From contig OX485809.1 of NCBI GenBank assembly GCA_950295325.1, positions 2,790,001 through 2,854,000 on the forward strand: a stretch of 64,000 nt of DNA, written 5' to 3'. The notes beneath the pieces were generated by a model, which saw only the letters and a program-made list of their open reading frames with translations, had not been told where the DNA came from and did not search any database. Within the stretch, counting starts at the first letter, position 1. Each line of letters opens with the position of its first letter. Positions 1-64,000 of this stretch are shown piece by piece. The position numbers and the translations under genes are program-made. The DNA comes from Polytrichum commune (taxonomy: Eukaryota; Streptophyta; Polytrichopsida; Polytrichales; Polytrichaceae).

Positions 1-40
1 TGGGTCCGAAAACAAAACAAAAAGTAGGTAAACCTAGGTC

Positions 41-450
41 CACGGGTAGATCACTCCATTGTCAAGTTGAACACCACGTGCGGCCAAAAAAAATCTTCTT
101 TTGGTAAGTTGCACCACCAAAATGGGTCAAAATTTTATCAAAAAAATTTCATGAGTAGATATACACAATACCTATGACATAGTTAAAAGTGGTAACTAAA
201 TTTGATGATTTGTTTTTTTCATAAAACATACCATTTCTAACTAGAATGACACAGAATTGAACTAAAACAATTACTAAAAAAAACAAAGATGACTAAAAAT
301 TTCAAAAAAGTATACAAAAGATACTATCAATGGTTATGTATATGTAGAAAAAATATCATAAATTTTAAAATTATATATGGCATGTAATATAGGGGTAGCA
401 AACTTTGTCCGCACGTGGTGTCAACTTGACAATGAAGTGACCTCCCCGTG
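41..450. mobile_element. MITE with 8-bp target duplication (hAT-like), copy 1
   Basis: The ends are inverted: CACGGGTAGATCACT at 41-55 matches the complement of the last 15 bases before 451 at 13 of 15 positions. The similarity continues about 50 bases inward through a CACCACGTGCGG block. The 8-bp direct repeat CCTAGGTC flanks it at 33-40 and 451-458. The interior is AT-rich and non-coding. A relative with the same ends lies at 3745-4656. An 8-bp duplication suggests the hAT superfamily, but the terminal bases are not a classic hAT end, so the family call is inference. Confidence 0.75.
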
Positions 451-769
451 CCTAGGTCTTAACATACTTTACTTGACTCTCCTTTATAGCCATTATCTAT
501 TTTGTACATGTTTCCACACATTCAATCTGGTAATGGTGACTCAAGTGGAAAGGCACTGTACATGTCAAGCTCCAAGTGATGGGGCCACGCATGTGAAATG
601 AAAATGGACCACCATGTTTGACCTTCATTGACCCATCCAAATATTTTCCAACCTTTTGATGCTTGCACATCCTTTATTGACTTTGAAAAATGTCTTGTGA
701 GCTTTAAGCTCACCTTGTGGGTTGGGAGGGAGCCTTTGTTGGTCCGGATGATATATCTACAATCCATCC

Positions 770-905
770 AATATCTCCACCGGTAATAAGCTTACACCTC
801 CATATAAGTTATGCGTTGACGGTATGATGAACTAGTCCACGCACCAAAGACTCGAACTCACAAAAGTTGGGTAAGGTATTTGCCTATCGGGCCATCACCG
901 AGTCA
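770..905 (-). repeat. tRNA-derived SINE-like fragment
   Basis: On the minus strand a pol III A-box-like word TGGCCCGATAGG (894-883) is followed about 23 bases later by a B-box-like word GAGTTCGAGTC (859-849). The order and spacing are those of plant tRNA-derived SINE heads. No cloverleaf could be folded, so it is not a tRNA gene. The 3' limit is unknown. Confidence 0.4.
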
Positions 906-1149
906 TGGCCGAAGTGGCTTTCAATTGAGTGCCCGTGAAGTTGGTGATGAAAAAAATAAAAAAATAAAAACAAAAAAACAAAAACTCTTTAACTTTGGGG
1001 GCTCTTTAAAGCACACCATGCCTTTTGATAATTCTTTCCATAACACGTTGAATGGGCCACAGCTTGGCCTCTTGGCCTAAGTAAGTACGTTGACATTTTG
1101 GATCTAGTACTTTCATAAAGCATAAGAAAACATACATGAAGCCTACAAG

Positions 1150-1390
1150 TCCACTCAGATTCAGTGTCCAGGGAGCTTTTTGGGCATAATCGGTCAAAAT
1201 CCTAGTGCTTTCCAAGCCCAACCGGGTACACTGCATGTCGTGATCTTTCGATTTTTCTTCGTGAATTGAGGTATATTCTATAGATTCCTCCAAAACGATG
1301 AATAATTTTCATGAAGTCTTTGACTTTAATCAGTTATTTCTCAAACTCAACCGGTTCATCTGCAACTAACGGTCACTTCTCCCTATTCAT
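1150..1390 (+). repeat. Dispersed CCGGTT-rich repeat, copy 1
   Basis: This block shares long words with 55860-56110 (same strand), 60475-60533 (same strand, truncated) and about 17860-18120 (opposite strand, inside the CACTA element). Shared words include GGGCATAATCGGTC, TATATTCTATAGATTCCTC and TTTCTCAAACTCAACCGGTT. No reading frame is conserved, so it is a non-coding interspersed repeat of unknown class. Confidence 0.7.
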
Positions 1391-2331
1391 TGCTCAGATT
1401 GGAAGCTCAAGTTGACATCTCGCTTTTCAAACCCATTTGCAGGTATTGTAGAGGGCTCTCTATTTCATCTTTACATGTGCCAAAATGTAGTTTTCACAAG
1501 GGATACAAGTAGGTCTTGCCAAATGTGAACATGACATGTGACAACTTAAAGTTGAAGAGTCCATTGTGATAGCATTCAAGAAAGAGGAAGAATGCCAATG
1601 AGAATTTTTGGAATTATAATTCTGGTCAAGTGTAAATTTTACGATTCATTAAGTGGTTGTGGAGGGGGGGGGGGATTTCAAGGTTTGCTTGTGCCAGCTC
1701 AGGTTTTAGAGGGTATCCCAAGGGTGTGTACTACGAGAAGAAGAAAAAAATCAAATTCAAACACATGTCATGTCTTGTGTTTGAAATTTTGTCTATGAGA
1801 CAACCTTTGGACATCTATGGAAATAATCTCAAAGTGGTAATAAAAAGAAGACAATTGAAAGTGGTCCCAAAGTGGTTACACCCTAAACTCCCTAATATCA
1901 ACCCCGTAATGTCACTCACTCTCTAATATCTCAAAACCCTAGGGAACAAATGTACGTAGTTCAAATCTCACTCCTTATTGTCATATTTCTCTCCCTTAAA
2001 CCACAGTTTTGCCATTAATGCAAACCACCAAAGAAGTCAACCCACACCTCACATTGTGCCACGTGTCAATATGTGGAGCTTCTTCTTCTTCTTCTTCTTC
2101 TTCTTGAATTGTTGGTGCATGGATTTGCCACATTGCCCTAGAAAGCCAAGTGGGAAGAAAGTTGGTCGGGCAGAAGCAAGACTCAAATGGATTGGGAGCC
2201 AAACTACTATCACATGACTCCTTCATGAAGAAGAATCAAGTGTAAGAAGTATGTTTTTGTTTCTTTTTGTGCCACATGCATTGTAGCATGGAATTTTCAA
2301 ATCCATCTTGTGTATCCTAAGTGAGCACTTA

Positions 2332-3425
2332 GGGCAAGGCCACTCACCCTGCATCCGCATCTACATCTGCACTTTTACATCCGCGATGCAGATGTGGATG
2401 CAGGGAAGTGCCCCACTCAACCTGGCATAACTCAAATTTGGATGAAGGACTTTCCAGGTTGTGCAGAACTCCCTGCATTTCCTCGATTTATGCAGTGAGC
2501 CTGCTATCAACTAAAGACAAACAACTTTATTGATGTTTTAGAAATAATCGGTTGAGCTTTAACCGGATAGTTACAGATGATCCGGTTTAGGTTGAGAGTT
2601 TGATCCGTGACTGGGTGAGGTTGATTACGGTGTACAGTAAAATTCATACTTACAAAAAATGACACTCACAGATAATCTGGTTTAGGTTGAGAGTTTGATC
2701 CGTGACCAGGTGAGGTTGATTACAATGCACAGTAAAATTCATACTTACAGAAAATGACACTCACAGATAATCCGGTTTAGGTTGAGAGTTTGATCCGTGA
2801 CCGGGTGAGGTTGATTATGGTGCACACTGCACTGTAAAATTCATACTTACAAAAAATGACACTCACATATAATCCGGTTTAGGTTGAGAGTTTGATCCGT
2901 GACCGGGTGAGGTTGATTATGGTGCACAGTGAAATTCATACTTACAGAAAATGACACTCACAAATAATCCGGTTTAGGTTGAGAGTTTAATCCGTGACCG
3001 GCTGAGGTTGATTAGGGTGCACAGTGTAAATCATACTTACAGAAAATGATACTTACAGAGTTTGATATGTGACCGGCTGAGGTTGATTAGGGTGCACAGT
3101 GTAAATCATACTTACAGAAAATGATACTTACAGAGTTTGATCTGTGACCGGCTGAGGTTGATTAGGGTGCACAGTGTAAATCATACTTACAGAAAATGAT
3201 ACTTACAGAGTTTGATATGTGACCGGCTGAGATTGATTAGGGTGCACAGTAAAAATCATACTTACATGTGTTCATGCCTTCAAAAAATTACCGATCATTT
3301 TAGAGGAAATCCAAAATGATCCAGGATGAGTGGGAGTTTTGCCTGGGTCTGCATCTCCATCCTGGAGGGAGGCCACTTTTCAATCCCGGATGCAGATGCA
3401 GATCCAGGAATGACTAGGCTTGCTC
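2332..3425. mobile_element. PIF/Harbinger-like non-autonomous element
   Basis: The ends GGGCAAGGCCACTCACC (from 2332) and, read on the other strand, GAGCAAGCCTAGTCATTCC (from 3425) are inverted relatives. Similarity extends about 40 bases into GCATCTGC-rich subterminal DNA. A TTA trinucleotide flanks both sides (2329-2331 and 3426-3428), the 3-bp target typical of PIF/Harbinger. There is no transposase. The interior is a tandem array (2571-3262). Confidence 0.75.
2571..3262. repeat. Tandem array, about 95-bp and 64-bp units
   Basis: Five units of about 94-103 bp begin near 2577, 2671, 2766, 2868 and 2962 with AATCCGGTTTAGGTTGAGAG. They are followed by three shorter 64-bp derivatives near 3058, 3122 and 3186 that lack the first part. 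The shorter units look like a secondary expansion of a truncated monomer. All lie inside the Harbinger-like element. Confidence 0.85.
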
Positions 3426-3744
3426 TTAGAACTTAAGCTTCACAGAGAAAGCATTTGCCTACTTCCCTAGATCTATCTTTTTGCTCGTGGGTGGAGGGTT
3501 CCATTTATAAGACAAGCTTGTTGACATGGTGTGCGAAATGGTAGACTATATTTGTTGTGCTTGCTAGGGGGGATCACACCCCCTTACATTTTGTAACCAC
3601 GTATGATAATGGGGTATTTAATAGGGGGATATTTATGCACCTCTCAATATTTTTTCCCTCCCTATTTGTAGATATAGAGCTACTATGACATATTTTTTAG
3701 CACCCTATATTTATTTGTAATTGTTTAGAGAGGCTAATTTTGGC

Positions 3745-4656
3745 CACGGGTAGATCACTCTAAGGCATTTTTGTGCACCACGTGCGGCTGGGTTTTTTTT
3801 GTTTTGGGGCTATTTACCTTCAAGGGTTGAATTAAAGCCTCCCTATAATTACTTAAATTTCAAAAATGGCCCATTTGTTTGCACCCTTCCATTACTTATA
3901 TTGTCCAAGTCACTGCAATTTTTTGTACTTTATATTCCTTTTAAGTAATAAACGGGCGTGGGGAAGACGACCCCAACGACAGCGCGTTCTCTTTTCATTC
4001 ATTTTTGGACAAAGGGAAATCCCAATTATCATCCATCCCCGTGATTCCTAAACCCATTTACATACCATACTAAACATACATTTTAGGAACCTTATCTTCA
4101 ACCCCTATATTAATTTTACAAAAAAATAATGGCCCACGTTTTATGTCCATCTAACTTACTTATAATGGGATTGTCTCTCGGGGGGGGGGGGGGGGGCAGT
4201 GTGTTAAAAAGTTAAGGATATAGGTGCGAACAACCACTATTTTATAGGAGGGTATTACTTTCAATTCTCTTCTTTTCTTCACATGCTATCATTATGTAAA
4301 TTTCTACTTTGGGTTAATAGAAAAATGGCTTGCATTACTTATAATTCCAAATTACCTATTATTCCATACCCTATAGTACTTTAAAGATGTCCAGTGCCAT
4401 TTTTGATACCCTATATTACTCTTAAGTCCATTTATAATTTTTAGCCCCCATGTTTTTAAAATACCCTATCATTTGTTCGCACGTATATTGCTACTCCAAC
4501 CAATGACTACCCCCCCCCCCCCCCCCGAGGATTGTCCACATTTAATGGCCCCTTCATTATTTGGAATTCCTTTATAATTTATATTTCAAATGATTTTAAT
4601 CCTCTCTATATTATGTTGCACGTCGTTTTTAAAATGCACTAAGTGATCTACCCGTG
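3745..4656. mobile_element. Foldback MITE with 8-bp target duplication, copy 2
   Basis: The element starts CACGGGTAGATCACT and ends with the complementary AGTGATCTACCCGTG. A perfect 8-bp direct repeat ATTTTGGC lies on each side (3737-3744 and 4657-4664). Inverted similarity continues through much of the interior. It includes a run of about 18 G near 4178-4196, mirrored by about 18 C near 4508-4526 with matching flanks (ATTGTCTCTCGGG versus the complement of CCGAGGATTGTCC). It shares ends with the element at 41-450. It has no coding capacity. Confidence 0.85.
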
Positions 4657-4664
4657 ATTTTGGC

Positions 4665-5150
4665 ATCATATTTTTTTATAAATCATACAAGTACCAAATA
4701 GTGGACGGAATATTATAGCATTGCAAAATCGACTATGTGAGCAACAAACATTCCATATTATTCATCTTGTTATTCAATCAGTTTCAATTAGTTATACCAA
4801 TGCTAAACCATTCAAAGTGTCATTCAAAACACAACTAATAGAACTTGGATACTAGTTAAAAGGTTGCAAATAAACATGGAGATAACAAAATGTACAAGCT
4901 AATATAGACAAGTTGTAAACGTGGATAGAACAAAACAAGAAATAAAATTTAATTGTCACAAGACATGAAATTTTGCACAACTATATACTCCAAAACAAAA
5001 GATTGCATTCAAATGAAAGAAAACTAAATACAAAAATTAAAAATATTTATTTTAATTGTGTTCACAAACATATTCAACCTTGTACCAAATATTTAAAATG
5101 TGAAGGCTTAGGATATAACTATGCACCCTCTAATAGTACATGTCAAGGTA
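4665..5150. other. AT-rich intergenic DNA
   Basis: No gene, repeat or RNA recognised. The last nine bases (5142-5150, GTCAAGGTA) are the left target duplication of the MULE that follows. Confidence 0.6.
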
Positions 5151-5839
5151 TGGGGAGTGTTATCTTGTGAGTGGTGAGGAGTGAGCAGTGAGCGATGAGT
5201 GGTAATTTGTGAGCGGTGAAGGAAACAAAATATTTGGTAATAGGATCCCTGGTATCCTATAACCGTGGCCTAAAGAAATAATTTTTTAGGGTTCAACAAT
5301 AAGAAGATTGGGGAGGACAAACAATATGAATGCTAGATTGCGAGTAGTGAGCAACGAAAAAAAACCAATATGTACACAACTCGGGGTTGCTAGTATGTAA
5401 GCATGCGAGCGTGAGCCTGTGAGCCTTCAATTTTTTCCCAAATATGATTTGTAAATCTGTTGGGGGCCTATGACTGTGGAATTACATGTAAGGGTCTATA
5501 GTTCAAATGAACAACAAATGAGAATGTTGCTATAACAATTTTATACTAAAAATGAACTAATATACATTCAATTGTTGAGATAATAATAATGTAATTGGAT
5601 ACAATGTGTAAGCAAACTCATGTTGAAAACAAATGTAGCATGTTAAAATATCTCACTATAATACACATCAATGCAAAATTTGAATACATCATAACATCAT
5701 CATAAGGATGATATTTACGAAGTCCAAAACACAAAAAAACAACAAAAGTGGATTGTAGGTATAAATCGGGTTGTAGATTTTAAATTGTTAAAGTTATTGG
5801 AAATCAAATATAAAAAAAAATCAAATCATGAATACAAAC

Positions 5840-8690
5840 TTAAATATCGTTAGACTCAGATGCATTGAGTTCAAAATAAGCACAAACTCTCGTATTGTAA
5901 TATCTACGAGGTGAAGAAGAAATTGAAAATGAAGTAGATGAATCATTAGCATAAGCTTCAGCTAAAGCCTCAGCATACACAAGGAGGCTATGAGGACTAA
6001 GAGAGGGGCTTCTCAATAATCCACAGTGCCGATAAAATGACGAGGTTTATATCGGCGCTGGATTCATCCAACTGCAAACAACAAACTATGTATTTGAATA
6101 TGTAATAAAAAATTAAAATACAAAATCTAGAATTTGCAATTGAAGTTGTTGAGAATAAAACAAGAAAAAAAAACTTACTCATATAAGTTAAGTGGTTCGG
6201 CATCTTCTATTGGAGTATCATCATCAAAGTCCATACCATCGCATGACGTATCAATTGTAAGTGTTTGAAGAGGCTTTAGTATTTCATCAAAGAGTTCGGC
6301 ATCATTTTCTAATGCTAGAATATGACGATTGAATGAATGAGCCGTGTTAATAGAAGAACTTGGATGAAGCACAATATTAATTAGGAAAATATGAACATTG
6401 AAATATGAATTTAAAAACATATAAACTAATAATTGCATACTGTAAAATACAATACATGTAGAAGTAGTCATGTCTACTACAATACCGCCTATAGGACTCA
6501 AACTATGAACAAATAACTTCATTAGAACTTCAGACTTCTCCTTTGCACCCCTCTATGACTTGCCATCTCTTTGTCTACATAATTGAGTTTCCGTAATAAT
6601 AGAGTTGAAGATAACGTCATTTGTGACTAAATCGACCTCTAAAATTAAAGGATGCATGATGATCAGAAGTTCTTGAGGTTGCCTCGCAACGGGAAATAAA
6701 AATGATCGAATCAATAACAAAGCCTTGAACTTCAAAGTTTGAAAGTCAAAATTAAATTAGAACTAAAAAATACACATCATATAAAAACAAATTCAAGTAT
6801 GAAGCAATTCAAACGAAATGCCATAATTGCTACTTATATTTTTGGACAGATTTATAGGATTTTCCAAGTGCAAGCAATTAATGATAGTTCACTCATTCTT
6901 TATCTTGAACTTATAGTTCTTGAAGAATCTTTTTACTTCTCTCTTCACCGTAGAACTGTCAAGATAAAATAAAAGGAATGTTTTATCATCATGAAAATAG
7001 GTGAGAACAAAGGCCATCAATATGTTGAGAAAACTTGGATAGTTGGCATTCAAAGCGGGAACTTGAGATGGCGGATCCGAGACACCTGGAACCTGAAGAT
7101 GATCTACATAATCCACAATAATGAGGTCCATAATAAGTTCCTTTTGTAATTGGCCATTGAAAAAAAATTATCTACCTTCATCAACCTACAAAGATAAAGT
7201 ACAAATATTACAATTCATGAATGAAGATGACAATTCAAAGCAAAGGATGAAATAACGTGATTCAATATGAGTGAAACCTTATAAAACATGGAAAAAAAAA
7301 ACTCACATTTGATAGAATAGCCACAATATCGTCATATGGTGCACGAAATGTACATGTTTGCTTCTTATTTTCGATAATCCTCATAAAAGAATCATTCTAG
7401 ATTAAATATGAAGATGTATGATTTGCAGGTAAAGAAGGCAAAATATTCATCATACCTCTAAGCTTGGAAGGCATATCGAAGATATGGGAAGGGGTTGTTT
7501 TCTGCCGCTTTGAAGTATGAAACATTGCCTCTAGATTTGAAAAAGAAGGTTCAATAACTATAAGGTTGTTGAAACTGCTTTGAATTGAAGCATTGTCATC
7601 GCTATCATGAATTAGGATGATTGGTCTTTCAGGCTTGGATTTTTTTTTGGCATCTTGGGTACATCCTCATCCATTATGATTGGAGTAACTTTAGTTGCAC
7701 CCTTGAGGGCGGGTTGAATGAAATCTTGAAGGGCAATATCAAAAGTGCGAGGTGTTTTAAGAGGACAATCCAAATACCACCAACATTTTTCAAAATGCAT
7801 AGGTTCCTAAGATTTCGTGATCCCTTCTGTGAACATGCATTCTTCACTTTCGATATCCAAATAATTAGCAAAAAAAGTGGGAGATTTGGAAATGACTTTA
7901 GCAGGAAATAAGACATATTTGAAGTACCTATAGAACACCCTTCGCATGGCCGGATTGAAATTGAGTTGCTTGTTAATATTATGGTTTTGTAAAATCCCTT
8001 ATCTACACCGAATTCATGAAAAAATACAATATCCCATAATGATATGCGCATTGCCTACACATAATAAAAAAATAATGGACAAAGGATCCATACCATCTAG
8101 AAAATAGTTGATGGGCACATGCATATCAACCACAGTAGCATCAAAAAGCTACTCGGTCTTAATAGCCAATTTCTAAATATAAATTAAATATTAGAAAATA
8201 TTAATAATTGGAAAAATATTTAAAATATTAATGAACGAAAAATAATAAAAGGATAAAAATTTATCACCTAAGCCCACCAATTAGCTTTATGAAACCACTT
8301 ATAAAACTCTATATCATTGAATTTTGATTTCGGAAACTTGAGAGCCTTACGAAGAGCATGACAATTGTTCTACCTTTCAAACCACTTAATCTTCATAGAA
8401 GTGTCCATTGCCGAAGTTGCTAACATCCAAAGTTTTTCTTGAGTCATCAAAGAATTATCATTGTGAGTTTCATAATGAGACTTCACCTTCTCTAAAAAAT
8501 TGAAATATCTCTAGGATCTGCAATGGAAAGTTGTTTCTTTAGTTCCGAATGGGAAGCTAATCTCATCCTCTCAATAATTTTGAAAACAGATTCATCAACT
8601 GTACTTGAAGTCCAATGTGCAGGACTAGGGTATTTTTCATAAAATTTCCTTAGAGCAGTAGCAGCAACATCCCCCAACTTTTGCTACACC
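5840..8690 (-). pseudogene. Unidentified multi-exon MULE accessory gene, left copy
   Basis: I do not recognise the protein. Reading leftwards, exon-like pieces occur at about 8686-8280 (containing TALRKFYEKYP, then WMLATSAMDTSMKIKWFER), 8000-7560 (AMRRVFYRYFKYVLFPA, CWWYLDCPLKTPRTFD), 7400-7310, 7110-6890, 6740-6560 (KFKALLLIRSF), 6360-6180 (RHILALENDAELFDEILKP) and 5995-5840, ending at a TAA. Each of the last pieces has a counterpart, in the same order, on the plus strand at 38570-40905. Conservation at protein level between two separated copies argues that this is a real gene. In-frame stops (for example TAG near 8363 after WFER) and frame breaks show this copy is decayed. Exon edges are approximate. 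It sits beside the left terminal repeat and diverges from the transposase. A capsid, peptidase or methylase identity was looked for and not supported. Confidence 0.55.
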
Positions 8691-8699
8691 AAGGAAAAA

Positions 8700-9880
8700 A
8701 CATATAAGAATATGATAAATCAGACATAATAAAAAATTAGATGCAATAAAAAATATAGTTATAGAAATCTAAACGAAAAAACAAAAAAATATACAAAAAA
8801 AAACAAATGCGCGAGAAATTAATACTTTTGAAAAAATAACCTGGTATAGACATCCATTAAGAGGCTCAACAGTCAAAGTGAATCAAGTTTTATATTTATA
8901 TATTTTTTTTGGCATCAACAACAGTAAGATCTTCTTTGGAGACAAGTCTACTGAAATTAACATGGTTAGATTTCATGTATATAATCTTCAATTTTTGAAG
9001 ATTTTAGAGGACTCTAAGATGCTCTAATTATTATTTCGCTCTAAAATACGCAAAATTTAATTATTTTATTCATGCTATATGTTTTTGTCAAAACAATTGT
9101 GGGCTATCCGGTAAGTACGGGGCTTCTTTTTTATGATAGTGTTTTAAGTCCCTCCCTAATACTTCCACTTCTTTTAGAATAAAACTTGGTATACTTATAG
9201 AATACCTTAATAAACGTTAATATATAAAAAATAGAATTAATAAACCTCTAACTAAAATCTTATGTATGATTTAATAACTCTAACTTCTTCTCATGAACGA
9301 TATTTTATAACATCCAGTTACTGAAATTTTAATAACTTCTAACATTTAAGTCCAATGAAACTCAAATTTTAACATATAATAGATAAGTAAATTCAAAAAA
9401 TGCTTACAATTTTTTGTAATCATAGCCATACTATTTTATAAGATCCATGTTTTTTAACATCGCTCTCCTAGTTGCCTATGTTTCTAAACACCTTTCACTT
9501 CAACTTTTTATAACTTTTTCTAAACAAAAACTGAAGTCTCCAAATTTTGTACATAATTTTCCTATCTCATAAGGAACATCCTCTCAAAATTTCATATCAA
9601 TTTAACACTTCTATCATCCACAATTCACAAATTTCTTCACTCGAAAGTTTTGCTCATTTAATGACCAACGAAATGATGCAAATAGTGCACTTAGGGCAAC
9701 CTATTAGCTCTAAAACTCTCACTTTTATACCCTCAAGTATAGTAGAACTTTCTAAATTTTTTTTATTAAATGCTCGATCCTCCTCTAAATTCCACATAAG
9801 TACTAACTCCTAAATGCCAACTTCCCCCACAACATCTTTCTTTCACCCCTTAAATTTTCTTCCTCCTTGCTCCTTCGGCC
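8700..9880. other. AT-rich spacer within the MULE
   Basis: No reading frame, repeat or RNA could be supported. It probably contains 5' exons or intron of the minus-strand accessory gene, but no homology to the right copy was found by eye. Confidence 0.4.
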
Positions 9881-9884
9881 AATA

Positions 9885-10085
9885 TGAAACAATTAGAATA
9901 AGGGTTTCTGGAACTTTTAAACGGATAGCCAATTGAAAATAATTAGAATAAGGGCTTTCAGAACCCCTTAATGGCAAGATAATAGGATACTTTTGAGATA
10001 AGGATTTCTAGAACCCCTTAGCGGCAATGTAATAGGATTTTTTAAGGATAAGGCTTCTGGAACCCCTTAGCGGCAACATAATGGC
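9885..10085. repeat. Minisatellite, about 60-bp units
   Basis: Four diverged units share AATAAGG followed by TTTCTGGAACCCCTTA and GGCAA, then ATAATAGGA. They begin near 9893, 9948, 9998 and 10050. It lies between the accessory gene and the MULE centre. No equivalent was seen in the right copy. Confidence 0.7.
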
Positions 10086-10395
10086 CACTGGAAGTAAACC
10101 TTATCATTCCCAAGTTCTACCTACCAAGTGCTACCTACCAAATATTTTCTACCAAGCTCTGCCGGTCTTGAACTCAAAATCGGTTCTCAACCTAAACAAC
10201 TAATAAGAACATCATATAAATTTTTATTTTGAAAATAACAATAACATACATAAATGCCTATGTTTAACTGATATCCGACCCACATCACGATGCCATTGGA
10301 ATCGTATTATCGGCGTGCACAATATAGTATACATTGTATGCCTCCAATTTTATTTTCATTTCAAAGTTATTCTCTTATAATTTCGTTCGTATAAC

Positions 10396-10620
10396 CTACA
10401 TGCTTCTCTGCCTCAGATAGTTGTTTATCTTTTTGTATTGTGTGTTTTGTTCTTCGTCGATGTTTTTGTCATAATCTTCTACCTCTTTATCGTGCTCATT
10501 GCCATCTGAGACGAGATGTGGTTGAGCTTCACATGTAGGAGCTTCGAAGACATTTTCCGTTATCATTTCCCATGTCATAATATCTTCGGACATCGAATTT
10601 CTTGTTGTGTGTCATACGTT
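10396..10620 (-). other. Acidic ORF fragment, unidentified
   Basis: A 65-codon minus-strand frame contains an acidic stretch (NEHDKEVEDYDKNIDEEQN). It may be a remnant N-terminal exon of a MULE gene, but no counterpart was found in the right copy. Coding status is uncertain. Confidence 0.2.
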
Positions 10621-10814
10621 TACTCCTATCATTCAAGGAACACGTTTATTCATTCTAGCTCTTAACAATTATTTTTTACTTGAAAAACGAAAGCTATTTT
10701 TTTCCTTTCCTCCACTGGAGTGACCATTGCCGACATGGACAAATGACGTTTTTTTACATCTAAACACATTCAACTTCCTTTTTTAATACATTGTCCATTC
10801 TCAACAACATGTAT

Positions 10815-10990
10815 TTCATGGATGTTTATCATGATTCGGCCTCTAAATCTATGAGCTCGAAACAGAAGCCATGGTTTCGGTATCAATAGGGAGGCTTCGT
10901 GAAGGTGATGAATTTGCTACAAAATTTGGATCTTCAAAAAAATGTCGCCAACGTCTATGACATTGTGGTAACACATTGCTAGTACATGAT
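10815..10990 (-). pseudogene. Duplicate C-terminal exon of the accessory gene
   Basis: The minus strand encodes SPSRSLPIDTETMASV, matching SPPRSLSIDVETMAFV on the plus strand at 40750-40800. The DNA similarity continues through the TTTAGAGGCCGAATCATGAT word at both sites. The left gene copy already has its own, more diverged terminal exon at 5995-5840. This is therefore an extra copy, perhaps from an insertion of a third, truncated element. It lies just left of an AT microsatellite at 11024-11048. Confidence 0.55.
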
Positions 10991-11404
10991 AATATAGATG
11001 TATTAATATCTATAATAATCCAACTATATATATATATATATATATATAATAAAATAAAAATTATACAATCAACTGTATGAAGCTTTCGAACAAAATAAAC
11101 AAACAAAACTTACTCACAAAATAGATTGATTTCCTTGCGATTAACAATTAGATAATCATCCGAGTCTGAAAAATTGATATTTTTGCCAATAGGTAAAGGA
11201 GATTATATAATCAAAGACTTGAAGACGGAATCAAAAATATCTTTATCATCTTTCAATGTCAAGAGGTGATGCTTCAAAGAGATAAAAAAAAATTTATCAA
11301 AAGATCAATAAATAAAAACATGTTAGTTTGTAAAGAATACATAATAAAATAATTTCAAAACAAAAAAATTGTTTTATACATGAACTAGCATTTTCATTTT
11401 CATA

Positions 11405-11580
11405 CACGTGGGATTATTGGCAGTACCGCCAATATTCTCGGGGCCCTCTTACATATTACCACACTCATACTTGAGAGGGTATTGATAGTACCGCCAATAT
11501 CCTTGGATCTTCATACGTGTTTCTACTTTCATACGCGGGGGGGGGGGGGGTTAATTGGCGGTCCCGTTAAAATCCTTTGG
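11405..11580. repeat. Palindromic minisatellite, left copy
   Basis: Three units about 65-70 bp apart carry degenerate forms of the palindrome ATTGGCGGCACCGCCAAT (near 11413, 11478 and 11553), alternating with CTTCATACGTRTTT-type spacers. The spacer of the third unit contains a run of 14 G. The same array, with more units, lies in inverted context at 33480-33870. Confidence 0.7.
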
Positions 11581-11689
11581 ACTTTCATACGTATTTGTTG
11601 TTGCATATAGCAACCCAACTAGAAGTGATTATATACCTTTGACAAATGAATAAAAATGCGGGGAAATTTTTTTAAACATCCACCGGTGG

Positions 11690-11905
11690 ATACGAGTAGT
11701 CCAAAGAGACTGATGTTTTGGTTTGCACTAACCGGGGTTCGAATATGGTTGGTTGCATTGACTGGTGCTATCCCCTAATGAGTTAGTGGTTAAGCAGGAA
11801 ATAAAATAGGTTGGATAGATATAAGGTTTTTCTACGCAAGTGTGCATAGATCATTCTTGATGATTTTTTTTGTTAAATTATCCACTTTGAACAAATTAAA
11901 GCACT
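11690..11905. repeat. MULE central block, left copy
   Basis: It matches, inverted, 33155-33360. Shared words include GGTTGGTTGCATTGACTGGTG, cut short of its full length, plus TATCCCCTAATGAG and ATCCACTTTGAAC. A TTCGAAT word inside resembles a pol III B box. The block lies between the palindromic array and the transposase and may be its upstream region or a fixed SINE. Confidence 0.6.
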
Positions 11906-12679
11906 TGATCAACCATCTAGCTGACTATTGCTCTCATCAAATTGCAACTCGAATATCATTTGCGTTATCTTAAATATGCATTATTTTCTATGAGATGCTC
12001 AAAAAATAATAAATATAAGGTCAATACTTGCGCGATAAATTTCATCTTCGGCTTCATTTTCTTCGTCTAATTCGGCTTCATATGCTTCGTAGTATTATTG
12101 TATACATCCCACCAAGCTCTACTATTGCTTTTTCACTTTTTTCGTCAAAATCATTCAAATCTATTGTCTTTTCTGTTTCTACTAAATCATCTATATATTT
12201 TTGCACTATAATATTAGATTTTTTTCTCATACAACTTGCTCGTTCTCAAACTCTCTTTGTTGTAAAGTACAATCATTTTTCGTCTCTTTCATCCTCCATT
12301 CAATTGTGTACTACTCTCATGCTAAACTACCTCTTGCATCTGTGATAGTCAATTCTAAATGTTATATAATCCACTCTCTATAATACTCACATGAAGTTTG
12401 GTGCATTCTCCTATATATTTATATTGAATTTTATCAATGTGTGGTTCTATTACATTGATTAGAATATTTATTCCAAAATTAATTGACAGTGTATAAGTTC
12501 CCTGTTATTTTTTTCATGCGGAGACTCGCTTATTGTTTTCAATTTTATTATTTGAATGTGATCACCTTCATAGTTGTTGGATATTAGGGTTTGCTCCGAA
12601 GGCCCAAAACTGCCAATACAAATAGTCTCTCATCTACATATTCCAATGTTTTTCATTTTCCAATGTCCTTTACTTCAAA

Positions 12680-14225
12680 ATGGCTACCATTAAAGCATCC
12701 AGATCATTTGTGCCCTTCACCTTACCTCTTGAGGATGATCATCATGTGAATGTCTCATCATTTGAATATGGCGTAGCTCAAACGCTCTTTTGGGAAAACT
12801 TCAACTCCGTCATGTTAGAGAATGGAGTGTCGAAAATGAATTTCAAAGGTTTCATGGCAGATAGTACTTAAGCTAATTGGAATGCGGTTAGAAAGATATA
12901 TGGTGTAGGTGACCCAAATTTGCCAATGGTGGTTCGTAAGCGTACTTGTCTTTTTCATTGGTCACAAAGTTTGGATAAGGTGACGCAAAAGTATATCAAG
13001 ACATCTTTGTAGTTTCAGCACAAACAACTATGCAAATATTATAAAGACACAAAAACAATTGATGAAGCTGAAACTAAATATCATGTCATGTGTTCATGAT
13101 GGTTGTCATCCGGAACTGCCACAGAAGAAGACATTATCGTTTTGTCTAAGTGATTGGGGTTTTGGCACTTTCGTTATAGGCAATAGGGTGGTCACATAAT
13201 TCTTGTAAATGCTTCGTCATTATGTATTTCAGATTTTATTTTTCTTTTGAATATCCATGATATATATTTACATATACCATCTATTATAATTTGTGTAATG
13301 TTTGCAGGATATGACAATGGATGAACGTGCAGAAATGCCAACGTATAATCTTGCAGAAACAGTGCACAACAAATGGCTCCAGCAGTCTGGAAACAAAATG
13401 ACTTGTCTATATGAAGCAACAGTGGACGATTTAATCCGTCCATTCATGCAAATTGCAAATTACAGATCATGGTTGAAAGGTGGTTCTATTGGTAAAGGGC
13501 CCGATTCTGCGTCCTTCAAATTGAAAGTTGTTGCCAGTTGCGGAGATCCGAAACTACTAGTAGATGCCATGAAGTCCTATCCGGGGTTGGAAGATCTCAA
13601 TACTAGGGATTGTGCTTTGGAGGGGTCTGAGTTGTTTGGATCCACCAAACGAAAGTGTGATCTGCCACCATGTATGGATTGTGACTCACATCGACCCGAT
13701 AAAGTGAATTACTCCATTCCTCGCCCTAATACTAGGGTTAGAAAGGCATGCATAGAGGAATCTTTGGTTTCTGTAGAGCATGGTGTGGCACATACCACAT
13801 CAGTGTTAGAGACTGATTGTTCTTCTTCCCATTGGCATATTGCAAGATTGCCAGCCAACTCTGCCAAAAGATGTTGGGTAATGCAAGCCAATACAGGGAC
13901 TTTGTGCAATGCCAAAGTCGGAACTGGCAAACATGGCACACCAGCTCCCACGTGCAAAGGATTGAAGAAGGAATACCGCTCCACCAACAATGTAGAGTAC
14001 AAGTTTTGATTTTGCCTTAATGACATCAAACGTTGTGTAAGTGGGAACAAGAAGAAGTATGTGCTAGACTAGCTTGTAGTTCCCAACATATGGCCCGTGA
14101 AGATAAGTACCAATCTCTCAAGGCAGGAAGTATTGGCACTCGAAGATGCTGGGTTCCAATTGCAGCAGAGGGAGGCTCTCTCTCCTCACCGTAGGCTTTC
14201 AACAATTGCAATGTTTCCAATCCCT
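12680..14225 (+). pseudogene. MULE transposase, 5' part, broken
   Basis: A first exon (about 12680-13204) reads the end of a MULE-type DDE domain: FKGFMAD, then NWNAVRKIYG, then RTCLFHWSQSLDK, the LCFWH-like region that precedes the last acidic residue in such transposases. A GT-AG intron (13205-13307) leads in frame to exon 2 (13308-14225), containing AETVHNKWLQQSGN, SHRPDKVNYS and LALEDAGFQL. In-frame stops lie at 12869 (TAA where Q or E is expected), 13009 (TAG for Q), near 13170 (TAG for W), 14007 (TGA) and near 14070 (TAG). The frame is then cut at 14225 by the CACTA element and resumes at 26206. The N-terminal zinc-finger part seen in the inverted copy (31150-31850) is missing here. The DNA upstream (12590-12670) matches the upstream region of that copy, so the gap is probably an internal deletion. 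Confidence 0.75.
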
Positions 14226-14830
14226 CACTATAAGAAAACCCTGTTTTTTGGGACGTAAAAAAAAAACGTAAGTGCGCGTTCACTTTGACATGGAAGTTCT
14301 TCTCTGGGACGTCACCTAAAATCCGTCATGTCAGACAAGACAAAAACGCGTCTTAGACATGTGAAAACATGGCGAATTTCAGCACGTTTTTATGTGACGT
14401 CACATAAAACATGGTGTTCCATAGTGTCCACGTACAGACACGTGGACGCCACCTGGATGCCACGCAAGCATGTTTTTTGCGGGCAGTGCCACGACGGCGC
14501 GTTTTTTATTTCGTCCCCTCGCTGACGTGGGGTGTCGCGTGGACCCTCTTGAAATGACGTGGAATGCGATTAAAAACTGACGTGGCATTCGCTATTGTTG
14601 ATGTGGACATTGCATTACGTGAAGATGTGTGGTGTTACTAACGTCCTCTGCGACACAAAAATGTCACATAAGACATCTTCCTCGACGGATGCATTTATTT
14701 TTTGGGTGTTTTCGGGGTGACGTCTAGTTTTCTTGGACAGCCTTTATGACAGTGGGATGTTATGTGTGACATCATATTGGGCATTACGAATTATGGGGAT
14801 GTCCTCTGTCCAAAACCATAGCTTGTTTGT
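14226..14830. repeat. CACTA left terminal and subterminal region
   Basis: After the CACTA end come repeated short words such as GGGACGT, TGACGTGG, GACGTCAC and GACACGTGG on both strands. Dense subterminal motifs of this kind are the binding sites of the TNPA-type protein in known En/Spm elements. That role is inferred here. Confidence 0.6.
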
Positions 14831-15373
14831 GAGTGATGATGTCGTTTTCAAGCTTAGCCCGCCTTGACGTGGCTGATTGCCTCAAATTCTCAAACACATT
14901 ACTGACATCAAGTTGTTTGGCTATTAGCACAACCAAATGTCAGATGCACGTTACTTATGCCATCTACGGGAACAAACACCGACATCAAGTGTTCCACCAA
15001 ACAGTCGGAACAGACACAAAGAACGCGTGGACCAAATGTAGACCAATGCTTTCCAAATTCGTAAATGCAACGTATTCATTGATACAATATGAAGCAACCA
15101 AAAGGCTGCATATACACATCAATCGCTAGTTGCCCAAAAACTTAAACATTGTGCATGATCGAGGCATCCATGTCTATATAGGCGAGTCTACTCCTCTATG
15201 ACTAAGTGGATAATTCATGAGCACTCAAATGGAGAGCCGCATCGTTATTGAGAACGTCCACTCATTTCTCCTTTTGTGTTTGTGCCTTCGTACTAGTCCC
15301 CACCTGCCCCATTCCACCGCCATTCACAAAACAACATGAATTCTATTAGTGGTCATCCGAACATGAAATGGAC

Positions 15374-18300
15374 TCACATGTGAGAAGTAACTATATGCGA
15401 GTGCTCCACTCTCCTCCTGCGATCAAGCAAGCAATGTAGGCATACAAACACTAGTTCCCTCACCTTCGCAAGATTTTGGGGAGGTTTAGGCAAACCAACC
15501 GCTTTTGGTGCACCGAGTTTGGCCATTGAGGATTTCGCTTGTGCGCTTCTAGCCACACGGCGGGGTCGGCCACCTGACTCCTCCGGTAGGGGCACCTCAT
15601 CCTGCCATAACATTCCGCATCAGTACTCGAAGGTTTCAAATGATGTCCCTTATGTTCTGCAATAATTGCAGTCTGTCAAGGCAAACGTCCAGCCTAATGT
15701 ACATGTCGACAACGCAGATGACACGACGAAGAACATGCCCGACGAGTACATGAAGGTAAAATTTTTTTGGAAACGAGGAGAGAGTTTCATGTATGTCTAA
15801 TATGGGTGGGTCTTACTTGATGTTACCTGCTCCAGAGATGCAATCTCTTCAGGCACGTCCGCATTGCCGGATATCTCGGGGTGTCCTTCCTCGACGTCCT
15901 CCATAGCTTGCACTGGCACTTCCTCGTTGGTAGGCTCTACATGGTCATCAATTGCAGGTGTCTGCGTCATTTTTTTCCCCTCTTCGAGAATGTCCTCGAT
16001 GATAGACGCAATAATGGTTTCAGAGTTGGTCTGCACTCCTTGAACGTCTGTGACGGCATCTGTCGCAGCATCCTCAGCCACGTCGCTCGGAACATGAACT
16101 GCGGACGCCAAGCGCATGTCCGCACCGCCCACGGCGTTCAAAACTGGGATGGGAGCTTGTTTCTGTGCCGCCATCACCAAGTCCTCCGTCGTTGACGTCA
16201 ATGCAGAAATATCGAGCATCTTCGCAAACGATGAAGGCTCCGTCATGCTGTCAATGTTGGCCGGGTGTTTCTGACTCTGATTCTGAAGAATCATCCGCAT
16301 CATGTCCTCCATGCGCTTGTGTGAGGCTGCCACATTCTCTCCAAGGCGTGTGACGCTGCCCTCCAAATCCGTCACTCGAGTGCGCATCGCCTCGATTTCA
16401 GAGCCATGATCGGGACGCACTCTGCGTTTTTCGTCCTGTATGCGTTGGTACTCTTTGGCAACCTCGGCGTCAACCTCCGCATCGTACGGTGCCCTGTTCT
16501 TCAACATCGTCTGCAACAAACATTAAAGTCATTGAGAAATCAAAGAAGACGTCGACACATATTGGTTTCAACAGGTGCAGGTCCCGTGACGGCCTAGGAA
16601 GTGATCGGATTAACATCCACGCACAACTCAAACCTCTAAAGTTACATTGCCAGCTCGGAAGACGTCTAAGTAAACGCTAAGGCAGACATCTGTTGTCGAC
16701 ATTGACATTGTAGGGGATATGAGCCGTCACAGATAGATAAAGAGAATTGCAACATTGGCATTTCTGTCAACATAGACATAGTTCCACTCTTACCAGACGG
16801 GACACAACCTCCCTTTCGATCGCTTTCATCTGAGCTGTGGTCGACCCTTTCCCTTTTGAGATTGACCGCATGTGCTGAGACTTCAAATGCGCAGCCTCGG
16901 TAGCGCGCATACCTACAAGTGTCTTCCAATGCTCTGCATCCACATCGGCTGGTTTACCCGCATTGTTGTCTATGAGCTGGTTTAACCTCCAGCGGGTGTT
17001 GATGAGTACCTTTGTTACAATAGGCCGCATCCACTTCTTGCACACTTTGTCACAATGCCCGCACATCTCCCAATCTGCATGCCAGACACACACGACAATG
17101 CAATCAGCAACACCTCACATGCGACCAGCGATGGATGCCCACTCTACACCCACGTGGCAAAGGTTGCAAACCAGTATGTCACCGAAAGACAAAAATTTGT
17201 CTTCATCGACGTCGCGTTGGACGTCTCCAGCGACGGGCGAGCGTTTCAGTACACATGTCCAGAAAAACACAAAGACGTCTTGTGCGGCATCTAGTCACAC
17301 ATTGTCAACATGACAGCCTAGGCTAAATACATGTCCACACTGACGTTAGCAAGAATGTCACGTGTGCCTACATAGACATGCACCCTGTTGCACATGTCCA
17401 GAAGGATGTTTGGTTGCACTTAAAATGTCAGATTCATTTTCACACCGCAAATTAGCGCGACACATGCATGCCAAAAAATTCATGTGCAAACCTTACCTGT
17501 GTATAGGCGTTTGAATAATCGCTTCCTCTTGTGCCGTGGTTGGCCTTCCCATCCCGTCGTGGGATCCAGGTCCTTTGCATACTTCTTGATGTCTCCGCAA
17601 TGGACAGCCTTCATGGCGCCAAAAGGCTGCCCTTGCGCATCCAGCTCCACACGTTTCTTCATGGCCGTGCTCCCCCCTGCCTTACGTGTTGGTAGCGGCT
17701 GTGATGTTTCAATTCCATCACTGTTCTCCTGATCGGAGTCTTCTTCAGTGCCCGAGTGGGTTGCGTATCCTCGGCTACAACAACCCAGACCACAATAGTG
17801 GAAACCCTAGTTACTTACATATGCGACTACCCATTGCGCATGACCAGCCACGTTTAGACCAGTTGCTATCCCTATGTGTCATATATATGAGAGTTCAGGA
17901 TATTTACCCATCACAAGTGAACTGGTTGTGTTTAAGAAATATGACAATTGAGGGTTGGGAGTTTAGAAGATTATACGAGAACAGATGAACTAGTTGAGTT
18001 TGAGACATAATTAACCAGTTCAGGGTCCAGAGTTTGGGAAGATTACTGGCCTCAGATGAACGGATGCAGGTTGTTGTATAACCAGTTCAGGGTTGAGCTG
18101 AGTACAGGAAGATTGGCCATCACTTATGAAACCATGCTAATACATGAACCCAGGTGAACGATCAACCCTAATGAGGGATCCAGCAAGCATTTCATAGACA
18201 TTGTACACCTCAGATAAGACTCACATACGAAGAAACACATACAAGAGTGAAATACTGCAAAATTCAGCATAAATTCAGCGACATATGAGGAAAATTCGAC

Positions 18301-19151
18301 GACCCTTTTCGGCAGCTTCGACGCTGAATACATGGGTGTATTCACAAGCAAATCCCCAAACCTCTGCGGGCATTTAGTGAGGGGCAGCGCTTAGGGTATT
18401 CATAATTTCTAGGTTGCAACAAATGTTTCTTTCCATTAGGCACAAGCAACCAATTGCTGGACCTCGACGTCCTACACTAAAACCGCCCCTGTATGATTCG
18501 ACAACCCTGACAAATGAGCGAACATAAAACCAATGGAATGGCGATTTCGACGTTTATCTTTTCGAATCTACTTCGCCCACCTCGCCTTTAAGTCCCAGAC
18601 TGGGGGTCCTAACAATTGGACGTCACATTGACGCTACAGATGAACCTTAGGTGTCCACAGGCCTGAAACTAAGTAGATATTGTGCATTGCAACCGTACCC
18701 AATTACCACCCTCTTCGACGGCTGAACATACTTTAGGGTTTAGCGTCTCAACTGACATCTACATGTTCGTCTGGACATCCTCAGAAACGCCATCACTGGC
18801 GTCGGAGACACATGCCTGCAACATCAAGTGAAAAAAAGAAGGCGAAAGAAAGGCAAACCTCCAAGACTGCTCCCGATCGCTTTGCCCGCGGCTGCGCTCC
18901 GACTCCTCTCCTGCCTCCTCAGAGGTACTCACCTCAATTATGCGGCCCCGCTTCGGAAGAGGCGACCCATGCCTTGATAGCTCCCTCGTCTTGGAGCTGT
19001 GCACTCGCCTGAGGTCCTCCCTGGCCTTCGACCTCCTCTCCCCAGCAGCTCGCCGGTGTTGCCTTAGCGCTGCAACATCCACCTCGGAGGGTGGCAAATC
19101 TGCAGGAGAGTTCGCCTTGCGCTTCCCGCGTGCTTCACGTGAGCGCACCAT
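15374..19151 (-). CDS. TNP1/En-Spm-type (Transposase_24-like) CACTA protein
   Basis: Exons on the minus strand: 19151-18933 (starts MVRSREARGKRK, basic and serine-rich, GTGAGT donor); about 17779-17497 (acidic SGTEEDSDQENSDG, then RVELDAQGQPFGAMK and KRKRLFKRLY, GTAAGG donor); 17074-16794 (KWMRPIVTKVLINTRWR, AEHWKTLVGMRA, MRSISKGKGSTTAQMK); 16512-15827 (coiled-coil EYQRIQDEKRR, EIEAMRTRVTDLEGSV, then an acidic tail); and 15602-15374. The third exon resembles the plant Ptta/En/Spm transposase family, where a tryptophan, an RY/RW helix and a terminal G-rich motif are typical. Such proteins bind subterminal repeats and assist the TNP2 catalytic protein. Join phases were not all proved, and the stretch between exons 1 and 2 (18932-17780) contains a dispersed repeat. 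The gene diverges from the TNP2 gene across a repeat-rich spacer. Confidence 0.65.
17860..18120 (-). repeat. Dispersed CCGGTT-rich repeat inside the CACTA intron
   Basis: The minus strand reads GGTTAATTATGTCTCAAACT followed by CAACTAGTTCATCTG, matching the CTCAAACTCAACCGGTTCATCTG core of the copies at 1330 and 56050. Two CCAGTTCAGGGT-type words, inverted, flank the core. It lies in an intron of the minus-strand CACTA gene. Confidence 0.45.
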
Positions 19152-19254
19152 CTTCTACGACGGACAGCAACACCGAAATGTCGACAGGGACACAACAGAC
19201 ACAGAGTCGACGCGGGTGAGAGCTCGCTAAGAAATGCGAAGACAGGCGTGACCC

Positions 19255-19495
19255 ATGGCCGCCTCCGAAGCCCTATGGGCACAGATTCGGGAACCCTATG
19301 GCCGAGAAATGGCCCCTATGGCCACAGGGGGCAGACCCTATGGGCGCACATGGCGCAACCCTGTGGCCGCTACCCTACCCTATACCCGAGACCGGTACTG
19401 GACCCTATGGCCGCTACCGTACCCTATACCCGAGACCGCTACCGGACCCTATGGCCGCTACCGTACCCTATGGCCGTGGGACCCATACCCGGCTT
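19255..19495. promoter_or_regulatory. CCCTATGGCC/CCCTATACCC repeat array between divergent CACTA genes
   Basis: About a dozen copies of CCCTATGG or CCCTATACCC occur within 240 bases, several arranged as ACCGGACCCTATGGCCGCTA units. The array starts about 100 bases upstream of the minus-strand gene's start (19151) and 1.1 kb from the plus-strand transposase. All reading frames through it are low-complexity. A promoter or enhancer role is inference from position only. Confidence 0.45.
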
Positions 19496-20600
19496 AGTCC
19501 CCGTGTTCACCCATCGCAGAGGCGGGCTTTCTCGAGGAGGAGCCATCCTCGGAAAGAGCGCACAGAAATTCAAAACCACTCAAAATTCGACACTCTACAC
19601 CACCTACAATTTGAAGCACACACAGGTTTTGGAAGATTCACCTGATTTGCACATGGTTTGTGCACAATGTGACTCGAAGGAGAACCTGTCAAGTAGTTTT
19701 CACTCCTAAAGAATTGCAGCAAGCGCGAGGAGCGGCGACAGTGTGTGCGTTGTGGAGGTGCAAATGTGTCAAGTTTTGTGGACTTCGGCATTGCGTTCTC
19801 CTCACCGCAATGTGCTACCAAATTCGAGAGCACTGCAGCTGCCTCTGAGTCATCGGCATCCACTGTGGGCGTTTGTGGGCAAAGGTTGGAAATATGGACA
19901 ACCCTAGCACGCTTGCGTGCTGCACGCGACATCGCCATCGACATCAGTGTTGCGTCTCTAATGGGCCGGAGAAGGGTCACCGTTGCGCTTAGGGTTTAGA
20001 GGATGTGTTCGACCCTTTTTGGTCACTTCAGGGCCTTGCACAGTGAAGGTTAGCTTGTGGGACACGTGGGAAATGGTCACTTACATGTTTTTTTTACTTT
20101 CGGAATAGAATTGCCTGTCTGCTCCGATGTCCTAGTGGACATCCAATGTGACATGTGCGTAATTCCCACATTGTTTGTTCTTCATTGAGTATTCAGATGT
20201 TCTGATATATGGAAATGGTCTGTGGTTGCTCAGGTGTGCGCTAAATTCGATATGTGTGCACACAAAAGTTCAACTTTTGAGCGAATTGTGCCACCTTGCG
20301 CATGACGTCGTCCACACACTGCCATGTCCTATGGGTGCCTTCATTGGGGTGTTAGACCAGATGTCATCTTTGACAGCAACACGTCAACATTAATGCCCAC
20401 GTGGACATTCTCTGCGACATGCACCCTGGTTTTTTTCCTCGTAGTGTGCGCATTTACAAACTGCCACACTAATAGTTGGAAGAATGTTGCATTTCAGACA
20501 GCCTTGAAGTCAATGGTGGCAGTATGGCTGCGCATTCTTAATGTTTGAAGTGTACCTCAAGCCAAACGTTACCATGCAAAGACCCTGAAAATTCAGATGT

Positions 20601-23600
20601 TTGGTTTGGAACATCGGCCAGGTTAGTGGAGGCTTGTGCAAGGCCTTCCTCGCAACATCTCCAAATACAGTGTGGACATTCATGGGTTCGGCTGTGCGTC
20701 GCGGTGCAACCATTCGTTTGACGGAAGATGGACGCACACTACGTCATGTGCCTGTTGGGGACATTATACTTCACACGGAGCTCCGCGTGGCTACAGAGAA
20801 CAATGTGCACACATTTAGGTGCCCATGCAAAGACTGCAAGGGTGGACGCAGGAAAACCATCCAAGTTATACGAGAACACCACGCTGCGGTAGGACGTGAT
20901 CCATTCCTGCATAAGTCTTTACTAGGCGGTGATCCCCCAGAAGGCTACCCAGCGGCTGGAATTTGGATAGAGGACGTCTGTTGTGACAACGACGTTGTAG
21001 AAGACATCCATGCGGACACAACAACTCAACATGTGGACACCGACGACGGGGTACTTCACCCACCTCTCCTGGATGAATTCCACGAAGTTGAACGTCAGGT
21101 GCTAGAGGCATTGGGCAGAGGGAATGCACTCCACGAAGAGGCCGAAGCCGAAGGACGCTTGCATGTGCAGAACGAAGAAGACGTTGACATTGAAGATGAA
21201 TTGGATGGTTTGTACACGGAGGCCACCACTCCAGTGTACCCAGGTTCGAAAATGAGCGTTGTGTCCGCTACGATCATCATAATGAACATGTGCTCGGTGT
21301 TCCGTGTGAGCAATACATTTACCGATGAGTTGTTCCGTTTTTTGTCCGGAGACTTGTTACCGATGCCCAACAAGTTGCCCAAAACTCACTATGCGGCTCA
21401 GAAGAGCATTCGTCGACTTGGTTTGACCTACAACAATATCCATGCATGCCCCAATGGTTGTATTCTATATGACAAAGAATATGCAAATCATGATTCATGT
21501 CCCAAGTGCACGGCGCGACGATGGCTGGATGGCAGCAACAACATTCCAGCAAAAATAATCCGACACTTTCCCCTAATTCCTAGGTTGAAACGGATGTGGC
21601 GCTCGTCTGAGATAGCGCGTCTATTGACAGGCCACACCAAGCACGTCAGTAGTGATGACATCATGCGTTCTGTGGTTGACAGCCCTGCATGGAAGCACAT
21701 CAACACAGACGTCGCGTTTGGCAACTTTGGGTGTGACGATAGGAACATGAGACTGGCTCTTGCGCTGGACGGAGTGAATCCTTTTAAACTAAACAACACC
21801 AACTGGTCGACGTGGCCGGTGTTGATATTGATTTACAATTTTGAGCCATGGTTGGTGACCAAAAAGTTTTTTATCTCGTTGTGCATATTGATTTCCGGTA
21901 AGAAGTCGCCATCCTCTTCAAACATTGATGTGTTTATACGACCACTTTTGAAGGAGCTACAAGACCTTTGGCATGGTGTTGATGCTTTAGATTTCTCCCA
22001 ACCACAAGGGAATCGCACTTTCACTTTGCGTGCCATACTTATGTGGACCATTTCCGATTTTCCCGCATTCGGCCTCATTTCTGGTCTTACTTGTAAGGGC
22101 TACAAGGGGTGCCCTTGTTGTGGACCAAACACCGATGCGAGGATGGCGAAAACGGGGGACATGCTTCCAAATCGGAGCATTAGGGGCACCAAAATTGTTT
22201 ACGGGGGGCATTCGCCGTTACTTGCCCCGTCACCACCCGTATCGCCGGAATAGGAGATTCAATGGGGAGGAAGAGCAACGTCCTAGGCCAAAACCGCTGT
22301 CGGGGGATGATATCATTCGATATGCAGCTTGGTGCGATTCATACCTGCAGATGGGCGGGAGAGAGAATGGACCCAACGATCCTGTGCATGTCACAGGTGT
22401 CAAAAGACTTAGTGCGTTCTTCAAGCTGGATTATTGGCAGGTGATGCCCGTATAAGAATCCATGATTGCCCATCATGTCCGCATGATGTTGAAGTGGACA
22501 TAGCGACGTCCGTCTCAGTCACATCGTTTGTAATGATGTCTACAAAGACGTCTGACCTGACCCAGAAGGCTATGACGATTACTACCTTTGCTCAAACGGA
22601 TAGACCAGACATGCAGGTATCCATGAACTTGCTGGAAATATGTCTGAAATTGCTCATGTGTCCTGTACAGCATCTGCTAGAGCGTCACATCCTCGATGTT
22701 ATGCATTGCGAGAAGAATTTGTGCGAGAACTTGTTGAAGACTCTGTTTGGAATGAATGATAGTCCTGAAAGCAGGGTCGACGCGGAGGACCTGGGAATAC
22801 GTGAAGAGATATGGTTGCAACCCCCACGGCGGCGACAGGATGGGTACTATATGCCGCACGCTCCCTATGTTTTTAGGCCAAATGAACGCGCGGAGTTTGT
22901 TGGAATCGTCTCCAATATTCGCACTCCCACAAACTACGTGGGTAGCATTCACAAGCGCCTAGCGGATGGGAAATTGCAGTATATGAAAACGCACGACTAC
23001 CACGTTCTCATGCAACAGGCAAGTCAAGATTGACACCCTCGGGAATGTCAATGTTGTAATACAATGTATCAATGTGTCATAGGAGTATAGGCACACCCCG
23101 CATGATGTCTTGCGCGACCTCATTGCAAACATGGTTGACGCGTCACCATCCTGGGTAACGTTATCATCAAACTGTTCCAGCAGTCCATGTTCTTCATGAC
23201 GCTCCTAGGTGTTGTGGGTGATGTCCAGGGGGGCGCGACACAATCTTTCTCTGACTTTCTAAGTACATGTCTTCCAGATTCTCCCAGTGGCTGTACGTAA
23301 CCTTTTGGATGAAAGCGTGCGCGTTGCTATAATCAAAATGAGTAGAGTGTTTCAGAGACTATGCGCTAAGGAGGTGAAGAGAAGCGACAAAGAGGGTACG
23401 ATGGTGGATGTGGTGATGGCGACGTGCGTCATGGAGAAGGAGTTTCCCCCGACATTTATGAATGTCATGACGCATCTTCCCGTGCATTTGGTGGGGCAGT
23501 TGTACACGTGCGGTCCAGTGCATTGTCGTTGGATGTATCCCATAGAACGGTACATGAAAACATTGAAAGATTACGTTCGAACATTTGCACATCCGGAGGG

Positions 23601-24935
23601 GAGCATAGCGGAAGGTTATCAAATGGACGACACGCTTGGATTTTGCACGGAGTACATGCATCAGTACAGAGGAACTACACATCATGTATGGGACGCTGAA
23701 GAGGATGCAATCATGAACGATGAGATTATGCGTTGCAACTCACAACAAAAGCGGAAGATGTCCGACGAGTTCCGCAACTACGCGCACGCTTTTGTGTTGG
23801 ACAATGCGTCGTCATTGGAGCGTTGCAGAGAGTTAGTGGAACCCAGACTTTCTTTACTTGAAGCCTCGCTGATGTATGTTGTCACCCCATGCAATATACA
23901 TGTGGCATGTCAACTGTGACATGCAGCCGTGCATGAGGGTGTGTTCGACATGATATCCCAATTGACATTCTATCTGAGATATACGCGTCACATGTGATTT
24001 TGCAGATGACTGGCACTAAGCATTTGCATCACTTTTATATACATGCAAGGGCCATTTCTAACCAGAATTTAATGGCACCCAACCTTGGGCAGGGAGTATA
24101 TGGCAGCTAGAGTTTCGCGTTGGAAAGAGAGGGAGGCCTTCCGGAAAATGTGTCGCCGTCGGCATCCGTCGTTGGCAGTGCGGTACCTGTTGGAACTACA
24201 CGATCTTCCTCCCTTGGCAACGTGGTTGACGTCGCGGCTGTCACGTCAGCGTTCCTCCGGCGAAGATGTGGACGTCGATGTTGTGCAATATGCGCAACCT
24301 CCTGAGCGATATGCATCTCACACCGGAAAATGTATGCGTTTGGCATGCACTTCCGTGTCCGAGGTGCTGAGGGTGGCCTCGTCACGTGCGATTCATGTGT
24401 GGTGGCCTCTTTTACACGACAAATACCATGGGGCTTAAGAAATGGGCGACCCATAGAGACAACCGAGGAGTATGTGGGCTACATCGAAGAGATCTTGGAG
24501 CTAGACTACCGAAACCATTGCACCACCGTGCTAGTGTGCGATTGGGTTCGCCCAAGTGCAGATCCTCGACATCCTAACATCACACGGGATCAATATGGTT
24601 TCACCGTTGCCAACTTCAACCGCATGGATGGCAAAGTGCATTCAAACTCATTTGCATTTCCATTGCATTGTCAACAGGTTTTCTTCTCCAATGATCCGAC
24701 TCGGCCAGGATGGAAGGTTGTATGTCGCACGGACGTGAGGGGTAGACGTGGGCAACTACAAACCAACCAATGTTTACCGCGCATAATCGATGTGGGCCAC
24801 GATGCTGACTTTTTGGGTTTACAACCACAAATGGAAGATGTAGAGCCCACTAGGGAGCCTGCAACGGACGGCGGCATGCACATCCCGGCCTCGTTGGATG
24901 TTCGTGGGGAAGAAGAAAACGAAGGAACACAGTGA
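20601..24935 (+). pseudogene. TNP2-type CACTA transposase (Transposase_21 with DUF4216)
   Basis: Exon 1 (start uncertain: 20601 or the ATG at 20682; ends 22440) carries a transposon-associated N-terminal region (RCPCKDCKGGRRKT), then TTPVYPGSK, LGLTYNNIHACPNGC, YANHDSCPKC, SPAWKHI, ALDGVNPF and LRAILMWTISDFPAFG, all hallmarks of TNP2. Exon 2 (22671-23018) has HILDVMHCEKNLCENLLKTL. It ends at a GC donor (CAG|GCAAGT), and exon 3 starts at 23278 with ILPVAVRNLL, then RWMYPIERYMKTLKDYVR and PEGSIAEGYQMDD. A C-terminal DUF4216 follows (ILELDYRNHCTTVLVCDW, YGFTVANFNRM, QQVFFSNDPTRPGW), ending in a stop at 24935. The first intron, 22441-22670, is GT-AG. The limits of the exons between 23880 and 24100 are unclear. 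Two single-base frame breaks lie in homopolymers: a G6 run near 22205 and an A4 run near 24325. The copy is therefore recently disabled or affected by read error. Confidence 0.85.
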
Positions 24936-26202
24936 AGTGGCTACGCCCCAAAGCACCTACAGCAACGTCACATTACACATGGCATGCAATGTATAAGATT
25001 GTGTAGCAAGGGATGCCTTGCTGGAGAGGAACCCACTGTCAAAGCTGATGTCTACTTGGGTGTCCGCAGAAATGTCCTTTGTGTTCAAACAAACTAATGG
25101 TCAGAATTTTCTAGGCACACATCTTTTCCATTAGGAGTTGCTCGTCTATATATGGCATGTGGCCACGAGATTCCGCATGGGTACTCGAATGTTTATCAGC
25201 ATGTATTTTTGGAATTGTGTCTGCAATGAGGTGCCGTATTTTGCCATGCTTGCAAAAGTCTTCCCTTGTTTGAATTTAAATGATAAAGCTTGTGTCTAAA
25301 TTCACAAATATATAAATCATGGAATTAAAAACAACGATTGCACAGTATGGCAATACAACCAACTTGTAAATGACGTCCGTTGTGTTCATGTACCGGAGGT
25401 TCATAGCGGGTCCGACACCAAAGATTTCAAAAAAGAGGAGTTCAATTTTTTTGGAAATTATCATTTAATGTTGTTGAAATCCTTTGAAATCAAAATCAAC
25501 ATATGACAAACCAAATTATAAACAATTGACTGAGAAAACATTCATTTTGTAGCAAAAGTTGAAATTTTATATTTTTTCTATGTTTAGCCGAAGGCCATTT
25601 TCCACTTTAATTAATTATTCGGCTAACATGTGTTGAACACGCTATGAACCTATGGTATTTAATTGTGCTCAAACATGTCTACCTTGTGGCAATTAGAGAA
25701 TGACTCTATAACCCTTGTGTTTTTTGGTTCATCCACCCCAAATATTTCAACGGAACTCGGGAGAATAACACGCATGCCAAGAACCATATTCAAGAACCGT
25801 GAGAAATTTATGTGGCATTCCCTTGAATTTTTGCAAAGAAGTTTGTCTTTTATAGCCAACCACACGTAGTTGCCCATTCTCTAACCTTTTTTTTCCCGGG
25901 CAGCACTTTGAGTCTGCCCGCCGCAACTACATACATGCCGTGGATAGACCTCTGGGGATGACGTGGCGTTAGCGGCCTTACAGACGCCCTGACGCAAGAG
26001 TCAGCATATATTAAATGACATCCACAAAAATATGGTTATCCTCCCTGACATCGCCATGTCGTGCCCCATGATCTGTCATGTTTCACGCAACGTCCAATAA
26101 AATCTACAATTTTGTGAGCGTTAATTGCCAAACATAGTGACATCTCAAAAGACATCACTCGTTTCTCTAAAACGACCCCAAAAACGCGGGTTTCTTATAG
26201 TG
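24936..26202. repeat. CACTA right subterminal region with an AT-rich insert
   Basis: From about 25255 to 25880 the composition turns AT-rich, like the host rather than the element. It contains a 72-codon minus-strand frame (25877-25659) of unknown meaning, so another small element may sit here. From 25900 to 26202 the GACGT-rich subterminal DNA resumes and ends in the inverted CACTA terminus. Confidence 0.5.
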
Positions 26203-26205
26203 CCT

Positions 26206-26651
26206 CGGACGGATTTTCATGTGCTACTAAAATTGGATGCCCACCCAACTTCCAGGTTTGGCAAGTCGGTGCGCCGCAATCTAGTAGCGCTAACAGTAGA
26301 TTATAAAAACAAATGGGAGAATGTTGGGCTTATGGACGGTTATTATGTGGTTGAACTGCCATTCCATATCCAAGATTTGGAGTGCTAATCAACATCGTCT
26401 CCAAGAATGACATCACATATCGTGTTATAATTGGCGACATGCCGCATTGCACATGCCCTGACTTCACCAAAATGTCATCTCAGTCTTTGGGAAAGAAAGA
26501 AAAATGGATGTATTGCAAACATCTTTATTACGTGTTTAGATTTTTGTGCAAAGTAGTTTATGATAGTGAGAAGTTCATTCATGCTTCAACGTACTCCTAC
26601 AATGAGGTCATGCGGCTACTTAAACTTGCAGGTATTGTAGAATGTGAGTAA
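26206..26651 (+). pseudogene. MULE transposase, 3' part with SWIM zinc finger
   Basis: After the duplicated CCT the frame interrupted at 14225 continues without shift: SRFGKSVRRNLVAL, VDYKNKWENVGLMDGYYVVE, LPFHIQDLEC. It meets a TAA at about 26386, where a one-base shift brings in the next frame: YRVIIGDMPHCTCPDF, then KWMYCKHLYYVFRFLCK. CTCPDF with YCKH forms the CxC...CxH pattern of a SWIM finger, usual near the C-terminus of MuDR and FAR1 transposases. The frame ends at 26649-26651. The right terminal repeat of the MULE begins about 240 bases downstream. Confidence 0.8.
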
Positions 26652-26889
26652 TATTTCAAGTGTTGTATTCAACCGCATGTTTGAGAATTTGAGTAAGTGA
26701 CATGTATTAGTGTGGATTTTTATAATAATAACCATAATGGACTAAATGTACATGGTAATAAGTTCCCTTCATTCTTCTTTAATTAGGATGCGAGTACTTT
26801 ATATTTCAAAAATAGGAGTACCAATTTTAGAAAATATTACCTAAAACCGTGCCCAATTACTAAATTTGGTATCATTGCTCATGTGTTAC

Positions 26890-26946
26890 TGCTCACCGCT
26901 CACCGCTCACTGCTCGCGGCTCATTGCTCATGTCTTAGCTTCCCTC
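26890..26946. repeat. MULE copy 1, right terminal inverted repeat
   Basis: GCTCACCGCTCACCGCTCAC-type DNA is the inverted counterpart of the GTGAGCGGTGAG-rich left end (5151-5220). The 9-bp duplication GTCAAGGTA follows immediately at 26947. Confidence 0.7.
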
Positions 26947-26955
26947 GTCAAGGTA

Positions 26956-27898
26956 CATGTCAATATCCGCTACAATATCATGATAAGACTAAAATTTTTG
27001 GAGAGGTTTAACACCAATGATGACGAATAACTAGAACTAATTATTGGCATGAGGTGGGCAACCTTCAAAGTCTCCAACCACTCCACCACGTAATCCTTCA
27101 AGGCAAAACGTAATCCTTCAAGTCTACCATAGTGAGGTTGTCAAATGTTGTAGCGCACCATCGATCATCTACAAAAGGTTGTTGTAGCAAAAGGGCAAAT
27201 CAATAGAATATTGGCATATTGGACACTACTAGCAAGACAAGTAAAAATAACAACAAAAACTGATGAAGAATAAACCACAAGCCAACCTTGATTCTGTAAA
27301 TTTCATGGCTTGAAAACTAGGTTTTTTTATTTAGAGAATTGAACATGCTCATTCAAAAATCTATACAAGACTAAACAACAAGAAAATGTGCAAATTCAAG
27401 GTTTAGGAAAACATAGTACCTAGCTCCCTCCAAATTTAGATTGAAAATTAGCTCATCATCATCATGCATTTGAACAGTCTAATACATGGTTATCACTTCA
27501 ACCATCCCATGCTCATTCATAAATGGCATCTTTGAATGAAATAAGAGAATTTTATAAATTAAATAACACCTACTAACTTAGAAAACATTTTTTACACCAA
27601 TCATTCATAATTTGTACACTAGAAAGAAAATTAATCATTTTATGGTATGAGTATGAGGTCACAAACAATACCCTACATCGCTATCACTTTCATGTAGATT
27701 TTTCAACAAACTCATTTAAGGAGTACCCATTAACCGAATCTAGCTCAAAGACACCCCTCTCTACATCAAATGACATAGTCACTGTACAAATTATGCTATC
27801 TATACCAACCCAAATAGAATCCGAGTGATCATATTTGAATTTGAAGTGTCTAGGAACTTTTCTAAAATAATTAAGATAAACCATAAAACCGGATCTGG

Positions 27899-27970
<72 letters not shown>

Positions 27971-28020
27971 TTATTTATATTTATATTTTACCTTTGTTCA
28001 CCTCCCGGTTAAGAAGATCA
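26956..28020. other. AT-rich spacer with (TA)n microsatellite
   Basis: A run of about 33 TA units occupies 27899-27966. The rest shows no gene, RNA or repeat that I can support. Confidence 0.7.
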
Positions 28021-28021
28021 A

Positions 28022-29215
28022 TAGGATGCCTGCAACTTCCCCACCTTGTACCCCCGGGTACGCAACTCCCGTATTACATGGTCCTGATTATAATCACTTA
28101 TAATGCGTTTTAGTCCAATATTGAGTGATACAATTTGTTTTGATGTAGGAAACCCTTGTAGCCGTTCTAACAAAGAATCCAAAAATGTAATTATATATAG
28201 GAAATGAATATATTTTGAAGCATATAATTGCATTAAAAACAAAATTACATGAATTTTTTCAATACATGTGTCATAGGTCAAACTACCCAACTTTTTGGAC
28301 TTTTTAATAAAATTTTAACATTGTGAATGACTTATAATTTTAATGGGAGGCAACTATTTGTGGCTTATAATTCTAATTGGAGGCAAATATTCGTGTGGAT
28401 TTTTTAAAATTATGTATAGGCAACTTACTGGTCTAACTGTTGGGATAGAAAACTAATGATTTGTGTTAGGATACAGTTGAGGTATGTATTTTTAAGACCT
28501 TATACATCATATGGTGCCCCGACTACTCAAGGGTATCATGGGGTATTTCAAAATATCATGGGTTCCCGGTTTAGGGTTAGGGCTTAGGAATTGAGGCTTC
28601 TATATATTCGCTTTGAAGCTTTTGTGTTCGGTTTTGGAGCCTTTGTGTCTTTGCTTTGGAGTGTGCGGCTTTGCTTTGGAGCCTTTGTGTCGTCGCTTTG
28701 GAGTGTGCTTGTGCTCATTTGGGAGGGTCATCCTTGGCTTAAACAAACACATGGATTGTGAGATGAAGAGTAGAGGCTCATGTAGTGGAGGTAAAGATAG
28801 GGAGAAGGAATATGTTACACCTTTAATTGCCACAACTCCTTCCAAAAGAGGGAGACCTCGAAAGGACCCTCTATCATTTGTGAATACTAATCCGACATCT
28901 ACATTGAATACCCCTCGTAGACGCTCTATAAGGTTAAAAAACTAGGTGTTTCAATTGTTTATATACGTTGGAGTTTTTTTTAATAAATATGCAACCCAAT
29001 TTTTTTTTCACCTCATTTTATTTAATTTGGTCTTTACCCAACATTTTTTTATCTCCTTTTATTTAATTTGGTCTTCACCCAACTTTTTGATCATTTTAAT
29101 TTGATATAATTTGATATAATTTTTACAAAAGCCGTCCTCTAAGCCGTTTTTAATACGATGCCCCCTGCGTATAATATGGGAGTTGCGAACCCAGACTTGT
29201 ACCAAACTTCCGTCT
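28022..29215. mobile_element. Small element with inverted ends carrying an AT-hook ORF
   Basis: The left end (ACCTTGTACCCCCGGGTACG, then CAACTCCCGTATTA, 28035-28075) is the inverted counterpart of 29165-29205 (GTATAATATGGGAGTTGCGA, then ACCCAGACTTGTACCAA). No target duplication could be fixed, so exact limits are uncertain. It contains tandem CTTTGGAGCCTTTGTGTCG-type repeats (28605-28720) and the AT-hook frame at 28751-28945. Confidence 0.45.
28751..28945 (+). CDS. Short AT-hook protein or exon
   Basis: An ATG-initiated 64-codon frame ends at TAG and contains TPSKRGRPRKDP. KRGRPRK is a textbook AT-hook, which binds the minor groove of AT-rich DNA. A basic RRRSIRLKN tail follows. The ATG at 28751 was preferred to upstream in-frame starts because those run through low-complexity tandem repeats. 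It may be a stand-alone small protein, a first exon, or a remnant of a transposase N-terminus. No downstream exon was recognised. It lies inside a small inverted-repeat element, so an element-encoded or captured origin is likely. Confidence 0.4.
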   Translation: MDCEMKSRGSCSGGKDREKEYVTPLIATTPSKRGRPRKDPLSFVNTNPTSTLNTPRRRSIRLKN

Positions 29216-30780
29216 CAATTTTTAAACTTGTCATATACACCACGTGTCCTAGTCAACTCCATTGAGGACACATGTAGGTTGTAAATGTTTGGAAGGTCTT
29301 CCCTTGGTCCTCCTAACAACTGATTAAATTGTAGATGAGATAGTTGTCGTACTTTTCTGCATAAAATACACTCCACAATCCATCCCAAGACCCAACAATA
29401 TTTTATTTTATTTTGTAAAAGATGAAGCATTGTAATCATTAGCATCTCATCTTTCTACGCTCACATTCAGGTATTGTAACTTTTCATTTCAAGAGGGCGT
29501 TGGAAATCAATAGCATGTCGTAAAAAACCGGGCAGTAAAAGGGAAAAATCAAGGAGTTGAAGTTTAAAATCAACTCATACTACACAAGAATGGAGCAAGC
29601 CAAATCTTCGGCGCTCGTGAAACACCCTATGTGAATGCCATGGAGTAAACCAAAAATCTCCAAAAAATTGTATCTTACCTATCGCCTTTGCGCCACGCCT
29701 CACCGCTTCATCGCTTCATGCTTCACCAACGCAAAATCTCCTACCCGAATGCTTCACCGCCTTTGCGCCACTGTGTTTGCTCAAAACCTAAGCAAGCCCA
29801 AGGACCGTTGAGAAGTCGCAACATTCCTTCTCCCAAAAAAATCCACAACTTTTCTCTCCATACTAACGCATTTCATTCAAATTTGGACAACATTTACACA
29901 ATATTCATCCAAGTAGTCAAACCAAAAAAAAAATTCTATTGATCCTACTACACACATTTGGGGGGATCCAATATCTATGACCTTAGTTTTTTACTACTGA
30001 TTACTAAAACAAAGGAATTATTTACCACCCTATTTCACATATAATCATGTAGGGACATATTTCCAATGCTATGGTAGATCTAATAAAATTATGAATTTCA
30101 CCCTCAACAAATTAAATTGACCCTATTTTTTTTTATCTCACATGGTTTCTAAAATTCTAATAGTCACCTCCCCAAGTGTGCTTGAACCCCCTATAGTATA
30201 GTGACATGAGAAACAAGTGATGTATCTTAATTTCCAACTTTCAATTACATGTTGTTGGAAATGACATCCAATGTTCAAAGAATGTAGGTAATTTTGTAGA
30301 GAAAGAGTAGTTTTGTGGTGGATTGCTTAGGGCACACATGTTTTAAGTGTCATTTTAGAATGACAAAGACAATTTCAAATTGTGAGTCACAAAAATTATA
30401 ACCTCAATGTTAGTGAGGGTTTTGTAATATTTTTGACTTCCAAGTTAATTACATGTTTTTTTTGACGGTTTCACTTTGATAATGAAACCCCAGTCAATTG
30501 CTTATTTACTCAATGGAAGTGAACATATAAATTGGATTTTGGCCCTTGAAGGTGAAGTGCACTCAATATGGGATTTGTGAGTAAGTGGCCTTCAAGAATG
30601 CAAGGGCAATGGTTTTTTCGAAATCGGGCGGGCGGGCAGCAGTTTTCGGTTGGGTCCAGAAAATTCAGATTTTCTGGCCGGGCGGCTGCCCCAGCCCGAC
30701 TCTGACAGTCCGAAAAGTTCGTGGGGGGGTATTTAACGTCCCCAGATATAAAATTACAACAATTTGGAAAGGTTAAAGCA
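29216..30780. other. Sparse DNA with one GC-rich hairpin
   Basis: Most of the stretch is AT-rich with no supported feature. At about 30630-30700 a GC-rich patch folds back. An outer GGGCAGC/GCTGCCC pair encloses CCAGAAAAT/ATTTTCTGG (30656-30677). It may be the end of a small foldback element. Confidence 0.4.
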
Positions 30781-31099
30781 TGGAAATTATCCTAGACAAC
30801 CTTCAAGGAAGAACATGCCAAGTGGTGTCCTATATCGTTTGATGGAAATTTTAAAAGGTAGTCTGATAGGAATTTTTTATTCACTGCTATAACTATTGCA
30901 AAGTTTCTGGCAGTAGGTATTTTCATGACCTCATTGACAATGCACTAATAAGCCATGTTAAGTGACACACGACATGTACCATTTGATGTTCATGAACACC
31001 AAGATGTATACAAGTTTTAGACATTTCAAGGGATGTGAAATGGACATTTATTATGCGAGAATGACACAATGCAATACACACGGGTGTGGAATAACACAC

Positions 31100-31860
31100 C
31101 TTACATTACAATCTCGATTTTTTTGGGACGACATCTCCCACAAAAATGGGATAGAAGTCGATTCAATTCATTCGGTGCAGTTGCGAACACCTTCATTGCG
31201 ATACACATAATCACAATGTTTGTTTATGCACTGCAAATGACTGGCACAAGATGAATACCTAAAAGAAAGTCCAAAATCATTTTGGATATTAGTTGTTTTC
31301 ATTATACACCAAGGATGCTTGTCGCACATCTTATCCATGTCATCCATGAAATGATCATACATATTAGGAACATCCATATTTATTGGAGGTAAAATAAATA
31401 AAAATCACTATTAAATGTTGGTGGCAAATATTTCACATCACCTACATTTATATTGTTAAAATCAATTGTAGTAAGATTGGATTTAGATCTTCTTCAAGAC
31501 TCTGCCAATTTTAATGCATCAACAATATTAAAACCTGAAGATGATGAACAAGAATGAAGAGGTGGATGTTGAAACGAAGATTCATAGTTAGCCAATTTTG
31601 TATATGGCGGACTTTAAGGGGGTTTATCAACATTCATAAAGACCAAACCTAGATTGGAAATTTTAGTTCTACAAGGAAAATACGATGTAGCAGAAAGATC
31701 AATAACAAGACAAACATTATCATCCGAATCCAACAACATAAGAATGTCATCGTCACTTGGTTTTATTTTTACAGTAGTCACACTAGGTTCATTGATAGTA
31801 GATGCGCCAAACTCGTTTGTCAACATAACACTGGATGATTGCAAGTGTGAATAAAAAAAC
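31100..31860 (-). pseudogene. MULE transposase N-terminal fragment
   Basis: The minus strand reads an acidic, serine-rich leader (IKPSDDDILMLLDSDDN, 31800-31700) and then, after a stop near 31612 and others near 31490, MYDHFMDDMDKMCDKHPW and FRYSSCASHLQCINKHCDYV (31360-31230). The cysteine spacing and the HPW block resemble the DNA-binding N-terminal zinc-finger region of MULE transposases. Traces of the following GTCRVSL-type region continue to about 30900 with stops and frame changes. The matching upstream DNA at 32100-32215 ties it to copy 1, which lacks this N-terminal part. Confidence 0.5.
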
Positions 31861-32219
31861 CTATAATTCTAAACGATCATGGACCCAAAATATAAACATA
31901 ACCATCTTCACACATGTTTTTTTGAATAAAATTTGTTTCCAAGATATCACTATTTACGGAATACATCTTTTGCTCCACGTACATGAATCCAATCAGGAGA
32001 TTGAACCTCAAACTAAACAAATTCTTAAAAACTTTCATATGATGATCATCCTCATGAAATAAAATGACAAGCACAAATAATCTAGATGCTTTAATGGGTT
32101 TAGGGTTTAGGTTATTTGGATGTAAGGAAAAAAATGAGAGACATTGGAATGTGTGAATGAGACACTATTTGTATTGGCAATTTGGGACCTTACGCAACAA
32201 ACCCTAACTGACAAAAAGA

Positions 32220-33150
32220 ATAGGAAACAACCAAAATATTTAAAATCTATAAAAGTGTTTACTTTCATAAAATAAAATACAAAGCAATAAGAGAGTCTCT
32301 GTGCGAAAAAAATGAAAAAATAACTATAATTTTTTTTAAATAAGTGGAGAGAATTTACGAACGCTAACTCTAATCCTAATCCTAATCCTATCCCTATCAA
32401 ATTTAATTCTACAAGCCTCCCTAATCTTTTGAGTTTGATAATTAAGTTATTGCTTGTAACTAGGAATTGGATTGTATATCACCAAAATAACAAAGAAAAT
32501 GGACGCTGTCAAAATATGTTGAAATAAATACTATAATCAATATAATAAACCACATGTTGATAAGATTCAATTCAAATGTGTAGGAGCATGCATCAAACTT
32601 CATGTGAGTGTTAAAGAGAGTGTGTTATATAATGCTTAGATTTTATCATCATAGATGCAAAAGACAAATTATCATGAGACTGGTACATAATTGAGTAGAA
32701 GAAGTAAAATGTATGGAGTTGTGTTCATTTTTTCATATATTGTATTTTACAGCAAAGAAAATTCGAGAACAAACGAATAGTATGGGAAAAAAAATTCCAC
32801 ATTGTAGTGCAGAATTATATAAAGGATTTAGCAGAAACAAAAGTATATATAGATTTGATTGATTTGGACAAAGAAAATGAGGAGGCAACATAATATTTTG
32901 ATGGAGATCTATCCAACAACATTGCGGATCAAATTGAAATTTAAGAAAATGATGAAAAAAAATAAAAATGAATACAACACAACATATGAAAAAAATGAAC
33001 ACAATTCCATGCATGAAAATAAAAGAGATGAAGTGAGAGAAAAAAATTATTGCATAACTATTGATCTTATATTTCTTATCTTTCAAGCGCCACTACCTTC
33101 GACATACAAAATAGGAAAAATTTATTGAGTGCAATAGTTAGCCAGATGGA
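32220..33150. other. AT-rich MULE interior
   Basis: No gene, RNA or repeat supported. Long frames here are low-complexity products of A/T runs. Confidence 0.5.
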
Positions 33151-33154
33151 TAAG

Positions 33155-33360
33155 CAAGCGACTTAGTTAGTTCAAAGTGGATGATTTCACTAATAAGTAA
33201 TTAAAAAGGATTTACGCACACATGTATGTGAAAACCTTCTATGTATTCATTCTACTTTATTTATAATTTAATCACAAGCTCATTAGGGGATAACACCAGT
33301 CAATGCAACCAACCGATTCGAATCTGGGTTGGTGCAGACCGAAATATTAGTCTTTGTTTA
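33155..33360. repeat. MULE central block, right copy
   Basis: It is the inverted counterpart of 11690-11905 and shares TCAAAGTGGAT, CTCATTAGGGGATA and CACCAGTCAATGCAACCAAC. The minus strand has GATTCGAATCGG (B-box-like), and the plus strand has TAGCCAGATGG (A-box-like) near 33138. Confidence 0.6.
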
Positions 33361-33479
33361 TTACTCGCATTCACAAGTGGATGTCTTGAAATTTTTTGTC
33401 ACACTTATATTCACTTGTTTAAAATTTATAATCACTTCTAGCTGGGCTGCTATAAACAATGAAAAATACATAAAAGAGC

Positions 33480-33870
33480 GACAAGGATATTGGCGGCACC
33501 GCCAATAAACCCCGTATACAAAACTTGTAGTACTTATGAAAGCTCGAAGGGTATCGGCAGCACCGCCAATACCATCCAGGTACAAAATTTGAAATACGCA
33601 TGAAAATTCCAAAGGCATTTGCGGCACCGCCAATATCCTCTGGATAGGAAATTCATAATACGTATGAAAGCGCCAGGGATATTGACGGCACCGCCAATAC
33701 TATTCAAATATGAAACTCGAAGACTTATGAGAGCCCTAAGGACATTGGCGGCACCAAAAATATTCCCAGAATATAAAAGTAAGAAACTTGAAGGGTATGA
33801 GAGTATTCAAGTACAAACAAAATTTGTTTATAAGAAGACCAGGGCTATTGGCGGCACTGTTAATATCATT
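33480..33870. repeat. Palindromic ATTGGCGG-CCGCCAAT minisatellite, right copy
   Basis: Units of 62-64 bp start near 33486, 33548, 33612, 33674 and 33738, with another near 33842. Each centres on a version of ATTGGCGGCACCGCCAAT. The first is perfect and the later ones are progressively degenerate. Spacers carry ACTTATGARAGCYC-type words. Two further degenerate copies lie at 34338 and 34440. Confidence 0.85.
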
Positions 33871-34329
33871 AGTACAAATAACCGTCATTCAAATAATCTC
33901 GTCATCCAAATACGGTTCTTTATCTAATAAGATTCATTCATTAAAAATTTAGATATAAAGGGTAAAAAATCTTAAGTTTATATTCTTTTTGGTTACTGAA
34001 CCTTAAGGTGGAGCGACAAACCGAAGAAATGTAGTCATAGAGAATAATATGTGTCGTTAGTTTTTGGAAATTTGGGCGTAATAATAATATGAGGTAAATA
34101 TTTTGTGTGTATATATTAGTTGTATTCTATCAAAACATATGTAAATGTGTTATGTATAAGCTTATGTGGCTATAATTGATAAGAAAATTATGTGATTGTG
34201 ATTCATATAAGTATACGTGGTTGCGTTCTATATAGGCATATACGATTGTGTTTGAAGATATTGACGGAATATGTGACTGTAATCTGTATAAGTATATATG
34301 ATTGTATTCAATATAGATATATGTGATTG

Positions 34330-34465
34330 TATTTGAGGATATTGGCGGTGCCACCAATACCCTCGTGAGAATCAAATATTGAAGTAAAAAAAAGTTTGAT
34401 AGCATAGCGAAGCACCAACAATAATCTTCAAACAGTCTGAAGAGATTGGCGGCACTACAAATACT
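34330..34465. repeat. Outlying palindromic units
   Basis: GATATTGGCGGTGCCACCAA (34337) and AGATTGGCGGCACTACAAAT (34439) are related to the main array. They are separated from it by AT-rich DNA with repeated TATATGATTGTR words. Confidence 0.6.
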
Positions 34466-37401
34466 CTAGAGAATCCAAAACCCTTAAACTCCATATTAAG
34501 CATATATGTGTGTGTGAGAGTGTGTGTGTGTCTTTAGGTTTTAGTCCTAGATTGGTAGATTTGGATTTTTGAAGATAAATTTTTAAACTTACAAATTTTT
34601 TTGGATGAAATTGGAAAAAAATAAGTGCGTATATTTAGATTATGTCAACATACGTGATTTATTATAGGATTTTAAATTTAAATTTAAATTTTTAGACATT
34701 TTCCAAAGTCAATTTATTTTGTGAGATCATGAATGTATAATCTAATGTAGACATTCGATATATTATAGAATATATATTTTTGGAATACCTCTTTAAGTTA
34801 GATAATTTTAAAGGTCCATAGAAAATATAGATTTTGATCCAAAAATATGAAATAAATTGGATCAGATTTATTTTGTTTAAATCTACTACTTGTTTAGATA
34901 ATGTCTTTTCATGTGAATTGATCTTCTATTGTTAAAAAAATTTGAACTTTTATAGGGAATTTTTATTATTATTTTAATTGAATAAATGAGTTGACGGATT
35001 CGTACTTTATAAGTTATTACTGCAGATTGAAACTAGTGATATCTCAAAGCATATGACATTTGATAGCAAACACCAAAATGATTTATTTGAATTACGTTGA
35101 TGTAATTTCTACTCATGTAAGAACGCATGCTATGTTGAATGATCATTCATTTTATTCCAACTCAGTAATTGAGAATCTGCAGTTTTAACCTCTTTCAAAG
35201 TTGAGGTTTTTAATTTATTTATGTCATTTATTCTTAATGCCTTTGGTTCGATTAACTTTGATGTTATATGTTTTGAGGTAAGAACATGAAATTTTTCATG
35301 GATATAGATCTAGAATTGTAATATTTTATCTTTTAGTAGTGAACAATTATATAAAAATTGACAATGTTTTTTCAGAATTTATAGAGTTTTAAAGTTGACA
35401 CTGGAAAAATGCAAGTGCAAAATTTGATGAACATTTGAAGGAAGAAGATATGCTCAACAAATTTGTGGGTAAGATGTTCTAGGTTCGGGAATGAAATCAT
35501 AGTTTAGAAATGTGAAGGTCTATTATTGATGAGGTTAATTTTGGAGAGGCAAATTGATAGATTCCAGTTGATTCTATTTTGCTAAATTCATGCTCCGATA
35601 TTGTTGTGCTACTCATGGAATATATGACCTCAACATATTGGTATTTTTTTACGGCTATTTTTTTAATTTGTCAAATGTTTATTTTATTTTATATTTTTAT
35701 CATATATTTTGCATTTAATTTCTTATTAGGTGTCTTATTCAATTTATATTTATTTTTTCAGTCATGATGAACGTTTACATATGAAGACCAATCTTATTCA
35801 TGAGTTGTATCATGTACAAGCTAATGGAAGTTTTTCTATTGAATATTTCATAAATTTATTAATACCTAACCAATACAACAAATGCATCACGAAAAAAATT
35901 GCAACATGGTACATGCTTACATTGAATTTTTTATTTTTTTATTTGTATTATATCAGTTTCATACCAAAATAAAATTTTATGACTTTCTTATCTTGTATCA
36001 TATTTTTTTGTTCATCTAATGTTTTTTTTGGTTCATTATAATATTGTTGATGTAAGAGATTTGGCCAAGAAAATTTAATTTGAGCTCACTTTAGAGTATG
36101 AGAGGTCCTCTCAAGAAATTATGGAATTTTGTTACACAAAGTTTCATTTTGGAGTCATGTATGAATATCTTGCTCAAGTATGTTGTTGATTAATTTTTTG
36201 TCATATTGTAATTCTCTCTCTCTCTCCCGCTTTGCTCTAGATTTTGCCTTTGAATTAAAAAGTAATATTACTGACAATCTAATATGAACATTCCAATAGG
36301 GCTGAGACACCTAAGGGAATCATCACCATAGTCAGATGGTTGAAACTAACCATGGGTTAAGTTACCATGGTAAAAAACAGTTACCATACTCCACGTTTTA
36401 GGGTTTCCGTGACCTAAAACAACCTCTTTGCTTGACCACACCAATACTTAAGCCTCTCTTTCTCCCATGTGAAAACTCTTTTACATGCGTGAAGGACGTG
36501 AATGTGAGAGCAAGGTTGGAGGGAAGGTGAAAAAACTGACATTGGGTGAATTAGAGATTGTCACTATCAAGTTACACAACATGGCAAAAGAGCAGGTTTG
36601 TATACTCATTGATTTGTAATGAGTATTGTCTTTGCAAAGCATCAATGGACTTGACAGGTGAGGTTAATGTGTGACATGGATAGCAACTGAGCTTAGCTGA
36701 AGACACCTGACACACGCCTTTCTAACACACATTTTGTTTGTTTGGGTTGGCACGGGTGCAGGTGAGGCTAGCTCTTCACATTTTCTACACCAACAATAGT
36801 ACATTGTTCAAGTTTGAATACTCTTTCACCTTATTATATGATAAGTATGAAAGCTTATTTACTGCTTTGAAATAGTATTTTGATTAACACACAAACACTA
36901 CAAAGTAGTTGAGATAGTATGGAAACATATATGTAAGCTTACATCTTACATACTCAACTTATTACTTGATGGTAACATTGATAACATTAGTAACATTAGT
37001 TACATTAGTTACATTGACTACCAAGCATAATGCATTGCATAGTTAGACTCTATTATAGACTATGTTACTATATACAAAGTCATGTGATGAGCATATCATT
37101 ACATTCTGACCACTTATACCTCACAGCTAGGGTTTCAAAATGATTTGAGATGATTTGAGTTGAAGGAAGCATGATGGTGAGGATACATGTTCCTCCTTGA
37201 GAATGCAAGATATTCCATGTTATACAAAACTTAGCAACACAAGCATAGTTACATTGATAAGTACTATGACTTGATAAGAAAACAAATTTGTATTGAATGA
37301 AAATCCCACCCACCCACCCTTGCTTTATTTTGATGAAGAATAGAAAGGAAAGGGCCTCTGAAAAGAGGAAGATCAAGCTTTGAAAAAAGCTCTGAAAAAT
37401 A

Positions 37402-37523
<122 letters not shown>

Positions 37524-37839
37524 AACAATTGGCTTAAGAAGCTCTTGGTCATTAAGATTCCTCAATTTCCGAATTAAACATCATCATCAAGATTGCCTTT
37601 AATGCAATGTGAGCCCAATATTGTGCCCACATGTGGTTGTAATCTCTAATTCATTAAAATTGTAGGCTTTGTATTTGCATTTGAATATTCAAAAAGATAA
37701 AAAGTGTGATGTTTTTAAGTTTAGGCTTAAGTTGAGTTAGAAGGCTAGTAGGAAGTTAATCAAGGCTTGAAGCTTACAAGAATTGATTTTTGGAATTAGT
37801 TAAATGCAGTTGAGCTACAAGGACCAGCATTGGCTTGAA

Positions 37840-38500
37840 TCTCGGAGAGGAGGGAGAGCATGACGCCGAACAGAGCTGAGCGGAAACTTTGCAAAATTTA
37901 CCCAGGAGCTCCTGCCCCGGTGCAAGGGAGGGAAATGCGGAGCAACTGAAGTATAGAATGACCGAGGAAGGGAATTTGGTGCAGCAAAGCAGGGAGCTTT
38001 CCGAAGTTGTTTGGTGGTCTACAGATGTTGGTGTGTATTTGGGGAAATGAGAGAAACTTTAAGGGCACAGTCTGACGCAAGAGATGCAGCAGGAGGACTA
38101 GAGGTGAGCTCATACAAAAGGGATTGGTTGACAAAACGGATTGAGATCATTTGTATGAGGAAGCGGAAGAAGGTGCAGATGTCGAACTCCAGCTCTCAAA
38201 AATGGGTGAGTGAAGGTGGCAGTAGTTTGGAGTGAGCCGGGCTAGTAGGGCAAACAATGGCAGTGCAGTTTCGGCACTGTATTGAGTCGCATTCGGGGAG
38301 GAGGCCTCAGGTCTTGCAGAAAATGTTGTACTAATTGGAGGAAACACATGTGTGTTCTGTTGAAGTAAGGAAGTGTGGCCTCGGCATGATTGAAGATTTG
38401 GCATCGTGGGAGCGACTGAGAAGGAGTCGCCAGGGTATGAGTGATGATGAACTCACGCGGACTACGATGCATAAGGGTGGGGGTTTATGGCTGACATGCA
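37840..38500 (+). other. GC-rich, exon-like island inside the MULE
   Basis: Composition jumps from AT-rich to balanced and codon-like for about 650 bases, then falls back sharply at a T-run near 38508. Frame fragments with plausible protein character occur (MTPNRAERKLCKIYPGAPAP from 37861; SYKRDWLTKRIEIICMRKRK from 38110; MIEDLASWERLRRSRQGMS from 38383), but no frame stays open throughout and no family is recognised. Its position within an intron-like gap of the accessory gene suggests a captured host-gene fragment (Pack-MULE style) or a later insertion. Confidence 0.35.
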
Positions 38501-41344
38501 ACGAAACTTTTTTTTATCACTTTTTTATCACTTTTAATTATATTGAATCTTGGAAGGCTACTTACTAGCAAACGATATTTTTCAAATTGTTCAAATTTTA
38601 TGATGACATTATAAAAAACAAGACTTTTGATAAGCAACATGGAGGATTTGAAGCTATGAGACAGGTTATTTACAAGTATATTTGATATTTGTGTTCTATA
38701 TATTTGATATTTAACACTCATGTTTTATTTTTATTTTTGGTAACTTGATTATAATTTTTTGTTTTTATAGATACTTTACGCATGTGTTACTCCCTGCCAA
38801 TGCTTTGGGCAAGGGACCAACTTTTTTTTTTATTGTTTCAAGGAACTTCAATTGGAGAATTTCATGTTCATTCATGAAATATGCATAGATTGGAATGAGG
38901 TTCATTGGTATGAATATGGATGGTATTTGAATTGTCTTATGAGTAAAATTCCGCATTCCGAATTAGAATTGCGTAATCATCTTAAGCGTGCATTTGGTTT
39001 ACCTATAGTGGAAGACTTACCACAAAGAGCACCCACAAAATGCAAGAGGAAAAATATATTATTCAAGTGCCTGAATAATCTAAAGACAATACCATTTTTG
39101 GTTATGAACCTTCTAGCAAAAAGCTCAAGGTTTTATATTTGTAACTCCATTATATGTCAACCATGCTTATTTTTACCATTTTAGAGCCTTTCACTTATTT
39201 AAGAATGAAGACTAAAGCTTCTCAAACTACATAATGTAGTTTTGATAAAAACTAGTTTGAGCTCATTTTGAATGACAATTTTTTGAACCCATTGAATATT
39301 AAAGAGAAAATAAAGTCTAGACCTCAATCTTTTCAGGACATCAATGCATTTCTTACTAAGGTATATTTTTTACCAATTCTTTCTAACTGCATGTTGAATT
39401 ATCAATGCAACTTTGTTTTGCATTTTTTTGCTTAATGGTATACTAAACTTCCATTGGTTGTATTTATGTTATTCAAAGTTGGTACACATTGCACATTCCA
39501 CTTTCAGGGTGTTTAGACTGCAATGCTGGCAAATGATTTGGTTATAAAAGATATTCCGGAGGGATTTCTTATGTTTGGTATTTCAATACCTCCTTCATCA
39601 ACACCTTCTTGGAATGCAAAACCTGATATATTTTTTTAATTTTTTTTAATTTTTATGTAATATCTTTATAACAATGATGTTTTGTTGATATTTCATCCCA
39701 AAAATCCAAAGCGGATGAAATAATTGTCTCCATATTTTTTCAATTATAATCTCAAGGTTGGTCATGAACCTTGCACTTGTGTGAACCCACTTCGTTTAGC
39801 CAATCCTTGTAATCCAAACAAAACGGTTAGTCTCATAATTCATTTTCATTATTATTTTTCATTTTAATGAATCATGTTGTTTGTGTACATTATAATTTGA
39901 TTGTTTTGTTATTTTACTTATTTTACATTTGTTGTGTAGACCATCAAGTTCATAGCGCTCTTACTTGTTCGCTCTTTAGATAATAATATTGGATTGAAAC
40001 GCATGCCTTTGCCTTTTCAAAGGAATATTAACAAAGACCTTTCGGAAAATAGTATAGATTTGGATGATAATGTTTTAAACAACTTCACAGAGGCTACTTT
40101 TCAACTGATGAGAGATAATGATATCACACCTTGGAAAGACCCACGAGAAATACATCCATTGTGTTTCCAAGTTTGAATCGATGCTTTCTCAAAACCCGAA
40201 GGCATTGTTCAAACCGCAATGTTGCCACACATATAAATCATTTTGTTTTTGCTTTACATTTCTTCTTAATATGTCTTCTTTACAAACTAACATGCTCTCA
40301 TTGGCTGTTCTCTTGATAATTGTTTATTATCTCTTTGATAAGACGCTCCATATATGCATGCCGTGCTTTGAAGCGTCATCTCTTGCCATTGGAAGGTGAT
40401 ACAAATGTTTTTGATTTCGTCTTGAAGCTTTGATTCTACAATCTCCTTTACTTATTGGTAAGGATACCAATTTTGAAGAGTTAGATGATTCTTTAATTGT
40501 TCATCCCGAGGCCATCAATCTATTTTATGAATAAGTTTTGTTTATTTATCTTGTTCGAAAGCTTCATATGATTGATTGTATAATTTTTATTTGAACTATA
40601 TTGTACATGAATTTTTTTGTATTATTATGGATACATCAATAATTATTAACACATGTATGTTGTCATGTACTAACAATGTGATACCACAATGGCATTAACA
40701 TTGGCGACCTTTTTTTGAATATTGAAGATTTATAGCAAGTCCGTCACCTCCACGAAGCCTTTCTATCGATGTTGAGACCATGGCTTTTGTTCTTGCTGCT
40801 CAATCTTACCCTTCTTCTACCCATAGCAAAGCTAGATATTATGATCGTCAAGTTTTGGATTTCATAAATTTAGAGGCCGAATCATGATTAACATCCATCA
40901 CTTCAAGTTATAGTGTGGCTAGTTTTTTGTTAGCACGTGTTCAACTGTCATAATCATTATTGGTATTAATTCTTTAATGTACATTTACTTATGATGTACC
41001 TTAAAGAACTTACATATGTTTTGTGTCCAACTCTATCTTTTTTGCACTTTCTATATTTGTGTTGTATAATTGACCTATCACAAAATTGAGTATCATTTTG
41101 CAACATGTTTTCTTTCATTGTTTCATGTGTGCATATTATGAATGTTAATGATCATCATTATCATGAGCATCATTCACTTCAACTTTGTTCATTCCACTGT
41201 CATACGACATGCAATACAACTATGAAAATTTATATATGATAAATATATATAGCCATAGTTGTATACATATTGGTTTTTTTTGTTGCTCACTGTTCACAAT
41301 CTACCATTCGTGTTGTTTGTCCTTCTCAATCTTCTTATTATTGA

Positions 41345-41475
41345 ACCCTCAAAATTATATTTTTTAGGCCACGGTTATAGGATAATAGTGGTCGTCCTAT
41401 TACCAAATATTTTGCTTTCTTCACCACTCACAATTTACCGCTCACTACTCACCGCTCACAAGATAGCACTCCCCA
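41345..41475. repeat. MULE copy 2, right terminal inverted repeat
   Basis: Read on the minus strand from 41475 it begins TGGGGAGTGCTATCTTGTGA and continues with GCGGTGAG repeats, TTTGGTAATAGGA and TATCCTATAACCGTGGCCTA. It matches 5151-5275 with few differences. The 9 bases after it (GGTTGTAGG) had no partner that I could find. Confidence 0.8.
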
Positions 41476-42218
41476 GGTTGTAGGTTATAGTGTGTGGTGG
41501 GATGGTCACTATTGTGTGGATGTTGGTACGTTTGGTGATTAGGAGTTGTTGTAGTGTCCAATCTTTGTGGTTGACGATTAGGATATATGATTATTGTTTG
41601 GGGTCTTTTTTGGCTGCCATTCTAGCCCAACAGATGGCTTCCAAAGTTATGTTGTGATCGGTGGAGTACACTAGGCCTATGCCAAACCATTCAAAGGATT
41701 TGGCTTGTCCCATGGAGCCAAAGAGAATGTTGAGATTGTGGGGTGAATTGTAATGTGTGAGTTGCGTGGGGCATGCAAAGGGGATGAGTGGTAGGAGTGT
41801 GTGCTTTTGAAAGAGTCTATTGATAGTTTTGTGATTTCAAAGTGTAGGTATGGTGTTGGTTCATGGGTTGGGTATTTCATTGGTTTTTTCTTTGGTAATA
41901 TGGTTATTTATCTTTATAGGAGCCATAGTATTTTGGTGGCAAAGTCTTGTGGTTGGGTTGGAGGAAATTCATTAATTGTGGAAGGTTGTTGTGGGAGAAT
42001 TTATAACATAGCCAATACATCCTTTTGGTGGTAATGGTGGACGTGTATTTCCCATGTTGGTCATATATGCATGACTTTAGGCCTTGTATTTGTATGGTTG
42101 GTTTATTTGTGAGGATATCCTTTTCTGGTTTGCACTCCTATGTGAATAGCTTGAGGTTGGTGATTTGTATGGATGGGCATATGTATCCAATGTCCTTTGA
42201 TTGGGTGTGGTTGAGGTA
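41476..42218 (-). other. T/G-rich degenerate coding-like DNA, left part
   Basis: The plus strand is T/G-rich. The minus strand gives short frames such as MAAKKTPN near 41620 and GTSQILWFGIGLVYSTDHN near 41700, broken by stops. The same composition resumes after the pogo-like element at 44882. It may be a decayed protein-coding retroelement on the minus strand. The family is not identified. Confidence 0.3.
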
Positions 42219-42306
42219 CAGTAATCTCCCGCTTAAGTACGCAATTTTTTAAGTACGCATCCCGGTTAAGTACACATTTCTATTGACAAAAATCAAGGTT
42301 CACACT

Positions 42307-44184
42307 TTATTTTTTAAACATGTCATGCAATGTCATTTGCCGTGAATGCATGAATTTTTTACACTTGACATTCAATGTTAGTTTGTTAACGTTTCGCTGA
42401 AATGTCTCAAATGATCGTCGCAATTCATCATACATTTGTCCAACTTTCATTTGAACATCGGAGCAAAGCAATTGGTTGTCGATGTTGAGGACAATGTTGT
42501 GTAGAGCTTCAAAGCCTTTGAAGTTGGTAGCACTTTCATATTCAACAAATGTCTCAATAGGTTGGATTTCATCATCGATAAGTGATTCTTCTTCAATTCG
42601 CATCGTTTGTAGAACTTCATCAACGTCCTCCAACATAACAACACAATATTCTTCGTTGTTTGCATCATCCATATTTAAAAAACCATTCATTTCGTCCGGT
42701 TCGATGGAAATTTGCAAAGTCTCCATGGGTTGCATAACATCGGCAACCAAGCTGTCGTCAATTTCTTCTTCTTTGTTGTTGTTCGGTAAGTTCATAATCT
42801 CTGCTTTCATGAAGGCATTCTTGATCGTAGATGCCGAGATTGAATCCCATGCACACTTGACATAATTTGAAGCATCAAGTAAATGTGCAGGATTGCCATG
42901 ACCGACACCTCCTGCGCCTCGCCATAACCGCTTTGCTTGCTCCCTTTTATGGTTCTTCACCTCATCAGTAAGTTCATAGAAATCAAAAACGTCTTTGAGA
43001 TACAAATATTTGTTTCGTTTTTTAAGAGCTGCAATAATCCCCATATCACATGGTTGTTTCCAACTTGTCCAATTGGGAGGAAAGGATATAACCCGAACAT
43101 TGACATGTTCAAAGGCATCAAAGTGCCGAGGAGCATTATCCATCAACAGGAGGACACGGCGTCCAATTCGTTTTTTCACTTCAAGGAAGAATACTTCATT
43201 GAACCATTGCCAACAAGTTTCCACATCCATCCAAGCTTTCCCTTGATTGAAATATGGAACATGCCATACCTGATTTTTGATGCAGTTCAGTTCCTTCGGT
43301 TTCCCAATGAGTGCGCAAAAGATCTTATGCGTTCCTATAGAGTTCGCAGAGACTATAAGCGATACACAATCTTTGGACTTTTCCTTTCCTCTGGTTGTCA
43401 ACATATCTTCATTTGGCATTAAAATGCTATACCTTGGAAGCAATCGGAAGAACAATCTCGTCTCATCCATATTATAAATAACACCATATTCAAAATTTTG
43501 GGGGATTTCCAGTCTCCCAATTTGATGACAGTTTAGGTGGAGTCGACCTAAAATGTACCCAGTGGGTACATTTTAGGTTGACTCAACCTAAACTGTATTT
43601 TCCCAAAATCATGGAATTTTCCCAAAATTTCGAATATGGTGTTTAATGTTTTCCGGATCATATTGCTCAATGACATCATACAATTTTGATAATGCTGCTA
43701 GCAACTTTGGATCGTCTTTGTTGACCTCTCCTCCTTCTCTGTGAAGCAAAAGTTTTTGCAGACCACGATGAGCTCTAGATATGCTCAACCACTACCACAA
43801 AGCCTTAAATTCTTCTTTAGATTTTACTAGACTAGATGCAATAAGCTTTGCTTTAGCAATAGCCAAGGATGGCGGAACAAGTAAATTGGCTCGACGCATG
43901 CTGTCAATCCAGAGGTAAAGCTGATCTTCCAACTTGGTATATTGGCCAATAGAGGCGCAAGATGTTTTTGATTTAGCATCATTAGACATTGGTGTTGTTC
44001 GTTGCAGTATGTTCTCCCGATTATCCCAGACTTTCCTAATGGCACCTTCATTGACTTCATACTCCCGCCCCAAAGCCCGCTTGCTCGGTGCATTCAGCTT
44101 GCTCAACTTTGCAACGATTTCACATCGTTGGGCTTGAGTCAAGCGAGTTGCCTCAGGTTTCATCCATTTCATGTTGCGATTCAT
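42307..44184 (-). pseudogene. pogo-type transposase (HTH plus DDE_1), disabled
   Basis: The N-terminal part (44184 to about 43650) begins MNRNMKWMKPEATRLTQAQR. It has a helix-turn-helix (SKRALGREYEVNEGAIRKVW) and a CENP-B-like second DNA-binding region (LEDQLYLWIDSMRRANLLVP). A stop, TAG, at 43792-43794 replaces an expected tryptophan, and the frame then continues to YDPENI near 43650. The DDE_1 domain (43500-42307) carries the three acidic positions in NMDETRLF, LLMDNAPRH and WKQPCDMGIIAALKKRNK. An acidic C-terminal region ends in QMTLHDMFKK, close to the PCNA-binding PIP box known from pogo transposases. Between the two halves a palindrome of about 165 bases (43480-43644) breaks the frame. 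The nonsense codon and the palindrome make this copy inactive. Confidence 0.85.
43480..43644. repeat. Long palindrome within the pogo transposase
   Basis: The centre lies near 43562. Arms of 33 bases run from 43529 (CAGTTTAGGTGGAGTCGACC) to 43595 and differ at few positions. Outside them the inverted similarity continues as CACCATATTCAAAATTTTGG (from 43482) against the complement of 43622-43642. One outer arm is host transposase coding sequence and the other is an inverted copy of it. Confidence 0.85.
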
Positions 44185-44235
44185 CGAATCAGAGTCACCA
44201 GCTGTAGATCACACTCCACAAAGTGCAGAAAAATT

Positions 44236-44725
44236 CCCCTAAAACAAATCACCCGCCCAACAAAGCAACCTTAAACCCTAAAGATCGCACGATTCCACAA
44301 ACAATGCGATTTGAGGTTGTCGAAGCTTTTCCTCTAAAGCAGATCACCTGCCCAACAAAGCAGCTGTAACCACTCTGTAAAGATTGCACAATTCCACAAA
44401 CAATGTGATCTAAAGTTGTCAAAGTTTTTTCTCTAAAGCATATCACCCGCCCAACATCTCTAAATATTCTGTAAAGATTGCACGGATCCACAAACAATGC
44501 GATACAAAGTTGTCGAAGCTTTTCCTCTAAAGCAGATCACCCACCCAAGAAAACAATTCTAAACACTTTGTAAAGATTGCATGAATCCACGAACAATGTG
44601 ATCTAAAGTTGTCGAAGTTTTTCTTCTAAAGCAGATCACCCGCCCAACAAAGCAACTCTAAACACTCTCTAAAGATTGCACGAATCCACAAACAATGGGA
44701 TTTGAGGTTGTTGAAGCTTGTCCAT
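44236..44725. repeat. Tandem array, about 97-bp units, in pogo element
   Basis: Five units start near 44240, 44336, 44435, 44528 and 44627 with AAAGCAGATCACCCGCCCAA. They continue through AAAGATTGCACGAATCCACA and AACAATGYGAT to GTTGTCGAAGC. The array lies between the right terminal repeat and the transposase start, so it is its 5' leader or promoter. Confidence 0.9.
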
Positions 44726-44881
44726 CAACATCAAGCCTCAACTTCAATCTGGAACACTTGAAGCTTGAATGTCAAGATTTCAATGCAGAACACTGCCAAT
44801 ATGAATAAAGTACACACCTACCAACTAAGTGCGCACTAACGGCTCCGGTTCAAGTGCGTACTCAAGCGGGAGATTACTGTA

Positions 44882-46220
44882 GTTCACATGTGTTTGGAGG
44901 ATTTGTTATGCGTTGGTTTTCATGTGATATCGTGTTGGGAGTAGTAGGTTGTGGTCTAATAGGATGTTGTCTAGGTGGAGGAGTTCTTCTTCATTGTGCC
45001 ATTGTAGTATGATGTCTTGTGGGGTTTTCCATTGGCTTAGGTATAGTCATTTCACGGCTTGTGCCCCCCATTTGTTGTTTCTGGTAATGATTTTGGTGTT
45101 GATTGTGGTGTGAATTTTAGTGCCTTAGGGTGAGGTGTAGTGGGATGTTTGAGGTGTGCATGTTGGGTGCGTGTTGGATAGTTATCAAGGTATTGTTGTG
45201 TGCATGTTAGGTATTGTTAGGCCTTTATGCCCGTCACAAAGGTGGCATATATTGGGTTGGATAGGTTGATGTGTTTGGAAACGAAGAAATTCATAAAAAA
45301 AAATAAAGTTGTTGTGTTTATGGAAGATAGTGGGAGAAACGAAGGCCCTACGGTGGTGGACGAGGGAGCAATGACCATTTGGAGAATGATGGAAGAACCA
45401 CATTTTGCTTCAAAGTAGTGAGGAACGGGCAATGTGGCAATATCCAAAGGTCCTTTGAGTTGGAGTGAAGCAATTAGGTATTATATAGGAAAACTTATGG
45501 GCAATGTTAGAACCTCACTACATAGGGTTGAGAAACTAAGAACTCAATAGTATTACAAGTTTTTGACTACTTGCAAAGTGGGAATGTTGAAGGTGGAGCA
45601 ATAGATTGCTTGTAGTCATAGAAATGTAATACTAGAAAGAATGAAGCTTGTAATTAATTAGCCTACAAGGCTTGTCCGTAGTGGAAGAAGAATTATCCCA
45701 TATTGTTTGTATGAGCCAAATTAAAAATGAGCAATAAAAGGCAAGGTACGGGGTAAGAATGACCATCTCACTCCAAGCATTGTTCATAGGTCTTTGTATA
45801 TGTGTTCTTGCTTGTGCAATCTCATCTCTAGTCTTATTAAGTTCCAATAATAATTGCTATGACTATCCATGTGATTTTCATTAGTTTCTGTCATGAGTTT
45901 AAATTTTTTGAATTTTTTTGTTAAACTATAGATGTAGTCTATATTTCACCCTCTACAAATCTCCTATATGTAAAGGGAAAGGTTGCTTGTATAGAACCCT
46001 CTATTAGATTATGCAAATTGTAATACCTTGGACATAAATGTTAATAGCATAAATATGTAAGTTAAAACCAATCCCCGTGTGAATCCAAATCACTATTGAA
46101 CCTCTTTTGGAAACAAGAAGTCATCCACTTATATGGAATTTATTTATTTATTATTTAAAAAAAATTCGTGTGTATGTGTGTGGGGGTGGGGGGGGGGGGT
46201 TAGGGGTTCCATTACATCAC
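44882..46220. other. T/G-rich remnant, right part, then unassigned DNA
   Basis: Up to about 45200 the minus strand gives fragments such as WKTPQDIILQWHNEEELLHL (near 45030), in the style of the DNA left of the pogo-like element. Beyond that nothing is recognised apart from a G-run near 46185-46198. Confidence 0.3.
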
Positions 46221-46224
46221 GAAG

Positions 46225-47290
46225 CAATGGTTATAGAGAGGGCTATAAGTCACACTAAGGTATCCACATAAGCGAGAGATTTTAGGAGGTTCTACATTGT
46301 GTTTCAAAACGAAGTTTTGTGTCACATGTGAGTGGTCATAGGTTCGGTATTGATGTTACCTTAGGTTAAACCTACACTTTTTGTTGAGTAAGTAAAAATT
46401 CAAGGTTTACCATGGAGGATGGATGAGATATGCAAGCAAAGGGTGGTTGGAGCAAGTTTTGATGGAAAGCACTTGAAGCAATCCAACTAATGTGGAGAAA
46501 CAAATTTGGGGGTATATGTGAGTCAGGCACTATATGTGGTGAATCACACATATAATTAAGAGATATTTGGAGGTTCGTGTTCCAAAATGACACAATCCTC
46601 CTCCCCCCCCCTTCCTTCATTTGGGTGATCATGAGTTTGGTGTTGGTGTTTGGTTAAACTACACTTTGTGGAGAAAAAAGAAATTGAGAAGTTATATCAT
46701 GCAACATAATGGGATGAGACATGCTAGTAATGGAGGGGTAGAGAAATTTCTACTTAAAACAACTTCAAGCAACCCACTTGCCAAATGACATGAAGAAACA
46801 AGTTTTTAGAATTAATATAAGACACACTAGCTAGTATATCCAAGAAATTGGACACATGCTTGAGAGATCTTTGGAAGTCCTAAATGTGTGTTCCAAAATA
46901 AAAACGCCCTTGCATTTGAGTGGTCATAGGTGAAGAGAAGGAATGATTTATACAAGCGTACCTCTCATTCATCCAATATAAAGGCCCTGAAATACTATGG
47001 AACCCGGAGGCTAATTACTTTTTTAAATTGATCTGCCAACATGGTTAAGTTCAAAGACCCCAAATTAGTTGTACTCGAGGTCATTTAAGATGAATTGGCA
47101 ACAAACCTATAGGGGCTCAAGGTTATATGTTGGATGGATGAGAGGTGCTCTTGTATGAGACAACTCCATGTCTCCATCATAGGTTGGATGTTGGTGTCAC
47201 TAAACCCACACTTCATGTGAGTAGTAAGTAAAAAGTGAAGTCTCGTCACCATGAAGGATGGAACTTGAAAGCACTTGAAGCCACCTCCCA
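46225..47290. repeat. Three diverged direct repeats of about 300 bp
   Basis: Each unit contains GAGAGATNTTNGGAGG, then TGTTCCAAAAT or TGTTTCAAAAC, then GTGGTCATAGG or an equivalent (anchors near 46275, 46558 and 46870). It continues with a GGATGGATGAGAT-like segment. They lie directly upstream of the desaturase-like gene, so they may overlap its distal promoter. Confidence 0.5.
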
Positions 47291-47822
47291 GCTGCCACTG
47301 AAGTGATGTGGAGAAAACTTGAAGGATTTGGCAAGTGATTTGGGGCTTTTTGCATATTGGATGGCTCTTTCTGGAGTAGCTCACAGCAGCCACAGATGCA
47401 CGATCTTGGACTTGTTCGCACTTGCTGCTCCAGTCGCTACCAAACATTTCCTGAGCAAACACAATTGGATTGCGTGTCTCCCGTGGCGTCTGGAGAGGTT
47501 GCTTTGCATTGCATTGAATTGAATTGAATTGAATTGGAAGCATAATTGTGCTGAATTCTTCTCCTTTTTTTTGGAGGGGAGGGGAATGCTGTGCAGCTTC
47601 TGTCATCTGCCAATGGGTGCGACGCTATCGATTTAAGTTGAGTGCATCTGCAAACACACCAATCTTTAGCTACCATCCCCTGAGATAACAGTGTTGCAAT
47701 TCGGGTCTTGCATAGGTACACAGAGGCTTTGTTCCGAGATTGCGGTGCAGTTGTGCGGATTGGGTAAGTTAGGCAATTGAGCAAATGCAAAGCCCCTGTT
47801 TCGAGTGAGCTACTTTGGGGCA

Positions 47823-50800
47823 ATGTCGCAAATTCAAGTCCAAGTTGGGATGGCCGCGTGCAGCCGCAATGTGGGTGTGGCGGGGAGCAGCATGTTTGCA
47901 GGCACCAGTAGTGTGACCTTTGTGAGGAGCGTCAGGTATGTGCTCGTCTTCCTAATTGGACACCCAGATTTGAGTGGACACCTATTATGGCAAGGCTTTT
48001 GTAGCGAAGACGACTGGAAAAAAAGAAAGAGACATCATCATGTGTTCCAATAAGATTGGTCTATGTGCACAAAACATATTCAAGCAATCTAGGTTCAATT
48101 GTTAATATCGCAATTGGGAGGGCCTATGTGACCACTTGTGAGAGAAAGAGAATCTTCACTTCGACCTCTTAGAGCTGTTTGCACCTTGTGATGAAACTCC
48201 GATGATTCTGATAATGTAATTGCGTGATTCATTGCAATTGCTAAGAGGATCAATTCCTGAGCCGGTTTCAAGATTACAAATGTACGTGGAGTTGGAAGTT
48301 CCCACTATAGGGCCACCAAGAGACATGTGTTCTAATTAATGTATGTTCAATTGTTAACATCACAATGGGGAGGGAGGGCCTATGTGATCACCTCGAGAGA
48401 GAGAGATTCCTCACTTTGACCTCCTACAACTTTTGCATTTCGTGATGAAATACCCATGATTCTGAAACTTGAAATGATAATGTATCTGCGTGATTCATTG
48501 CAATTGCTAACCGGAGGAGAAGGTCCAAAGGTCAGAAAATGTCTGTGGAGTTGGAATTAGGGCCATACCTTACTGGCTAAGGTGTGTGGGTGGGGCAGGG
48601 GTAGAAGGAGGGGGGTGGCGCTCATTAGAGCAGGAGGAGGAAGGCAGGAAGCAGCTGTGGCCGAGTCTGGGAAGGAGGAGAGGAAGAAGGTGGCGGTGGT
48701 GGTGGGAGCAGGATGGGCGGGTCTCGGCGCTGCCCACCATCTCACCAAGCAGGTTAGAAAAGCACCTCACTCTGCCCAATTGCTGCAACTCAATTTTTTG
48801 TTTCTCAAACTGTCGAGGCCCAGGAGAAAAATGATCAAATTGTCAAATTAATCTCTGTCGCGGTGTGCAATCATGGGTGTCAATGCACTTGTAACAACCT
48901 TTGGCAATTTTAATTGAGATAATGGCCATAATGTGGACCTGGCCGAGCCGACCGGTGGCGATTGTCTAATGTAGATTTTCTCGGGAAAGAGAGCACACAC
49001 GTCAATTGACGTACTTGGTCTACAATCTGTTGGACCATAGTACATTTTCTGAATGTGGTGGGTGTATTTGAATGTGTGATTCACCCTAAGAAACTTCAGG
49101 TGGAGGGACGGCATGACCTCTTCCCAATTAAAAATTACCTAGACATGTAACTTCAACAGATGCATATTATTAAAAGCTCAGATAACAAGGGGCATTAAGG
49201 TAGATGGGTCTTCCATGGTTACTTTCTCCGAGTAGCCCACTTCTCCTAGGATATGGAACACATTATTGGTATGAGATGGTTAGCGAATCCAAATGGAGGC
49301 CATAGCCACTTTCCTCACAATGTTCAGAGCTCGTGTGAATATCTTATTCATTATCAAAGTGAAGATTCTTGTGCTCATTAAATGGTCATAAAGGTTCCCC
49401 CGCCCCCCTAATTATCTTGACTATTAAACCTAGAATGGTTATCATATTTTGAGCACGCAATCCAAACTCTTTTGAACATGTCTTTTTGGTATCTGATCTT
49501 GGAGTCACACATAACCACATACCCCTCAAAATATAGGTGTTTGATCAAGATAACCAAATTAGGCACGTCTACCTCAGTTGCTGAGACCAGCAATGTGTGC
49601 GGCATTTTTAAGAGCAGTAGCCACATAAGTTTACAGCTATTCTTAATGAGCTTCACAGTTGCCTTAACGAAATTGGTTCATGCGTAGTTGACTTGAAACC
49701 ATCAGTACATTAATCTGATTGATAACTAGAGGGCAAGAAGTTTTCCTGCATCTTATACAATACATTTGTGAGGATGATAACGCAAGCTTTGACAATCCAT
49801 GCCATGTAAACAGAAGAGAGGATTTGCTTCTGTGTTAGGTCCTTAGGGTTTCGTCACTAACAAGTTGGATTTTTCCAGTAGTAATATGGATTTTCTTTTA
49901 TCTGAATTAATGAGTGATGAATACCGTAGCAACCTAGGGTAAACTCAGGAATGGAATTTGGAACCTTCAAGTGCAGGGTTTCGATGTTACCCTGCTGGAA
50001 GCAGGGGCTCAACCTGGGGGTCTAGTTGCAGGATGGCAAACGCCTGGCGGTCGCTCTGTGGAGGTTGGCATTCATGGTAAGCATGTATTTTTTCATCATC
50101 TCTGGTAGATATGTGTGAGGATTCCACCAAAAATTAATTCATCATTGCTACTCGAATAGCTGCTTGATTTTCTGCATGTGCGGTCTCTCCAGGATTTTGG
50201 TACCCATACAAGAATATATTCTCCCTTGTCAATGAGCTGGGACTCCAACCCTTCACACAGTGGACCAAGTCTGCCCAATTTTCCCCGGCCGGTTTAGAGG
50301 TGATCGTTCCACCCCTGCTGACTATCTTGTCAACACAAGACATTTGTATCTCCCCCAAGGATTTATACATTTCTGTTCGTGTGTTTGAACAAATGAATGT
50401 GAAGCTGTAGGATATTCTTCCATTGCAGACGCAAAGAAAATATATTCTAAAATGTGTGGTGCTAAGTATTGGGGGAGGTGGCTGAAGAGGGTGTTCGTGG
50501 ATTAGAGGGTCCAAATTTCGGGGCATGAGCCCTAGTTCCTGACCCGAGAATCCAAGGGTGCCTGAGGCAGCTACCCTTCTCTAATGTAAAAACCCTTCCA
50601 TTTGTTCCCACCGTGGACACTCATCTTCTGCCTATGAATGTCCCTTTGCCCGACATGGCTCCTCAAATATCAAAGAGAAAATCCAGAGAGGTTTTTACGC
50701 ATCTGCTCAGTCAGACGTAGTTAAGCATTTTAGGCCAGCTTTGATGGCCTGGCCATGAGATGCATAGGTTTGTGCAACAATAGGCTAGAACTAACAGGAC

Positions 50801-53800
50801 TGAATTGTTGAGGAATGTAGGTGGAATCACCAATTTTTCAAGACATGCCCCGGTTGCCTAGTCCTCTGGGCACTTTTGTGTACACACAGGTATGTCGATT
50901 GTCTGTCAATTGTGCGACGTCCATCATCCCAGCAATTGAAGTATGGATTTTTTTTTGCAAAACAACCGATTTCCAACCAAAACTCCAGTTGAATTGAAGG
51001 ATAACTCTACTACTATCTTGAACATGTTCCAATGTTCCAGTGTCCACTCAGCCACCTGTTGCTGCACGTTGATGTGTGTTTATTCAAAGTGATAAAGGAA
51101 TTAAAGTCAGATAAAGGAAATATAATGCTTGAGCGTTGCAGTTCAAACGGCTGCCGCTACTTGACCGTATGACCGCCCTTCCTCTCATGTATGCAGGTGA
51201 TTCCTTCGTTGCATAGCCTGACTCCTCTCATGTGTTTTCTGACGCTGGATTTTCAACCAGTGTATCTTAAAGTCAAGTCTTATCTTACAATTATCACCCT
51301 TGCCTTTCACAAATTCACAAAATCACAGATCAGCTCATGCATTGCCATAGTACATTCTACCTGTACATACTACACAAGAGTTTATTTATTGATTGACTGA
51401 TTGCCTTAGACTGTCTGACATTGTGACTGGGTGTGGCAGTGGTTGATTTTGACAACACTGACCGAGCGTGGCAAGACTATGACTCAAGTAAACCCCTCAT
51501 CCATTGATATCCTTCTAAATTCCAATAAGTAGGTTATCTGGTTTGAGTTCAATCCTGGAAATCCCAATAGAGACCACCTCCAAGCAGGAGGCAGGAGTGC
51601 TTGTCCCATAGGCTAACTCCAGAAACATGTCCCGGGTATTTATGCGAGTTTAAGGTTATGATCAAGGGTGAAGTGTCTCTCATACACACCAATCTAAGGT
51701 GGACGTGCCTAACTCGAACATAGCAATAATCTGGACACCTATAGTTGGGTGGTACGTGAGTTAGGTATGGATCTTAGAACGAACACCAAAAAGCCATGTG
51801 TTTAAAACAAATTGGACCATGTGCTCAATATATGCTAACCATTCTAGGCTCAGTGGTCAACATGATTTTGGGGGACCTATATGACCACTCAATCAGCACA
51901 AGAATCTTCATTTTGATTGTAAATAAGATATTCTTACGAGCTCCAAAAATTGTGAGGCAAATGGCCACGGGCATGATTTAGATAAGCTAATCATTTTGCA
52001 CTAATTGTGTGTTTCGTATCCTATGAGAAGTGGGTGCAGAGAGAGGAGTATCCAATAACACACATTTTATCTTAATTCTAATTGGCATCCTCTCTCTCTC
52101 TCTCTCTCAATTCTGAAAAGCTCCCACACTTGACACTGAACCCTAATTCCTGGAGATTATGGATGGCAGGAACTGCACGGGAGCTTTTCAGGGAGTTTGG
52201 GTGCTCGGAACGCGTATACCAGGATGCATTCAACCCAATGCTCCTAGTGGGGCTTTTTGCCCCTGGCGAGCTGTGCAGCGCCGCGGCTTGCCTGGGCATG
52301 CTGTACTACTTCATCTTGGCCCATCAGGTTCTTAACTCCTCCATCAACCTCCCAGTCAGGGCACTTTTACACTCTTACGAGCTTGAGGATCATTGAAATC
52401 TAAAATCTCTCATCGGTGGGAAATGCCGAGACCATGCCACTTTGGTTTACACCAGAGCTTGAGAGCCTAAGGGACCCAGGAAGTTTGAATGGATGGAAAA
52501 CTTACATGGAGTGCGACATGGCATGCAATGGATAATGTTTCCTCGTCTACGGGGTTCTTCTTACAAGCCCATCTCAAAGAAGTGGGTCGAGCCCAAAACT
52601 GGGAGACCAAGACACTTCAAAAATCTCACAAATCGTGATTTATAGTAAGTTGATGTGTAGAGGGGTTCATATGAATAGGATAGTGATGACTTAGTATTGG
52701 TTGAGAGCCTGGCCGCACATGTCATTACACTACACTTGAAGGCCCATGACCACACAAAAATCAATGTTAGGGCTGGTTCACATAGGGTCCCAAGTCCCAA
52801 GTCCCAGGTCTCAGTCATGTCAGCAAGTCCCAACATGGAGGCAAAGCCCCAACTTCTGAGCCTCAAAAAAACCATCTGAATAATGGTTAATTATCATTAA
52901 AGTTGGATCTTGATTATTTTATGCAAAAATATTTTCGGGGGTTTGTGTTGAGAGTTGGGTCTAGCTTTTCACTCGACCCAACTTCCAACACAAGTCCCGA
53001 GCGTCACCTCCAAAAAGTCTTGCCATGTAGGCATCTGGCTAAGGATTGACCTCAAGTAATCTTTGGATACATACAAGTATATGAGTGGTACCATATTGAG
53101 GTGACTGCATCCTTGATATGGAATTGCTAATCACCTGAGATGTATTGCATGCTTAACATCCTAGGAGAAGTGAGCTAATAAGAAAAAAGTGCATGTTTGA
53201 GGCCCACTCACCATACAAGAGAATGCGCACGGTATTGCCTCCGACTGGGTCAGTGTGATCTTGAATTTGAGAAGATGACAAGACAATTTTGGTTATGTTT
53301 GTCGTTGTTGTTGCAATGCTGCGAGGAGAGTTTGATGGGATGAAAAAAGAGCCCAGGGTGACAGCACCTATATATTTAGCAGGAGTCACTGGCAAAACAA
53401 GGCTCTAAAAATTTATAATAAGTTCATAATAAAGCATGGAACAATAAAGGTATCAAATGTAAATGCAAGGTATAATAAGGCATTATATGGTATGCTAAGG
53501 AATATTCTTATACCGTAAGATTATTGAAAACTCTTATTATATCCTACAACCCATGCATAACGAGTCTCCTTATATGGAGGCCAACCATATCAAAACAAAA
53601 AAAGTAAAAATACCATTGGATTGATCTTCTTGAGTTCTTTGCAAGAAGACCAAATTCATTGAGAAGAACGGGATTTCTGAATGAAAAATATGCATAAGAA
53701 ATTATTTCTTTTTCAACAAATATTAATAGCTTCATGGAGAACGCATGTTGCTGCCTGGGGGAAAAGAGTCCCACAGTCCACTCAACTTCACACACCATTG

Positions 53801-56800
53801 TCAATGGATCTCAGGATAAGGGGTTTAGCAGTACAAGGGTTAAGATTTTTCCTATATGGTAAAGCTAATACCTCTGGTGGATTATAATTTATTGCTTGGT
53901 GCAGCCAGACTTCGATGTCGTATGGTGCCGAGGAACAGTGGGTGAGATGATCTTCAAGCCATGGGTAGCGGCCATGCAGGAGGGTGGATGTCGATTCCTT
54001 TCGAACAAAAGGGTCACTGACCTGGTCTTGGACGAAGCCTCAGGGGAAGTGTCTGGTGTTCTCTGTGGGGAGGAGGAGTTTCCAGCTGACGCTGTCATCT
54101 TCGCCGTTGGTATATCTGCAATGCAGAAAATCGTCCCCAGTAGGTACTTTCTCACAACCACACACATGAGAATGATATCAATAGCCAGTCATATCATGTT
54201 CGTTTATGGTATTTAGTGTCACATGCATAATAGCGAGTGTCACTTACCCTATTTGGAGGCGTACGCTAGGTTACACTAATGATCCACAACTTCACCATTG
54301 CCTCACCTCATGGCACCTGGTGTTCAAGTTCGATTACTGATATCTTGGCATGAGTATGTTCAATAAGGTTATGAGGTGTATGCCTATGTTTCACAATGGT
54401 CTACCAGTTGACTTCAATGACCACAAATGACACTTGTTGTTAGTATGCTCAAGAATGCCTTCCCCTTGCATACTAATATGCAAAATTATCATCTCAAGTA
54501 TCCCAATGCGCTATGCTAAATGTCATAACGTAAATAGTATTTCACTTAAGCTAACGAATAGTATCATATTGGCAATCAACAGATGTGACACTTTGAGACC
54601 TCTAGGCATCTAGGTTAGGCCCTTCATAAACAATGTACATGACACTTACCCTATTACAAGGCCTGTGCATGGTTACGCTAATGGCGAAGAACTTGATCAT
54701 TAGTGTAACTTCATGACACTTGGCATTCTAGTGTGCTTATTAATATCTCAAACATTAGTATCCTCAGTAGCATTTATGAGGTCTATGCCTAGGTTACACA
54801 ATGGTCAACAAGTTGACTATAAGTGTAAACACATGATACTTGGCATTGGCCTTCGTATGTTCAATAATATCTTCCTCTTGCTACTAAAACGTAAAAACTA
54901 TCATCTCAAGCACTCCAATGTGCTACACTAAGTGTCATACTATAAATAGTTATGCTCTTCAAATATTTTCTTATGTTGAAAAATAGTTTCAATTAGCAAA
55001 CATGATATTACTAGGCATCTGGTTTAGATTGGCCACCAAATAGGGTACATGACACTAAATACCATAAACATATACCTAGGATGTTAAAGTACACGATTAG
55101 CACAGGATGATTAGCAAATCCAAATTGAGGCCATGAACATTTTCTTCATAATTTTTAGAATTGACATGATTGTCTTATTCATTATCAAAATGTAGATTCT
55201 CTTTTTTCCTTGAATGATCATACAAGTCACACTAGGCCAATTATGTTGCGTATTGGACCTAGAATCCTTAGCAAATTTTGAGCATGGAGTTTGTTCTCTC
55301 TTAAACAAATGTCTTTTTGGTGTCCATTCTTAGATCCACACACCACTCAAACATAGGTGTTTGGTTAAGGTAAGCACGCTCTAACCTCTGTAATATCATA
55401 CTTTGTGACAATCAAAGTGCATGTGAAATTAAGGAGGTCTGCAGTGTTAACATGGATGCATGATAATAGAGAATTAGTGTAGCATGTGACATTATGGAAT
55501 AACACAAAGTCAACATTGTGATAATGACAATGCGACGCGTGTGAGCATGTGGTTTGAATTCTTTGGTGGATTATTTTTAATTTCAAAACCCATGATATGT
55601 GAGAGGGAAATGTGACAACAAGGAGGGAGATTTAAACTGAGGACATGCGTTCCCTAGACAGGGTTTCAGGACATAAGAGGGGGAGTGACCTCACAGAGGG
55701 TGACATTACGGAGGTTAGGGTGTAACCGAATCAGACCTGCTTATTTCATGTAAAAGCTTGGGAGATTATCTTTTGTTGTCCTGGGGGAGGTTATCTCAGG
55801 AAACCGGCTGCTTACATGAGTGGTTGCATCTGTAACCAGAATATTATGCTGATTTCCCTTGACACGGTAGCTTAGATCAGTGCCTGGGAAGTTTTTGGGC
55901 ATAGTCGATTAAGATCCTAGTGATTCTAAATCCAGCCGGTTACATGTTGACATCTTCTGGTTTTGCTTTCATTCATTTGAGCTATATTCTATAGATTCCT
56001 CTAAAACGATCGGTAATTCTCCTGAAGTCTCCAACTTCAACCGGTTATTTCTCAAACTCAACCGGTTCATCTGCACCTAACCGCTGGTTCTCCCCAAGCC
56101 CTGGCTTAGATGATCTCAAATAATCTGCCAATTATTTATGAGGGAGAAAGTCCCTTTAACCCAAGAGTTGCTATGTCCTTTAAACCAAGTCCCTTAAACT
56201 CAAGAGTTGCTATGTCCTTCAAACCAGGAAGCTCCCTTGTGAAGAGGACTTCACCTGTACATACTTGCTAACAGATTGAATACAATAGGTCAATCAAGTA
56301 GAAACAATCAATACAATTAAGTTGTTCCTATTCTTCAACAACTCAATATGTCGCACCGTTCTAGATGCACTTTATTCCATGAATTACAAACAAAGAAACA
56401 TAACCAACAACGTACACTGATATGTGCAATTAGGTTGTCCCATGCTAATTTTATTGACATTCCACACTATTGTTGTACTGTGGTTGCTATACTGATCTAT
56501 AAACAAAACTATAAGTTTTTGTGCTTTGATTATAACCCAAGGTAATTTGCATGGGTAAAGAGGCAACCTATTCGTGAAGGCAACGTGATTGCATATATTA
56601 GTGTAGCTAACTATGTATCTAGGTACCAAGTATTTGTTGTGGATGCATGATAGTACCTACAATAAATAGTCCGATTAGTATGGGTGGAAAAAGAGTGGAG
56701 ATAATTAACATGGTCCGCTCTAGTTGTCAAGTTTGGGTGGAAATAACGTGGGTCCAACCCCTCTTCCCCTTGCTATTCGTTGAGACTTCCAACCAACACC

Positions 56801-57012
56801 TTACATAAAATGAAATATTCATTTCACATCAACAATTGCATAAAATCAAATACTTACCCACATTAATTTTCTAGAAAAGTAACTAATGTGGTCCACACTA
56901 ATTTTAAATTAGAGCTTTGGCATTGGTTGAAAATTAATGTGGGCTCTAGAGCATTACTGGGGCTCACACTAATAGGACTATATAGTGTTGTTGAGCATCA
57001 AGTCTTCACTTA

Positions 57013-57045
<33 letters not shown>

Positions 57046-60000
57046 CTCTGAGTTGGCTTAATAGCTGGACCACTAACCCTACTATTGCAATGTTTAGGGA
57101 TGGAGTTTCTGCAACTGACCATTTACTTGCGCTTGTTGTGTGTAGTAAGGTATTGAAAACGAGGGAAGAGTTTGTGAATACTGCAAATCTTGGAGCTGTT
57201 GACATTCTAGCTGTGCGTCTCTGGCTTGATCGCAAGGTGCCTCTTCTGTTTTACGGGTGTTTACAATTATAATTGGTGTTATCTCTTGGAATATGGTATC
57301 ATATACTTGATAGGTGCTTGATCTAGCTTGGACCTAGTAGCCAACTATCTTGTGTTGGTTCTAGGGAATGAAGGTGGGGTCCTTATCATATGCAAGGTTG
57401 TCATACACGGGGCCTAGGGATCTGTGTAAGGAACCTAGTGGCCTTGACTTTGAAAAATCATCAATTGAGCTAATTTTTTTTCCCTTATACCTATGTTCAG
57501 CCCAAGGCTAATATGATCTTTTTAATGTGCGATAGCTTAAAGTGTTGGTTGAAGCACCCTCTACCATATACAGCTATGGAGGAAAAAAGATGCGGGCACA
57601 ATAAATGGAGGAGATCCCAAATCATGATAAATTTTATATGAACTTGAGATGCCTGCTGAACAAGGACTATGATCATATATAATGGTGATTCTCACAGGTT
57701 GTCATACCAATGCCCAGCAACGCGTGCTTTGGATTCGATACCACGACAGGGTGGACGTTCTTCGACCTCAACACATTACATGACGAGTACAAGAATGAAA
57801 CCGGCACTGTTGTTGAAGCCGATTTTGTAAGTTTTTGCCACTCCATTTTCAACTGGACCTCACTCCCCTGTAATATAAGGGGTCACGTGTGATGATGGGG
57901 TGTTTTTAGGGGGGGCTAGGAAGCAGTGCGCACATATTCATGGGATATTTTGCATCTTTGATGAATATTCATGAATATTCATGATGAATATTTGATGCAC
58001 CTGTTACATTCTTAAATGAACTTTCAATACCCTATTTAGAACCTTCAAATGAGACCCTGTTTTTTTATCGCACCACATTTTCTAGTGGAATGTTGGTTAG
58101 CCCCGTCTTGCAAATACTGCCAACATAATAGGTGCAGAGATCAGGTCACCTCATTAATAACTGTCTCCAAGAAAATTGTTGTGTCATGCTCGCTTGGAGA
58201 ACCCTGTTTGAAAGCACTACTAGTGTGGATCAAATAACAACAAGAATGCAAGCAGTTCGAAACTTAAACATGACGAAAATTGTCATGTCACGATTGTTTG
58301 GAACCACGTGTGATAATGGGGTAAGTTTCAAGGGGGCTATGAAGTCAGACACATATTCATGGGATATTCCATGTATTTCATGATTTTCCTTGGAACAGAA
58401 TCTATATATTTCTCAAAGCAAACTTTCCAGTACCATAAGTCTATTTTAATTGTTTCATAAATCTTACTGCTTTGGAATTCACACCACCCCAAATTGTTTC
58501 CGCATGTGGTTCTTAATATTTTACACAGAGTTACCTCCCTGGGGTTTGAGAGTACTTCCAATGTGTATCAGTTGGTAACAAGAGTGGAAGTGGGTTCATG
58601 GATTGTTTCATGGCAGTATCATGCAAACCAGTTCCTGCCTTTAAGTGACGACCAAATTGTGGAGAAGGTGCAATCGTACCTGGCTGCCTGCATTCCGGAG
58701 TTTGGTAATGCAAAGGTTGTTGATCGAGCTGTTGTTCGATTCCCGAAAGCCGTCACCCACTTCTTCCCAGGTAATTTCATAGGCTCTCACCACGATTTGG
58801 GCGAAGCAACCCATACACTCATTCCTTGTTGGATGCCTAAACCCTTGCCTCCAAGGAACCAAGTGTACGGGCTGGGTTCGCCCCAGCCCTCTCACCACTA
58901 TACTGCCACCACCTAATTTGATGAGCAGATGCCATATGAAGGGTTGCTTCACACTATGGCCGAAGGTTGAGAGGCCGTCGATTTCCACCAATCAGGTTGC
59001 AAGAAACCAAGAGTTCGGCCTCTCGACCCTTCACACTAGAGGCCAAGTCCAGAAGCCATCGCAATTTAGAATGCTTACTTTTTGACCAAGGCAATGGACT
59101 CTCGAAGGAAGTTTGGGTCGGACGGGAATGGAAACCCAAACTATGGGCGAGAGGTTGCCGATTTTTTATTCATCAAAAAATCAAACATTGACAAGATCTT
59201 GGCCATTAGATTGGAGGGGTTGTTTTGGGCAGGGAATACAGTGAGATACTCCTTTGGGTTTGGACTTTGGGCTTGACCTTTAGAGGCTTCACACTATGCC
59301 TAGCCGAAGGCTCCAATTCCTATATCTAGCTTTCTTCAGCCCATTTCTTGGGACTCTCACAAAGTTCGGCCACTCAATCCCACAGCCTCTTGACTTGGAT
59401 GGCCATAGTGTGAAGCAGCCCTAAATTGAATTCAGAAGGCCGGTTCGATTCGAGATATATAGTTCCGAATGCCTTCATAGTTTCCTTATTTGCCTGTGCT
59501 GAGGTCTTTGTTGCAGGTTCGTATCAGTACATGATGCGGGGGACGACGAGCTTTCCGAATGTGTTCATGGCAGGTGACTGGATTGTGAATCGGCATGGCT
59601 CATGGTCTCAGGTACTTGCATCACACATCTCCAAAGGGTAGTGTCCACGTGAAATTATCTTATGATGTATTAATTAATTTGATGTGACACCTTGATTTGT
59701 AGTAACATAATCATACGCAACATATTAGAAGAGTAAATAAGAGATCACAACATGTTTTTAGAAATTTTATGATGTTTTTTTATTTCATTTCCATTTTTTT
59801 AATATGAAATCCTTGCCTCTGGAAGTTTCTGATATATGTACATTCATCATCCGACTCATGTCCTCCAACACATGTGGAAATGTTCATCAAGGCCTAGAGT
59901 TCACTACATCTCAAAACACAAGCGACCAATGCTTGATGTTAAATTCAGTGGTTACACATACCCTCCAGGGTTTGATAAACTGTCAAGTTCTGACTCAAAC

Positions 60001-60463
60001 ACTTAGCTAATCATCTACTCAACACTCATTCAACACATAGTTCAACCTTTTAGATCTTGCAGCTATTAAATTCAGGTACGAAAGTTTAAAATTGAAACCT
60101 CATGTTTGGACATTGATTTGATGCTGTAGATTGATGTGATCGGATCGATGCTGACCTAGTGACAAGCGTACTAACTTGATGATGTATGAAATTAGAGGTT
60201 ATGAAATTTTGTGATACACCGATCTTCAAGATTGTTGCTCATCGTGCTGGATGGATCGTATTTCAAAATTGTTGGATCAGGAAAAGGCATTCGTAACGGG
60301 CCTGGAAGCTGCGAACCGAGTGGTGGACCAGCTTGACCAGGGGGAGCTTGCAGAGATTATTCCCGTGGACGCCGATGAACCGCATGTGCAGGAGCTTCGG
60401 AGAATAAACGAAGCAGCGAAAGGGCTGATGAGCCAGCTGCCCTTCTCCCAGTTCTTCCTTTGA
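47823..60463 (+). CDS. Plastid-type FAD amine oxidase, carotenoid-desaturase-like
   Basis: Fourteen exons join in frame to 564 codons: 47823-47935, 48599-48752, 49977-50076, 50193-50299, 50821-50889, 51142-51196, 51440-51487, 52170-52327, 53905-54143, 57146-57236, 57698-57826, 58617-58770, 59517-59611, 60281-60463. All thirteen introns are GT-AG and all phases agree. Residues 1 to about 65 are rich in S, A, G and R with few acids, like a plastid transit peptide. A second ATG at 47853 is possible. KVAVVVGAGWAGLGAAHHL (about 68-86) is the FAD GxGxxG fold, followed by LLEAGAQPGGLVAGW. FMAGDW and GLEAANRVV (about 490-518) form the C-terminal FAD site. Blocks such as HGFWYPYKNIF and ARELFREFGCSE set it apart from ordinary PDS and ZDS. 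It belongs to the amine-oxidase/phytoene-desaturase superfamily. The substrate is not known to me, and a redox step on a carotenoid or other plastid lipid is inference. Confidence 0.9.
48041..48515 (-). repeat. Intron repeat family R, two adjacent copies
   Basis: Segments 48045-48255 and 48310-48515 are about 75-80% alike (TGTTCAATTGTTAAYATCRC, GGGAGGGCCTATGTGA, GTGATTCATTGCAATTGCTA). Their first parts match, in the same orientation, 51790-51925, and are inverted relative to 49278-49560 and 55105-55375. Confidence 0.65.
49278..49560 (+). repeat. Intron repeat family R, copy 3
   Basis: Matches 55105-55375 in direct orientation: TTAGCGAATCCAAATGGAGG, ATATCTTATTCATTATCAAA, GAACATGTCTTTTTGGTATC, ATAGGTGTTTGATCAAG. 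It lies in intron 2 of the desaturase-like gene. Confidence 0.7.
51690..51985 (-). repeat. Intron repeat family R, copy 4, inverted
   Basis: Its complement reads GGAGCTCGTAAGAATATCTT, AATGAAGATTCTTGTGCT and GGCTTTTTGGTGTTCGTTCT, matching copies 3 and 5. It lies in intron 7. Confidence 0.7.
52400..53900. other. Intron 8 of the desaturase-like gene
   Basis: No further gene is recognised. At 52915-53010 a short inverted pair (GTTGGGTCTAGC against CGACCCAACTTCCAACACAAG-type DNA) may mark a small foldback. Confidence 0.4.
54238..54950. repeat. Diverged direct duplication in intron 9
   Basis: Segment 54238-54540 is repeated at 54648-54950. Shared words include CACTTACCCTATT, GTTATGAGGT or ATTTATGAGGT with CTATGCCTA, ACACAATGGTC, ACTATCATCTCAAG or TTATCATCTCAAG, and AATAGT. 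The spacing is about 410 bp. Confidence 0.65.
55105..55375 (+). repeat. Intron repeat family R, copy 5
   Basis: It matches copy 3 along about 270 bases (TTAGCAAATCCAAATTGAGG, GTCTTATTCATTATCAAAAT, AAATGTCTTTTTGGTGTCC, ATAGGTGTTTGGTTAAG). It lies in intron 9. Confidence 0.7.
55860..56110 (+). repeat. Dispersed CCGGTT-rich repeat, copy 2
   Basis: The fullest copy: GGGCATAGTCGATTAAGATC, TATATTCTATAGATTCCTCT, TTTCTCAAACTCAACCGGTT. It lies in intron 9 in the same orientation as copies at 1150 and 60475. Confidence 0.75.
56669..56978. mobile_element. TA-flanked MITE in intron 9
   Basis: The inverted ends GTCCGATTAGTATGGG (56669) and CTCACACTAATAGGAC (ending 56978) are flanked by TA on both sides (56667-56668, 56979-56980). 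No coding capacity. A Tc1/mariner-type (Stowaway-like) origin is suggested by the TA target only. Confidence 0.65.
57013..57048. repeat. (TG)n(TA)n microsatellite
   Basis: A short GT run passes directly into a TA run, about 100 bases before exon 10. Confidence 0.9.
57885..58085. repeat. MITE-like inverted repeat, family CACGTGTGATRATGGGGT
   Basis: The left side GGGGTCACGTGTGATGATGG and the right side (complement GATAAAAAAACAGGGTCT, and TGTGGTGCG) are loosely inverted. A related copy lies at 58300-58515. A similar left end (ACCACGTATGATAATGGGGT) lies at 3596, outside the gene. Confidence 0.5.
58300..58515. repeat. MITE-like inverted repeat, second copy
   Basis: AACCACGTGTGATAATGGGG near 58302 is inverted at about 58485-58510 (complement AGAACCACATGCGGAAACAA, then TTTGGGGTGG). 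It shares CATATTCATGGGATATT with 57940-57957. It lies in intron 11. Confidence 0.55.
58941..59421. mobile_element. MITE with GGGTTGCTTCACACTATGGCC ends
   Basis: The left end GGGTTGCTTCACACTATGGC (58941) and the right end, read inverted from 59421 as GGGCTGCTTCACACTATGGC, form terminal repeats of about 40 bases. Internal copies of CTTCACACTA occur near 59028 and 59288. No clear target duplication. It lies in intron 12. Confidence 0.7.
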
Positions 60464-60474
60464 CTTACAACTCA

Positions 60475-60533
60475 GATTGCAGTGTCTGGGGAGATTTTCG
60501 GGCATAATCGGTCGAGATCTTAGTGTTTCCTAT
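60475..60533 (+). repeat. Dispersed CCGGTT-rich repeat, truncated by Copia
   Basis: ACTCAGATTGCAGTGTCTGG, then GGGCATAATCGGTCGAGATC and TTAGTGTTTCC match 1155-1225 and then stop where the putative LTR begins at 60534. The repeat starts about 10 bases after the stop codon of the desaturase-like gene and so must lie in its 3' untranslated region. Confidence 0.7.
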
Positions 60534-63500
60534 TGTTACGATTAGGTTTCAGCATTGTTAGAGCGTAGAAGCTGGAATCTTCTAGAAGCTTCATAGGTAG
60601 GTTACTAGTTAGTTGTTGTTTACGTTGTGTTGTTACCATTTCACTTAGTATTGCTATCAATCTTTTAGGTAGTTTGATTCATTGTTGCTAAGGCTAGTTG
60701 TGAGACATGTTAGTTGCATTGTAATAAAGGAAGTAAATAGGAATTGGTACACTTCATGTGTGAGCTATGGAAGCTTGTTTGGTTCTATTGTTGCAATAGG
60801 TTATGGGCGCCAGTGACAATCTGTTGCGTGGAGATAAAGTCAGTCCAGAAAGTTGTTCCATAGTTTAGGGTCAGTTCTTGAATTATCAGAGGTCACTGCG
60901 ATTAGTTCGATACGACCAAGAGGATAATCGTTACTTCCAATGGCAGATACCAGTGCCATGTCTGACATCCGGAAGTCTACCTCAGTCGATAAATACAATG
61001 GCACAAACTTCCACTTATGGAAGATGCATCTGAGTTTCATTTTTCAATCTCGCGATTTTTTTTCGATCGTCAATGGTACTTTGAAGAAATCTGCTCTTAC
61101 TACTGTTGCCCACAAAATGATGTGGGAGAAAAAAGATAAGCAAGCCATTGTGGCCATTCTAGCCACCCTTGATTCGTTTCACAAGGCAGAGGTTATCAAC
61201 TGCACCACTTCTCATGAATTGTGGACGCAGCTTCAAGCCTATCATGACCAACACTCCGACGAGTGCGTCATCGCGCTTCAAGAAAAATACTACGGGAGCA
61301 AGCTTAGTGCTGATGAGTCTATTGCCACTTTCATCAGTTCTTTGCAAAAATTGGCGAAGCAGTTGACTGATCTTGGCCAACCAATTTCTGACCAACAGTT
61401 AATAAATAAAATCAAGTGCGGTCTGCCTTCGGTGTTTGATCCGCTTCTTCTTGCTTGGGATAGCGTTCCTGTTGCCGATCAGACTCTTCCCTCTTTTCAA
61501 GCACGGCTTGTAAAGTTTCAGCACAAACTTCGTGATCATGTTCTTTCATCGGAGGCTCCTTTGGAACAGGTGTTCCTCGCTAAAGGTTTTTTGCCTGCAC
61601 CATCTAAGTCTCACTCCTCTCAGACTGTTGAGCAAAAGCATGAACGAGCAGAGCGTTTAGCACGGCAGAAGCGTCGATCCCGTTGCTACAAATGCAGCAG
61701 GCACGGTCATTTTGGCGAAGAATGTCCACACGACAGTGATACATCATCCTCTGTTGAATCCCCGAAACGACACAAGGGACTTCGTTCTGATCGTATATTT
61801 TCGCAACAAAAAATCACCTCTAAGGGGAAGCATAGTCATGCTAATGTCACTGCGAGTTCCGTATCTTTACACTCTGATTCCTCTGAGTATGTCTCTAGTG
61901 AGGCATATTGTGCGAACTCTGGTACACTTGACCCTTCGAGTGAGGCTGATTTTTCTTGGATTGCTGATTCTGGTGCTACTGAGCACATGTCTGACAAACG
62001 GCAGTGGTTTACGAATTTTCATCCCGTTCATGACAAATACTGGAGCGTCTCCATCGCTGACAATCATCTCCTGTATGTGTGAGGCATTGGTGATATCACA
62101 GTGCATGCCATTATCAATGGAGTGGACAAGCCTTTTAAACTCCAAAACGTCTTGTATGTATCTTCGGCGGAATTTGATTTCTATCAGTTGGCTCACAGAG
62201 AAGCACATTGCAATTATTCATGTCCGTGATGAGTGCAAAATGATCAACCACGATGGTACTGGCCGAATCCTCATGACTAGCTCCAAGTCTGATGGTCTCT
62301 GGCGGCTTCATATTACTTCTATCACTCCTTCCAGCACGGCTAATCTTGCTTGTGTGGCCGCCTCCTCCTCGGGACATTTATCTCGATCTACTCTCAATCT
62401 TCACCGGTGGCACACTAGACTTGGTCATGCTAGTTTTCGCACAATTCGCGACATGAGTAGCCGGGAAACTGTTTTTGGCCTTCCCTCTTTCAGTAAGGCC
62501 ACTCCTCTTGTCTGCACTGGCTGTGTTCAAGGCAAGATCCATCACCGTCCATTTCCTGTCAACACAGCGGAAGCGTGTTGCTCTTCCGGGTCTTTTCTTT
62601 CACTCTGATGTGGCTGGTCCGTTTCAAGTTCCTTCTCTTGGAGGTCATTCTTATTTCATGACTTTTAAAGATGACCATAGTAGCTTTCGTTTTGTTTTTC
62701 TCATGCCATATCGCACTGCTATTTTGTCCATTTTCAAGAGTTTGTATAAACTCTCCAAGAAGGAAACTGGTCGATCCATGGTTAAACTTCGCACGGACAA
62801 TGCGAAAGAGTTTCTCTCCCGAGAGTTTCAAGACTACATCAAGCAAAAGGGCATTCGCCATGAACTCACGGCTCCCTACTCTGCAGAGCAGAATTCTGTA
62901 GTCGAAAGGGATAATCGGACAGTGGTTGAGTATGCCCGGAGCACGCTTTATCAGAAGTCTCTTCCCCTTGAATTCTGGGGTGAAGCTGTCAATACAGCAG
63001 TCTATGTTCTCAACAGAGTTTCTAGTCGCACTCTTCATGGTGAAACTCCATTCACTAAGTGGTATGGCTACAAGCTAGATGTTAGTCATTTCAAAGAGTT
63101 TGGCAGTATTTGTTATGCTCATGTGCCAAAGCAAGTTCGAGCAAAGCTTGACAGCAAGGCTCAGGAATGTTTATTCGTTGGTTACTGTTCAACTTCCAAG
63201 GCTAATCGCTTATGGTCTATTCATAAACGAAAAATTCTGCACTCTCGAGACGTGATTTTTGATGAGGAAACGTCTCCTAATTTCCCATCCTCTCTCATCA
63301 GGGCCACTTCTCCGCCTGACTATTCTCTTCTGTTTCCTGTTGAATCCCATGACTCTCAACTTTCTGTGTCTGCTGACTCTTCTCAAAGTGTCTCCTCCAT
63401 CTTTCCTTTCACTGATCCCGTTTCAATGGGAGTTGCCGGCTCCGCGGATGTTCTTGTTGAACTCGGTGGTTCATTGTGTGAGTCCAATTCGTCATCAGTG

Positions 63501-64000
63501 GGAGCATCACCGTCGAATAATCGTTCTCTGTCACTCTCAGGTCATGTTTTCTCAAGGTCTTCTGATACTAGTGTCGACACATCTTGCCTTCCTGATTCTT
63601 TTTCTCCAGATGCCTATGATTCTTCTCTTCAGTCTTCATCCCCGGTGGCTATATCTCCCTCTGACTCAAGCGATCCTCTCAATCCAACTATTCGTACGTG
63701 ACCTCTCTCTGAGCTCTATCTGCACAGTACGGCTAATTCTCGGCACACTGCTGCTTCGACGTCTTTTGTGGCTGCAGCTAAAGTGAAGTTATCCCAACGT
63801 GTGTTTGTGTTGCCCTCTGAGCCTCAAACTTTTAGCCAAGCTTTAAAATCAGATCACAAAGCAGAGTGGGAGAAAGCTATGTTGGAGGAAATTAATTCGT
63901 TACTTAAGAACGAAACCTGGTCGCTAGAGACTCTACCACCTGGGCGTACTACTGTAAAAAACAAGTGGGTGTTTCGTATTAAAGTTAAATCAGACGGCAC
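60534..64000 (+). mobile_element. Ty1/Copia retrotransposon, runs off the window
   Basis: TGTTACGATTAGG at 60534 is the probable LTR start, because a dispersed repeat is interrupted exactly there. The LTR is short: its end must lie before the gag start at 60940, perhaps near 60800, but no convincing primer-binding site was seen and the 3' LTR is outside. The order gag, protease, integrase, reverse transcriptase is that of Copia. Confidence 0.8.
60940..64000 (+). pseudogene. Copia gag-pol polyprotein, frameshifted
   Basis: The gag region begins MADTSAMSDIRKSTSV at 60940, with a zinc knuckle CYKCSRHGHFGEEC (61685-61726). The protease motif DSGATEHM follows near 61965. A TGA at 62080-62082 interrupts before GIGDITV, and a frame change near 62160-62170 leads to NLISISWLTEKH. 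The integrase zinc region HTRLGHASF...CTGCVQGK lies near 62410-62540. A second frame change near 62550-62560 gives the catalytic core (HSDVAGPF, RTDNAKEF, NSVVERDN). A TGA at 63699-63701 precedes the reverse-transcriptase start (EWEKAMLEEINSLLKNETW, NKWVFRIKVKSDG), which is cut by the window edge. Both TGA codons could come from CGA by C-to-T change. The element is not coding-competent as read. Confidence 0.9.

Follow-up and report, generated by a model that had tools for sequence, protein, structure and literature searches.

The 64,000-nucleotide window of the Polytrichum commune genome analysed here (contig OX485809.1, positions 2,790,001 to 2,854,000) carries two MULE-like DNA transposons in inverted orientation. 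The left one, E1 (5152..26946, plus strand), is complete and spans 21.8 kb with a nested CACTA element. Its termini, GGGGAGTG...GCTTCCCTC, lie between flanking repeats that comparison of the flanks identifies as a target-site duplication, with GTCAAGGTAT on the left (5142..5151) and GTCAAGGTAC on the right (26947..26956), the latter agreeing with the left copy at nine of ten bases. The outer terminal repeat (5152..5381, plus strand) is 82% identical to 41475-41257, and its first 125 bp have 40 scored matches in the genome, E1 itself counted. The inner terminal repeat (26853..26946, minus strand) matches 5168-5244 at 70% over 77 columns and ends at the duplication.

E1 contains a transposase gene and an accessory gene of type 1 (copy A, minus strand). 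The accessory gene comprises a middle exon (8298..8683; 70-73% identical by tblastn to the L016 exon) with a frameshift near 8495 and one stop, the next exons (7403..7956; 73-76% to L011) with an in-frame stop, an exon at the motif-IV position, which reads DYVDH (7021..7167, by motif comparison among type-1 loci), and a portion assigned by sequence comparison to methyltransferase motifs X, I and II (6178..6690). This last portion has one in-frame TAG and probably includes a short in-frame intron. Between the type-1 gene (6178-8683) and the E1 transposase sits a relic of the 3′ exon of a type-2 accessory gene (copy B, 10818..11378, minus strand; 80% to locus L023 and 74% to 40898-40232), and a palindrome scan revealed two decayed type-2 palindromes at 11414..11500. 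The transposase gene is interrupted by the 11,977-bp CACTA element (14226..26202, plus strand), which has CCT at both sides. Its 5′ part (12680..14225, plus strand) includes the CLFHW and NLAETVHNKW region and has in-frame stops, while its 3′ part (26203..26651, plus strand) carries a SWIM-like C-x-C...C-x-H pattern at 26448-26522.

The right element, R (32031..41474, minus strand), is of type 2, is 80% identical over 3 kb to locus L023 and is truncated near 32031. Its outer terminal repeat (41257..41474, minus strand) is 82% identical to that of E1. On the plus strand lie a heavily decayed N-terminal accessory exon encoding DGNHR (35156..35611), a middle exon (38763..39118), an exon in which motif IV reads DIPEG (39496..39633) and a frameshifted 3′ exon with the motif II region (40320..40531). 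An array of the palindrome GTATTGGCGGnnCCGCCAATAC occupies 33487..34360, with a period of about 64 bp in its first part, and the start of the transposase gene (32031..32313, minus strand; 68% to 12507-12753) marks the point where homology stops. A search of 26900-33500 for a partner of the 10 bp flanking the outer end of R yielded only 9-mers with one mismatch and no adjoining terminus. Both elements are dead. No Rfam family matched the window at gathering thresholds, and a flavoprotein-like piece of open reading frame had no match in the PDB.

A sequence-only reading of the window had described two inverted copies of one MULE whose blocks occur in mirror order. When the left half was compared with the complemented right half, four inverted matches were obtained: 5151-5381 with 41475-41257 (82%), 10818-11378 with 40898-40232 (74%, in two pieces), 11390-12511 with 33659-32484 (66%) and 12507-12753 with 32313-32031 (68%). 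In the control, wherein the right half was reversed without complementing, the best match (E ~5e-11) fell within a simple-repeat stretch. The mirror order of blocks is thus borne out, and two inverted MULE-like elements are indeed present, but they represent separate subfamilies rather than copies of one element. Nor does the mirror order hold for the accessory exons, since the left block at 10818-11378 is a type-2 relic and the exons are not collinear. A single palindromic composite of 36 kb is excluded, as E1 is closed by an inner terminus and a target duplication of its own. The two elements are independent and diverged, and their inverted placement is ordinary clustering.

Better-kept relatives are present elsewhere in the 408-Mb genome, with accessory and transposase loci taken from the matches listed. 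Among these matches, a transposase match lies within 20 kb of 48 of the 120 accessory loci, compared to a mean of 1.7 and a maximum of 7 in 1000 randomisations, which supports the proposal that this family regularly carries the accessory gene; the other 72 have no listed transposase within this distance. Neighbouring accessory and transposase genes are oriented head to head in 41 of 48 pairs, confirming that both genes run outward from a common intergenic centre.

Complete two-gene copies of 11.7-12.5 kb occur. One, at C1:63980010-63991736, has both genes, both ends (62 bp aligned at 87%) and a perfect 10-bp duplication. Both genes and both ends were also found in three of five type-1 elements tested, with lengths of 12.3-12.5 kb, and three of the five full type-1 elements tested have a 10-bp target duplication. 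Short elements show the 10-bp duplication in nine of ten cases (a duplicate contig makes one site count twice among the ten), so that the target size is 10 bp and not the 9 bp given previously. Copies without the accessory gene had been named as evidence that would count against a regular partnership. Short elements without the methylase half do exist, in 11 of 14 fetched stretches (10 of 12 elements when C53, a duplicate contig, is not counted), but their N-terminal half is retained. Because complete two-gene elements also exist, we read the short ones as deletion derivatives. The short copies have multiplied without the methylase half.

The assignment of this lineage to the MULE superfamily is suggested by its termini, the length of its duplications and its SWIM-like finger. 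The Pfam MULE transposase domain (PF10551) gave no match in open transposase exons of 742 and 455 amino acids, as might be expected if the transposon came from another DDE superfamily with 10-bp duplications. Pfam SWIM scored below its cut-off on the transposase exons (E=0.076), although the C-x-C...C-x-H pattern is present in E1. We regard an origin in another superfamily as improbable. The position of CLFHW after the second acidic motif presumably fits the C2H signature of MULEs. The 10-bp duplications, long terminal inverted repeats and putative zinc finger correspond to the MULE set as described in PMC6446971, namely duplications of 8-11 bp, terminal repeats that are long, and a zinc finger, frequently of the SWIM type. 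A recurrent in-frame TAG in transposase matches was considered as a readthrough codon and rejected; it most likely belongs to the splice acceptor that precedes exon 2.

In the accessory protein, the N-terminal domain (DGNHR..AW) is conserved, and the C-terminal part resembles beta-class DNA amino-methyltransferases. The open 577-amino-acid exon of locus L046 matches Pfam PF01555 (N6_N4_Mtase) at 29.9 bits against a cut-off of 26.7 (E=6.7e-7), over residues 471-524, which correspond to the last quarter of the profile; L023 (0.037) and L047 (0.071) both remain below cut-off. A profile of four accessory families finds DpnA best in the PDB (5hek, 4.2e-6; 5hfj, 5.3e-6; structures that we take to be M1.HpyAVI), followed by CcrM in third place at E=0.4, and a single L023 query reaches 9e-4 with both 5hek and 5hfj. 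L046 alone gave nothing significant against the PDB, and the window copies alone had no methylase match in the PDB or Pfam. The DGNHR domain has no match in Pfam, the PDB or phages; a likeness to ParB or sulfiredoxin seen by eye was dropped, as none of these sources held such a match. When the accessory exons were compared with phage and viral contigs, the only match was a DNA methyltransferase from a phage (E=0.6).

The gene has a permuted order, with motif IV (assigned by eye) preceding motifs X-I. The AdoMet motif is good and is kept in several accessory families. Of the 17 distinct type-1 loci, 14 have DYPDG at motif IV and the others DYLDG, DYPYG (L038) or DYVDH; the three other families read VIPEG/DIPEG, DIPDG and QFPDG. 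DpnA and CcrM are bacterial enzymes with a canonical motif IV, whereas that of the accessory protein is non-canonical, mostly DxPDG. The canonical [DNS]PP[YFW] is absent from all accessory copies compared, with possibly one exception. Enzyme activity is doubtful because the aromatic residue of the motif is missing from all but one of the 17 distinct type-1 loci, as well as from the three other families.

In three subfamilies the interval between the two genes contains an array of a 22-bp palindrome particular to that subfamily. The architecture of 10-bp arms and a 2-bp centre is constant among them, while the sequence differs. For the palindrome TATTGGCGGnnCCGCCAATA, eight occurrences with at most three mismatches were found in the window against 0.02 expected. 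The type-1 palindrome has 305 forward and 300 reverse matches (the strands largely count the same sites) versus none for a reversed control, and it lies between the genes in all eight clusters with both genes among the matches listed. No palindrome array was found within 8 kb of L046. Immediately beyond the C1 element lies a 78-bp array of one palindrome, and one array is found inside a transposase intron.

We hold with considerable confidence to the anatomy described above and to the methylase resemblance. The whole explanation, in which both elements of the window are dead representatives of a MULE-like lineage with better-kept two-gene relatives and an accessory protein that reads palindromes, is one that we favour only slightly, and the palindrome-reading function by itself is put forward tentatively. 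Our best guess, by analogy, is that the accessory protein acts as an element-specific binding and anti-silencing factor resembling VANC. Probably as a dimer, it would recognise the palindromes of its own subfamily in the common upstream region, and this recognition may keep the element expressed or mark it as self, in a VANC-like manner. The protein might methylate DNA or only bind it, and the motif favours binding.

The accessory gene might instead be a captured passenger with no role for the element, its pairing with the transposase reflecting descent from a single composite. Short copies without the methylase half are indeed numerous among the fetched stretches, and no constraint is visible among recent type-1 copies, for which pN/pS is 0.93 in exons, compared with 0.46 when the intron is treated as if coding; this test used 77 of 105 pairs, the rest being dropped for mismatched intron markers in the first member. 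The lack of visible constraint fits decay after insertion. A passenger role is improbable, however, given that the gene has been kept over four families with amino-acid identities of 36-46% and saturated synonymous differences (pN 0.40-0.45, pS 0.63-0.85 between families), and that long open exons persist in L046 and L047.

Methylation by an active enzyme is unlikely, although conceivable: the protein would then be a DNA N6-adenine or N4-cytosine methyltransferase, modifying palindromes or termini of the element in the style of restriction-modification, with DxP[DE]G as a functional variant of motif IV. The family match, the retained AdoMet motif, the suitability of palindromic sites for hemimethylation and the DYPYG of L038 speak for such an enzyme. 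Against it stand the near-complete loss of the canonical motif and the bdelloid N4CMT, which is inactive with APPA in place of SPPY according to PMC8885841. Instead of the accessory protein, the arrays could be bound by the transposase, or by some host factor involved in replication, chromatin or siRNA production. Subterminal repeats often are transposase sites, and arrays also occur in a transposase intron and outside an element. This reading is possible but doubtful, as the family palindromes lie mainly in the interval between accessory gene and transposase and none were found in the terminal repeats.

Like MuDR of maize (mudrA/mudrB), these elements combine long terminal repeats with a transposase and a second gene. 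The MuDR genes are convergent, whereas head-to-head pairs prevail in the lineage described here. The VANDAL elements of Arabidopsis (VANA/VANB/VANC) are likewise MULE-like and have an accessory gene and element-specific, fast-diverging tandem repeats in their non-coding DNA, which VANC binds, as set out in PMC10398659. The lineage described here differs in its methylase-like accessory protein and in having 22-bp palindromes as repeats. N4CMT of bdelloid rotifers (PF01555) is another eukaryotic case of an amino-methyltransferase domain that is permuted and of bacterial type, but it is a host gene with a chromodomain and SPPY (PMC8885841), rather than transposon-borne with a motif that is mostly DxP[DE]G. 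Methylase-carrying mobile elements of eukaryotes are also known among DIRS and Ty3/Gypsy elements, although these are retrotransposons with DNA methylase domains of Dam or C5 types (PMC6338049). The literature searched held no account of a MULE-like transposase combined with a methylase-like gene and family-specific palindrome arrays.

We raise, as a speculative scenario, that an amino-methyltransferase of bacterial type was acquired by a MULE lineage in plants and converted there to self-recognition, with catalysis reduced or lost and DNA specificity co-diverging with arrays of 22-bp palindromes in the bidirectional promoter of the element itself. Anti-silencing of the VANC kind would then have evolved a second time, independently. 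If true, such self-recognition would exist in land plants, from which methylase-bearing transposons are stated to be absent in PMC6338049. A high-copy lineage with a conserved methylase-like partner and subfamily-specific palindromes would be a new system for element-encoded self-recognition and escape from silencing, and it offers a source of diverged candidate protein/site pairs.

The accessory gene, which joins a DGNHR-bearing N-terminal exon to a C-terminal half resembling DNA amino-methyltransferases, and the transposase belong together. When the host assembly (64 contigs totalling 407.8 Mb) was searched with the methylase exon, 150 of 934 candidates were scored and 174 matches obtained, 150 of which were merged into 120 accessory loci; a search with the transposase exon yielded 150 listed hits from 2155 candidates. 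For at least 48 of these 120 loci a transposase match is listed no more than 20 kb away, compared with 1.7 on average and never more than 7 when loci were placed at random 1000 times, with the size of contig C4 guessed; the other 72 have no partner among the transposase matches listed. The two genes are arranged head to head in 41 of the 48 pairs, 36 of these being spaced by 8.7–11.8 kb, and in other orientations in seven. Thus, both the regular partnership and the outward transcription from a shared centre that had been proposed from the sequence alone are upheld. A search with the outermost 125 bp of the terminal repeat found 385 candidates; the best 40 of them were scored, and all matched. 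A methylase exon lies up to 5 kb inward of 12 of these repeats, a transposase hit lies within 20 kb of 9, and 6 have both, in a count that took in 34 accessory and 105 of 150 transposase positions.

Complete two-gene elements exist. One (C1:63980010-63991736, covered by L047 and L048) spans 11.7 kb with CTGCCTACAC on each flank. Its transposase exons are open over 742 and 455 aa, and its accessory exons lie on the opposite strand. Among five type-1 two-gene elements whose ends were fetched, two (12,395 and 12,501 bp) have perfect 10-bp duplications, a third (12,278 bp) has a 9/10 duplication, a fourth has an ambiguous 9/10 duplication and lacks the usual end, and the fifth has none. However, the expectation that full copies carry the accessory gene holds only in part, as 11 of 14 stretches, fetched for their resemblance to the left terminal repeat and not a random sample, hold short elements without the methylase half. 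All 11 lack the equivalent of ∼5820-8067 in the left element of the window, the part containing this half, and keep the N-terminal accessory exon. Of the remaining three, one is type 2 and two carry a full type-1 accessory gene but represent a single place, part of C2 being present a second time as contig C53. The ends of ten short elements were tested, two of them from this duplicated place, and nine show a 10-bp duplication between GGGGAG... and ...TTCCCTC, the exception being L021. These duplications, with the two perfect ones above, replace the 9-bp target size suggested earlier. The family is assigned to the MULEs by its termini, the length of its duplications and a SWIM-like finger, since the transposase had no match to the MULE domain of Pfam. 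A further inverted pair of family members occurs at C2:19221600-19240400 and on C53, where the copy is probably an assembly duplicate. Elsewhere (L014, 1-101 and 7009-7662) a short element has inserted into a second member of the family, in the 3′ region of its transposase, a case of self-nesting.

In the window, self-comparison, run also in a sensitive version, confirms inverted blocks in mirror order: the terminal repeats at 5151-5381/41475-41257 (82%), 10818-11378/40898-40232 (74%), 11390-12511/33659-32484 (66%) and 12507-12753/32313-32031 (68%). With the right half reversed without complementing, the top match (E ∼5e-11) falls within a simple-repeat stretch. The palindromic array is also real, TATTGGCGGnnCCGCCAATA having eight matches with up to three mismatches against 0.02 expected. 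What fails is the interpretation of these blocks as two copies of one element. The left element (type 1, 5152-26946) has its own inner end at 26946, flanked by GTCAAGGTAT (5142-5151) and GTCAAGGTAC (26947-26956), which share nine bases that the given strand has nowhere else in the 64 kb, and its inner terminal repeat (26853-26923) is 70% identical to the outer one. Both of its genes contain stops or frameshifts, and its transposase gene is interrupted by a nested CACTA (En/Spm) element, 11,977 bp long (14226-26202), with CCT on either side; tnp2-like ORFs, assigned by eye, lie at 20589-24935 within it. The right element (type 2) extends from 41474 to ∼32031 and shares 80% identity over 3 kb with L023, a relative elsewhere in the genome. 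Its accessory gene is decayed and its transposase gene is cut off past its start, the remainder not being found within the window. The two are therefore independent dead members of two subfamilies. Nor are the mirrored blocks collinear with the accessory exons, as had been supposed, because the left element holds relics of a type-2 accessory 3′ exon (10818-11378) and of a type-2 central region, 80–83% identical to L023.

The window also holds a tandem array with units of 95 and 75 bp (2573-3266), minus-strand ORFs of a Pogo/Tigger-like transposase (42307-44208, by eye) adjoining a 99-bp tandem array (44234-44723), and Copia-like gag-pol frames (60928-63701, by eye) that are open over long stretches. 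Exon-like ORFs at 48500-59000 look by eye like a plant FAD-dependent oxidoreductase; a PDB search with one piece of them found no hit.

The methylase resemblance of the accessory protein emerges most clearly from copies outside the window. The window copies had no Pfam match and only a chance integrin match in PDB, and a read-through of the left copy gave sole hits to CcrM in NCBIfam (E=0.14) and to a phage DNA methyltransferase in PHROGs (E=0.25). The better-kept L023 reached E=0.037 with Pfam N6_N4_Mtase, below the cut-off, and 9e-4 with DpnA in PDB. The open 577-aa exon of the relative L046 scored 29.9 bits (E=6.7e-7) over the last quarter of PF01555, for which the cut-off is 26.7, and L047 of the C1 element reached E=0.071. 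A four-family profile matched 5hek (4.2e-6) and 5hfj (5.3e-6) in PDB across most of the domain, followed by CcrM at 0.4. L046 alone retrieved no PDB methylase with a significant E-value, which counts against the resemblance. Motif IV precedes X and I, an order that is permuted as in the beta class, and motif I is DxTxxTG-like. Motif IV is non-canonical: among 20 type-1 loci, three without a hit, the 17 distinct loci counted read DYPDG in 14, DYLDG and DYPYG in one each and DYVDH in the window copy, and the other families have VIPEG/DIPEG, DIPDG and QFPDG. In the N-terminal exon, DGNHR..AW is invariant in four aligned sequences; a ParB-like domain, considered here by eye, was supported by none of the libraries searched. 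A 72-bp unit repeated 34 times (L046, 281-2726) adjoins the L046 accessory gene and is open in several frames.

Between families, two accessory exons give pN of 0.40–0.45 and pS of 0.63–0.85 (saturated), values that fit constraint over the long term. Fifteen recent type-1 copies, compared in 77 of their 105 pairs, have a pN/pS of 0.93 in exons, against 0.46 when the intron is read as codons; no constraint is visible among them, as expected of copies that decay once inserted.

Between the two genes, each of three subfamilies carries a 22-bp palindrome of its own, built of 10-bp arms and a 2-bp centre: GGGTGGCCGTTAACGGCCACCC in type 1, GTATTGGCGGtgCCGCCAATAC in type 2, and CCCTGTGCGTTAACGCACAGGG together with GTTTGGGTCGnnCGACCCAAAC in the C1 family, where GTTTGGGTCGnnCGACCCAAAC is found also in a transposase intron. 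Palindrome totals, which include unrelated palindromes, exceed the mean of five shuffles in the C1 element (29 versus 3.4), L023 (17 versus 3.4), the left and right window elements (11 versus 1.6 and 7 versus 2.6) and three short elements (7, 8 and 6 versus 2.4, 2.6 and 1.2), but not in L046 (1 versus 3.4). Genome-wide, allowing at most one mismatch, the type-1 palindrome is matched 305 times forward and 300 times in reverse, largely at identical sites, and its reversed control not at all. The 64 exact sites among the matches listed form 34 clusters. For 23 of these, a hit to the terminal repeat, accessory gene or transposase lies no more than 13 kb away, among the positions supplied (all 40 terminal repeats, 42 of the accessory positions and 12 of 150 transposase hits), and for 11 none does; in all eight clusters having both genes the palindromes fall between them. 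A simple reading is opposed by a 78-bp unit in 10.5 copies (L047, 5433-6254) that bears a GTTTGGGTCG..CGACCCAAAC (GTTTGGG) palindrome immediately outside the complete C1 element.

MULEs with extra genes were already known. Various extra ORFs in MULEs are listed in PMC6446971, whose main text contains neither 'methyltransferase' nor 'methylase', and according to PMC6338049 transposons that bear a methylase do not occur in land plants. A methylase-like accessory gene in a MULE was not found in a literature search that covered listings with the opening lines of abstracts and at most a minority of the subscription papers, preprints and repeat databases. According to PMC10398659, VANC binds short motifs within the fast-diverging tandem repeats of VANDALs and causes silencing marks to be lost. 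By analogy, VANC may be the nearest functional parallel to the accessory protein. Divergent genes, arrays in their shared upstream region, a site that changes within a fixed architecture, and a methylase-like protein with an altered catalytic motif together point to an element-encoded DNA-binding protein. Judged from these features, the anatomy of the family would be best explained if the accessory protein were a sequence-specific DNA-binding protein acting on the element's own promoter.
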